From NCBI RefSeq assembly GCF_035083965.1, contig NC_089725.1, positions 32,181,524-32,245,523 of the forward strand: a stretch of 64,000 nt of DNA, written 5' to 3'. Source of the DNA: Branchiostoma lanceolatum (taxonomy: Eukaryota; Chordata; Leptocardii; Amphioxiformes; Branchiostomatidae). The notes beneath the pieces were generated by a model, which was not told where the DNA came from, searched no databases, and worked only from the letters and a program-made list of their open reading frames with translations. Both the position numbers and the translations under genes were made by a program. This document shows, piece after piece, positions 1 through 64,000 of the stretch; position 1 is the stretch's first letter, and each line of letters starts with the position of its first letter.

Positions 1-232
1 TGACATTCGAGGTCGCCACAGTTCAGTCATTGAAAACAAATATAGCAGCAACTGCGCGTGTACATACTGTGTGTACATTACATTACAGAAGTGTGTGTGG
101 GAGGGGGGGGGGTTGTTTTCTAACAACATACATGGCGAGCGTTGCTTACTCTATACAATGATAATGTTTACCATGAGAGATAGCACCCTACAAATTTGTG
201 TAAGATAGATGCGATAAGAAAGCTGGTCCTAC

Positions 233-437
233 CCCGTCCCCGCTTGTTGTCGGCCGTGACGCCCTGCGGCCCGCTGGGTCTGCTGACCCTCCCGGAGCCG
301 TGCGTCCTCGTGAGGCTGTACCTGTAAACCCCCGGGTCGTCCTCGCACACGCACTTCAGCTCCTTCCCCGCGACCCCGCCCGCGCACAGAAGCACCAAGA
401 CGGCGGACAGGGATAACTCCTTCCAAGACGCACCCAT
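233..437 (-). CDS. First coding exon of an unrecognised secreted or membrane protein (partial gene)
   Basis: A minus-strand ATG at 437-435 opens a 68-codon reading frame. It begins with a short polar stretch (MGASWKELS) and a hydrophobic core (AVLVLLCAGGVAG), which looks like a cleavable signal peptide. The mature part starts KELKCVCEDD, with two close cysteines, then turns basic and Gly/Arg/Ser rich (THGSGRVSRPSG). The frame reaches a plausible donor (CGGG then GTAGGA) at 233/232 in phase 1, so the rest of the gene lies beyond the left edge. The exon is GC-rich compared with its surroundings, as expected for a first exon near a CpG-rich promoter. I do not recognise the family. The frame stays open past the donor, so a different 3' limit is possible. 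Confidence 0.45.
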
Positions 438-1204
438 CCTCAGTTCGGACGACGTGACGCCTTCTTCGAGGCTTGCGATGAGCTGAGTATTAATCGGCAG
501 CGGAATGCGTGAAACCGTAGAAGAATAACGGAAAACTAACACCCGCGCAGAGCTGACAGGGCGCGTCACTTTTAATTGGGATGGATGCAGACCGACATTC
601 GCGCAGAATTGATATGGACATGGCGAAGTGTTGACTGCACGCCACCGCCCCATTCCTACAGACATAATTCGGGGTCGGCTTTCGCTGCTGCGGAAGGATA
701 ATGGTGTTTGTTGGACCGGAGGGGGGATGAGGAGGCGACTGATTTGTCGTCCTGCCGACCCCTCGTGGATCTCTGGCGTCAGTCAGCTGCCGAGACTTCA
801 TTTCCATTCACGTCAATGTCAATGCTATGAACGTTAGGATGTCAAATGCGGTTTTATGATGTTTTGGTATGGAGAGATTCCTGTGATGAAGTTTTGATTG
901 CTGAGAGTAGATGAGTCTGGGTGTAGAGAGACTGGCGACAAGGCGCGTCGGAAAATATGTTCTTGGCGACAAAACGGGCCAATTGATGTTATCATCGTTC
1001 AGGTGTGTAAAGCAACCACCTGTAGAACACCTGATCATCAGTGGTGTAATGATGTGTGTGTGTACACCAATGGCAAGGACGCGCGCCCAGCTGTAGTCAC
1101 GTGTCTATTTTGAACTCATTTGGTAAACCGCCAGTTCTGATGGACAGCAGCAATTGCTCTGATGACACTATCTTGTCCGGCTTTATTGCCCGAAAGTTTC
1201 CACA
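438..1204. other. Intergenic flank and putative promoter of the left-edge gene
   Basis: No coding exon or RNA gene is supported here. The part next to the minus-strand ATG (about 438-700) is moderately CpG-rich and is the likely promoter or 5' UTR of the left-edge gene. The rest is AT-richer and shows only short random frames. Confidence 0.4.
1174..1189 (+). promoter_or_regulatory. Conserved element upstream of each tRNA-Met gene
   Basis: The 16-mer TGTCCGGCTTTATTGC lies 16-31 bases before the first tRNA. It recurs exactly at 2047-2062, before the third tRNA, and inverted at 1992-2007, before the minus-strand tRNA, always 16-39 bases from the mature 5' end. It could be a pol III upstream element (it contains a TTTATT core), or simply DNA copied along with the tRNA unit. 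The sequence alone does not decide. Confidence 0.5.
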
Positions 1205-1277
1205 GCCTCGTTAGCGCAGTAGGCAGCGCGTCAGTCTCATAATCTGAAGGTCGTGAGTTCGATCCTCACACGGGGCA
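1205..1277 (+). tRNA. tRNA-Met (anticodon CAT), elongator type
   Basis: A full 73-nt cloverleaf with no intron. The acceptor stem GCCTCGT pairs with ACGGGGC, the D arm has GCGC on both sides, the anticodon loop is CTCATAA, and the T arm is GTGAG-TTCGATC-CTCAC. A discriminator A follows. Internal A box (TAGCGCAGTAGG) and B box (GTTCGATCC) are intact. A T-run starts 3 bases after the mature end and serves as pol III terminator. It is close to the vertebrate elongator tRNA-Met. Confidence 0.97.
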
Positions 1278-1895
1278 GATTTTTTCCCATGTTTTTTTTT
1301 ACCAATCGAGAAATCTTGACAAGTGCCAAAGAGAGAGATCAGACGATGCATTTTAGAATTAGGCTTTTTGACCCGGGTTCCGATCCAACCTGGTGCACTT
1401 TCTTCTTCACTAATTTTCTTTCACAATTTTTCACGATTCTGTCGCACAGTTGCAATTGAAATGTTGCTTTTAACACTTTAAAAAACGTACGTTTGCCCCC
1501 AGCCCTGACCGATGCGAAACGGAAACGCGCAATCGCTTAGTACTCATACTCAGCTGCTGATCTCAGTCTGACTATAGGATAGCACGTGACCTTTTTTGAC
1601 AAATTGTAGCTCCACATGCAGACGACATTCTGCGGACTACAGGTTCCAATCCTGTTAGCTCATTTCCGAGCGAGGCCGCCAAACTAGGCTAAGTCCATTA
1701 CGAAGGGCAGCCCAAGAGTTTGGAACCGGTTTGGTTTTGGCCATCGCCAAACTGACTTGACCGTATTTGGTATCAGGACATTCGGGCCCCCAGCTGATCA
1801 GGACGGTTTTGAAGAAAGTCGTGTAAAGTTCAAAAGTTTATCGAACAACGCTTATCGTCTGAAATAAAATATCTAGATTGTTTTTAAAAAAAAGC

Positions 1896-1968
1896 TGCCC
1901 CGTGTGAGGATCGAACTCACGACCTTCAGATTATGAGACTAACGCGCTGCCTACTGCGCTAACGAGGC
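1896..1968 (-). tRNA. tRNA-Met (anticodon CAT), minus-strand copy
   Basis: This is the same 73-nt tRNA-Met on the other strand. I see one difference from the plus copies: C28 is T, which turns a C-G pair of the anticodon stem into a T-G wobble, so folding should survive. The A and B boxes are intact. Reading downstream on the minus strand there is a run of eight T residues as terminator. It diverges from the third copy, 116 bp away. Confidence 0.95.
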
Positions 1969-2084
1969 TGTGACGGTGACCAGGCAGCAACGCAATAAAG
2001 CCGGACAATTAAATATTGCGGTTGTTTCGCTCTAGTGGTCCAGTCGTGTCCGGCTTTATTGCATTGCTGCCTGTCCTCCCCACA

Positions 2085-2157
2085 GCCTCGTTAGCGCAGT
2101 AGGCAGCGCGTCAGTCTCATAATCTGAAGGTCGTGAGTTCGATCCTCACACGGGGCA
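2085..2157 (+). tRNA. tRNA-Met (anticodon CAT), third copy
   Basis: Identical over its 73 nt to the copy at 1205. The upstream 16-mer and a T-rich terminator (GATTTTTTTC) are both present. The preceding 38 bases also match the upstream flank of the minus-strand copy, so these two form an inverted duplication. Confidence 0.97.
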
Positions 2158-3013
2158 GGATTTTTTTCTTCAGAAAATTCATTTTAGATTAGACGATAGG
2201 GCAAGGCGATGACAAGTTGGACGAAACAAACTTTTGAATCTGCCAACCGCCATAACCGCCTTTTGGCGTAAGGCATATTACACATAGCCGACCGTGGCCT
2301 CTCGAGCTTCTCTAGGCCATGGTTGGGAGCAAGGTCATCTGAGCTCAAGGTTGTAACCTGGTTACCATCCTCCGTAGTAACAGCTGGCTCAATATTTTCG
2401 CTTGCTAACACGGAAAGATTACTAAGGAGGATGGTACCCAGACTACTGAGGTTGGAAGATGGCCATGGTCGGCGAGAACACCGACTGGTCTTTAGTTGAA
2501 GCGTCGGCTTCTGGATCTCAGTCTGCTTGGACGCGATTAAAGGAGAGAACTGAAGCAAGAAGAGGATGGATTCCAGCCCATGGCCAGCCCCGCCGACCTT
2601 GGTTGGGCAGTAGTCGAAAGCATGTGTACATGACCTATTTTGACAAATTGTATCTCCACATGCAGAAAAATGTGCTGTGGATTACAGCATTAATCCTGTT
2701 AGTTCATTTCCGTCTATTACGAAGGGCAGACCAGGAGTTTGGAATGGACTTGGTTTTTGGGCATCGCCCAACAGACGTGCATCTGTACTTTTACAGATAG
2801 CGAGCTTCAGTGATTTTTTAAAGACACTATCCCAGTATATTTAATTTTGATCAATTGTGATGATAACAACTGTTGTCCTCTACATTTTACGATTAAGCCA
2901 GATTTTATTGTGTATAGTTTTGCGAGCAAAATATCAATAAAAACTCGCAATTCAGACTTAAGGCCGAATAAACCTATCTGTATTGGAAGGCGTGGTGGAA
3001 GAAGTGTGGTGGG

Positions 3014-3542
3014 CCCTTCTCCAGACCATGGTTGGGAGTTAAGCCCCGCCAAACATAGCTAGCTGACCATGGCTTTCCGACCTTCTCCAGACCATGGCTG
3101 GGACTTACTATTAAGGCGCTGTCATACACAGCCGACCATGGCCTCCCGACCTTCTCCAGGCTATGGTTGGGAGTCAAGCCCCTGTCACACATAGCCGACC
3201 ATGGCCTCCCGACCTTCTCCAGACCATGGTTGGGAGTTAAGCCCGTCACACATAGCCGACCATGGCCTCCCGCACTTCTCCAGACCATGGTTGGGAGTTA
3301 AGCCCGTCACACATAGCCGACCATGGCCTCCCGACCTTCTCCAGACCATGGTTGGGAGTTAAGCCCGTCACACATAGCCGACCATGGCCTCCCGACCTTC
3401 TCCAGACCATGATTGGGAGTTAAGCCCGTCACACATAGCCGACCATGGCCTCCCGAACTTCTCCAGACCATGATTGGGAGTTAAGCCCGTCACCACATAG
3501 CCAACCATGGTCTCCCGAACTTCTCCAGACCATGGTTAGAAG
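3014..3542 (+). repeat. 61-bp minisatellite, about 8.5 copies
   Basis: A unit of 61 bp is tandemly repeated, recognised by GACCATGGCCTCCCGAC, then TTCTCCAGACCATGG, then TTGGGAGTTAAGCCCG and TCACACATAGCC. Each unit carries two CCATGG palindromes and a partial inverted repeat (CTCCCGACC against GGTTGGGAG), so each unit could fold. A lone diverged relative lies at 2281-2330. Confidence 0.9.
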
Positions 3543-4950
3543 TAGGCCGTGAACAATTAAGGTCATCTGAGGTTGGGAGTTGGTCGGTGAAGTTGCCTAC
3601 ACGTCTTTAAAAGTCATCTGCGACAGCCGACTTTAAATTAAAAAAAAAAAAAATCAAAGTCGGGAAACTATATTCTGCTCAGATGCAAGTAGGGGAGGAA
3701 ACTTGAGCTAGTACAGGATAGATTCCAGTCTACTCCCAACCTAGCACCGACCTTGGTTGCGGAGTGGTCCGGAGCAAAGTCATGGGAAGGTCCCGAATGT
3801 GTGATATGGCCCCGGGCTTAACGGATATCCGAATTAAGTAATTAAACAAATACCAAGTACCTAGATGTCTGACCTTCGTCAGAAAGATGAAGAACAGCTC
3901 TGCGGAAATTGGTCCAAAGGTTAAACTTGTAAGACGGGAAGTGCGGCCAAGTCTTAAAGGTACCGACTCTAAACACCTAATTGTCTTCAAACACTAACAG
4001 GCGTTCCTCAAGCCGTCTTAAGGTGCAGGTTGGCAACGCAGTGAACGTGATCTGGGGAACGTCTTAAATCAAGTATCAGCATCAAAGCCCTGTGTCCGTA
4101 GCTACCTTGATTGTGACCCGCTACCGACGCTGGCCAGGTTTCCAGTAGTCCAGTTCCAGTAGTTCATGGTCTAAAATCCGTTTTGGGGAGTCACTTTCTT
4201 GCTACTGGATCGAAGGTTTAAACAGCATCTTGACTACTAATTTCTTCCTTCTTTACCATTCTTAAACAGATATTAGTCAAAGTTGGTGTAAGGGCAACCT
4301 CTGTGGCCGGCGTTTTCATATTGCGTTTTTGTACTTTTTTCTGTATTCCGGTGTAGCAAGGCATAATTCTGGCCAGAGGCACATGCTCGCTGAGGGTACA
4401 TTTTGGCCCGCTACACCAGGTATAATCATAAGCAGAATCTAACACCTGAGTTAAAACAACAGGAAATTTTATTTGTTCTTCAACACAATCAATAGCTGTA
4501 AATAAACTTGTTACTTTATAGTACAGTCGGAAGTGAACACATATGTATAAGTTGTGACATTATTGCTACTTTTCTCTTCACCCTTTTTACTTGGAATGTA
4601 GTGAAAACTTTCCAAGTACTTTAGTAATACTTTTGGAATAAAGATTACATATCTGGATATTTGCTTTTTTCAAAACAATGATCAATTCAAATTTGTCTCT
4701 ATATCACTATATGTTTATTTCTGTCATACCTGCTTCTGTTATAGCGATATGTAAATCTAAATTCCATAAGATTTGCCAAGTCTAAAGTGACCAGTGTTAA
4801 ATACTTTCCAGTTGGTTTCTCAGTAAGTTGAGATGAAGGAGAGAAATAACATCTGAGATGTTTCTCTTTACTCCTCCGTTCCCGACCAAGTCTGCACTCC
4901 ATCCATCCAACCCACAGGAATACAAACATCCTCTCAACATGGCCCAAACG
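3543..4950. other. Intergenic DNA and WDHD1 3' UTR
   Basis: No exon is supported. The part just below 4951 is the 3' UTR of the minus-strand WDHD1 gene. A minus-strand AATAAA (4714-4719) is a candidate polyadenylation signal about 235 nt after the stop codon. The remainder shows nothing I can name. Confidence 0.5.
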
Positions 4951-7900
4951 TCAGTCTTTGTTGAAAGCGAAGGCCGACAGTTTGCTGTTGACAGACGTCG
5001 AGAGGGGCCTCTTCTTCTTAGCCTGGCCGCCGGCGTCTTCAAGTGTTTTGTCTCCCTTGAGACTATCCTCGTCTCCTTGGGAGGTTTCTTCACTTTCAGA
5101 CTCACGCTTCCTTTTCTTGAGATCAGCGTCTTGAGTTGATGTCTCAGACATCTGTTTGGCCTTATCGTTCCAGTCCTGGGTGAGAAAAAGAAGCAGATGA
5201 AACAAAAGTTTAGTGTAATCTAGAATCTAGTTATGCTCATTGAAAACCTTGAATGTCTTCCACTGGTTGTAATAAGTAGAAATGCAAAGGGTCCCCTTGG
5301 CAATTAATAGCTCATTGTTGGAGCTACCCAGATGTTTTGAAGAATAAACAAATAAATAAACCATAGCTTATACAAATGTGGTAAATCTTGAAAGTTACAC
5401 ATTTTATTTCCACGTTTTTTTGCAGTAACTTAACAGTGAATTCATAACACCACAAATATGTGTTTGCGATGTTTGACAACTGTACTACAGAACTGTTTCA
5501 AAACAGGCGAATTTGAAACATGGTGAAAACCCCCTTTCCCTTCCTACTGCAAATTTATGGTGGCATGAATTTGTGGTGAAGATATCTCTGCAAAAACTGT
5601 GAAAACAAAACTGCCCTGAATATTTCAAGATCTACAGCTGGGGAGGCAGGTAGGACCTTAGGACCACACAAAGCTGACCTAATGGACAACATGTGTAACC
5701 CAGTTTCAGCCTGTGGAGTATGTATTTACTCAGGACATGGACGGTAACACTTCACAAATCTACCTACATTCCCCTTCCCTGGTACTGACATGTGCTATAT
5801 ATACTGGTAGGTCCTGCTGTCCAGAGGTATAACTCAAAGGCTGGCAACCCAATATCAACATATACAGTTGTAAAACTTACAAATCTACTCCAAGCCCAGA
5901 AGAATCTAGTATTATTCCCTGTCCCATAGCATGTTCTATAATACTGTAAATGCATCCTTTTCATGTTACATATACTTGCAATTAGCCTCCGGGCAAGAAA
6001 TTTCAATAAACTTTCGATTTGAAATCCACAAAAACATCCGTTCCCCTACTACCACAAAATTTAGTCTCTACGAAAATAACTGAATTTGTAGTTCCCTTGC
6101 TTCAAAAGCACCTATGACTGAACCTCACTAACATCCCAGACAACCGTCAGCAAAATGTTTCTATGTTTGGCTCCAAGTTTCTATGTTTGGCTTTACAGTA
6201 TTGTCAGAAGACCTTGATCCAAAATCTCCTATGACTGAACCTCGGTAGTATCACGGAACACAGTCAGCAAAAAGCTCCCGTGTTTGGCTCCAAGTTTCTA
6301 TGTTTGGCGTGCTTTGTGTTAACGTTACCGCCTGTGCTGTGTTAAAACTTCTACCTCCCTCATCGGGTCACACCCAAAATAAACATGCCAAAACATGAAA
6401 CTGTCGCTTTCCCGATTCCCAGAACCAATTATGGGCTCAAGGTGACATGTTTGACCTTGTAATTGTTGCCTGGGGAGGGGGGCGTCTCCACCTGTTCTTG
6501 GTTTGTCATTGAGGAGGTTGAACCGACTTCTTAAGACAGAGTGACTGATTCCTTAAGCACCTGTTCCTGGTGTAAGTAACGCCAAGAATGTCAAATCTTC
6601 CTCCCAACCCCCAGAAAGACATTTCTGGAACATCATGAATGAAACTTAATATAACACTTGAATTTGAAAAGATACAATGTAACGTTACTGGGAAACTTGG
6701 AAAATGTGATAGAATAAAAAAAAAATATCTCTAATAACACCCATTTTCATTGCTGCAACAACTTAAGATTTGACAGATAACTTAACCAATTTCATAAAAG
6801 AAATAACAATTTTTTTTTGCTTGTGTGTTTTTTGTTGTCTTTTAAATCATTTTCCATCAGGCTTGATATTATAAAATCAAGGGTCACATGAATCAAATTT
6901 TGTTCACTGTACAGTTGTTTTCCGATCATCATCTGGTGGAAAGGGGTCCTAAAGTGACTGTCAAAGTTTGGGCAGGAATACTGACTCCATACTGAGAAGA
7001 GAGGCCTGCTCTTTCAAAGGGGATGAAAAATTTAACTGTATGTTACATGTAACAAGTTGACAAAATAAGGATCAGTATCAGATTTCCCGACCACCTGGTG
7101 TCGGTCCAAAGTTAAGGTGACAAGCGTTTTGTCTGACCTTCCGGGAACAGGAAGTATAGAGTGGCCTGTCCTGTAGGAGCCATTAGGGTCAAGGTCAAAA
7201 GGTCAAGTACCCTGCCTGAGGTCACCTACATCAATGGACCTGACCTATGACCCCCATAGACCACCATGCCGATCAGAAAGTGGTTGAATTGTTTTGTATG
7301 GTGGGCTTCAGGGAGGGTCTTCTCTTTTCCTTGCGGTTATATTAAGCTTGTTCTCATGACTTGTAGACACACAACATGCAAGTCTTTACCCACAAAATGT
7401 CATGTCTTTTTGCAAAGCTTATACAGACTTGTCATAGATACAATACGTACATGAGGGAGGTCTTGTGGTTAGGGTTGTTGACAGGGAATCTAAAGGTTCT
7501 GGGTTTGAATCCCTGGCAGGCCCCAATGTTGTGCCCTTTGTAATGACACTTAACACCAATTTTCTCACTCAAACTCAGGTAAAAATGAGTATCTAGCTTT
7601 GGTTAGGGACGTCCTCTTGGATGGAACATAAAGCCAAAGGTCTGTGTTTGAGGAGAGCCACACCTCGAGCATGCTAACCTTCTCCCTGCTGCCTAACTCT
7701 GTAACCAATAGAGAATGGGGTGCCAAACGGCTACTTCAGTGTGCCAAACTTATCGAAAAGAGTGGATCAAACCTTACAGTCTGGTCTTACGCAGTTTGTA
7801 CTTAATGCACAAACCTGACATTTTAAAATAGAAACAGATCTGTACCCTTGTAATGTCGGATTATTGTTTGCAAAGCTTGCAGACTCGCTTGCCAAGTTGT

Positions 7901-10900
7901 GGTAACCTTGGGCGTGACGTCTGCCCTTGGCTTTGTCCCTCCCAATTTTGAATCACAGACTCCATGTGGCGCAAAAGAAAACAACCTTTTATGAAATAGA
8001 ACCCCGCCCAACTGACAGACACAGTTACACAGGAAACCCCAATTCATGGACAAGTTTGGGCAATTCAGGACAAGTTATCGCTTGTTAGAGAAATCAAAAT
8101 ATACTCGTGTGTCCTATTTGCGGATGTTATGTCTTATTTCTGGCAGTTCATCCCAGAAATCTGGGCTAATTTTGTCGCTTGTTTGCCTCAAATAAAGAGA
8201 AGTACCCAGGAGGGAGGACAGCGGGGCTGTTTATAGGAGACTCGTGCCAAGAGTAGAGCCAACAGCCTGAGGGGGAGAATGGTTTGAATCTTCAGGATTC
8301 TCTCGCTAAGTCTTGCCACGAGCCGGCGTCACATTCCAGTACTCCACAGCTTCATCTGAGAGTACTCTAAATCTTGAAATGTTCACGGTGCTTTCACTGC
8401 AAAGTCATGACACAGCAAATATGTGCATCTAATGTACTACCGAATTTTTCAGACTGCAAAACACAGCGAAAACCTTAAGTTTCTCCTCATACTGCAAAAT
8501 CAAGTACATGCTTTTTTTCTAAATCCGAGAACCAAAAGTCAAATTGATGTGGCCTCAGTGCACCTGTTGAACACCTGCAGATAAAAGTGACCCACCTGCA
8601 GATGGAAAGTGAAAGTGACCCCCTGCAGAAGAAAGTGAAAGTGACCCACCTTCTGCTCCTGCTTGTCCAGTTTCCTCCACCCCCGTATGGCCAGCTGGAA
8701 CAGCCCGGCCTCCCCCTCCTCCGAGTTCTCCTCCTGCAGAGACGACCGCTCCTGCTCAAACCACAGGTCGAACCCCTTCACTACCCTGAACAAACAAACA
8801 AACAAACAAACACATGGAGTAAACACAAACCACAGGTTGAACCCCTTCACTACCCTGAACAAACAAACAAACAAACAAACACATGGAGTAAACACAAACC
8901 ACAGGTCGAACCCCTTCACTACCCTGGACAAACAAACAAACAAACAAACACATGGAGTAAACACAAACCACAGGTCGAACCCCTTCACTACCCTGAACAA
9001 ACAAACAAACAAACAAACACATGGAGTAAACACAAACCACAGGTCGAACCCCTTCACTACCCTGGACAAACAAACAAACAAACAAACACATGGAGTAAAC
9101 ACAAACCACAGGTCGAACCCCTTCACTACCCTGAACAAACAAACAAACAAACAAACACATGGAGTAAACACAAACCACAGGTCGAACCCCTTCACTACCC
9201 TGAACAAACAAACAAACAAACAAACACATGAAGTAAACACAAACCACAGGTCGAACCCCTTCACTACCCGGAACAAACAAACAAACAAACAAACACATGA
9301 AGTAAACACAAAACAAATACGATAAACAAAAACTAACAGGTCGAACCCCATCACAATACTAGGAGTCGTAAATTGTTCATGTGTCTAAAAAAAAATCGAA
9401 ATCCCTCCCACACCTTTTGGTGTACAGAGACAGTGCCCATCTCCGTTTCTATAGCACTTGGGCCACACAGGCCATCACAAGGCCCAAACAATGAATGGCG
9501 AACTTAAAATGCATTTAATTTGTAACCCTTACAACAATCTTTGACATCATCAGGTGCAAACATTTGGCTGACCAGCAACAAGTGTCATTTACGTTACTGT
9601 ACTGTGATTTTCTTTGTACTGATGATATTGTCTTTGAGTCTCACAGTCCCAAGAAGTTAGATCCGTCAGTCCTTAGCGTAAGAATCCTACTGACTTCTTG
9701 TTTTCTTCCTGGCCCTCTGAAGACGTCTTGGACTGGTTCTCAGGCTCCTGCCTCCTGGGCTTCTTGGCAGCCATCAGTAGGGTGCTCTGGGTCTGAAATA
9801 ACAGGACAGAGATGGAGTCTATATCAGTGCATCACTCTAAATTACAGTCAAAACTGTCCAAGAAGACCACTCAGGAAACAAATAAAATCTGTTCTACATG
9901 TATGTGGACAGGTGGTCACTTTCAATAGGATCTTAAAGGCTTGTGTCAATGGAGAAATACTATCTAAGAGAGAACCAAAGGGTGACATTGGCCGGGCGGA
10001 AACCTGTACAGGTTTGGCTGAAAAAAATTTAGAAAGAGAACAAGACAGCCGTGAGGAAAACTTGAATCCACTGAGTGAGGATAAATTGAGCTGCAAATCT
10101 GATACTTTCTTGCTTGCAAAGTAGTTTGTTTGGAGGTGGAAAGTGTCACTGATTGCCAAACCATGACATCATACAAGATTCTGTCCAAACTTCAGTATGA
10201 TAGTGACAAAGCAGACGGTATGGGGGTTTAGCACGGCCCTATCACACAGGTTAGAGAAAATTAACCCAGTTCAGTGACTGTGCCGTTTGTGGACAGCCCG
10301 ATGTGACGTCCAGTTCACACCACTCCAAATCTTTGACAGAACACACAAACAATATGAGTATGATGGTTGAAGCATGAAGTACAAAGAGGGACTGAGGGTG
10401 CAGAGTCCCTGTTACACATGTTAGAGAAAATAAACCCAATTTTCATCCAGAGCAGGTTCTCTGAGGGTCAGACAGCAGGCTTGTCTGACAGTGACTGTGC
10501 CGTTTGTGGACAGCCTGATGTGACGTCCAGTTGAGTCGACTCCAAACCACTACAGCATTATACACAAGGCAGAGAAGATTAACCCAGTTCTTATAAAAAG
10601 CAGGTTCTTTGTGGGTCAGAAGGCTTGCCTGACAGTGACTGTGCCGTTTGTGGACAGCCTGATGTGACGTCCAGTTGACACCACTGCAAACCACTGACAG
10701 AGCGACACAAACAGACATGACAGAAGCCGACATCCACCTGTTTTAAATGTCTAAACTGGACGTTTTCCCAGTCAAGTCAAAGCTGTCCGAGGTTCTCTTA
10801 GTACTTTAGTACTACTTTTGCATGTGCTATCTTTCTATAAAAGCCGTCATCCACCTCTCTTCAATGTCCTAACTGGACGTTTTCCTGGACCTTGTCGGAG

Positions 10901-13900
10901 GTTCTCTTGGTACTACTTTTGTATGTGCTGTCATTCTATATAAGGATTTATCAACTTTTGTACAAAGTGCTTGTCAATGTCACTGTTTGAATTAGAACCT
11001 ATTGTTTCTTGATTATATGTATAACGAGTGTGTATATATACACACAAGTACACATATACACCTCATGTATGTATACATATACATACACCTCATGTACATT
11101 TTGTATGTATATATGTCATGTACATACTATTAGACTTCTGTTAAGTCTAAATTTCAATAAGTTCTGATTCAAACAGGGGTTCAGAAAAGGAGATGAAAGT
11201 ATCTGACTGTTACCCCTGTCTAGATACATTGTGCTGATGTGACATACATACACCACATGGGCTTCTCACAGTGCCTCATGAACCCTAACATCCAAGACTA
11301 ACAAGAGACACAAACTCAAGTGACAGAACTTCAACAACGTTCACCTGTTTCCAGACATCCAACTGGAAGGTTTCCCAGTCGGTCCTTCCCACGTGTTTCT
11401 AAAGATAAACCAAACTCTACAACTGCCTACAAGATATGGACTTCCAGACGTTTGGAGTGACATCCATCACTCTTCCTCAGCGTCACTATGATGAACTGGT
11501 AGGACAAGTCTGTACTAGTACATCTAACTGGAAGAACTGGTAGAACATGATAAAGTTGCTAACTCGTAATTCTCGTTGTACTAGTTTTTACTTTAGATGT
11601 CACTCGAAACGTCCGGAAGTAATCTCCGTACCTTATCCAATTGTAGAGATTGTCCATAAATATTGTTCACCTGGATGGCTAACCTTCTTCAATGTATAAT
11701 CACATCTACATGTGCTTCATTGGCATCATACTGTGTTAGATGTACCTTGTTTATCATTATCACTTCACCCCAATTATAGAGTAAGCATTACATTGCCTTG
11801 TCCTGTTGTAAATTGTGCTATGATACAAAGTTGAAATAATCACGCTGTGGTTTTCTTAGCCTATTTAGTGAACCCTCTAAGTTGTTGTTGTACGTACAGA
11901 TTGTTTCTTGGAGGTGGCCGACGTCTTGCTGGCAGCCTTCTGGTCACCTCGTGGACTCAGCGCTGAAAATAGAGGCAGAGTGGCGGGTAAATACTTGCTT
12001 AAGTCGAAAAGGAAACATCATCAAATTCTTAACTTCACAACACAGGCCAGGACTCCAGTTGAACGGATGAAGCAACAAACCACCTGTGTGAACTCGGGTG
12101 AACTGAACAAGCACAACTGTGTAGTAGGCCCCCTTTCAACTAGACGGCAATCGCTGAGCAACCATTGGGCGATTAGAATTGGATTTATGTAACCCTTGCT
12201 TTTATGACTGGAATATGAATATGACAGTAAAACGCAAAAGACGTAAATGTTCTTTTTCAGTAAAATTTGTTGAGCCATCTCTCAAATTTTTGTTCACTCA
12301 GCAGTTGTTGCCTCTAGTGAAGGGGGCGTAGCAGAGCAGACGGTCAGGTCCCGGACACAGCCCTGAGCCCGATAGCCCAGTTCCCTGCCCCAGTCCTGTC
12401 TCAGCCTACCGCCCAGGTGACACACTGACATCAGTAAAACTGACACGAGTAAGTCAGAGGTGTTTGTTGATGTTCCTGGCTCTCATCCTGCTGTCTAATC
12501 TAAAACACATCCAACCTGTAACAGACTCACAACAACACACTTTCTGTCTTAGGCAAAACCAATTTGACTTGTATACATGTATATACATTATATACTATAT
12601 TTCTCTGTTTAATTTTCAATGTAGCTCTTGATTCAGACGGATCCAAAAATGGAGATGAAAGAACCCCCTGTCTTGATGCATTGTGATTAATATGTAACAT
12701 ACATACACCACATGGGCTTCTCACACTGTAACACAGTAATAGACCCACAACAACAACAGTACACTTTCGGTCCTAGGCAAAAATAATTGAGTTGTCGGTT
12801 ATCAGATCTTCAAATATAAAGCTGAACTGAAAAATCAACATGAAAGCAGAATCAGGAGGGAAGTCTGTACCTTGGTACACACAGTTTTAGGGAGTGAACA
12901 TAGATTAAACTTTAGCACACGAGCAATCATTTTGCCATCAATTCTCTATTGGTTACAGAGTTAGGCAGCAGGGACAAGGTTAAGGTTTTTCCTCCCAACT
13001 CTCTCTTTTCATATTGACCTTTTACTGAATATTTACTTAAGAAATGTACGAGTACCAAGAGATGTAGACTTGACAGAAAAGGGATGCCCACACGGAGCCT
13101 GCTACTCTGAATAAAGTGTGCCAAAAACACACACATGGATTTGGTGGGCCAAAGTGCCAACATCTGCACATTTGCCGCCAAGAACCATAAAACAAAAAGT
13201 GATGCTGTCTCGGGCACAATACTTTCCCATGTCTTCCCCTGGACTATTAACCTGGCAATCTTATCAGAACTTTATATTCTCTCTTTTTTTAAAGTGATGT
13301 AGCCTTTAAATAGGCATTCTACTTTGCCATGTCTTTCCCAGGACTATCTTCCTGGCAATCTTATCAGAACTTTATATATATATATATATTTTAAAGTGAT
13401 GTAGCCTTAGGCATGGTACTTTCCCATGTCTTCCCCAGGACTATCTTCCTGGCAATCTTATCAGAACTTTATATAAATATATATTTTTTAAAGCGATGTA
13501 CCCCTAGGCATGATACTTTCCCATGTCTTTTCCAGGACTATCAGGTTGAGAATCTTATCAGAACTAACCCGTGAATAGCCCAGTATCAGGCCAGGCCTTA
13601 TGAAACAGATTACCTTGGCACCACTTAAGAGAAGTCTCCTTTCCCACAAACTTATCAGGGCATAATAGGTGTTGTTTTTCTGCGATAACAGAATCGCTGG
13701 AATTCCTTGCAGCTTTGAAAGCACTTTTTTGACAGCGACCTGTCCTCGGTGGACAAGTGCTGGACCTGGAAGGGGGAAGGGGACCCAAATTTTCCTGACA
13801 AGTGTCACAGACCTACCTACTTTTAACTTGGAGCAAGAACTGGCAAGGAACCAGTGTCACCCAGGGCGTCTTGACTTGCGATCAGGACAGACATGATTTA

Positions 13901-16900
13901 AGGGCGCTGCGTTCCTTCCAAGATGTTTTTGCGTTCCTTCCAAGACTTTTTCACATTAGACGATTCACCTGTAACAAGTGGGTTCGTGTTTCATCTTGAC
14001 TTGCGATCAGGACACGCTTGATTTAAGAGTATTGCATTCCTGCTAAGACTTCTTCACATCAGACAAGTAATTTGCAACAAGCAGGTTAATCTTGCATCTT
14101 GACTTGCGATCAAGACACTCTTGATTTAAGACTATTCCATGCCTTCTACGACTTTCTCACATCAGACAAGTCAGTTGGAACAAGGGGGGTTATGTTACAT
14201 CTTGACTTTCGATCAAGGCAGTCTAAGTTGAAGGGTATCGTATTACTCAAGAGTTTTTCATACCAGACAAGTGAGCTGTAACATACAGCTTAGGTTACAG
14301 ACTGTCTCTATTACTTGTCAAAGTCAATCATGGAACGCCCAGCTCAGCACAAAATCTTCCACAAACTTTCCATTAAACTTTCTTAACTAGAAAGTCTCCA
14401 AGGTATACAGAGAGCTCAACAACATAAATGTTTTGCTTGTCTTACTTAAAAAGAATAAAATACTGTAATTCTTGATTTGTTAACTGTAACTTAATTTTAG
14501 CTAATTTAACGGTCACTAGTCAACCGCTAACATTTCATTATCACTAATATTTGAGATAGCAATGTTTGTCCCACCGTTAAATTTAAATGCAGTGAACTAC
14601 TACTCCCTTCTCCCCCGACCGCTAAAATTATCGACCGCTATATTAAAGTGATTTACAGTAGTCTTCTCCTTTTTTTCAATGGAATGTGTCCATGGGTCAT
14701 GTATATGGAAACCCTGACATGTTCTAAGTATAAATGTTTATTTTCTTCTTCAACATTGCTGTCTTCTGTTTCAAAACAAACCTGGGGGAACAAGTCAACT
14801 AGTCCTTAAAGAAACAGAACGAAGATGGATTGATAAGATGACTGATAAAGGTTCCTGTGGCCCGAGGAAATCGGAGCCTAAAAATGTAGGAGTGAGTCTT
14901 CAAGTGTCAGAGAAGGTTAGGGAAACATAGTCCCCTTAACCCAAGGAACTACAACAACTTTCACAGCGGCTTTCAGTCGCGGAAGAAGAAAATGGGGCAT
15001 TAGCTGTTTTTTAGCTTTAGGGTTGAAACAGTTCCGTGGTACAGTTAGTAGTAATTATTTGCGGTGCAATGAATTAGTGGTAGAGCGACTGCCACGAAAG
15101 GAAAACCACAGCAAATGCTTCCAAGATTTCTATCGGTTCCTGCAATTTGTGATCTTTACTACCGAGACTCAGTGCTTGTATACTGCAGATTGTTTGCATT
15201 TTTTCTGTAATCTAACTAGTATCAGAACACTTATGTTACATATCTTAACTAAGTATTTAAACTGTTTATTTATGTTCTTTACTTATTTCTGTACTTATTA
15301 GCCCATTGGGGCAGACATGTACAAGACGTATTAGATCATCTTATTGTTGCTGTACCTGGATTAACAAAGTTTAAGAGCTAGTCCCAAGCCAAGGTTTTGG
15401 TGACCGTCTGTAACCTTCCTCAGGCCAAAACTGATTGGTTCTACATGCAGTACTTCACACTGCAGCTAGATGTCGCTGCTGCAGTGTGAAGAATGTTTTT
15501 ATATTCCCCTCACCATGATTCATGACTGGACCTGACCTTCACATTGCAGCAGCAACATCTAGCTGCAGTGTGAAGTACTGCACGTAGAACCAATCAGTTT
15601 TGGCAGTGTGTGAAGTGTGACCAGTCTGTATTGCCCTGAGGAAGATACCGTACCTGTTTAACTGTAAACTTGGCACAAAAAGTTTGGAAAGTTAACTTTG
15701 GTTGATCATATTTCCATTGTTTCTTTATCGATTGCAATGTATTATATATGATCAAATAAAACCATTCATTCATACATTCATTCATTCATAAATCATTAGA
15801 AAGCTTGTGCGATTTTCTTTCCTATGTTACCCAACTTATTATGATTGTAATCTCATGGAACAAGCACCAGGCCTTCTTTCTAATGATATATAATACATTG
15901 AAATTGATAAAGAAACAACGGAAATATGATCAACCAAAGTTAAGTTTCCAACCTTTTTGTGCCAAGTTTATATTAATAAGTTTCCGTACCTGTTTTGCTC
16001 TTGGCCCTGCTGCCGGGACTGGTTTTCTTCATCTTGTCGAACACACTGCTGCCACGGGGAGCCTCTGTGGGCGTCTTCGGCTGGGAGGACACCTGGAGAC
16101 ACCGATTGGAAGATTTACACATGATGCAAACTCTACATGCCAAGATTTAGTCAAACCTGTACAAGTGACCACTTCCACAAAAGGGCCACCTGGCCAATGT
16201 GACCACATTTTAGTGTTTCCTTAGTAATGTTTTCTATTGATACAAGCATTAAATTGATTGAGAATCCTGTCTGTAGTGGCCGCCTGCCCACATGGACCCG
16301 AGTGGTCTTCTTGGCTGTTTTGACTGAATAACGATCAGTCACAATGGAAAACAAAGCAACAAGAGACAGCAAACTTCTGCTTACCCATACTGCTTTGCAG
16401 CCCTTCAAGCTCCACAGACAAAAATAGAATCACTGAATTAGCTATAGCAACGCTGCATTGTTTTCATTGGAATTGCAAACACACACACACAGAGTTAAAA
16501 ACCAAAAACAATACTTGACCCCCTTACGGCGAAGAAAAAGAAAACTTTATCAGTAACACACAGCAGTTTACCTTGAAAGGATTTTTCCTCTCCTGTGTGA
16601 GTGAGAGCGCTGTCTTGGGGTAGGAAGACTTTGCACTCTTGGTCAGAATGGGACCCGATCTTCTACTGATGTCTGAGGAGTCCTCCTCTTCCTCCTCCTC
16701 TTCTCTATCCTCCTCCATCTCCTCCTCCTCCTGTTGGACCTCTCGTTGCCGTGGTGACGGTCGGGAGCTGCCGGAGCTCTGCAGTACCGAGGGCGTGCTT
16801 GGCTGGGACCACTCCGTCTCGATGTGGTTTTTCCTGCCAGATACAACAACCGTCATCCCACTGTTCAACTAGACTTTTTCAGCCACAAAAAGTCACCAGG

Positions 16901-17902
16901 GGGTCCAAAACCTGGTCACTTCTTCATTAGATGAAGTCCGAACCATGTACCGAAAGTCATAAAAAATCCTTATAAAAAAAAAAAAACTTCAAACAATTTT
17001 GATAAAGGTAAAGGCTAAATCATGAACTATCCAACTGCCCGATTTGCCATGGGGCCGAAAAATCTTGTCATTCCTTCATTAGGTCAAGCCCATCAATCAT
17101 CAAATGGTTTTTATTGACAACAAAACTCTGGCAGCCGGAGGCTGAATTGCGGTTTGTTTTACACAGTACAACAAATTAAAACAAGTCTTATTCTCAAAAT
17201 ACGTGTCAAGACAATAGAAAGCGTGGTTGGTCACATGCTTCCACAAAAAAATATACACATTGCGATTTTAAAATATACAACATTATCATAAAATCTTACA
17301 TTAAATACATCTTGCTTAAAATGACTTCAGCCTTGAAACAAGCTTAAGAGTTCAAAAGTGTAACAATATGTGGGATGGCAGTGTTCCTAAAGCGGTCCGT
17401 TCTCGCGGAGATAGTGTTCAGCTTGTGGCATGACCTGGTGGTTTGTCCACTGGTCCTTATTACATACCAAATGTTACAAAAATTCATCTATAACTTCTTT
17501 TCAAAAGCAAATCTCCAAAACACAAAAAATGATGTGGCACTTAAAATTGATGTCTAGTTCCATTGCGTTGTCTTTGTCTTGTCAGCAGGGCTAGCCCTTA
17601 GTGAGCATTCCTGGCTGTGCCTGCTGAACAGCCAAACCAATAAACAAATAAATAAATAAATAAAATAAAACAACTAACTGAGCATCCAGGTATCCCCTGA
17701 AGTCCTGCTCCTCCTCCTCCTCCTCCTCCTGCTGCTCCTCAGCCTCCTCCTCGGCCTTCCTCCTGGCCAGGTCATTCAGGAACTCGGCCAGCGCGATGCG
17801 CTTGACCCGGCTGGCGTACTTGATGGCGAAGTTGAGCCGGTTCACATCCATCAGCTCACACAGCTCCGCCGCACGGCACTCACGGTCGGCCTTGCAGGCA
17901 AG
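4951..17902 (-). CDS. WDHD1: WDHD1 exons 21-27: acidic region, HMG box and basic tail
   Basis: Coding exons: 17679-17902, 16572-16833, 15990-16092, 11898-11962, 9695-9792, 8650-8785 and 4951-5175. Exon 21 holds the helix LNFAIKYASRVKRIALAEFL and a poly-Glu stretch; exon 22 holds TEWSQP, a second Glu-rich run and KNPFK, all as in vertebrate WDHD1. Exons 26 and 27 form the HMG box: GFDLWFEQERSSL, then GWRKLDKQEQK and DWNDKAKQM. The last exon adds KKRKRES and KKKRP, candidate nuclear localisation signals. The 3' splice site of exon 26 is present in many tandem copies, so the acceptor really used is uncertain; 8785 is the copy next to the unique exon sequence. Confidence 0.93.
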
Positions 17903-20900
17903 CTGGTAACACAACCGTTCACAGGTCAGGGGCAGGTCAAAGGGTAGGGTCGGGTCAAAGGTTGAGAGTCGGGTCAAAGGTTGAGGGTCAGGTCAAAGGT
18001 TAGGTTAAAGGTTGAGGGCTGGGTCAAAAGTTGAGGGTCTGTTCAAAGGTTGGAGTTTGGTTTAATGGCAGAGGGATGGTTAAAAAGCTCAGGGTCGGTT
18101 CAAAGGTTATGGGTTGGTTCAAAATTTGAGGGTTGGTTCAAAGGTTGAGGTCAATTTAAAATTTAGGCATGGTTCAAAGGTTGAGGGTTGGGTCAAATGT
18201 TCAATTTCAACCCCAAATATTCCCATTATCAGTTCTATCATCATTGCATTCTTGTTTTCCTGCTGCCAACTCTACATAAGGGAAAACAAAAGCCTAAGCT
18301 GTGGAGACTGAAAAGCTACATAAAGACAACGAAAGAAGACTCACAGCGAAGAGCTTCATGAGCGTGTCGTCCTGTTCCCGCTGCACGTCCGCACGCGCGA
18401 GGTCGTCAACCTCCCACCCCTGCACACTCAGGAACTGGAAATGCCCGCTGAACAAGCGGCTTCGGATGAAGCTTTCCTGTAGGGTACAAACAAAGTAGAA
18501 GCATGAGTCTGATCATAGGTAATTTCTATTAATTTTAAAGACTCGCTTGTCATTGATGAAACATTGATAAAGAAAAACACAGGGGTGCGTACCAAAGAAA
18601 CAATGTTAACTACTAGTTTCTGTTTTCACAAAGTTTCAGCAAAAGGTAGAGCACCTCCATGAAAAAAAAAAGTTGTAGCCTTTACCTCTAGCTAGCGCTT
18701 GTTTATGAAAATCAGTGAGCTAAAGAGCACAGGCTCAGTATTTCGAGCCCTGCTATTGCAAGGATGTGAAAGAACTACCGTATTTCTTCTAATAAAGGAC
18801 GCACTTTTCTGACATTTCAACCTGCAAGATGAGGCTTCAGGTCAAAGCCAAAGTCGGGGTGCGCACTTTATTTAGGTTTTCTCTCGAGAAAAGTCGCGAA
18901 ATAAGTCAGGAAGTCAGCGTTACCCCAGCAGGCTGGCCGCGTCGCCGACGAGCAACGATAATCTATGCATGTTCTGTTCTTATTCATGTTCTTATGTTTA
19001 CAAGATAACGATGCTACATCATACGTATATTTTTGAAAAAGTGTGTTAGATATAAAAATAATCGATTTAGTGATAAATATTAAATTACGAGACACCTAAT
19101 AACGCTGGGTGTTTTCAACCCGCGCGACTATTTCAGTGTGTCGGGCCGGCCATAATTTCGTACCCCACGCCGCTTGTACTAAGACGCTTGCGACGTCAAT
19201 AATTTCCTAACCACCCACACGGCTGCAAATATGGGCACATCGTGCGTATCTGTAGATATTATTTATCAAAAACGTAATACAGTCAAACCTGTCTATAGCG
19301 GTCACTCAAGGGACTGGCCAAAACTGGCCGCTAAGGACAGGTGGCCGCTATGGAGAAAATGTCGATTAATTGGCCACGAGTGACACATATTTTCAGTACC
19401 CACTGAGATACATTTATTCACCGTACAGTACACATGTAAACAGGTAAGGCACATTTTAGAAGTTCGATTGTTGTTCTTTTACTCCTAGTTAGTTAAGAAC
19501 AAAATACATGTTGCTCAGTTGTCACTTACTGTTCGTTTTCGACCGTTTTCAAACATAAAATCGTGGCTACAATTTTCCTCAGTCTCTTGTTGTGGCTTGT
19601 GTTGATCAGCATCTACCATTATGCTAATAGGGTACTCAGAAGAAGGTCGCTCTTTTGAGGGCTTTTTGTCTTTTCAGAAAATTGCAACAGCCCAAATTTT
19701 ACATCATAGTAGTATTAACTACATTCATTTTGAAGCTTTTGGTTTAGTAATTATCCTCAGTGATACTTTGCAGCAAAATAAATTTAGTATATTATACCTC
19801 CGTAATAGTGGTGTCTTCCGTTGACCTTTATGCTGCTACCTATCCAGTTTGTATCAGCGCCATTTTGAAAATTGCGCGAAACACGTTTTGAGCACAATTT
19901 GAATGAATTCCCGGTGGAAACGGAAATTGGGCCGGCATTCAAACATTTCACGAACTTACCGCATCAGGTACATGTGTGGGTTGTATTTTCCAAAAGGCTG
20001 CCGTAATATTTGTCCAGTCGAAATGCACAGAAATTGTCAATTTTACCACGATGTACAAACGCAAGCCATGTGAAGAAAACTATACTTGACTTCGCGTCAA
20101 ACCATGGATTTTCTAACAAAGATAAAACATTCTGGTTTTCTTTATTATGATCCTATCCAGTTGAGGCGGCATAAATTTGATAACTGCGTGAAAAAATGAA
20201 GATTTTGAACCCGGCGTGCGGTGGCGATGCGGCTTCTACCGGCGCGCCGTGACCGTTATCGGCAGTGTTACTGTACTCGCGGGACCGAAAATCGTCTGGC
20301 CGCGACCGCGTTGGACAGGTGGCCGCTATAGCCTAATTCTTAATGCTTATGTCAATGGGAAAAATCCAAGGGACCGACAAAAAGTGACCACTATGGGCAG
20401 GTGGCCGCTATGCAAAGGTGACCGCTAATACAGGTTTGACTGTAGCTAGAATCTGAAATGTTCCAGAGTTCGCTTCAGCGGGAGTTTTGTTTTTGTTTTG
20501 ACGGATAAAACGCGAAAACCCACGCCGCTTTCGGCATACTTCCGGGTTCATTGATCGCTAAAATTACGCAAAAGCCACCATCAATCGGCAAATAAATGTA
20601 TGCTTTCCCGAAAACATCTTTTGGTTTTGCATTTTCTTCACCATAATGTTGCTATGTAGTCGATAAAACCGCGTTTTTATTGCGTTTTCATGTGTAACAT
20701 TTCAGACAAAGAAAAAACTTAGACCGCGATTCTGCTGCCCCATGATGCACTTCCAAGGCTTTTGATAGGGTTAACCATTGGACCCTATTTAAAAAACTCC
20801 TTGACAGAAAGGTCCCGGTGTATTTGGTGAGGTTTCTGGTTTATTGGTACCAGAACCAAACAATGTGTATTAGATGGAACAATGTTTTGTCTCCCTGCTT

Positions 20901-23900
20901 TTATGTATCAAATGGGGTAAGGCAAGGGAGTCTGCTATCCCCGCTACTATTCAATGTATATATAGATGATTTAAGCTCGAGACTCAGTTGTACTAAAGTA
21001 GGTTGCTATATAGGAGGCTGTCTTGTGAACCATCTTTTTTACGCTGACGACATGTGTTTGTTATGTCCTAGCCTTAAGTCTCTGCAAAAACTTGTAAGTA
21101 CTTGTGAGGACTTTGGTTTAGAAAATGATGTATTATTCAATGTAAACAAGACATGCTGCATGTACTTCCCGAGTGCTAGTTTGCCACTTTTACATCCGCT
21201 CCCGTCGATCAAACTGTATGGAGAGTGTCTGAGATTTGTGACATCATTTGTATATCTTGGAATTGCTATTAATGACAGACTGAGTGAAGATGACTGTATC
21301 CTTGCCCAACTAAGGGGCCTGTATTGTCGAGCAAATACTATAATTCGAAAATTTTGTCTTTGTTCACCTACTATTAAGAAAACACTATTCACGTCTCACT
21401 GCTCCCAACTCTTTGGGGCGCAGTTATGGAATTCTTTTCGCTCGAGAGTTCTGTCGAAATGTCGAATTGCCTACAACAATTGTTTCCGTATAATTATGAG
21501 TTTCCCAAGATCTTGCAGCGCAAGTGAAATGTTCGTGTGCAATCATACCGATACCTTCGACGCCAGATGGCGTAAACAGTGCCACTCCTTTGTACATAGG
21601 ATTTTCAATTCTAGTAATGCCATTATACAGTCCGTACTTAGGTCCGACTCTTTTTACAAGAACTCATTTTTCACCAACCTATGGAGCCGCCTCTACACAT
21701 AGCCATAATATTGTTAGTTTGTCTCAAAATGTTGTATATAAGCTTTGTTCTTCATGTTTGTCCCTATGTCATATGGGCCAGTGAGAGCCTGAAATAAAGA
21801 AATAATAATAATAACTTCGTCTGCAATATTCCCGCCTTCAGCTGCAGCAGCAACCAATCAGAGACGCGCAATGCGATCATGTGATGAGGATTACGTAACA
21901 CGCGAAATGCATCTTGGGGCAGCAGGATTTAAACAATATGGCGGCGGGCGACGGCGAAATGAAATGATTTGTCAATGCAACGCTGTATTTTGCGGCATAA
22001 ATGCCGAGAGACGAACTTTTATTTTATCTCAAAATGCGTTTTACACGTTTGTCTTTGACTAGCCCGGTAGAAATCAAGCGGATCGTCGTCTGGTCCTTCA
22101 ATATCAAGGGAGTTTGTCAGATATCTTGGCGCGAGGTTCTCAGCGTGACGTTTAAACTTCAAAACTTTTTACTCAAAATTTGAGCGGAGTAGAGGGTTAA
22201 GTGTTGACCCCAAATAATGGTAATGTTTTCCCGAAAATTCCTTGAAAATGGAACGATTAAGAAAGACACCAGGACTTCATAGCGTGCCGAATACCGGGGC
22301 GTGGTCACATCTTGGAGACACGCGCCGAGCGACCGGCGGCAGATCGGGGGTGCGCACTTTATTAAGGTTTTTCTGTGAAGTATCTCAGCTGGCGTGATTG
22401 GGGTTGCGGTGAGGCCCAAATCGGGGGTGCGCACTTTATTTGGGGTGCGTCCTTTATTAGAAGAAATACGGTAGCAAGAAAGATCCTCCTGTTTTCATGT
22501 ATCTCCAAAGAAGAAGCTGCACAGGTAGAGCATCTCCCAGACAAAGAAGAAGCCTCACCTCCAGCTGGCTCTTGTCGGTGTTCAGCTCGCACAGCGGCAG
22601 CTGGAAGGGCAGCACGGTGACGGCGGGGCGCGGCAGCACGGGGGGGAACGTCGAGCCTTTACACGGGATGCACCTGGTACAAGTGGGGAAGAAAAACATT
22701 CTTTAATCACAACCAGGGCTATCTACCACCTAAAAGTAAAAATCGTACATGAGTGCAAAATGAACTCTATCTAATGGTTAGTAAATGCAGTTCAGAGAGT
22801 AGATGCAGTTCTTGTGAGCTCTGATAGGTGTCACATATTCCTTAATACAATATGTCAAGAACAATCCTTACACTCCCTACTACAAGCACATGGAAAGACT
22901 AGTACCTGAGCTGTTGTGGGTTCTGGTTGACTCCAACCAGCCAGTAGTTGTCTGATTTACCCTTGCACTGTGTGGAGAGGTAAATAAATAGGAAATGAAC
23001 ACAAGATATTGCACACATAAAACATTCCAGTGCTAAGTAAGAAATTACAACCTGAGTGCCATCCTATTTAGCTATCCCAAATGAGTATGGTAAACTTTGA
23101 CACCTATGCTAACAAATAAAGGGCAGTCATCTAAAATCTACACTGTCATTTGTAAGTTAAAATAAAACATTTGAAATGAAAGTCTTTGGTTGCCAGAGAC
23201 CAGTCAATGGCAAGGAAAGGAGAGGAATTTCAAGAGAATTTCTTTTCTTAAGAAGAGAAAGTTGTTCTTCCTACGTGAGTTCTTGTGTTAGCGATGGGAG
23301 TCCAGCTGCAGCCCAGACCCCTGTTCATCATCCGCACCACTCCGCACGAGTCATAGGTCACCGGCGTGCCCTCCGCACTGAACCTGCAGGACAGGGGACA
23401 TGGGTTTACTCACACATACACAAGGGGGTGCAGATTTCAACTTCTGCTGGTCACACGCACACGTGTACTATGCATGCATGCACACACAACACCCTGGCAC
23501 ATACAAACACACAAACCACACTTATTTGTACAAAGTTACACGCATATACATTTCGTATACACACAGGGGCATGCTTAGCACTAAGTTTTCAGTGTTACTA
23601 TTAAAATTTGTTAATTGCTTCTCTATATCTATTACAGAATAGAATTCAAGTACAGTAGAAGTAGGCAAGGGTCTGTGAATGCAAGACTTCTGTGTGACTG
23701 GGCCTTTGCCATAGTATAGAGAGCTTGATCTTACCCTATCCATGTGAGCGTGGCCTTGGTGCTGATGGGGAGATGCCCCTCCAGCACCTTTCTCCTCCTC
23801 CTGCCGACAACCTCCAGCAGCTGGGCGCCTAGCAACTGGTCTCCTGGGATACCTGGACACAAGGGATGAAGAACACGATTCTCTACATTTTCACACTTTT

Positions 23901-26900
23901 CCACATATTGGAAGTCACACCCTCAAAGATGCTGCTTGAACACATCACTAATGGATTTTCTCAATAAACTCAACTCAACTCTATATTCTGTTGTTATTAT
24001 TTCTGTCCTCTAGGGAGGCAACATTTGTCACTTTGTCAATTTCAAATCACACAAGAGAAACATGGCGCTGTTATCAGGTATGTTATCAGGAATCCTGCTG
24101 CCAAACATGGCCATGGGGCAACCAAAAGACAGAAAACAAAAACACCTGAGCCCATGTAGCACCTCAAAAAATCTGATCTGATTTTTGTCATGCTTTAAAA
24201 TCTTGTTGCCAAACTCACTCACTCACTCAGTCATTTTGTTGCCAAACTGTGCTCATGTTACCACCCAAAAAAGCAAACAAATGATTTAGAACAAATAAAT
24301 TAACAACCAAACCCACCTGTGCCCATGTGGTACACCACCAGCAGCTGTGTCCCGTAGGCTGCCATGGAAACCACCGGCCCGGGCACGCTGATCACGTCCT
24401 TCTGTATCCCGGCAACCGTCCAAACACGCACCAGCCTCCTGTCTGTAGCCACGGCAACCCAGCCCTGACCAATGGCAAGCACCTGGGGGGAGGCAGTCAT
24501 CAATGTTAAAGACCACAAAGAAATTCTCTCAGAGAAGAACAAGAAAAAAATCAAGCCATGCTTTCAAGCACCAGAGTTATCAAACCAGGATTGATGTATT
24601 AAAAAATTTGTTCTTCTCTGGAACTATGAACGGAATTCAATGCCACCAAGTACAGCAGGGGCATCCTGACTAGATAGCTTTATAGACCTTTCTCACGCGG
24701 CGGCCATGATAGAATGAAAACGAGGCCCTTGTGGCAAACATTAGACCGATCCTAACTGTCAATCACAATTACCAGTTTAGCCAATGATTACCTGATAATG
24801 AGAGAATCAACCAATGAGGAAGTCGCTGCATGACGGTCAAATATTTGCATTTCTATGTTTTTATTTTGCATTTCTACGTTCTGACAGAGGAGGGTGGAGA
24901 CTATGGGATCGGTCAACGAAGCTCTAAATTGCTGCATCTTTTTTGTACCTTACATTAGTTGTAATATTGATGATTGGCTATCATATTTTAAAACTTAATG
25001 TGATTTAGGAGGAAAACTAAATCTGTACATTATTTTTGCTTCTTTGCCTCACTGGCCTCATCTTCATTCTATCATGTCCGCCGCATGAGAAAGGTGTATT
25101 GGTTGGTTTATTGGTTTATACAGTGGTTTAAACAGTGCTTACAGTCAGATCATTCTGCAAAAGTAAGGAGTGACAGGTCCTTCAGAGCAACATAACTAGC
25201 TGCTGCCGCGCCAGGTGCTTGCGAAGCTGGTGTGTTACGCCGAAGGTTGTGTTATACTGGCTGTACAGATCCAGGGAAGAAGGGAGAGTCGACCATGATT
25301 TGACCTTCAGATGACCCACCTGTATGTCCTCCCCATCCGTCATGGCCGTGGTCCACTCCTTGGAGTTGTCCCAGGAGGAGAAGTGCAGACAAACCAGCTT
25401 ACTGCAGGATTCAGAAATAAATCATTATAGAAACAAAAAATAAAAGGTAATAGACTAAGTCTTTTTGAGGGTGTAGGGGCACTTGGATTGTTATCCACTG
25501 TGTCTAGGGCACGGTATTGAGAAGTGGAGCCGAACCCTCTTTAACACAGCCTTTTACCTCCCCGACCATGCCAGCTGGCAGATTTGATCATGAGCTTCAA
25601 ATGATGAATAAACAACGCCTCATAAAAAAAAACAGTCCTACCTCGGTGCGTCGTCTATCCCCTCGCAGGCCAGCAGTGCGGCCTGGTCTGACAGGGCGGC
25701 GAGCGTGTGGTTGAGGTGGTTGGTGACGTGCATGGAGTGGTGCCCTGCCCTGCCCTGCCCTAAACCTACCCTACCCTACCCTACCCTACCCTACCCTACC
25801 CTACCCTACCCTACCTACTTACCCTACCCACCAACCCTACCCTCCCTACCCTACCCTACCTACCCTACCTACCCTACCCTACCCTACCCTACCCTACCCT
25901 ACCCTACCTACCCTACCCACCCACCCTACCCTACCCTACCCACCCTACCCTACCCTACCCCACCCTACCCTCCCCTACCTCGGTGCGTCATCGGTACTCT
26001 CGCAGGCCAGCAGTGCGGCCTGGTCGGACAGGGCGGCGAGGGTGTGGTTGAGGTGGTTGGTGACGTGCATGGATGCGTGCCCTACCCTAAACCTACCCTA
26101 CCCTACCCTACCCTAACCCAGTCCTACCTCGGTGCATCGTCTGTGGCCTCACAGGCGAGCAGTGCTGCCTGGTCAGACAGGGCGGCGAGCGTGTGGTTGA
26201 GGTGATTGGTGACGTGCATGGAGTGGTGCACGGACGTGTCGTGGAACTCGATGTCGATGGAGTTCTCCTCCTCGCTGCTGTAGCACTTCACCACGCCCAC
26301 CGAGTTCCACACCTGGCAGGGAGGAAAAAGTAAGACAATTTGACTCACAAAGCAACAACAGGAATCATGTAATTGAAATAAATAACTCGCAAAAGATGCA
26401 CATTTATCATTGTGGAACTCAACAAGCAGCCCTGGTTTGTTCTTTTAAATACTGGATAAGACGAGAAGTTATGAATGCTTTTCAAGACTTTTCTTGTACT
26501 ACTTTCAAGACTTTATTTTCGTGCAAGACTGGGGGGCCTGGTGTATTGGATTGGGGGTACCTGGGTTAGTGTATTGGCAATAACTACCCACCATGAACCT
26601 GTGAGCCAGGCTGACTGGAGTAGACCAAGGCTGGAAGGCTGACTGGGTTAGTGCCTGGGTTACTACCTGCAGGCTGCAGGGGGGTCGGTTTGGGACCCTG
26701 GGCCAGTGTCTGGGTTAGTCCGTGGGTTATTACTGAAGTGCTGCACCCACCATAAACCTGTGCGCCAGGCTGACTGGAGTAGACCCCGGCTGGAAGGCCG
26801 GCTGCAGGGGGGTGGGTTTGGGACCCTGGTACACCGGCTGGGGGGGTGCCCGGGAGGGGAGTCCTGAGATGCTGTCCACATCGTCCAGTAGCTCGGACGC

Positions 26901-29900
26901 TGGCTTCATGGATACACTGTCTGCACCTGGATAACACAGGACAACAGTCACTTTATCATAGATTTGGAAAGAAATTGCGGATCTGGAATTGTGTATACAA
27001 AGTGCATCACAATTCCTTGTTGAATGCATAGTTAAACTATCAAGTTTCATGTCAATCAAGGGAGCATACTTCACTGTGAAGAAGATTTCTGTCACAGGTT
27101 TTATTGTAACTGAATATACATGTATGACTTAAAAAGTTATCAGATTGTCCAAATAGAAAGTCTTTCCAAATTCAAATAACAGATATCACAGCGAATTTGA
27201 AAAACAGATCTGTATATTTCTGACGAAATCGATAAAATCAGTTATCATATGCTGTGAGAGCTAGTAGAAGTCATAGCATGTACCTATCAACATCTGCTAA
27301 ATCTGCGAGCTAAACAATCTGAAGTCGATCTACTACCTGCACAATTTCTTACCCATAGAAGCATCGTCATCATCAAAAATGTTGGCCTTTCCACGCTTCC
27401 TCTGTGTCGGCACCGGCATAGAGTCATCATCATCTGGGTCTCCGGGGGCGTTGCTATGGGAACCGTTGTCATGGTCACCAGCCGACAGCAGGAAATCATC
27501 ATCGTCTCCGTCAAACATGGCTGCCATGGGGTCGTCCGCTGCCTCCGACTGCTAAAAGGGGGAAAATAAATTAAAGTCAATCTTCTTTCTTGTGCTGGTT
27601 AGACAACATTACAGCACAGATAAATCCATCCTATTTATTGGTTTGAGTACAGTGCAGCAAAACAAAATGTTTGAATTGACAACTGCTAATGTTTAGAAAG
27701 TCTGTTTCACCTGTTTGTTTGATGACTCTGGGGCGACATTCTCCACCAACCCCACCTGGCCCTACAGAAATGTGAGAAAAAGGAAGAAAGTCAATCGTCA
27801 CAAAAGTAATTCATAAACACATTACAACCTTACTGTACTAAAGCTTGTCTACACTTTCTTTTAGCAAAAGGTGTTGGTTCCAATATCTCTCATCCACACA
27901 GCAAAACTCACAAATCAGAACAACATTCTTTAGTTTTCTTGTCTTTAGGATGTCAGAGACTATCCTATCCATACACCAAGGGCTAGTGCAGGAGAGTAAC
28001 AGTACTAGTGTAACCTTTCTTCTTTCTTGAAAACATGTGTTGATTCTAAGACTGTCCTATCCATACACCAAGGGCTACACGACCGTGACTGTAAGACCAT
28101 GACAATTACCTGTACATCTGTGTAGGCGATCTCCGTGCCGTTTGCAGGGTTCCAGACCAGCCCACAGATGGTCAGACTCTTGTCGTGTTTCACCCTGGGG
28201 AGGGGCAGGCAAAAAACAGTTGTTATAAACAATTGATACAAACAGTTGTTACAAACTGTTGTCACAAACAGATGCAACTGTTGCAAACACCACAAGAGTC
28301 GAGACTAAAGTCTGTTCATAGATAGAAGACAGGTGAGTTCTACAGGTCATATCAGGGGAGAGTCAAAGGTCATCATCTGTACTCAGGCGCTTGCTGAGTA
28401 CAGTGTTATTACTTGGGGTGAGTTGTTGCTTCTAGCCTATCCATGTGTCTGTCTGTCTGTGTCTGAAATTCCCAATGTACAGAATGTAAGAATGCTGTCA
28501 CTGATTGCCTTGATGCAGTGTATTACCCCTGACAAGGTAACTTGTAAGGAAGATACGTTGCTTGGTTTCCTACTTTGTAAACATGGAAAAAGTATCATTA
28601 TCTCCCTTGTGGCTACAATTCCAAGTTCAGGACAAAATCCCGGGACTGAAGCATTATGTCCAGCCTCTTACCTCTCCACGCAGTTCTTGCTGGACACGTC
28701 CCACACCAGTATGCTGCCGTCCACACAGGCTCCGGCCAACAGAACGCCGTTCGGAGACCATGCTACCAGGGAGATGGGCTGAAACAAGGACAGACCCTCT
28801 TATGTTGGGAACATTGACAGAAACTTTTTTTCCAAAAGGAACAGGCCTATAGATATATGAAACATTCCAATCTACTTTTCTCTAGCCTTCTAGCCTATGA
28901 CAGTCAATTTTATTTCATAAACCCACTAAAAATCTTGAGAGTCAAAAAATTAGTTTTATATTGTATTTAAGGACAGGAAGTCATGGCCCCCATTGCCAGT
29001 GTGTACCTGTTCTATCGACTCGTCTGTTAGAGTGAAGACCTTCTCCCAGGTGTCCTTAGCAAACACCTGGACCTCCTTCTCCACAGGTACAGCCAGGTAC
29101 TGCAGGGTGCAGAAAGAAAGGAAGGTTATGATAACAGCAGTATAACGTCTGTCATAAACAACCCTGTGGGTACATGCATTACAACAATAAGTATGTGTCA
29201 GTCAAACCTGTACAAGTGTCCATCACTTTTTGGTGGTCCCTTAGATAATTTCCCCATTGACACAAACATCAAGAATCCTGTCTATAGTGAACCCCTGTAC
29301 TTTTATTGGTCAGAAATTACCCGCAATGGCTGGCTTTCTAGCGCTGAATTGATGCAGGGTTTCACAGGTTTCATATAATACACAACATATAATATCTTAT
29401 CCACACTTGCATTATGTGGAATTGTCGCAAGGGTCTGGGCAGCTGCCATTCGGCGCCACCAGGTGACCTCGATACGACCTTCCCCAACCGAAGTCAGGTA
29501 CCCATTTACACCTGGGTGGAGTGAGGAAAGTTGTGTAAAGTGCCTTTCCCAAGGGCACAAGATCGGTGACATGACAGGATTCGAACTCGGGACCTCTTGG
29601 TTCTGAGCCGAACGCTCTGCCGTTGTGCCACAAAACCCCGCTGTACACTTAGACTAGACCTTAGTGTCTTCTTGGGCAGGTTTGACTGTACCACAAATGT
29701 GGAAAAGTACTAATCATCTATGGAAGATACATTGCATACAAAAAAATCCTATCTGTGACATGATTAAGGTCTGAACTTTTGATCCAACACAGATTTATTG
29801 TAAGACTGCCCTTACCTTGCCAGTTCCAGGTTGCCATGACAACCTGCACAGCGTCTTGGCCACGCTGACATCGCTGCACTTGGGGAGGAGGGTCCAGCTT

Positions 29901-32410
29901 TTCACCTGGGTCTGAAAGGAACAGCAGGAGTTAAGGAGCGGGCAAACCTTAACCTTCTCCCTGATGAGGTAGACGTTTGGTAACAATGTTGTATTGGTTG
30001 GGTATACATTTGCTCATTTTGCAGCTTTTTTTGTACAATTTACAGTATGATTGCAAACTTTTTTATTTTTGGAAACAGAGGAAAGTTGACATGTGGGAAG
30101 ATCTGACCTTACAGCATTATTTAGACAACAAGGATCAAGAAGGTTAAACATGACAATGTAGCAAAATAAAGACTAATTGTAACAAATTAATGTCAAAAAT
30201 CAAGCTGCAATGTAACTAGTAGAAAGGAAAGAAAGTTACCTTTTCTGTGATGTTCCATACAGCGACTGTACCGTCACAACTAGAGGAAGCCTGATAAGAA
30301 TGAAAAGTAGAAAATAGTTACAGTTACAGTGTTTGGACATGAGGCTAGGGCATACCATACATTTTGTAAGTAGCTTGTCTTCCTGGACATAAACACACAC
30401 ACACTACGTACATATTACATAAAAAGTTATAACAGTTATTCACAGATGATCACTAAAGTGGGTTAGTTCTTGGCCTCAAACAGATACATAAGGTATGACT
30501 CCCACATCTTGGTGCATAATAAAAGATCATGCTACATTGTGTTAAAAGCCTTCAACTGCTTCCTTTTTAACATATAATGTTATGTGGTGCAAAGAATGCT
30601 TTAGACAGTGGCATTCGAATATGATGATGTCCTCAACGATGACAAAGAAAGAACAGCATTTGTCCTGATGAAGACACTGATACAACAAATAAAAATAAAC
30701 AAACAACAAACAAACAAACAAACAGCCAGACCAGATACTTGTCCTGCGGGTCCACCGCCACACTGAGTACCGGAGCCTGGTGCCCGTGCAGCAGGTACTG
30801 ACTGGTGCTGTCCTCATCTTCAACCTCCAGCACTCGGATGTTAAAGTCACTGGGGGACAAACACAAAGTACAGCAGGGGGTTAGACAACCCAATTCTGTA
30901 CCACTGGGTGTGAGTTCGAATCCTAGCCTACATGTCGGAACCCTGATTTACATGTTACATTCAATAGATGGGACGGGTCTTCCAAATACGATGTCACGCT
31001 GTTGGTCCTGTGTCTGAGGAAAGTCATCAAATCTTGCTGCTGTTACTTGCAGCATGTAAGAAACAAGAGATTTAGGCTTTGAAGCATCACTTATACCTTA
31101 CAGATATGGCCCAGATGTGGGTCAATATTAAGCATGGGAAATCCTAATTCTGTTCTGCGGATTCATTTTTCTTCTGTGCTGTGCATCAGTCTAGCTTCTA
31201 CTGATTTTAGCTGCCTGGACAGAGTGTCTCTTCATCTAGAACGGTCATTTGCAAGGTCCTCCCAGTGCTCCGTATTAAAATAAAGAGATGCAGTTACACC
31301 TCAGTCAGATACACTCACTTGGCACCTCCGGCCAGTAGTTAAAGATCACACAACACTTTTGACAAGCTCGAATCTTATACTTTACAGATACAGGTACATT
31401 GTACACCTGAGACACACCCACCCAGCACCTGCTGCCAGCAGCTTCCCGGACTCGCTGTAGACCAGGTGAGAGACAGGTGCGGTGAAGCGGGCCAGGATGC
31501 CGTCAGGTGCGCCGTCGGAGAGCGTGTGAGCCTGGACCGTGTTGGAGTCTGTTCCCGTCAGCAGCCGGTTGTCCTAGTGGAGGAGATAGGGAAACATAAC
31601 AGTTATGACAGTTGCAAGATCTCAGCTTACTTTTGATGATTTCAAGGTAAAATTTAGGAGGATAAAAGGCTTGCGCATTTCCGTAGGACTGTTACCAGAC
31701 TATGGGCTCCCCCCGTTAGTGATGGATGGAAATATAGAGCTGGTGCGTTCCACCATGAGACAGTTGAATAAATATGCACCACAAAACAAACAAAAACAAC
31801 CTAGAATGTAGACTGTGTCACCACAATTTCTATCAAGAATGTATTTTCATATCCCTATCTTCTGTTGCCCCTAAAATGTCTTAGCTTTATCAGCTGAGGG
31901 TAAAGATAAGGCAAGCTGTAATGGTTCTTTTATAGTTGGTGGTGCAGCAATGGATCATTACTCCCATTCATATTGTTGCCCCTCCCCTATGTATGATTTA
32001 TATGAGTGTTTGCCTTGCATACAGTAGGTTGTGAGTTTGAACCCCGGCCGGGTCTTACCAAAGACTTTAAAAAATGGTACATACCTCTTTCTCTGCTTAG
32101 CACTCAGCATTTGGTAAAGGGTATGGAAGTTAAGCATATACATCACTACCAGCGGATCAGCCCCCTGCTGTAGTGACTTGCACAAATGTGTGGTCCAAGG
32201 GCTAAGAATGGAGATGGGCGCCACCCATACGCATCTTATCAAGATGTATGGCACACTTAACATGTTACATGGCCATATCAGCCCACCTTTGCTGCTACAG
32301 CGTGGATCCTGTCTCCCACAGAGATGGTTTTGGGATCATCGTCCTCCAGTCCCTCCCAGACTCTCACATCTCCGTCAGCACCACAGGTGATCAGGTACCT
32401 GTCACAGGTG

Positions 32411-32455
<45 letters not shown>

Positions 32456-32834
32456 CTTTGTTAAATGTTTGTCAAAAAGTGTGTTAAGGATTGATATCTT
32501 AACTTTGATGTTGTTTTTCTAAAGAATTCGTCAACGATACTTCATACTATTGAAGTATCACAACAAATAGTCGGCAATAACATGTTCCAAAGTTAATGAC
32601 CTATAGCTAATAAAGTAATAAGCCATTAACTTATGAATTTATGACTACTAGTAATCCATTTCAAAGTTTATGCTGCTAGTCAGAAGCAAATGATGTATTA
32701 AAACTCCAGTATCTGTAAAAGATATTAAACTGACTCCCGTCTCCGTTCCGACCTTACCTGCCCTGCTGTCCGTAGCAGATGTCCGTGTGGCCCTCGCTGT
32801 GCGCGTACCGCACCGGCTTCCTGGTGGCCGGCAT
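4951..32834 (-). CDS. WDHD1: WDHD1 / AND-1 (Ctf4), replisome WD-repeat and HMG-box protein; complete, 27 coding exons
   Basis: WDHD1 is the trimeric hub that links CMG helicase to DNA polymerase alpha and other fork factors in the nucleus. The start ATG is at 32834 and the stop at 4951-4953. I joined 27 exons whose phases all agree; their summed length, 3399 nt, encodes 1132 residues, against about 1129 in human. Order of domains: N-terminal WD40 propeller (about 1-300), acidic linker with DDDD runs (about 340-370), central SepB/Ctf4 propeller (about 380-720), helical and acidic Glu-rich regions (about 720-925), HMG box (about 1015-1075) and a basic C-terminus ending SKLSAFAFNKD. The start motif MPATRKPVRY and the C-terminal KLSAFAF are family hallmarks. 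Exon coordinates are given in the three block entries. Three exons carry duplicated splice boundaries (see repeats). Confidence 0.97.
5176..8649. other. WDHD1: Last WDHD1 intron
   Basis: No coding sequence is seen. The intron contains a tRNA-derived SINE near 7452-7600, a fragment of a dispersed repeat near 7650-7750 with the word CTGCTGCCTAACTCTG, shared in inverted form with 12,945 and 60,790, and short duplicated phrases (TTTCTATGTTTGGC near 6159-6310). Confidence 0.5.
7452..7600 (+). repeat. tRNA-derived SINE, sense copy
   Basis: Head GGAGGTCTTGTGGTTAGGG followed by TTGTTGAC resembles an A box, and GGGTTTGAATCCC is a B box about 50 nt later. The same family occurs in antisense at 49,330-49,484 and 49,700-49,845. 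Confidence 0.65.
8761..9300. repeat. 69-bp minisatellite copying the 3' splice site of WDHD1 exon 26
   Basis: Eight units of 69 bp start at 8761, 8830, 8899, 8968, 9037, 9106, 9175 and 9244; a decayed ninth lies near 9340. On the gene strand each unit holds a GTTT-rich pyrimidine tract, an acceptor (GTTCAG or GTCCAG; lost as GTTCCG in the copy at 9244) and the first exon codons VVKGFDLWF. Because 69 is a multiple of three, the array stays open in the gene frame and runs into the genuine exon. Confidence 0.93.
9793..11897. other. WDHD1: WDHD1 intron before exon 25
   Basis: Non-coding apart from the three-copy repeat above and a TA/CA-rich microsatellite at about 11,020-11,125 (alternating TATACACACA and ATACATATAC). 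Frames seen here have no support from similarity or splice sites. Confidence 0.5.
10256..10715. repeat. Three-copy tandem repeat in a WDHD1 intron
   Basis: The phrase GACTGTGCCGTTTGTGGACA, then GCC(C/T)GATGTGACGTCCAGTT, occurs at about 10,277, 10,493 and 10,637. Neighbouring phrases TTAACCCAGTT and AGCAGGTTCT are also repeated. Spacing is uneven (about 216 and 144 bp), so the copies carry indels. Confidence 0.75.
13215..13570. repeat. Tandem repeat of about 97 bp, four copies
   Basis: Copies begin with TACTTTCCCATGTCTTCCCC or close variants at about 13,221, 13,319, 13,416 and 13,516. Each continues with GGACTATCTTCCTGGCAATC, TTATCAGAACTTTATAT and TTTAAAGTGATGTA. The middle copies contain expanded AT runs. 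The array is within an intron and does not overlap an exon. Confidence 0.85.
13863..14290. repeat. Tandem repeat of about 102-127 bp, four copies
   Basis: Copies start with CTTGACTTGCGATCAGGACA or variants at about 13,870, 13,998, 14,098 and 14,200, and share TTGATTTAAG, TTCACATCAGACAAGT and GCAACAAG. It directly follows the 97-bp array but the two are not related by sequence. Confidence 0.8.
15427..15601. mobile_element. MITE with about 46-bp terminal inverted repeats
   Basis: The left end reads AAAACTGATTGGTTCTAC and continues TGCAGTACTTCACACTGCAG, then CTAGATGT. The right end is its inverse with few mismatches. The inner part is short (about 80 bp). Symmetric flanks GCC/GGC extend the palindrome. 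No coding capacity. Confidence 0.85.
15666..15970. mobile_element. Foldback element with arms of about 85 bp
   Basis: The arm at 15,666-15,752 (AAACTTGGCACAAAAAGTTT, then TGGTTGATCATATTTCC) is inverted at about 15,884-15,970 (GGAAATATGATCAACCA, then CCTTTTTGTGCCAAGTTT). The loop has an ATTC-rich microsatellite. It sits only 20 bp from the donor of WDHD1 exon 23. Confidence 0.8.
16148..16326. mobile_element. Short MITE, AGTCAAACCTGT family
   Basis: Starts TAGTCAAACCTGTACAAGTG and ends GGCTGTTTTGACTGA. The ends resemble those of the elements at 19,280-20,442 and 29,199-29,688, which suggests one family of related DNA transposons. Confidence 0.6.
17920..18205. repeat. Degenerate minisatellite of about 24 bp
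   Basis: Variants of GGTCAAAGGTTGAGGGTC are repeated about ten times with drift to TTCAAAGGTTGAGGTT. It begins 18 bp upstream of the acceptor of WDHD1 exon 21, so it occupies the region where a branch site would be expected. Confidence 0.75.
18345..27551 (-). CDS. WDHD1: WDHD1 exons 11-20: acidic linker and central SepB propeller
   Basis: Coding exons: 27353-27551, 26751-26926, 26128-26312, 25320-25401, 24317-24482, 23735-23852, 23275-23383, 22906-22967, 22559-22673 and 18345-18476. They encode residues 315-762. Exon 11 is the acidic linker (FDGDDDDFLL, DDDDSMPVP) with a basic KRGK patch. From exon 12 the frame reads GPKPTPLQPAFQPGSTP, then FMVWNSVG, the conserved entry to the Ctf4 trimerisation propeller. 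Further hallmarks are HFSSWDNSKEW, LVVYHMGTG, GFSAEGTPV and CIPCKGSTFPPVLPRPAV. Exons 12 and 13 have partial extra copies of their 3' ends with donor sites. The intron of about 4.1 kb before exon 20 is filled by nested transposons. Confidence 0.95.
19280..20442. mobile_element. DNA transposon nested in the larger element
   Basis: Starts CAGTCAAACCTGTCTATAGC, ends TAATACAGGTTTGACTG, and is flanked by TA on both sides. Related internal motifs TGGCCGCTA and GTGACC(A/G)CTA occur in both halves. There is no recognisable transposase. Related ends occur at 16,148 and 29,199. Confidence 0.8.
20755..21815 (+). mobile_element. 5'-truncated non-LTR retrotransposon with partial reverse transcriptase
   Basis: An open frame from 20,755 to 21,702 encodes a reverse transcriptase fragment. 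It starts abruptly at motif A (KAFDRV), continues with motif B (NGVRQGSLLSPLLFNVYIDDL) in shortened form here, and the catalytic FYADD with LL after it, followed by a thumb-like region. There is no endonuclease, consistent with 5' truncation during insertion. After the stop, AATAAAG and (AATAAT) repeats form the 3' tail. The style is CR1/L2-like, but assignment is tentative. The frame is intact, so the insertion is fairly young, and it lies inside the transposon at 18,778-22,471. Confidence 0.85.
24684..25097. mobile_element. MITE with about 34-bp terminal inverted repeats
   Basis: Left end AGACCTTTCTCACGCGGCGG continuing CCATGATAGAATGAA; right end inverse with three mismatches (TTCATTCTATCATG, then TCCGCCGCATGAGAAAGG). 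Interior is AT-rich and non-coding. It sits in the WDHD1 intron between exons 14 and 15. Confidence 0.85.
25640..26116. repeat. Two partial copies of WDHD1 exon 13 with donor sites, separated by CCCTA arrays
   Basis: The last ~95 nt of exon 13 and its donor (minus strand CACCGAG then GTAG) recur at about 25,640-25,742 and 25,976-26,080, both downstream of the genuine exon in transcript order. Between and beside them are pentamer arrays of CCCTA (25,761-25,974 and 26,085-26,116). In the transcript these read as GGGUA repeats, a pattern able to form G-quadruplexes. The unit is five bases, so it is not the TTAGGG telomere repeat. Confidence 0.9.
26590..26750. repeat. Partial copy of WDHD1 exon 12 with donor site
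   Basis: About 100 bp (26,591-26,690) repeat the end of exon 12, including GAGCCAGGCTGACTGGAGTA (gene strand inverse), the downstream CTGCAG(G)GGGG stretch and the donor (CATG then GTGGGT). The region also contains several TGGGTTA phrases. Confidence 0.85.
27711..32834 (-). CDS. WDHD1: WDHD1 exons 1-10: N-terminal WD40 propeller
   Basis: Coding exons, in transcript order: 32758-32834, 32287-32398, 31422-31573, 30732-30849, 30240-30290, 29816-29911, 29007-29099, 28672-28778, 28110-28194 and 27711-27761. Together they give 314 residues. WD signatures visible include ITCGADGDVRVWE, SSSCDGTVAVWN, VAWSPNGVLLAGACVDG and ICGLVWNPANGTEIAYTD. The first residues are preceded by a 3' splice site 4 nt upstream of the ATG, so transcription starts in a separate 5' exon. 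Exon 4 has an unusual donor (CTG then GTCTGG), followed in the intron by a run of GTTT repeats. In yeast Ctf4 and in AND-1 this propeller contributes to chromatin binding. Confidence 0.95.
29199..29688. mobile_element. TIR element carrying an antisense tRNA-derived SINE
   Basis: Starts CAGTCAAACCTGTACAAG and ends GGGCAGGTTTGACTG. Within it, about 29,415-29,645 is a SINE on the minus strand: A-box-like TGGCACAACGGCAGAGCG and B box GAGTTCGAATCC. A close relative of this SINE is at 48,150-48,290. The SINE therefore probably inserted into the older TIR element, within the WDHD1 intron between exons 6 and 7. Confidence 0.75.
32409..32453. repeat. CAAT tetranucleotide microsatellite
   Basis: About eleven TCAA units start ten bases upstream of the acceptor of WDHD1 exon 2. 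Length variation here could affect the polypyrimidine tract (GATT repeats on the gene strand). Confidence 0.9.
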
Positions 32835-33435
32835 CGCTCTGAGGACGGGACACACACAAATATCAACGTCAAATCACAAGTATACATCAATGTTGAAACG
32901 CCATATTCATATGATATATTTTTTATCTAATTCTTATTGCATTTCACAGTGACATGCATAACACAAACGGAAGACTAGTACAGGAAGTAATACAAACGTA
33001 AATCATGGATCCCAAAGAAGCTACTATGCAAACGTGGAAACAAAGTTTAATATAACGTTAAGTAATATAGTTATCTATCATATGAAAACAATAACTTAGA
33101 TGGTAAAATATCAATATGTTATTTTGTATTCATTTTTTTTAAAATACCAACAGAATTCAGACTGATAAGTGTGCCGGTTGTATAATAAAGATCCAATCCA
33201 ATCTTTGGCCCCAGTCCTTTTCTAAAGTCTGTAGAAATTTGCGTATGGAACAGTCCTACCTGACCGAAAATTCTTCTCTACTGTATACTGTACTCAACTG
33301 ATGACTGTGCCCCCCTCCCCATGATATCTTGCAAATGAGCTGTCATTTTTCGGGCAAACATGGAGGTCGATTGTGTTCATGCTTAAGTCTTTAACAACAA
33401 AAGTAATGCAAGTTACTATCTTTAACATAACGCAC

Positions 33436-33560
33436 CTGTGCCTGGAATGAAACGGTTGTTTGGAAGAGAAACTGGTTGTGACACGTCAGCGAATCCACGA
33501 GAGCTTGGGAGCTAAACAAAAATCCTTCACACTTCCCGCCAAATCTGCCCTGACGTCACC
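33436..33560 (-). promoter_or_regulatory. WDHD1 5' UTR exon and promoter with E2F and CRE sites
   Basis: The minus strand shows CCAGGCACAG followed by donor GTGCGT at 33,436/33,435, matching the acceptor 4 nt before the WDHD1 ATG. Upstream lie TTTGGCGGGAA (33,533-33,543), a near-perfect E2F site, and a full CRE, TGACGTCA (33,551-33,558). WDHD1 is an S-phase gene, so an E2F site is expected. The same short region is the likely start of the plus-strand FAM111-like transcript. The exact start sites are not visible in the sequence. Confidence 0.7.
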
Positions 33561-33923
33561 TAATGGCCTGTACCACTCTACGAGGCAAGTATTCGGTATG
33601 TCTTTTTTTACTGTCATTCAAATCAATGAGCAAATGCTAAACTATATGTCATTATAGTTGTAATTGTATAAAATAGTTGTGTAGCAAACTTTTTATCTTC
33701 TTAGTTTTATCTGATGACTCTTTAATAGTCCATTTAATGTTACATACATTTTGCTAAATACCCTGGGAATCACATGGACAATGCCACTTTACTTCCGCCC
33801 AAACGTCACTCGCGCGTGGACCAGCTGATGAGAGGTAAGGCTCTCTCTTTCAACATTCTTTGGCCATTTTCTCTTCATAGTGTATCATCTTCTGTGATCA
33901 GATCTTTTCATAGTGTCTGTAGC

Positions 33924-33999
33924 ATAGCCGCGGCGACTCTGGCAGGACGTATATCTGTCGTAGGACTGCTGTACGTCCTCCCAGAGTCGCCGCGGCTAT
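33924..33999. repeat. Short hairpin with 27-bp arms
   Basis: ATAGCCGCGGCGACTCTGGC, then AGGACGTA, is inverted at 33,972-33,999 with one mismatch and a loop of about 20 bp. It lies in a presumed intron of the FAM111-like gene. Both strands read IAAATL and YVLPESPRL for this reason, so the frames are an artefact. Confidence 0.85.
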
Positions 34000-35117
34000 C
34001 TGAAGCAGAAAATTATGCGGAAGTGTTGTCGCATGTCGTTGTTGTTGTTTATAACTAAGATCAGATACAGCAACCCCGGGCGGGCGGACGGGAGGCTTTT
34101 CCCCAAGCTCCATTTCTTTAGTCCCCTTTTCCCTTTTTTCTGCCCCACCAACTCCCATTTTGCATTTCTTCCCTAGCTACTGCGCCAACCCCTCCCCACC
34201 ACCCAGAGCCTGTCTGTGCACCGCACATTGGGCCGTTCAAAAAAATGCTTGAAAAGGGGGGTGGAAGAGACTGGGAGGCGGTAGGGTTCAAGCATCTGGA
34301 TTAGGATTAGGAACTAGGGAGGGTTTGGGCAATTTTGGACTAGGAACCAGTGGGGGTTGAGCAATTTCTCGATTGGAGCTAAGGTAGGGTCAAAACCTAT
34401 TTTTGTACCTCTTTCACCCCCCTTTTCAATTATTTTTTTGAACAGCCCAAATTTTGCGAGGAGACTTTTCGTATCAAACCCAATAACTTGAAGCCCATAC
34501 ACGATTCCGACTACGCATGTGCAGTGTCAAGGCCCCTGGCTTGTAAACAGTGCTCGTGTCGACATTGTCTAGAATTGCATAACAACGCCCCAACGGGTTT
34601 TGTTTATGTCTTATGTCTTTAGGTTTATGTCATTATTGTACTAGTATATAATACCTCCTTGATAATACCTTATTACCTCTAAGGGAGTGTGGTTGTCACG
34701 TTGTTTTGCTCTAACCGTTACTGGCGAAGTTTCGATGGTAACAAATTTTAAGGACTTGAAAGAATGGCTAGAAACAAGGACATAATATATCTGAATATAA
34801 TGCATCCTTGGTTATAAAGAGATAGTGTTAAACTTTCTGTAGCACCCTTGATCTCTCAAACTGAATTCAACAAAAGAAGAAAAATAAACAGTTTTGGGAA
34901 TTTTCCTTTCTTGAGTTCTTTTTTAAACTGGTGTCATTAAACTGACTTCAATATTTATTACTTACTGGTATGTAATATGTTCTCTTGTCTGTCATTTATG
35001 CACTGACTTTGTTCTCTTCTAGCTAGCGATTTCCACTGTAAGGCTACTCAATATTGTGACTGCCTTTCTCACCTGTTGACATACTGAGTGACATTCCACA
35101 ACTTTGCTGCGAAAAAG

Positions 35118-38100
35118 ATGGCCAACAATACTAGCTTTGTTGCCAATGGTAAGAATACCACACTCTTCCGTGGGGGTTTCTTGAATAGTAACACTGCCTC
35201 GTCTCCAAACTCGCCTGTCTGGCAGCAACACCTTGACTGGTCCAAGTTGACTGGTCTGAATCCATCTGATTCCATGTCATCATTTTAAGTTATCTATGAA
35301 GAAGCTACCATCAGACATGTCAACCATATCATTGTCCCTAACCACTCCTTTTTCCTCTGCCCATTTAGTGGAGGAAGCTACACCACAGCTCATTCCCAAC
35401 AGGGAGACTGAGAGTGCTGCCAGTACTAGTGCTGATGGGAAAGCTGCAGAGTTAGAAGTGTGTATCTCCTGTGTTCTGACATCCATGTACAAATACCTAA
35501 ATCTTCCAATTGAAAGTGAATTAAAAGGCCGCCAGGTTTACTTGCAATTTAAAAAATCTTTCTGCACATACTTACTGAAGCTGTCATATATGTCTGCAAT
35601 TTTTTTACAAAGTATAGCTTGACATGAATTGCAATTTAATATACTAACTAAGCCTGACATTATTTTGTTGTTGTTGACACTGTAGATAACAGAGTGAATC
35701 TTGTGAAATATGCAGTGTGTCTTTTGGATGTCGTTCACTTTCACTCTGTTAATTTTCTCTTGTCAATGAATGAATGATGGGTCATGATGTTAAAATAGGA
35801 GTTTTTGATGGTAAAGTGACACATTTACTGTTTGTTCCTTCCCAGGCAGCAGAGAAAGGCATGCCTTCCACAGAACAGAAGCCTGAGGATGGGATGCCGC
35901 AGGACAGCACTGGTAGGTTTACTGCTAATATAGCTTATTCATGTGACAACTGACAAGTCAAGAAGCATTCAGTGGAGACAAAGTCTATGGTAATTTCAGA
36001 AATGCATATAGAGATGAGAATATCTACCCACTCCCCCCTAAAGAAAAGAATTCTCTCCACTTGTATTGAGTAATGACACTCAGAGAATTGAAGGTTACAA
36101 GTTACCGATATTCGGCTGACATTTAACTGATACTCCACTAGGCCCCGTTCACACAAATTAATTTGCATTATGGGCCAATTCAAATTGATTTTCCTGAATG
36201 TGGGATTGGGGTGGGTTGAATCAAATTGACCAGCAGTGTCCCGTATGTTTGAACACCCAATTCGGCTCGCAATAGTCATTTCAATGGCAGGTGTGAATGT
36301 GTGAACCACTCATTTTCCTCCTGCCCATGCAGCCATTGTAGGGGCGGAAGCAACAACATTCTCCAAACAGGAGCCGGATGGTAAGACTGAAGGTGCTGCC
36401 TGTGCTGATGGCACCTCTGCAGATGTAAAGGTATGTATTTGTGTGGTCTGAAATTCATCATACAAATAGTAGCTCTCTTCCCAATGAATTAAATGGCTGT
36501 CAGGTTTCTTTGCAATTTTGAAAACCTGTCTGCAAATAATGAAGCTGTACAGACGTACTACACTACAACATCCCAAGCATGCTAAAGCCATCGGACCTGT
36601 TAAATGTATGTCAGCATCAAATTTATAAAATGTAGCTACATATTGATTGCATTTCAAAGTAACAAGCCTGAAATAGTTTTTTTGATTGTTGACACTAAAT
36701 AACTGTTGGGTTGTCATTTATGTGTACTTTGCATGCCTTCCATATTATTATTTATTTTTAATTTTTATTTTTTTAAATTCATTTTCCATCCAACAACATA
36801 AACAACAAAGTCAGTAGTTCAGTAACATAAATAAGTGTCATATACAAACTGACGTCAGTAATAACTTGTCATATAGAAACAGTGTCATATAAAACAAAAC
36901 TTTATCCGTCCAGTAACAAGTGTCATATCCAAAAAAAAATTTATCCATTCAATAACATAATTTCAATCAAAACATAGATAATAGTGTCATTTGAAAAACT
37001 GAAACACAACTGAAAATAACTTATTGTAAACATAAAGTCCCCCATTCCCCCCTGTGCTTTTCCAGTTTTCCCCTTCTTGCTGCAATCAAATATTCTGCTT
37101 GTTGAAAAAAGTTAACATATTTGGTAAAGGAATTTAAATTTATATTTAGGTTTTGGCTAACAAGATTATAACATTACATATAACAGGGACCCCCCGAGAT
37201 AAATTTCCAAATATGATATTAAATGCATGCAAGTTTAAAAGTTGATCTGCCTTCCATATTTAGTTTCGCTATGTCTACTCTGTTTCATTTTCTCATGATG
37301 ATTTGATGGTCAAGTGACATATTTACTGTTCCTTCCATTGCACAGATGTCTGAGGATGGGATACAGGGCAGTACTGGTATGTTAACTGTACTTAATAACT
37401 GACAATTCAAGGGGCATACAATTAAGACAAAGTCTATATTAACTCAGGAATACAGATAGAGATAGGAAGAAAAATTAATGAGAACAGATACATGTACTGT
37501 ATCTCTTAACCCCCCCCCCCCCCAAACTACCCCAAGTTCCCTCTGAGATATTGACTCAAACCTTTTGTATAATGCATTGTATTTAGCATTGACACAGAAG
37601 ATAATGAAGGTAACAGCGGATATTCAGCTGACAAACCTGTTTGTTTACTGTTCTTTGCCTTATTTTGAAACTGTCACTGTGATTCTTATTACAATATTTG
37701 TGTGGTGTCAAGGGTTTCACACCTTTTTTTGCACCTGGAATTGATAGTCGTTCATTTTTCAATTTCTTCATATTTTCAGAGATGAAATTTAAGGTGAACT
37801 TTGACCATCCCAAGATGAAGGCCCGTATAGAAGTAACCGCACCTGGAAACCAGCCCATCATTGAGGCACTCCGAGATGATTTCAGGCTAGACAAAATCAA
37901 GAAGGACTTTACCAAGGTCTTCCTTTATCCACTAGATGATAGCAATATCAAAGGAGAACCAAACATTGGTAACCCCTGCAGCAGCATTGCAGGTGGCAAG
38001 TTTGAGGCAAGATTTAACACCAAGCTAAAGTATGGCCAAGGCCTTAGTGTGTATAATGATGATGATCTAAAGGCTAGAGAAAGGTATAAATTTTATCTTG

Positions 38101-39482
38101 ATGTTAGTGAGCAAAGAAGTAAGTCCCAGTGGATTACCAAGATGGAGCCAACAAAGTACCACTTCCGTACTTTACTGATTGACTGCCTACCCAATGACAC
38201 TCTCCTGTCAGCTCTGCTGAGGGATGGGAGGATCGATAACAGCAAGGTGAGGAAGAGTGAACTCACTTACAGAGCACACAGTGTCAAACTTACAGATGGC
38301 GTTTATGGCTATCATGACAAGACCTTTGTTAGTAAAGTCCTTGATGACCCACAAGTAAGGGATGATGATTGGCAAAAAGCACTAGATAAAATCCGAAGTA
38401 ATGACCCTGTAGTCAACAGCCCCACACATGAAGGCAGGATTGGTCCAAATAAGACAGAAAGTCCTAGTCATGAAGAGAGAGTTGATAAAAGTATGCCCAG
38501 TACCAGTGGTGCTACACCTAAAGTAGGGAGCCCAAGTTCACCGGCAAACAAGCCTGATGAAAAGATGTATACTAAGTGGCAGACACTAGTTGCTGCTGTT
38601 TTGAACTTAGCTCTTCCAGCTCTTCAAGCTATAGAGTCTGAAGAAGAAGATAAGAAGAGGAGGAAGAAATTGGATAAGATTGCAGCACCTTTTGTGAAGA
38701 AATTTCACAATGTTAATGAAGTGCGTAGCGTCCGATTGGTAAAGACCATCATGTCCTTTTCTGACTCTGTAGGAATACTTAACAAAGAAACTGATCCACA
38801 TGGAACTTGTTTTAGAGTTGGCCAAGTGTATGTTATGACCAACAAACATGTCGCAGATGCGGCAGGACTGTGTGGTGAGGGAAGAGGGGATGTCTTTGTG
38901 GAATTTAACTACTTGGACCCTTTATTTCCCAAGTCTAGTGATAGTCATTTCAAAGTCAAACGTCTTGTGTACTGCAGTCCTGAGTTGGACTATTGTGTGC
39001 TGGAGCTGGATATTCCTAGTGGAGAGTTAGACAGTTTCCAACAAAGGTTTCCAGGTCTTGGTCATTTAATAGGGCCAATTAGCATGGAAGGTACAGTAGC
39101 AATCATTGGACATCCAGGTGGTCATGACAAAAAATCTCATTTGTCCTGTCCTGTTGTGAGTGCAACTAGTGCCCCAGAGGCAGTGTATCATAGGTTTTAT
39201 GAGCAGTTGACCCACCAAGCAGCGGCTACGTACAGGACCGTATTTGGTCATGGCTCCTCAGGTTCACCAGGTTTTGACGGAGATGGAAAACTTGTGGTTA
39301 TGCATACAATGGGCTTCTATTTGCATACAGGATCCCCAAGTGTAATGGAACTGGGGGTAAAAATGACTGCCATCTTTGATGATCTGAGGAAGAATAACCA
39401 TGATTTGTTTTGTACCATATTTCCCCGGGAACTTTGGGATAAAGTATGGCCAGAAATAGAAGAGCCCATGGATTGCTCCTAA
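35118..39482 (+). CDS. FAM111-like trypsin-fold serine protease
   Basis: Six coding exons fit in phase: 35118-35148, 35369-35457, 35846-35912, 36333-36430, 37346-37376 and 37780-39482, giving 672 residues. Residues 1-105 are a low-complexity tail. The large last exon has two regions resembling the FAM111 ubiquitin-like parts (from KVNFDHPKMKARIEV and from KYHFRTLLIDCLPNDTLL), then a chymotrypsin-type protease domain. The triad is visible: His462 (TNKHVADAAG), Asp509 (ELDYCVLEL) and Ser599 (GHGSSGSPGFD); the oxyanion Gly is present. In vertebrates FAM111A/B are nuclear proteases linked to replication forks and PCNA. I see no clear PIP box. The start is chosen because an in-frame stop lies upstream and the ATG context (AAGATGG) is good; 5' non-coding exons exist but are uncertain (candidate donors at 33,596 and 33,835). 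Confidence 0.78.
35335..37460 (+). repeat. Tandem duplication of an exon pair within the FAM111-like gene
   Basis: Exons 2-3 with flanking introns (about 35,335-36,010) recur as exons 4-5 (about 36,300-37,460). Aligned pieces: acceptor flank AACCACTC(C/A)TTTTTCC, exon phrases GCTGATGG and CCTGAGGATGGGAT / TCTGAGGATGGGAT, intron phrases GAATTAAA(A/T)GGC, CAGGTTT(A/C)CTT and TTGTTGACACT, then GACAAAGTCTAT after the second exon. Each pair begins and ends in phase 1, so the copy was added without breaking the frame. Confidence 0.85.
36747..37247 (-). mobile_element. 501-bp retroposon insertion with 13-bp target duplication
   Basis: TGCCTTCCATATT occurs at 36,734-36,746 and 37,248-37,260 and brackets DNA absent from the sister intron of the duplicated exon pair. 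The left side of the insert is T-rich (ATTATTTATTTTTAATTT), so on the minus strand it ends in an A-rich tail, as LINE or SINE copies do. No coding frame survives. It must be younger than the exon-pair duplication. Confidence 0.85.
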
Positions 39483-41080
39483 ATTCCTTGTTGCATATTA
39501 ACAGAGAAGGGGAGGGAATGATGATTTCCAGGGAGTGATCTTGGAAAGCCATAGCCTCTACCAGGCTCCGTCCTATTGTTGGGAAAATAGTAGAAATCAG
39601 CCGAGGTACTCCGCTATACAGGGTAGGTCCGCTATACAGTGAAGCTGCATTATCAATGGATGGACCAGGCTCCGTCCTATCGTTGGGAAAATAGTAGAAA
39701 TGGTCAGATTCAGAAACCAAGAGGTAGCAGTTGGCAACCATGGAATTGTTGTGAAGTAGACAGGCCATTATGTCTGATGCAATGAAATTGCATGTGAACT
39801 GACGATGAAAATTAACTCAAATCAGATTTATCAGTATACTTGCTGTATATTATATGTCTTTTACTTTTAGTCCTTCTGTTATTTTAATCAGACAAGTTGA
39901 CATTGACATACATATTTGTTGCAATGGTTGACCAGAGTATAGAGCATACGATGATTTGGAAATTGTGTAAAAACCATCTTTGATTTTATAATGCTTGTTT
40001 TTTTTATAAGTTTTCATGTCATTCTGGATCAAAGTTGAACTGTAATTTACAATACAAAAATTGGACCAAATTTTTGAGTGACCAATCCAGTGCTTGTCAA
40101 GGGCTGAGCAATTCACTGCTTCTGTGACGTCACGTCATGTTACGCAGATAGAACACGTGACACAGTTCAACTTTGATCCAGAATGACTTCTACCAATGCA
40201 GATGAACTTCATGTCATTTAATAAAAATGGTGACCTTTTACAAATGTTAAAGTAAGTGCATTGATAGATGTAGGAATGTCATATGGTCAGCAAGAGAGAT
40301 GATATATTTTTCATTCCAGCCTTTGGATGTATATGGCTTTCATTCCAATAAACCATTTAACATTCCATTTAGAGGAAAGAGCTACCTGTGATGGACATGT
40401 ATATCATCTGTCATTATCATGTGCATCTGACTGATCTGTAGGTGATTCATGATTTACTGGAACTTTGCTACAACCAAAGAGGTTCTAGGAACCACACTTC
40501 AAAGTCACTACAAAGAGACATCTGTTACAAAACTATGCATTTTTATTAATCAATAAATATCAGCTGCTTTTACATTACCCACGACTTTGTCTTTTACTGT
40601 TGTTTTTCCTTTCCACAACCACACCTACAAGTACATCCTATGAATTCAGCAAACATGACAACATACTAAATGGAAGAGGAATGTTGGTAAAGATGTGAAC
40701 TTGAATTTCGTTCTTAAGGCACTTCTTAACATATCCCCTGGGTTGACACACGAAACTGAGAAATACTGTTTGATCTCAACAACATCCCGCATATTTATTT
40801 GTACATGCATTGCAACAAAAGACTTTTTATTTGTACATGTATTGCAACAAAAGACAGTTGTCTCAGTTTAAAAGCCATATTAACATGGTCGCAATTCTGT
40901 CAGTGCAGTACAAGATCTTAAGATCCACAAGAGACTGAACCAGAGACTAAAACAGTCACACTGGGGCAGGCCCCTACTCCTATCGACGAGTGTGGTGGGT
41001 TCTTAAACGTGCTCGAGGTGTGGCTCTCCTCAAACACGGGACTGACTGCTTCGCATATCCTAAACAAACACATCAGAACC
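39483..41080. other. FAM111-like 3' UTR and intergenic DNA
   Basis: Holds a direct repeat of about 38 bp beginning ACCAGGCTCCGTCCTAT (39,560 and 39,662), an inverted-repeat MITE at 40,018-40,187 (arms GTCATTCTGGATCAAAG and TTGAACTGT, 26 bp, perfect), and a plus-strand AATAAA at 40,348-40,353 that may end the FAM111-like transcript. No gene is seen. Confidence 0.6.
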
Positions 41081-42238
41081 TCAGCTGTCTGTAAAGTTAG
41101 GCTTTCTCTTTTCCACATACGCTGCCATGCCCTCCCTCCTGTCGTTGGTGGCAAACGTGGCGAGATGCAACGTCTGCTCAAACTCAGCCCCTCCCTTAGC
41201 GTTGTCTCCTGTGATACTCTCACCGCCTCCTTCGCCATGGCAACCACCAGTTTGGATCTTCTCGGCAGTCCTGACACCTCGCTGACCACCCTGTCCGGAG
41301 GGAACACCTTACTGCCCAGCCCAGCCTGCAGGGCCTCCTGGGTAATGGAAAGAAAAATGTGAGAGTCTGCATGGGGGGATTTTAGGAGGGCCGGCAACAC
41401 TTAACACTAAACTCGGGAAGGCCGACAGTGTAAAGCTTTGGAAACATGTTCATTGGATTGTACCTTTACTGATTGCAGCTTCAGAGTATGCAGACCACTG
41501 CACCTTAACACCTTAATCATTCACAGTTATAATGCAAATCGAGACTGTCAAGACGAGAACTGTTTATAAGATGGGCCTTCACTTTTGACCTTGTGCATGC
41601 ATACTCGGAATGGTGGATTAGCTTATAGTTATAGTCATGTAACGTTAACTTTACTTTGTTTTTGATAAATTGAAACTTCTCTTTGAAGACATGTTGGGCT
41701 TTAAATAAGTTATGATGGAGATGTCTAGTATGACAAATGGAGATGCTATAAAGAACAATCAGCATGCCATATTTTAAACATGGATAGGACCCTGGACGGC
41801 TGTAGCTCAACTGGTTCTATAATTAGTTGGTAACACCTGGGAGACTCCAGTTCAAATCCTGGGAGGGGCATCCTGGTTGGAGCTGCGCCGTCGTTCGGAA
41901 GGGACTATAATAGGGGTCTTGTGACCGAGGACATGCCATGAGCAAGTCAAACAGCCTCATTACTCAGGTGGGTACCTACTGGCTGTAATAATACAACAAG
42001 GTGAATTATAACCCCAGGCATTATCCCCACTCAGACACGCCCCCTACCGTACCTCCGCCATCATGCCATCACACAGAGCATTCAGGGCCTTGGGTCGGTT
42101 CAGTTCGATCAACCCTACGTTTGCTCTCTCGCCTTCCTTCCTCACTCTAAGGTACTCAAATTGTCCGTCTGACTTGTGGTGACTTGATCGGTTTAAATGT
42201 GGACAAAGGGCATCTTGGGCAATTTCACTTTCACCCTG
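41081..42238 (-). pseudogene. Broken enoyl-CoA hydratase (ECHS1) remnant
   Basis: Two pieces of mitochondrial enoyl-CoA hydratase (fatty-acid beta-oxidation) lie on the minus strand. The 5' piece (about 42,053-42,238) reads FEYLRVRKEGERANVGLIEL, then NRPKALNALCDGMMAE, and ends at a donor (GAG then GTACGG). The 3' piece (41,081-41,337) starts after an acceptor and reads [18 protein letters not shown], then [12 protein letters not shown] and TTLREG. It then needs a one-base shift to continue [20 protein letters not shown] and end KRKPNFTDS at a stop. Another frame break with loss of a few residues precedes SKLVV. The middle of the enzyme, including the catalytic glutamate region, is missing: only about 700 bp with a SINE separate the pieces. 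A partial-duplicate pseudogene is the simplest reading; misassembly is the alternative. Confidence 0.8.
41790..42000 (+). repeat. tRNA-derived SINE inside the ECHS1 remnant
   Basis: A box GTAGCTCAACTGG and B box CAGTTCAAATCC lie about 35 nt apart, as in a tRNA-related head, followed by a unique body (GGTTGGAGCTGCGCCGTCG and onwards). Its position where the missing ECHS1 exons should be suggests insertion after or during gene decay. Confidence 0.7.
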
Positions 42239-42439
42239 GGAACAAGTGACATTGGGTCATGTGACCGTGAGAAAGATGTTTTCATTACATAAATCTCTAC
42301 ATATGCATGTTTCTACGTTAAAGAATATACACATGCATACAAGTACTCACTATATACTCTATACATACTGAATTTGTGTCGAATTTTAAGGATTGAGATG
42401 TGTAAATGTACGCTTATGCAATAAATGCCCTGGGGCCAA

Positions 42440-42837
42440 GAGTGACCGGAAGTGACGTCGCCTATTCTCCGAATTCCCCATCATCGCGGATCACGAGCGG
42501 ACGGAGCAGCTGGACGGAATGGGGAACTGAACACATCTCTGTCGCGTCCTTCCCAGCCGCTGCGCCGCTACACAGGGCAGGCAAGACTCTGGGGAAGCTC
42601 GTCGGGCTCTCCTGAAGGCACCGTCCGCCGCCTGCTGCCGCCCGGGGCCTCGGGAGGCGGTACGGCGGGACGCAGCGCGCTGGCCGCCGCGGTGGGGTGG
42701 TCATGGTGGGTGGTACCACGGAATGCACTTGAATTTACCATTTACAAATCCTGACATTTTTCTCCAGCGGTGTTGCTGATGCTCCTCCCCTGCCCATTGT
42801 TGTTGATGCTCACGCCCTTCTGCTTTCTTCACCACAG
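42440..42837 (+). promoter_or_regulatory. CpG-rich promoter and 5' UTR region of the SOCS gene
   Basis: ACCGGAAGT (42,445-42,453, ETS type) is joined directly to TGACGTCG (CRE-like). CpG-rich DNA follows to about 42,720. An acceptor (TTCACCACAG) at 42,837/42,838 opens the first coding exon, so at least one non-coding exon is expected in this stretch. Its exact borders are not clear. Confidence 0.6.
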
Positions 42838-42885
42838 TTCTCGGTGTTTAAGCGGAACCGACACAGTAATACCAGGAACCCGGCC

Positions 42886-45800
42886 ATGGCGTCCGCCCCC
42901 GGCGGTACCCCGCAGGAGGAACCACACGGCAGCGGGAACACGGAACAGTCCGCCCCGCAGCACGATCCACAGCCGCCCGATACAGGGAAGAAGGACGATC
43001 CGAGCGCCAAGGAGGACAACAAGGAAGCCACAAAACAACCTAAGGACTTGGGTGCTCGTCCCAAGACAATGCCATTCCGTAAGAAAAGCGCGAAAGACAA
43101 ATCTAAGTCCAAGGAGAAAGACAAGGAACGTAAGGGGTCGGACCCCGGGCCGAGTCCGGTGAAGAAGACGCTGTCTATCAAGGAGAAGTTTCGGAGGAAG
43201 TCTGACCAAGGAGCCGAGCTGCCTTCCGTGGAGGGACCCAGCAAACCGCACAGAACTGGGTGCGTCTGTACAAGGTAACATAGTGATTATCAAACACGGT
43301 GGGGGTAGGACACTACACGATCCCGTGTACTTGCACTAGTTCTACCAAATCCAAGCGAAACCTCATAATCCTATATTCTAACATTCACTTCCGTGTTATG
43401 TCGCAGCGTTAGGCACACTGGAATGTGTTGTTGCTGTGTTTATGTCAACCAAAAGATGATATCCGCAGACGTTTTGTAGCTTGGTGATCTATTTTTGTTC
43501 GCAAATCACGCTACCATATTGTCCCGAGCTGCCCACAAAATCCCAGGTTTCAGAGAACATAACAAGTGTGAGGAATGTGTGTAACAATGCTCGAACGGAT
43601 CTCGTTCCTCCGTGGAATGTGGGGGAACAAAAAAATCTGGGAGCTGCATTATTCTCATAATAATAACTGGCAGTCAATTCTCAACAGAAAGCAGGAAATT
43701 GTAGGAAGAATTGTTATAAGGCTCTAAATTGTTAGGATGATCTCCAAGCAGATGTAAGGATCCAGCCCTGCTTTCGTGACATGTTTTTGCCACATTTAGT
43801 TTGCCTTGCTAATAGTGCACCTTTGTAACCTTTTACTGGTTCCCCAAGAAAGCCCACACCACTAGAGATAGACGTAGTAACACAGAACAGGATGTAAAAG
43901 ACCAACAAAACAACCCCAACTGGATTTACCTACTTGGAGAACACAAATACCAGCCCATAAAGGAGAGATGATTTGAAATCAATTGGCACAGAAAATCGAG
44001 ACACACACAAAAAAATGTGTGTCCCTGTTTCTGACATGCCTTACAACAGGTGAATGTTTGAATTAGGACTGACTAAAATAGTAACCCTCAGATACACAAC
44101 CTTTAATTCCACTGCTGTATACTGTAGATCTTGTATTCTGCATACTAGTGTACAATTATTCCCTATAGCGTACAGAGATATCTAGCTGCACCGGTGCACC
44201 CACAGTCAAAAATTAAGGTGCACAGCTCCAATTTTGGGTGCGCCCACTATTTTGAGCCCTGTCTGCTCAGGGTGTGTATTCAAGGGTGGTAATTTTGTTT
44301 ACTTATAGTTATACACAATGTTCTCTGTTTCAAATTCAAGGGTGGCAATTTTAGTAACTCAAGGTACACAATGTGCTGTAAGAAGCCTCCTAAAAACATA
44401 ACTAGTAATCAAAGAAAGCAGCAGCACTTTCTTTTTTCCTTGTCCTGTTGTTGACATCCCTGTGAAGGAGGTGATACCGCAACTTTATACCACAAACTTG
44501 ATCCTGTCAATTATGGGTGCTTGTTTGTGGTTTCTCTAAACTGTTCCACAAATTGCAAAGGCCGTATTAGGCTTCAAAACGTCGAAATAGGCCTTAAAAC
44601 AGAGGTTTTGAGCGAAATTATCAAAACCAACCAGCCAGTGTGGCAAACCAGATTGAGGAAGTGACGACAACTCCAACCCTCCGGACCCCCACAGATTTCC
44701 CAGTTGAACAGTGCTGCTGCGTGTATTACGTAAATGTTGAGCGTATTTGCGGGAAGACTAGTACATATGCTGCGTAAACACCTAGGGCCTCCATGTTGTG
44801 GGAAGGGGGGTGGGCGTGGGGTTTGTTTCTTAGGGTATTCTCCAAGCAAAGGTTTCCGTCAGGGGAACTAGTAGTGGCTTTGAATTCCAGCAGAGGTGGG
44901 GGGAGACTAGCCTAAACTCAATCAAGCTCCTGTAACGGCTTTCCGCCCTGTAACCGCAGAAATCCCCGGACAGCAGGAGTTTGCGTTATACAGACTAGGG
45001 GGAGGCAAATGAAAGAAATTGTGACCAGTACCAAATTTTGTAGAATCATGGATCCATGGGCCTGAGTTCGATCCCAGGGTTGGTCCCAGCTCAAACAAGT
45101 TGTAAGGGATTGCATTCGGCATTTCGGTTGTGACGTAGAGCCAGCAGCCCTGTGTTCAAGGGAGCTACAGGCGTAAGCCTGAAGGGCCAAACCTCTGCAT
45201 GTAAAAGAACCCAACACACTCATCGAGAAGAGTAGGGGTGACCCGGTGTGTTAGCTTAATACGTGAGCCATAGCAAAGCCGTGTCGCACTTCTAGCTATC
45301 GAAAAAGCATCATGCTTCGTCCTCAGATGTTCGACTGTTTTTACCAGCCCGCTGACCACACCTCTGCTTGGAGAACAGGGCCAGGTCACTAGGTCAGGTC
45401 TGTTGACAGGCCATCTGCTGGGTTTGTGGATCCAGTGACAAAATGTGTGGGTGGCAAAACTCCCCTGCTGAAGTCAACAAAAATGTGTTGGAATTACCTC
45501 TGCTACTGAGCCCAGCAAATGTCCAATTATGTCTGTCAACAAGTGCTACTCCAGGGCTGGAAATATTGAATGCATGTGCACTATTGACTACTGTATTTCA
45601 CTTTACCTTCACGGTAGCAAAATTTCACAGTGTAAGGTAAATGAACATTTTCACTGAACTTTAACTTCACGGTGGCGGCAAGTGATTTACAGAACATATG
45701 TAAGAATGAATCATAAATAATAACAGTTTTTTTCACGGTGATGATAAGTTCACGGTCCAGAAGTGACCGTGAAAACAGTGAACCTTTATTGCTGTATTAT

Positions 45801-47216
45801 TTGTCATTATTTGATATTTTAAAATGTTGCTTTGTATTTATATGTAAGGGGTTTTACCCCCCAGAAATCTTTGAAAAACGCCACCAGGCGACATGTATTT
45901 CTGGTAAAACAAATAAACTGAAACCTAAAGTTACAGTGAAAGAAACAAGATTTACAGTATTGTGCACCCAAAATAGGCGCTGTGCACATAATATTTTACT
46001 CTGGGTGCACCTAGAATTTATGTAGGGTTTTGCTGACATTCTTAGATTGATTTGATTCTACACTTTTTTTATGTTGTGTGCTCAAAAATGTTTCCGTGCA
46101 CCAACATCTTTGGGTTAGGTGCGATGATCAGTGTTCTCACCAGAATTTTTTCACAGCATAGGGGTCAGGTACAGAAGGCCAACTTTACGCGGTGCAAGTC
46201 ACGCGTGGAGTGCTGAAGACATGACCAGAGTACTAGTAGGGAGTCCGGCATGTTCCCCCGGAAAATTTGTAAATTCATAACCCAATGAGACATTATTTCA
46301 TGCATTTTGAGGGATAAATTTTGTAAAGTAGAGTTTTTCCTCTGTCACAGCCTCATTCTAAAGCCAAATATGAACTTTTTATAAGATTTATGAAGGGTCA
46401 CAAGGTTTGTCCCAGAAAGAAACACCCCTATGCTGGTTGAAACACAGCATAGGGGTCCAGATCACAGCATAGGGGGTCCAAATCACAGCATAGGGGGCCC
46501 CTATGCTGAAAAGGCCTGGCGAGAACACTGGATGATGCAACTACAATGTACTCCCAAAAATAGATTCAAGCCTTGAATCATGAAGTTTTCTCACCTTCAT
46601 GCATTGAAACATTGCTGTAACTTACAGTGTAAGGTTGACATGAACCTATCCTATTCGTACCAGATGGCTCAATGTTTTCTCTGGACATTTCTGTATTGCA
46701 GAATTGAAATGTTGAGATATGAAATGCCCTGGGTATATCAGTTACAGTCAATCTTTATGACACAAAAAAAGTACATCAACTTCCGTAAGGTCTTCTGCAA
46801 CTACACAGAAGGGGAGACACAGAGATAGCTAGGAGTCTATTATAATGTAATTTCAATAACATTTGCTTTGTCCATTCATACTGCATCCAGTTGAGCCATA
46901 AAAAGAAGCCATAATCAAATTACAGAAGGCATCAATCACTTCAGGACGAGGTGATGAGATAATGAGCCACGTTTAACATTCCAAACCACAGGGGGGGCTT
47001 GGGAGTGCTAACGGCCACACCTGCATGACAATGGCTTTCACGCCGTAGCATTGTTCGTTTATGTAAATCACTTGACCTTTGCTAACGAGGGTGTCATGGC
47101 TTCCTGACAGCTAGGAGGGGGAGTTTCCCAGGGTGGAACTTGAAGCTCAGTTGTGAAACTTTTGTATTCACCATGTCACAGTTCTATACATCTATATCTA
47201 TCTATCTATCTATCTA

Positions 47217-47266
<50 letters not shown>

Positions 47267-50200
47267 CGTCATCGGTAAAGCAATATTGACCATGGTAAAA
47301 GGAGGTTGAAAAATAGATCTCTAACCCAGGGTTTGGTAAAACCCTGATACACATCAGCCCTACGGCATCAGCTTTAGCTAGCATTGTTATCCTCAATCTC
47401 TCAATAACACATCTAACTGGTGAAGTAGCTTCAAGTTCCAAACGAGCCCGGATGAGAATGAATCTAGATTTAGAATGTCCAGTCAGCTTGACTGGTGTAC
47501 TGTTTACTTACCCCAAGGAGGCTTGTCTTTGCCCACATATTGTGAAATCTCCATAATAATTAATATCAGGTTCAATTCATGAGGAGTGCAGTGTTTTGCA
47601 TTTGGAGGCAGGGTGTGTTCCATTGTAGTCATTTTCCAACATCGATAAGTCGAGTCGATCTAACCAGGGCTGGATATTTTCACCTGCAAGTAGTGCTACC
47701 TAAAGTTACTGAATATTTTTGAGTCTGCAGGAAAAAATATGCAATTCATCTATTTATTGTCAGATGTTATACAATACATGCAATTTAGCAAGTTAAGAGT
47801 ACAGTACAGTCTTAGTATGAATCACATGTCTAAAATTACTATAACTCACGACGAGTCTACATTTACGGGGCTCAAAATACTGGGTGCGTGTACATTTTTT
47901 TGCACCCAGAAAATCGGTGAGTCTACATGTATACAGTTTCCTATTGTGTGAACTTGTATCTAACTTAAGTCTGTTCCTGTCTCTGTGTCCCACAGATATG
48001 CCAGGACGGAGGACCATCCCCTCGGGGCCGGCGTGATCTTCAGCAGCAAGGACCCGTCATCGGAGGCCTCCGCCCAGGAGGAGAGCCAATACGAGGAGCT
48101 CCCAGGTATCTCTTCTTTTCTTGCCTTTAATGCCCACGGTCTTGATGACGACCATTCTGGCATGTTGGGAAAGTTGTGTAAAGTGCCTTTCCCAAGGGTA
48201 CAAGATCGGTGACACTGCAGGATTCGAACCCGGGACCACTTGGTTCTGAGCGGAACACACTTGCACTGCCGTTGCGCCACACGACCCCACACCAGGGGTT
48301 AATCTAAACAGGGGAACAAGGGCACTGCGCTCCCATGCCCTGACCATGCCGGCCTTACCCTGGGGAGCAGATTCTGTGACAAGCATAAAATTCAGATTGA
48401 CCAGGGATGCTACTTAAGTACTAGGTCACATGTGGCCACTGTCTTCAACTGTGAGTGTGACCTGACTGACAGTAATTTTGCCCCTCAGGAAGCTGAATAA
48501 TGCCTCATTTTAACATAAAAGTCTCTAAAACTCTGCACTGTTGAAACCCCCTTCAACACCATCCCCTGCTTGGTTGCTCTGCTCCCCCTTGCATTTTTTT
48601 TATAGAAAAAAAATGTATACAGCAGTGCATGTAGTCCAGTGGTTATCATGTACTATGAATTGATTGCAAATGATTTAATAAAGCATGCAAATAAAGACCA
48701 TTTTGGATAGTCCTACAGGAAAAGAAAATAGCAAAGACAAAACAAGGTTGATGTCTGAAATGTCTGACTGTTTCAAAATCTTATCCAGTTGCTTGAGTGA
48801 CTATTTTTGGCGTATCTTATTACCTGGATGTCTAACCTTCATCAAGTCTTTACTTTTCCCAGAACTCCCACCAAAGCCGCCGCGGAAAGAACCGCCCGCA
48901 GACGAGCCGGCGGACACCGGGAACAAGTACGGTGAGCGTGACTCGTTCCCGGTGTACGACGAGGAGGAGATGATGCGGGAGGTCCGTCGCCGTGACATCG
49001 AGGAGGGCATCGACCCCCCGCCCGGGTACAACCCGCCCGACATCACCGACGGCATCTGGAAAACTATCGTTCATCATGACCACGATGAGGTGGGTTTGCT
49101 TGTTTGTTGGTTTGTTTGTTTGACTCACCGCCCTGGTACAACCTAGAGGTTTGTTTGTTTGTTTTATGACTGGTTGATTGGTTTTAACACTCTTTGCAGC
49201 CCTGAGGCTGAATTGAGAGATTTATAACACTGCGTTAGGCCATACCAATTTTATTTGTTGGTTAACAAATTTTCATTTTCCCCCCCAAAAAAAATTTTTT
49301 GAAAAAAAAAATTATTGAAAACAGAAAGCTTGGCCCACACAAGTTTTGAACAGAAAGTGCAAGCTACATGTAAGACTGCACTGTTAGGCACAACATTTAG
49401 GCCTGCTGGAGACTCGAACCCAGAACTTTTACACTCTAACTGTAAGTCAACAACCCTAACCACTGGGCCACCTTTCCACCTCAGTTCTATTAATGCTGTT
49501 TTCAACGGAACCATAAATAGAAAGCCCGGAGTCCAGCCTTCTAAGCTTTAGTCTGCTTTGGGGAGCTGAGCTTGGAAGGCTGGACTCCAGACTATAAAAA
49601 GAAGCCATGATTAAATCATCTCAGCATGAGGTAATGAGATAATGGGCCCTGTTTTACATTCCGAACCTGACCGGGACCGGGAGTGCTAACAGCTACAGTA
49701 CACACCCGTTTGGAACAGTAAGAACAAGCTGTAAGACTGCACTGTTGGGCACAACATTCGGGCCTGCTACGGACTCAAACCCAGGAGTTTTACATTCTAA
49801 CAGTAAGTCAACAACCCTAACCACATGGCCACCTTCCCACCTCAGGTCATCTCGGACTTCATCAACCGGAACCTGCAGAAGCTGACGGTGCCGTGGGAGC
49901 GGACCCAGGCCGTGCGGGCCGTGGTTGGCCAGTTCAAGCCGGCCCTGCACACCTACCAGAACCAGTTCGGCCGTTTCGAGGTCGCGCAGAAGCTCACGCC
50001 GCGCCGCATCCACACGCAGATCGACTACATCCACTGCCTGGTGCCGGACATGGTCACCATCGTGAACCAGCCGTACTACTGGGGCGTCATGGACCGCTAC
50101 GAGGCCGAGGACGTGCTCGAGGGGAAGCCCGAGGGCTCGTTCCTCCTCAGAGACTCCGCGCAGGAGGACTTCCTGTTCTCGGTCAGCTTCCGGCGGTACG

Positions 50201-50559
50201 GGCGCACGCTGCACGCGCGCATCGAGCAGTGGAACCACCTGTTCAGCTTCGACGTGCACGACCCCGCCGTCTTCGCGGCGCCCACCGTGTGCAAGCTGCT
50301 GGAACACTACAAGAACCCGGACTGCTGCATGTTCTTCGAGCCCATGCTGACCACCCCCCTCCCGCGCCCCTTCACCTTCCCGCTGCAGGCCCTCTGCAGG
50401 TCCGTCATCTGCAAGTTCACCTCCTACGACGACATCAACACCCTCAGGCTGCCCGGGTCACTCAAGGACTACCTGAAGGTCTACCACTACAAGCAGCGCG
50501 TTCGGGTCCGCAGATTCGAGATGGATAAGCAACCCGCCATCAAGATAACCACAGTGTAG
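42886..50559 (+). CDS. SOCS4/SOCS5-type suppressor of cytokine signalling
   Basis: Four coding exons, consistent in phase: 42886-43274, 47996-48105, 48863-49089 and 49846-50559, for 479 residues. SOCS proteins use the SH2 domain to bind phosphotyrosine and the SOCS box to recruit elongin B/C and cullin 5, so they degrade signalling receptors in the cytoplasm. Residues 1-130 are charged, Lys/Ser/Pro rich. At about 215-225 [13 protein letters not shown] matches the vertebrate SOCS5 N-terminal signature. [14 protein letters not shown] leads to the SH2 domain (about 319-410; [21 protein letters not shown] with Arg344). The SOCS box (about 417-462) has [11 protein letters not shown] and [12 protein letters not shown]. 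The exon-1 frame is open upstream to the acceptor, so an earlier start is possible; ATG 42886 has good context (GGCCATGG). Exons 3-4 are strongly GC-rich. Confidence 0.93.
46129..46531. mobile_element. hAT-like MITE with target duplication GATGAT
   Basis: Left end CAGTGTTCTCACCAG and right end CTGGCGAGAACACTG are inverse apart from one base; CAGCATAGGGG follows on each side. GATGAT directly flanks both ends (46,123-46,128 and 46,532-46,537). CAG-starting ends and short duplications are typical of hAT, though that superfamily usually makes 8 bp. Three extra CAGCATAGGGG units lie near the right end. Confidence 0.8.
47194..47262. repeat. ATCT and AT microsatellite
   Basis: Seven or more ATCT units pass into about 20 AT units. 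It is intronic and likely length-variable. Confidence 0.95.
48150..48290 (-). repeat. tRNA-derived SINE, antisense to SOCS
   Basis: Minus-strand A-box-like GGCGCAACGGCAGTGC and B box GGGTTCGAATCC, then the body phrase CTTGGGAAAGGCACTTTAC. Same family as 29,415-29,645. Confidence 0.75.
49330..49845 (-). repeat. Two antisense SINE copies upstream of the last SOCS exon
   Basis: Copies at about 49,330-49,484 and 49,700-49,845 share AAGACTGCACTGTT(A/G)GGC, CACAACATT, AACCCAG, AGTAAGTCAACAACCCTAAC or TGTAAGTCAACAACCC, and end GGCCACCTT(T/C)CCACCTCAG. Read on the minus strand the head is GAGGTGG...GTGGTTAGGG, as in the sense SINE at 7452. The second copy ends exactly at the CAG of the last SOCS acceptor, so its pyrimidine tract is SINE-derived. 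Confidence 0.75.
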
Positions 50560-53270
50560 TACGCCGCACCAACTTAGCTCCTTGGTTCTCCGATTTAAAG
50601 AAAATTAATGCTGAACATTGTGCTAATCAACATGTAAACAGAGTCCCAGGGGAAGGTATGTATGTCTGTACACACAGTTTACTTTAAGGGAATGAATATA
50701 GTTTTCCTCCCAGCTCTCTGTTTACATCTTGACAGCTAGACATTGAAATCCGCAAAAGATTTCATCAGGTTGGTAAGTTACCGAATAGCAAAGTTCTTTA
50801 TTCACAACCGCATGTCTAACAAGAGCCAATGTTTCGATGACCGTCTGTCATCTTCAGGGCCAATTTGCCCAGCAGAAGAATTTCCCTCAAAGATGGCAGA
50901 CAGTCATCGAAGCATCTGTTCTTGTTATATTACGTGGTTGTGAAAAAAGAACTTTGCTATTAAGACATTGAAATGTCGGAGAACCAGGGAAATAAATTGG
51001 TGTGGTTTTTAGTCTAGGGCAGAGGTTGAAAATATTTTTCTTCTACTAGATTGCTAGGCCGCAGATTGTACAGAAAATCCCTCCGATATATGGCTTAGTG
51101 TGTCTCTGTTGTGTTGAAACGGTGTTATATGTACGAGATAGATAAGTGTGAACGATGTAAAATTGCAATCAATGATTTTATGAAAGGAATTTGAATAGAT
51201 ATCTCTATTATGCACAGGCATATTTTTACTTTGCTGTGTTCATCATATCTGTATGATAATATTGTAATAATTTATGTAGACGGATTATTTTATTATTGTA
51301 TGAAGCACAACTGCAGAGCTACAAGAAATATCTTTTAGATAACTCAGTCAATTAGGCCCCCCTCCACTAGAGAGAGAATACTGATTGACTGTGCACCGAC
51401 CAAAATAGGATTTATGTGACCCATGATTACATGATTAGAATAGGATTCAAGATGTAAAAGTATTATGTCAAAGACAACACACAAAACGTATCATCAATGA
51501 AATTTATTGTGCGATCTGTCAAATCTTTGGTCTCACAGCGGTCACAGCTCGATCAAAATTAAAGACTCTAGTGGAAAACGGGGTGCAACAGAAACCAAAG
51601 TCAACATGTGCTCTCACGCAGAGGATAAATCTTAGATATTATATGTGGAATATGGTCTTTAAAAAAAAGGTTGTACAAATCTTGCCATTAGAAATATTGA
51701 GGAAAGGTTTCGTCTGTCACAGTGGGAAACGTTGACGAAGGTTAGAAATCCAGGTAAAAATTATCCAGGTAATGGCAAATTTATCTCTACATCTGGATAA
51801 GAATGTCAGAGGGAAGAGGTGAGTTCTATCTGAGAACGTGTGTATTTAGTGTTTGGCTGAGATATTCTCAAGAGTAGATATGGCATCAGGCTGCCGCGGC
51901 ACTGCGAATGAGTAGCTTATCCATTTTACTTGAAGCTGAAAAAACATCAGATTGTTGTCATGTCATTTGCAAAGGGTGTGACTCTAGGCTGAAGGAATAG
52001 TTACTTGAATATTTTGATCTCCAAAATACTTTGCGAAAAGTTATACCATTCCTCTATTATGATATATTCGTATTGTATGCCTTGATGATTTAGAACAATA
52101 CTGTGCATGGTTTGATGTTTAGATAATTCAATCTGTTGTAGGGATCCTGGGTCTGAAACTAATCATGTGAACCTTGTGTACAAGCAGATGCATTGTTGCA
52201 GCATAAAATTTCGCTTCACATCGCAGCATGTATTTTTACCTATTTCAACTGGTTTTTGCTTTCATTTGTTCAAAAAAAGGTTGTATTTTTTAACGCCTCA
52301 AAGTAAACCTTCCACCACTAGAATTATGGAAAAAATGCCTCGAAAAGATGAGAAAAATGCACCAAAGCGCCACCCATCTGATAGGAGATTAGCTAGATAT
52401 TTTTTTTCCACTCGATCTCCAACTTACCATACATTGTAGGTTTTCTAAAGTTTCACATTTCAAAAGTTTCACACCCTCGCATGTTACAGTATAGCAAAAC
52501 ATGAAATCCTCAGTTTACAATGTGGAAAATTGCCAACAAAGGCAGGTGTGACTGGAGTGTTCGGATTCCGTTGTCATGTGACTACAGCATTTCTGGGAAA
52601 GATGCTAATCGTACCATAATGTTTTTTTTCATGGAAAGGAGGACAATGTTCAGTCGGATGGCTGGGAAAGAAGTAGAAATTGGCCATCTAGGATGGCAGA
52701 TTTGACCCTCTCTCCGTAGCCGACCCCATTAGCATACTATTCACTCTACTTGGCCAATTATGCATGTCTCCACCGCGCCTTGCCTTGGGGCTGACTATAA
52801 CTATAAGTACTACTTGTCACTAAGAAATGACAGGCAAGTCAGATGAACAATTGTCCCACATTGTTAGACAACCAAGTTCATAGAAGTCTAATCTGCCCCC
52901 AGGGTCGTGAGCCCATCCCCTTCTCTCCCAGGACACCTGGTGAGGTCGGCGACCCCCCACCCCCCTTCAATCCTCCCACATCTCACCAGTAACCGCAATG
53001 TGCCAGCAGAGGCACGGTAATAGAAGCTTAGAGATCTTTCTGGCATATCCGTCACTCTGTTCTAGTCCATTTGTAGTACATCATGCTTTATACTGCCCTT
53101 AGGGGCCACATTGGAGCCTACCTTTAACATTAATCCAGGATGAGTTGGGAGGGATCGTAATCAGTGATCCGAACATCCTGGCATTACCACTTCCAGGAGC
53201 CCTGCGGCTGTTTCCAGGAACAGGCCCTGGTGTAAACACAGTAGTGTCCTTCATCCTGTGTCTACTGCGG
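50560..53270. other. SOCS 3' UTR and intergenic DNA
   Basis: Mostly AT-rich and non-coding. It includes an imperfect hairpin element at 50,784-50,961 (AATAGCAAAGTTCTTTATTC against GAACTTTGCTATT). A relative of the GTTACAGAGTTAGG-type dispersed repeat is not evident here. No exon is supported. Confidence 0.5.
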
Positions 53271-53524
53271 GTAACCTTAGCCTGGATACCAGACCTTTCG
53301 GGCGATGCGATGATAAGCCGTTTTGGGCGGGGAAGACCTAGTAGTAGGGATAGAGTTGGCACCCAGGAGCGCTTGGGAGCCGAACTCTGATTTCTATCGC
53401 GCTAGAGATATAAGAGAGCTAATGAGTGGGCCGTGTGCTATCTGTGGCGGCGGCGCGAGTTGCTTCCCCGGCCGAGGGATTATCTCCAGGAGCGCGGTGG
53501 TCTGGCACCCAGGCTAAGGTAATC
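53271..53524. mobile_element. MITE with ends of about 22 bp
   Basis: GTAACCTTAGCCTGGATACC at the left is inverted as CACCCAGGCTAAGGTAATC at the right with few mismatches. The interior is GC-rich and non-coding. A smaller likely relative (GATAGCCTGGATGC ... CACCCTGGCTATG) is at 53,911-53,988. Confidence 0.75.
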
Positions 53525-54262
53525 GGGAATCTGGACTGTTGTCAGGGCATACACAGGGTAGCTCCTGAGCTATCAAACTAAGGATAGAAGCAAGACAATA
53601 ACAAAATGCTTTCCTATAAGAACCCTCCGAAGTATGAAATTGAAACACTGCACTGTTTTTCATTGTCTGGTGGTTACTTTAGACTTGAAAAGTTCACTGG
53701 GAACTTGGAAAATAATTTTAAAATGTTTAAATATGTCAAAAATACATAATGAAGCTATGATCAGAATAGTAAACAGGAGTATTGAGTAAAGCCAACCCTC
53801 TCTATGGACATTACTGTACACTCAACTAGTTTGAAATGTAATTCTAAATGTCTAGATTTTCCACTTCCCAGTGACCTTCCATAGTTAGACTTAGAGTAAG
53901 CAGTGATTTTGATAGCCTGGATGCTAGGTGGTTAGCACAGAGTATGGGAACCGCAGAAAACTAACTAGCAGGGCACCCTGGCTATGATTTTGACTGGGGT
54001 TGTTAGACACAGTGTACAACCTGGTAGTGGTAAGGACAGGATAGGTAGATTTCCCGACATGGAATAGTGAAATCAACTGGACTGCTTGCATGGTGTTACT
54101 TATGCGTACTAGTATATCATTCTGTAAACATAGCATTACATACGTGTAGTATCTTAATCTGTAAACAACATATTGTTACATATGTTTGGTATATCTGGAG
54201 ACACAATCTCATCATTTACACAGTACTGAATGTTTTCTGATTTGTTTGCATCACTGAATGTT

Positions 54263-54403
54263 TAGGCAACACCAATTTAATTTGTTGGTTAACGGATTTT
54301 TATTTTCCAAAAAAAGAAAATTTAGAAAAAAAATCATGATTCATGATTTTTTTTTTTTGAAAATAAAAATCCGTTAACCAAGAAATTAAATTGGTGTTGC
54401 CTT
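54263..54403. mobile_element. Near-perfect palindromic element
   Basis: TAGGCAACACCAATTTAATT, then TTGGTTAACGGATTTTTATT, is inverted across a short A/T-rich centre. A related half is at 49,236-49,320 (CCATACCAATTTTATTTG, then TTGGTTAAC). It looks like a foldback MITE. Confidence 0.8.
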
Positions 54404-56590
54404 ACAGATAATTAAACAACTGTTACAGTATTTAGCCATGACTGTGCCTACAGGCGCCACGACTGTGATTTAGAAGTTGAGCTAGCCGCAGCTGTGAACA
54501 GAGACTGTCGGTTTGTTTGAAGTGTTCGATGGTAAGTAAGCTAAAGTGTTACACGATGAAGTGTATTTAGATAGACCAATTGTTGCAATTGACAGGATGG
54601 CCACAATTTTGTAACAATGATAAGAATGTTAGTAGCAACTCATTCAGGGTAATCTTGATGATGCAACACAGTTACAAAGTGCCCAGCAAGTAGCAAGCCT
54701 TTCAAACAGTAGATACTGTAAGTGCTTTTACTTCTGCGGTAGTTTTATTTTTGCGGCAGGAGGGAAAAGGATATTTCCGCTATGTTTCAAGTTTCCGGTT
54801 GAAACAATTCTGTACTACAGTAGTAAATAAATTGACATTAGAAATGACGTCATCGCGAAATTAAAACCACCACGAATATTTGAAGATTTATGGTACACGT
54901 TCCAGTACAACCATACATATCCGATGCTTGTATCTGCTGGTTTGATGAAAATTGCCAAACAACTTCTTGATGCAAACTTCCTCCTGACTACTTGTATAAT
55001 TGTTAAAAGATATTATAAAGTGGTTAAGCCCCCCTCACACTTGTGCGTATATACAAGTCCGCCTGAGTTTCATATTAACATGTTTTTGGTTTAGGTTAAG
55101 TTTGCTAAGAAGTCATTTCTTTGGTTCAATAACTCGGCTGCACAACGGTGGGTCGAAGTAGAAAACAACTTCTTCCCCGCAAACTTTACTTAAACCCAAA
55201 AATGTCAATGCGCAACACATACGCACTTGAATATATGCATAGGGCTTTTCTTCACTGAACAGAAAAGTACCGGTAGATTGTCCTCTGTGTAGAGACTGTT
55301 ATTCTCTTTTTGTGTAAAAACTTATATGATTCCTCTGGAAGGAAGGGAGGCGGGACAAAATAAAGCTACCTGCAAAATATTTGATACAAAAATAAAACAG
55401 TCTGCTTGTCATGTTTTCTGTAAGAGTGGAAGGACGACGGATGTGCCCACTATCCAGGAGAGGGGGGGGGGATTGGTTTCATGAAAATCACAGTTTTAAG
55501 ACAGGACACAGAACAGAACATCAGAGATGGCTGACTTCACCCCCTTACCCATACTGCTTTGTAGCACTGAGGATGTTATTGTCAATGCTGTACTGTGTAT
55601 ATTGGCAAACTGTGATGCAGCACTTAATGGCGGACTGACTTATATAATTAGTCCCGGCAACCCGCCCGACATGGTGATGATGTAATGCACCGACAACCCC
55701 AAAAAATACTTAGGGTGACTTAACAAAAATCAAACCAGTCAACATTTCTTACCAAATTCTATCTGTTTTAATATACGAAGATTATAATCAATTGAATCAT
55801 GATTAGCAGCTGATCATTTTAACCTATGACCTGTAGAATAGCACACTTCCACACAGGAATTTGAAATTAGTAACTAACAATAGAGAACACCATTCCTCGG
55901 TAAAGACTTAGTGTTGTTTCAGGGACACCCAGTTGGGGTGGTGCAGGTGAAAGGTGCTACAGTCATCATTACTCCCAACACTGACCTCTACAACCTACAA
56001 CCTGACCTTTTGACCCTCCTGTGCAGTTTTCCTTGTACAGCTGTAAGATTCTGATTCAATAGTTTCAAGTGATCAACATTTCCTGAACGGGACACGGATA
56101 AGGACAGCTAGAAAAATATGCTCAGTTATCTCTGACAGAACGAGTTAGCGATTCTAACTTTACGACAATCTCTCCAACGTACAGTACTCGAGACATACAT
56201 GTAGCAAATTGTTTCAATCCATATACAGCATCACTTGTATTGTATCATTGTGGGTGATTCGTTGATTCTGCTAATCCATACAGAGTGTTTATTCTCTTAT
56301 AAAAGGTGGTTCAGCAATGCCAGCACGTTTCTGCATACTCTCCTAGTGGAGGTGTGGCTTTTGCTGGTTTTTGACATGTTTTAAGGCGTTTCTGTCAGGC
56401 TTTCTATTTGGTCCTGTTTCCCTTATGTCGCCAGCCTGTACGGGACAAAATAGAAAGCCCTACAAAAACACCTAAAAATGCGTCAAAAATCATCAGCAGC
56501 CATTCCTCTGCTTGGGAGTAGTTTCTGCGATGGTCACTACTTCATGATCAGTGCTGAAAAGATGTTTCTGTCTGGGACTCCGGGGGAAGG
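54404..56590. other. Intergenic DNA between SOCS and ALDH6A1
   Basis: No gene is seen. A foldback of about 110 bp at 56,368-56,477 pairs GGCTTTCTATTTGGTCC with GGACAAAATAGAAAGCC. The rest shows only short random frames. The part near 56,590 is ALDH6A1 3' UTR. Confidence 0.5.
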
Positions 56591-59500
56591 CTACTTCTGG
56601 ACCGGCATGGCGACGGCGGCCCGGGTGTGCGACACATCCGACTCCTTCCACAGCGACGTGACCGTCTTTATCTGCGTGTAGAACTGGATCCCCTGCAGGA
56701 ACAGCAACACAAGTGTCTAATTAGCAACAACACAAGTGTCTAGTTAGAATATCCACTCGACTAGAGAGGGGTGTGATCACCAGTAGTGGACTGAAACTCT
56801 TTTGGACATGATTGTGGGGAAGAGGGCCACCGTGGATGCCACGGACGTGGTTAGCAAGTGAATTTTTCTTGAGCCAGCGGTCACTACGGAGGCTGGTACT
56901 CAGGCTAGATGCCAGAGCCATTACTCTTCTAACAATGTATCACCTGAAGAAGTCTCAATAAGCCTTATTTCTACTAAAGATGGAACGACAGCTGATCAAA
57001 TAAACAATGAGTAATTATGGACAAGACTTACTTTTTGTAAAATTTGAAGGAATTGCGAATTTGAAGGAATTGCGACAAGAATGATTTCAAAAGCTGAATC
57101 CTGACTGTTCTACATTCCAGGCAATACAGGGAGGTTGCCATGTATAGGAGGTTGCTATGGCTACAAGGTTACTGTGGTTACAAGGTTGCTATGAGTACGA
57201 GGTTGCCATGGCTACGTACCGCCTTGCCATAGAAGTTGGTGTCCCCCCTGAAGGATCCGCGGGATCCTGTGAAGGAGAACATGGGGAGGGGCACTGGGAT
57301 GGGCACGTTCACTCCAACCTGGGGGGGGGGGGGGGAATGGATAGGACCTTTATTATACAACAGCCATACTTAACAGTCCGAGTTTATATTGATACAGTAT
57401 GTGATCAGGAGTAGTGCTCAGTTCAATAGACAAATCTCATATTCAACAGATGTACTAGGCATGGGAATGGGGGGTTATACTAGCATTATGGTTATGGTTA
57501 CTGTAAAATGGTAACAGCAACATCATAATATTATGTTTTCACTTTCAGCAATACACCGAGCAGGACAGCACGTTGTTTGACAGAATCATACATATGCTTC
57601 AATACTGTACTGATAGAAACATTGATGAACGGTTTCTGTTGACAACTCGACAGAATGCTTATTAAAACAAAACAGAAAAACACTTGGCGAGAGAATCTCA
57701 AATAAAGGATGGTGCTGATCAGCAGATGTCAATGCCACATTATTATTAGAACTTGCAATAAACTTTCATTATTTTCTTTTTTCCAGAGCTAAATATTTGG
57801 TTTTATGGTATGGTTTACATGTCTAAGACATAAAAAGTATATACTTAGTGTAGATCTATGTCGGCACAGTGCCTGTAGATCGGTATTTGGACCATATACA
57901 CAGTGCCGCATCGGTACGCAACACTACTGTTAATCAAACAAACTCACCTGTCCGACGTCCACAGCCTGAGTGAACTTGCGCGCCGTGGCGCCGTTGGTCG
58001 TGAAGATGGCGGTGCCGTTGCCGTAGGGGTTAGAGTTGATGACCTCCAGGGCGTCGTCAAGGGTGTCGACCTCCATGGAGACCAGCACAGGGCCGAAAAT
58101 CTCCTCCTCGTAACATTTCATGTTCGGCTGGAAAAATTAATGACAGTCAAATTCGAAACTGTATCAGTAAAGTCTGCTCATTACACTCTACTCAGTACTG
58201 ACTCTTTGGTGTTCTAATCTCCTCGTAACACTTCATCTTTGGCTGGTGTTGGGAAAAGGAGACATGAAAAATTAATGACAGTCAAATTCGAAACTGTCTT
58301 CTCAACATCAGGAAAGTCCACTCATCACATTTTCTACTGAGTCTTTTGATGTTCTTTGCGAATTCTGACTGTGAAATTCTTATCTCCTCCTAACACTTCA
58401 TGTTTGGCTGGAGGCGGGCAAAGGAGACAAGAAAAATTACTGATAGCCATTTCAACTGGTATTGAAAGACCGTTCCTTAAATTTTCTACTGAGTTTTTGA
58501 AGTTCTTTAGAAACTCTGACAATTCACTTCTGGTATGTGACATTTGGGAGTGGGTCAGAGGTGCTCATGTCATCAGACGCCTGTATCTTCGTGGAGAGGT
58601 TTTGGTTGAATATTTTTTTCCAAAACAGTGCAAATAACCATTTGTTGCAGGAAACAAAATTCTTTGCTTTTCATCTTTTGGTGTGCTTCTTCAGCAAGTC
58701 CAATGGCCTCTAAACATAACATGAAATTTGAAATGCGAGTGGCCTTGCTGCATTGTTCTTCTCAATGCTCATGGGCAGTTATCTTTGTCAAGTCAAGTCA
58801 AAGCCTTTATTTTCCTTTGAATGCTTGTTCAGCCACACGGGCCGTTTTTCAACAAAGTCGAAGTGGAGGGGCACGAGTTACAGATAAAGAGTATAAATTG
58901 TAGACTGTTAAATCACATAGGTTCTATCTTGATTTGCTGTTAAAACTTTTTAATTAAATGATTGTAACTAATAATACATGTACATGAATTTCCCCAGATA
59001 CAGCAATGAGCCCACTCACATCCACTTTGTGCAGGACGGTGGGTCCCACGAAGTTTCCGTTCTCGTAGCCGGGCACCTTGATGTCACGCCCGTCGAGCAG
59101 CAGCTCCGCGCCCTGGTCCACCCCGCTCTGCACCAGGTCACACACGCGCTGCTTCGCTTCGGGGGAGATCAGGGGACCCAGGTCTGCCCCCGGCTGGTCA
59201 CCTACACACCGGGGACACAACGTGGGTCTGTTAGCATGAAACCCTAACCCTAACCCACCCCGCTCTACACAAGGTCACACACACGCTGCTTCGCCTCGGG
59301 GGAGATTAGGGGACCCAGGTCCGCCCCCGGCTGGTCACCTACACACGGGGGACACAACGTGGGTCTGTTAGCATGAAACCTCGCTTGTGTTGGTAGTAGT
59401 ATATAGCAGGGCTGTCTCCAGCTTTAAATGTCCTTTGTCCCACTCACTGTCAGTAGGCCCATGTTGTTAATTTTTGTCGTTATATCTGTCATTTCAAGCT

Positions 59501-62500
59501 TACAAGAATACAATTTCATCAATTTCCTTCAGATTTTTTTTAACAGACAGGAAGAAATTTATTTCCGTCTCAACAAGCAAATTCTGTCCAAGGACGGAGG
59601 GATGGGTAATGGAGACAACCATGGTACAGAGTTAAAACTTTGGTTCTACACAAAAACTTGGCACATTGAATTTTTGACTGTCCTACTGCTGTGAGTCTTC
59701 CTCAGAATTCAAGTGACCAAACAACTGGATCGCTCAGGGCAATGCTAACTTGTTCTACCGCTAGGTTTAAACACTTGGTTGAGTGTAAAAAAAACTATGC
59801 TATCCAGTGATATACCAACCTGAAGAAACTATTATTCCTGAATATCGTACCAGATAATAGAAACCCTTACCAGCGTTGACCTTGAGCTGCTTGGCCCTCT
59901 CGATGAGTTCCGGGATCCACTCCCTCGCCTCACCGACAAACACGGCCGTGGAGAGCGCCATGCAGCGCTGGCCCGCCGCTCCGAACGCTGCGCCGCAAAG
60001 CTGCAGGGGAGGAAACAGCACGGTTAGAACACGGCCGTGGAGAGCGCCATGCAGCGCTGGCCCGCCGCTCCGAACGCTGCGCCGCAAAGCTGCAGGGGAG
60101 GAAACAGCACGGTTAGAACACGGCCGTGGAGAGCGCCATGCAGCGCTGGCCCGCCGCTCCGAACGCTGCGCCGCAAAGCTGCAGGGGAGGAAACAGCACG
60201 GTTAGAACACGGCCGTGGAGAGCGCCATGCAGCGCTGGCCCGCCGCTCCGAACGCTGCGCCGCAAAGCTGCAGGGGAGGAAACAGCACGGTTAGAACACG
60301 GCCGTGGAGAGCGCCATGCAGCGCTGGCCCGCCGCTCCGAACGCTGCGCCGCAAAGCTGCAGGGGAGGAAACAGCACGGTTAGAACACGGCCGTGGAGAG
60401 CGCCATGCAGCGCTGACCTTGAACCAGCTTAGCCTAAGGAACAAGGGGAGCTACACATGCATTCTTTTACTGATCGTAACAGAGAAGACAGACGCTATGT
60501 ACAGTATTTACAGCTCAATGAACGGATGAGATACTCTTGCAATGGTCGCGACAGAGAACACAGATGCTATGTACATTATTTACAGGTTCACTTTACCAAG
60601 AAAATTCCCCTAGCTCTTTTAGACATGTACAATGAACAGTGGACCCCGGCTTAGCCTAAGGATTGCAACCCTTTCCAGTAGTGTGCATGTTGGATGATTG
60701 ACAACAGCTGGGATTCAAACTGACGACCTCTATGAATGCTTTGGACTTATTAACCTTTAGCACACTGAAGAATTGTTAAGCACTCAATTCCCTATTGGTT
60801 ACAGAGTTAGGCAGCAGGTAGAAGGTTAATACTAAGTTCTGTGCGCTCCCTGCTTGAACATGATCAGGCATGGGCTCAGCCTGACGTGTGTCACAGTACA
60901 GGAGCAGGGTTTGTTCTCCCTGGCTAATACAACATCCCCCGCACGGTAGGATAGCAGGGCATGTCGGAAAACCAGGGGTTGGTGTTTGACACCAATTGCA
61001 AGATTCTGTATCGGCCATAGCTACAAACTGGGGTACCTGGGAAATGATATGGGTTGCCCAGATCTTAAATGGTGATTTCCACTAGCAGTCCTTCAAAACC
61101 ACATGTCCTATCATCTTGCGTTATGAATTTTTATATATCATGCATTAAAGACACAACTATGATAAAAACAGCGATATGACAGTATTTTAAACACAAACAA
61201 GCTATGGAAAATCCTAATTTCAGTCTAATTTGTGACAAACTTGAGCTGTTCACAAGGCGATTTTTATATATGATCTAGCTGCCTCAAACAAAACCTGGTT
61301 GCCTAGAGAGGCTGTTTGACCTTTGTGATGACCCCTGCAGCCCACTTGACGTTCCTACCTGGTTTAGTGTGTTCTCCTTGTTAGCATCCGGCATGATCAC
61401 TCCGTGGTTCTTCGCTCCCTGTCACACAAAACATCAACAACATCAACACAATCAAAAGGATTTCTTTTTCCAATTATGGCATGAACATCTTGTTGCCCAA
61501 TACTGCCAATACAAATATGATGCCAGTGGGACACCATAGTACTGTAAGTTGAAGACAGATCATTGACAATGTAATTGCTTACAAAATGTAAGTCAACATG
61601 TATGAGGGAGCTTCAGGTGTCAAACCTCTGCAAATTAAAGAACCAACACACTTATGGTGAAGAGGAGGGGTGACCCGGTGTGCTTGGCTGAAAACATGAG
61701 CTGTAGCAAATCTGCATTGCACTATAATTATAAGTCGGTACTAGCTACTTGAAAATGGATCATGCTTCACCTCAACCGAGGATGACTGCTTAACCTTGTT
61801 TTCAATAAGTTTATTTTTACCTCCTTTAATTTTTATACACTTTACAGGTGTGGCAACTTTATACAAAATTAACTGCAAAAGGAAACATGCAGAAACAGCT
61901 GACAACTCACCATGTTGGACTGAACTCTCTTCCCATTCTTGGATCCCCTTTCGTAGATGTACTGGCCCTACAGGGAGAAAACACACACACGATCTGTCAG
62001 GTTGTTGTATGATGTTGTATAGATATTCTAGTTAATCAAAGGTTGTTTTTCTTCAAGTGGGCAGTAAATGAAAAAAACACAAAAAAACTAGCCAGTTTAA
62101 ATTTGGAAAGTCATTCTCCAAATTTCTGAATTTGGAAAGACTTTTTCAAAAGTTCAGCAGCACAATATTTAAAGTCCTATTATCTCACTTTTTTACATTA
62201 TTATACATGTAAAAAACTACTTCTTAAGATCTTCTGAAGAAGCATGCTTCTTTCCACACCACTGCACCTTTCTTAAGTTCCTCACTTCGAGAGGTATAGA
62301 AGTACTTTTGTTAGACAGTCCACATTTCTAGTACATTTCCGAGCGAGTCATAGTGAAGCCGCATTGCACTATCAGCTACCCAAAAAGTATTACACTTCAA
62401 ATTCGATGAAGGAAAGAAGAACTAACTTTCCAATTTCAATCTGACCAGCTCCATCAAAAGCTCCCAAAGACAGATTTGTCAGAGACTCATCTTTCTAATG

Positions 62501-63671
62501 TCTTTCTTAATCTTAAGTAATCAAAGACAAGAGCAGTACAGTAAGTTAAGACACTCACAGCTTGGTCCGAACCGACGAAGGAGATGGCCTTGATGTCAGG
62601 GTTGTCACAGATGAAGTTCACCGCTTAAAGACAGAGAAACATTCGGTGGTAAGTGCTAAGAATCTTAAGTTTTAATTCAAAGTCAAATGATTACTTTATG
62701 TAAGATGAGTATTCCTCATTTGATTTTGAACATAAGCTAGCACCACCTCAGCCTACAGTGTGTCACAGCAAAGAAGCAGAGCAAGGACAAATAAGAGCAC
62801 CACCTAGCAACTTATAAATACAACTGCAGACAAGGTAAGTATGAATGCCGGTGCTAGTAATAAATAGTATGGGCTACATTGAAACTGATTAAAACTAAGT
62901 GCTGCATGTGTGCTCCTGGGTTGGACAACAGCAGGCATGGGGTTAGCCTGATGTGTGTCACAATACAGGAGCAGGGTTTGTTCTCCCTGGCTAATACAAC
63001 ATCCCCCGCACGGTAGGACACCACCCCTCTGCAACGGTGGACACCTGAACAGGTGGACACTAGAACAGGTGGACACTTGAGCAGGTGGACACTTGAGCAG
63101 GTGGACACCGGAACAGGTGGACACCGGAACAGGTGGACACCTGAACAGGTGGACACCTGAACAGGTGGACACTGGAACAGGTTGATGGCGAGCAGGGCAT
63201 GTCGGAAAACCAGGCTCTATCAGTATGATACTATAAGTTGTAGGCTAACTAACTGACTGTTCAGGTCATACTGATAATGGTAAAAAAAGGTTTCTGAAAT
63301 CTCACACAACACAACACAACACTGCGCAGAATACCTGGCATGGGCCCTGAACTGAGCTGTGGTTCACAAGGTATAAAAACATCCTTTTCATTTACTAAAT
63401 TAATGTACACTCAATGACTAATTAGTCATCCGTTGTGCCATTAACTGACTGATCTGACTTTTTGGTCGGCTGACTGGTTTACTGATTTATTGATTGATTG
63501 ATTGATTGGTGATTGGTTGATACCATCGTGTTGTCCGTGGATGACGTTGACGACCCCGTCAGGAAGCCCCGCCTCTGTCGCCATCTCCACGAGCATCATG
63601 GTGGCGCCGGGGTCGCGCTCCGACGGCTTCATGATGCAGGTGTTCCCGCAAACCGCCGCCATGGGGAACAT
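56591..63671 (-). CDS. ALDH6A1: ALDH6A1, methylmalonate-semialdehyde dehydrogenase (acylating), partial: last nine exons
   Basis: This mitochondrial enzyme converts methylmalonate and malonate semialdehydes to propionyl- and acetyl-CoA in valine and pyrimidine breakdown. Exons in transcript order: 63524-63671, 62559-62623, 61911-61967, 61359-61418, 59871-60000, 59020-59201, 57948-58127, 57220-57318 and 56591-56692. All phases agree and give 340 C-terminal residues of about 535; the N-terminus lies right of the window. Visible hallmarks: [48 protein letters not shown], the catalytic cysteine in [47 protein letters not shown] and [20 protein letters not shown]. It ends at TAG 56,591-56,593. Four of the nine exons are accompanied by extra copies of their 5' ends with acceptors, listed separately. 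Confidence 0.96.
57130..57219. repeat. Short minisatellite at the donor of the penultimate ALDH6A1 exon
   Basis: Five variants of AGGTTGC(T/C)ATGG(C/T)TAC, about 17-18 bp each, abut the donor (gene strand GTACGTAGCCATGGCAACC). The first unit is part of the 5' splice site context. Confidence 0.7.
58196..58412. repeat. Two diverged copies of the 5' end of ALDH6A1 exon 57,948-58,127
   Basis: CTCCTCGTAACACTTCATC with TTTGGCTGG (near 58,220) and CTCCTCCTAACACTTCATG with TTTGGCTGG (near 58,384) repeat the exon start at 58,100-58,130, including the acceptor (gene strand CCAGCC). Following intron phrases AAAAATTAATGACAGTCAAA and TTCGAAACTGT are repeated too. Divergence is higher than in the other arrays, so this is an older event. 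Confidence 0.8.
59256..59380. repeat. Partial copy of ALDH6A1 exon 59,020-59,201 with acceptor
   Basis: A direct duplication with 137-bp offset: 59,119-59,243 recurs at 59,256-59,380. It contains the first ~80 nt of the exon and its acceptor (gene strand GTGTAG then GTGACC). In the copy the exon frame reaches DLV and then TAG, where the true exon has CAG, so it cannot serve as a coding start. Confidence 0.9.
59942..60415. repeat. 89-bp minisatellite copying the catalytic-cysteine exon start of ALDH6A1
   Basis: Units start at 59,942, 60,031, 60,120, 60,209 and 60,298, with a 29-bp partial at 60,387. They are identical by eye. On the gene strand each has TTTCCTCCCCTGCAG as acceptor, then exon codons [20 protein letters not shown]. 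The copy at 59,942 is joined to the rest of the exon; in the others the frame goes on to TTC and TAA. So five splice acceptors precede one usable exon body, four of them leading to a stop. Confidence 0.95.
60781..63010. repeat. Dispersed repeat fragments in ALDH6A1 introns
   Basis: A block at about 60,840-60,990 (GGAGCAGGGTTTGTTCTCCC, TAATACAACATCCCCCGCAC) recurs at about 62,885-63,015. GGTTACAGAGTTAGGCAGCA at 60,795 also occurs at 12,951 and inverted near 7690. A different block at 61,606-61,780 (GGGGTGACCCGGTGTG) matches 45,160-45,330. These are fragments of high-copy families with no coding content that I can see. Confidence 0.65.
63030..63183. repeat. 16-bp minisatellite
   Basis: About nine units of GGTGGACACCTGAACA with small variants (CTAGAACA, TTGAGCA, CCGGAACA). 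It lies inside a dispersed repeat fragment in an ALDH6A1 intron. Confidence 0.9.
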
Positions 63672-64000
63672 CTACAGTAAACAACAACACTAACGACAAT
63701 CAACAACAAGCCACTCCATGGCTTCATTATGTAGGTGTTCCCGCAAACCGCCGCCATGGGGAACATCTACAGTAAACAACAACACTAACGACAATCAACA
63801 ACAACAAGCCACTCCATGGCTTCATTATGTAGGTGTTCCCGCAAACTGCCGCCATGGGGAACATCTGCAGTAAACAACAACACTAACGACAATCAACAAC
63901 AACAAGCCACTCCACGGCTTCATTATGTAGGTGTTCCCGCAAACCGCCGCCATGGGGAACATCTGCAGTAAACAACAACACTAACGACAATCAACAACAA
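63625..64000. repeat. 95-98-bp minisatellite copying the 5' end of an ALDH6A1 exon; continues past the window
   Basis: Units start at 63,625, 63,720, 63,818 and 63,916. On the gene strand each has a pyrimidine-rich tract, an acceptor (CTGTAG in the two left units, CTGCAG in the two right ones) and exon codons [11 protein letters not shown]. The unit at 63,625 belongs to the real exon; the others have TACATAATG where it has TGCATCATG, so they share a later ancestor. Confidence 0.92.

Follow-up and report, generated by a model that had tools for sequence, protein, structure and literature searches.

Tandem repeats across seven exon borders of two genes in one amphioxus window

Why do exons of two amphioxus genes carry tandem copies of their own splice boundaries, and is a process that favours splice junctions needed to explain them? 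A preliminary description of the 64-kb window (the whole stretch of DNA analysed) had named seven exons, three of WDHD1 and four of ALDH6A1, in which one exon end is repeated together with its splice site. The WDHD1 exons had been given as numbers only (12, 13 and 26), which we equated with the array-bearing exons W11, W12 and W26, and the ALDH6A1 exons by coordinates corresponding to the 3' ends of A1, A5, A6 and A7. In our homology-guided exon models, WDHD1 is complete (1,150 aa, single terminal stop) and ALDH6A1 is represented by its C-terminal 340 aa, unbroken. In phmmer searches, the WDHD1 model matched 'WD repeat and HMG-box DNA-binding protein 1', which we take to be the human protein, over query residues 1-1149 (E=0), and the ALDH6A1 model matched mitochondrial methylmalonate-semialdehyde dehydrogenase over query residues 1-338 (E=2.5e-183).

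Arrays at the exon borders of WDHD1 and ALDH6A1

Local alignment together with the spliced models confirmed tandem copies of an exon end plus splice site at 7 of the 7 named exons, the units being 69 to about 160 bp long and spanning the exon-intron border. Five of these arrays lie at acceptors and two at donors, and W26 adds a further donor array; all coordinates below are on the minus strand. At W26 (8650..8785), which encodes the HMG-box region and matches WDHD1, a 69-bp array of about 8 copies (8757..9315) repeats the 3' splice site with about 29 exonic bp and the intron end. Its copy junctions lie at 8854, 8923, 8992, 9061, 9130, 9199 and 9268, the last having lost its AG. In addition, a short array crosses the W26 5' splice site (8572..8651); its copy at 8595 lies in frame 54 bp downstream and has mainly the intron side in common with the real site (2 exonic bp aligned). 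This donor copy had been overlooked in the preliminary description, and W26 thus carries arrays at both exon ends. W12 (26128..26312) is followed by two aligned copies of its 3' end and donor (25633..26080), whose first intron bases are 25978 and 25641 (offsets 149 and 486) and which are parted by a (GTAGG)n spacer. One copy of the 3' end and donor of W11 (26751..26926) was aligned downstream at 26586..26714, with its first intron base at 26591, an offset of 159 and a 31-bp insertion.

The four ALDH6A1 exons, each supported by the spliced model and the protein match, are all repeated at the 3' splice site, as seen by alignment. A7 (57948..58127) has two diverged upstream copies (58219..58462; junctions 58242 and 58407, offsets 115 and 280). 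A6 (59020..59201) has one upstream copy with a 137-bp period (59248..59380; junction 59338), the exonic part of which contains an in-frame TAG. At A5 (59871..60000), an 89-bp array (59939..60418) comprises 5 copies with identical units, each with CTAAC, a pyrimidine tract and AG, and copy junctions at 60089, 60178, 60267 and 60356. At A1 (63524..63671), the first exon of the gene inside the window, a 98-bp array (63623..64000) runs off the window; it has 4 copies up to the window edge at offsets of 95-98, with copy junctions at 63766, 63864 and 63962, and the three copies have in common two differences from the exon. Divergence ranged from identical to clearly diverged across the seven exons, as expected of the recurrent process that had been proposed. 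The local-copy score was 18-40 at the seven exons, whereas after block-shuffling 0.4% of the sampled positions scored 14 or more and none scored 18 or more. The seven boundary repeats are not due to chance.

Repeats were detected by our own ungapped and gapped scans; a BLAST self-comparison gave few near-diagonal matches and missed the A5 array. A SOCS-like acceptor at 49,846 was rejected as a further case, since its repeat looks like a pair of SINE copies, with a third core match at 7,465; the repeat was judged tRNA-like by eye, and Rfam and ARAGORN make no call. Weak, diverged downstream similarity at the donors of W3, W14 and W24 is not claimed as arrays. Their scores were 36, 34 and 30 against shuffled maxima of 25, 29 and 31, so that the similarity at W3 and W14 exceeds the shuffles but is short and that at W24, an uncertain exon, falls below.

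Repeats of this kind are already known as amphioxus 'mirage' minisatellites. They have been described at the globins Gb6 and Gb9 (PMC3087553) and at PGBD5, in a paper that also cites cases at troponin C and Adh (PMC3902484). The Adh case mentioned in the preliminary description is on record, and the published passages extend to globins, PGBD5, troponin C and partial exon copies with splice sites in introns of VCBP3 (PMC2632668). As far as these passages describe them, the mirages of Adh3, troponin C, the globins and PGBD5 and the arrays reported here have in common tandem units of about 10-160 bp across one exon-intron border, at either splice site, with AG or GT retained in many copies and the real exon intact; copies that are more homogenised among themselves than with the real unit are likewise found, here at A1. 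The VCBP3 copies are also intronic exon pieces that have canonical splice sites and resemble adjacent coding exons, but they are described as complete as well as partial exons, with no array structure in the passages available (PMC2632668). Mirages are further characterised by haplotype differences in array length and by their occurrence in cephalochordates; the present window covers a single haplotype. Unlike the published cases, the present ones are close together, seven of them falling in two genes within 64 kb, and W26 is doubly arrayed. Text searches in an open-licence library brought up no genome-wide survey of mirages.

Because amphioxus is highly heterozygous, alleles or stutter could have been misjoined in tandem during assembly. 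A genome draft did contain an aberrantly assembled mirage (PMC3087553), and draft assembly errors are mentioned alongside tandem repeats (PMC2206037, PMC2632668). However, the window holds seven arrays with differing units and internal variants, a globin mirage was rebuilt from trace data (PMC3087553), and resequencing of PGBD5 is said to argue against assembly error (PMC3902484). An assembly artefact is therefore very unlikely.

Splice signals in the copies and choice of site

The copies keep their splice signals almost throughout: AG in 16 of 17 acceptor copies and GT in 4 of 4 donor copies (20/21 overall). Using a matrix derived from the window's own sites, we found scores close to or above those of the real sites: 12.8 for the A5 copies, the same as the real site; 7.6, 10.2 and 10.2 at A1 (real site, 7.6); 7.9 at A6 (7.2); 6.1 and 11.1 at A7 (6.1); and 9.3 and 9.5 for the W12 donor copies (9.5). 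At W11, the donor copy and the real donor are identical over the nine bases. Since the copies score about as well as the real site, site strength can hardly account for choice of the exon-proximal site, which is most likely made by position. Use of most other copies would damage the coding sequence: 13 of the 21 would lead to a premature stop, whereas the frame stays open with the remaining 8, which all belong to W26 and include the copy lacking AG.

We consider it probable that the seven arrays are mirage-type, boundary-spanning minisatellites that arose by tandem duplication and are tolerated through position-based splice choice, no junction-seeking mechanism being needed. A short segment overlapping one splice site would have been duplicated in tandem, presumably by ordinary unequal exchange or slippage, with further amplification in some arrays (A5, W26 and A1). 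A tandem duplication always leaves one complete exon in place, and the spare copies of end plus site become intronic. The gene would remain functional if the spliceosome takes the copy joined to the exon body; such a choice by position would be explained most simply by exon definition, with pairing across the exon selecting the copy that yields the shortest one. The spare copies may then be neutral to mildly deleterious. RT-PCR and Adh3 data suggest that mirages leave regular splicing undisturbed (PMC3087553). The layout noted in the preliminary description, with copies of 3' sites upstream and copies of 5' sites downstream, holds for these arrays, but it is not evidence of mechanism, because the extras end up in the intron after any tandem duplication that crosses a splice site, provided that splicing uses the intact exon.

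Tandem duplication is also a route of intron gain, and the likeness extends to a duplication that crosses the intron-exon border with branch site, pyrimidine tract and 3' splice site; the difference is that the extra copies here stay intronic in the gene model. No new intron between two copies was found: in the homology-guided models, WDHD1 is complete and the ALDH6A1 part unbroken without one.

Preference for splice junctions

Comparison with shifted boundaries, the check proposed in the preliminary description, gave no enrichment at junctions in this window (P 0.55-0.75 and 0.10-0.60). In the ungapped scan, whose 8-bp rule caught 5 of the 7 arrays and missed W11 and A7, 5-8 of 78 boundaries were covered by repeats against a shifted mean of 5.4-8.8 (P 0.55-0.75); this tally still counts the rejected SOCS case, and by our reasoning the test has little power with long arrays. 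A founding-event null, added after the first shifted-boundary result and reported together with it, gave boundary arrays 2-4 fold over chance in a single window picked for the feature, with P 0.0002-0.017 over 16 parameter sets, of which the 8 longer-period sets include the SOCS case. Under this null, 7 of 25 arrays were boundary-spanning against 2.5 expected (P 0.008), and 7 of 14 against 2.1 expected when the unit was at least 50 bp (P 0.0023). A GC-matched null gave 8 of 28 against 3.5 expected (P 0.0085), a count that includes the SOCS case.

In the transcribed regions, intronic arrays number 20 and boundary-spanning candidates 8 (one later rejected), and the occurrence of plain tandem arrays in introns too supports ordinary duplication. 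The intronic arrays showed slight clustering near exons at short range, with 3 of 20 within 15 bp (0.7 expected, P 0.036) and 4 of 20 within 25 bp (1.2 expected, P 0.029). This clustering and the founding-event excess speak against the view that no junction-seeking mechanism is needed. One reading is that boundaries are duplicated more often than introns because some mutational process favours splice junctions, with GC steps, R-loops or replication stress along exon edges as possible causes; the GC contrast between exons (60%) and other transcribed sequence (42%) fits it, as do the two nulls and the short-range clustering. We regard it as unlikely. There is no excess over shifted boundaries, the nearness of intronic arrays fades by 50 bp (5/20 vs 2.3 expected, P 0.07) and 100 bp (6/20 vs 4.3 expected, P 0.25), and the window was picked for the feature. 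In addition, mean divergence is lower in boundary arrays than in intronic arrays (Mann-Whitney P 0.02), so detection and age may differ. A junction preference may exist but is not established.

Divergence between copies and working exons

When one copy per array was compared with the working exon after trimming of the ends, third codon positions differed at 25 of 140 sites and first plus second positions at 8 of 283, whereas the intronic parts of the same copies differed at 1 of 213 aligned positions. Untrimmed, the counts were 27/148 and 14/299. Of the copy-exon differences, 23 are silent and 10 replacement, against an expected silent fraction of at most 0.42 if the intronic copy drifts neutrally and the exon alone is constrained (P 0.0014); with any single array left out, P was 0.0007-0.034, weakest without W12. 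The codon-position test was devised after the alignments had been seen, on few arrays and short alignments. Judged from the sequences, most of the divergence looks as if it had arisen while both sequences coded. This silent-biased divergence, on which we found no report in the passages on published mirages, and the density of arrays in one window are what is new here.

The concentration of differences at third positions could be explained by unequal exchange between diverged homologous chromosomes, the units coming from different alleles and differing mostly silently from birth in a young array. Silent diversity in amphioxus is high: PMC12862219 gives 0.0397 for B. floridae, and PMC4284660 gives 0.070-0.075 for the Chinese lancelet. 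However, the silent divergence of about 0.21 per silent site overall, and about 0.38 at W12, exceeds these published means; allelic differences should also reach the intronic parts, which are nearly invariant; and the test is post hoc, with few arrays and short alignments. We therefore hold this origin to be possible but tentative. It suggests a refinement of the origin step of the tandem-duplication explanation, given a hyper-polymorphic species. More broadly, and more doubtfully, the arrays might exchange with coding alleles, either by being born between diverged homologues or by being kept 'exchange-safe'; in the latter variant, selection in a very large population would act against exons that had been converted by a damaged copy. 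If so, the intronic copies would be an archive of past coding alleles, seen as mostly silent differences.

Silent-biased divergence would also be expected if the copies were functional, serving as alternative exon ends in some transcripts and maintained by selection. The retained splice signals agree with this, as does the W26 array, which is open in one frame throughout its units and would add 23 residues per unit. Yet premature stops would follow from the 13 copies noted above, the A6 copy contains a nonsense codon in its exonic part, as does the second A7 copy, and by inspection the copies on the donor side lack their own acceptor within the repeat. Function of the copies is accordingly most improbable.

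That a single window contains seven mirages, spread over two genes, suggests that boundary-spanning arrays may be frequent in the genome rather than rare. The arrays are natural experiments on splice-site choice, with up to seven successive acceptors that have an intact AG and similar scores, leaving position as nearly the sole cue, and they are material from which introns could be gained. Should the silent bias of the divergence hold up, they would also record allele exchange in a very polymorphic animal.

Tandem copies of splice boundaries in WDHD1 and ALDH6A1

The minus strand of the window carries a complete WDHD1 gene (32,838-4,951; 28 exons in the model, 1,150 residues, one terminal stop) and, as a spliced model, the last nine ALDH6A1 exons (63,671-56,591). 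The name WDHD1 was upheld by a PDB sequence match over residues 1-1149, and the name ALDH6A1 by one to methylmalonate-semialdehyde dehydrogenase over residues 1-338. Every acceptor of the models (37) has AG and every donor (36, one of them from another gene) has GT, a tally that is a coordinate check and not independent evidence, since model exon ends were picked for AG/GT and frame. The weakest points of the WDHD1 model are its first acceptor and the small exon W24. Tandem copies of an exon end with its splice site were found at five acceptors (WDHD1 exon W26 and ALDH6A1 exons A1, A5, A6, and A7) and two donors (WDHD1 exons W11 and W12), and the repeats far exceed the level in shuffled sequence. 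All seven exons listed in the preliminary description were correct, its three WDHD1 numbers being taken as array carriers. Divergence spans five identical 89-bp units at A5 to diverged units at A7 and W11, and W26 has arrays on both flanks: upstream lie 69-bp units of its acceptor, downstream a short array at the donor (8,572-8,651). Telomere-like spacers separate units of these border-spanning minisatellites, termed mirages in amphioxus, within 25641-26128 and 59235-59262; a (GTAGG)n spacer follows W12, whose donor itself starts GTAGG, and CCCTAA/TTAGGG-like repeats precede A6. In addition, complex repeats with 144-bp and about 101-bp periods (10230-11400, in WDHD1) touch the uncertain exon W24.

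The repeat scan also flagged an acceptor at 49,846 in a SOCS4/5-like gene near WDHD1 (42838-50556, plus strand; named by eye), the two genes presumably being neighbours in vertebrates too. This case was dropped as a mirage; by eye, its repeat, with copies dispersed at 49369-49485, 49730-49846, and also 7465, resembles a tRNA-derived SINE. One such copy ends at the presumed acceptor, so the splice site may sit at a SINE edge. Three tRNA-Met genes (two plus, one minus) lie inside 1 kb at 1205-2157, both plus-strand genes in a duplicated stretch. Fragments on the minus strand at 40921-42256, their middle apparently absent, resemble enoyl-CoA hydratase (ECHS1) exons. Judged by eye, a 318-aa open frame in a WDHD1 intron (20746-21699, plus strand) is reverse-transcriptase-like, and a 599-aa intronless open frame (37683-39479, plus strand) is a trypsin-like protease candidate.

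Splice-site choice and divergence among copies

AG was kept in 16 of 17 acceptor copies and GT in all four donor copies, and copy sites score like the real site or at least as high, except for the AG-less copy and the first W12 copy (9.3 versus 9.5). The clearest case is A5, where CTAAC, pyrimidine tract, and AG occur in five identical sets. Use of 13 of the 21 copies is predicted to cause a premature stop, and misuse of the W26 units (69 bp, in frame, open) would only extend the protein. Differences in site strength are an unlikely basis for the presumed exon-proximal choice. Position probably selects the exon-proximal copy, most simply through exon definition. According to the globin paper (PMC3087553), RT-PCR and Adh3 data suggest that mirages leave regular splicing undisturbed.

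With one copy per array and ends trimmed, copies and exons differ at 25 of 140 third codon positions and 8 of 283 first and second positions (untrimmed, 27/148 versus 14/299). Aligned intronic parts, treated likewise, differ at 1 of 213 positions, a figure that may be too low: the W11 and W12 alignments cover just 5-9 columns, limited by the reference used and fading similarity, so that most of the aligned positions belong to W26, A1, A5, A6, and A7. Silent changes account for 23 of the 33 differences, against a share of at most 0.42 expected if copies drifted freely (P 0.0014), and the bias persisted when any one array was dropped (P 0.0007-0.034). Nonsense changes mark at least two copies, that of A6 and the second one of A7, as noncoding now. 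The simplest reading, which we regard as a lead, is that much of the copy-exon difference arose between alleles, while both sequences were coding, and that unequal exchange between homologues placed the two side by side. Published silent diversity stands at 0.040 for B. floridae (PMC12862219) and at 0.070-0.075 for the Chinese lancelet (PMC4284660), which is high, yet below what such an allelic origin needs, above all for W12, and the near-identical intronic parts fit it poorly.

Array placement relative to exon boundaries

The preliminary description had noted the intron-side position of all copies and offered a junction-favouring mechanism, or selection against every other outcome, as explanations. 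The pattern is present, but it is uninformative about mechanism, because tandem duplication and a conserved protein suffice to produce it. If a unit consisting of an exon end, X, plus an intron start, Y, is duplicated in tandem, the order becomes X-Y-X-Y, in which the first X is joined to the exon body and the remaining X is necessarily intronic; acceptors are the mirror case.

The verdict on boundary preference hinges on the null chosen. The anticipated enrichment over shifted boundaries did not appear (5-8 of 78 observed versus 5.4-8.8 expected, an expectation raised by long arrays; P 0.55-0.75), nor did whole arrays exceed shifted boundaries (P 0.10-0.60). In a gapped test at scores of at least 16, 8/78 boundaries (10.3%) were repeated versus 11.5% of all positions, and 6/72 (8.3%) after removal of six microsatellite boundaries, W12 and W26 included. 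At this threshold exon-interior positions (12.2%) and introns (10.5%) are about equally duplicated, the former partly because exonic parts of the arrays themselves count. When the founding unit was placed at random, 6-8 boundary-spanning arrays were observed versus 1.8-2.5 expected (P 0.0002-0.017) over 16 parameter sets, the eight longer-period sets taking in the SOCS case. Without this case, 7/25 arrays in WDHD1 and ALDH6A1 span a boundary versus 2.5 expected (P 0.008), and 7/14 versus 2.1 (P 0.0023) for units of at least 50 bp; GC-matched placement with the case included gave 8/28 versus 3.5 (P 0.0085). Intronic arrays showed a slight excess within 25 bp of exons (4/20 versus 1.2 expected, P 0.029) and no excess within 100 bp (6/20 versus 4.3, P 0.25). 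A boundary preference of arrays is suggestive at most, since the window drew notice for this very feature.

Known mirages and intron gain

Earlier reports describe amphioxus mirages in Adh3, troponin C, and globins, along with mirage-like repeats in PGBD5 (PMC3087553, PMC3902484), and mention intronic partial exons with splice sites in VCBP3 (PMC2632668). The present arrays are seven further mirages, of a kind already known. They share with a potato gene a tandem duplication crossing the exon-intron border, which in that gene led to intron gain. PMC3087553 already proposes that mirages are possibly more general in cephalochordates and may be a route to intron gain.
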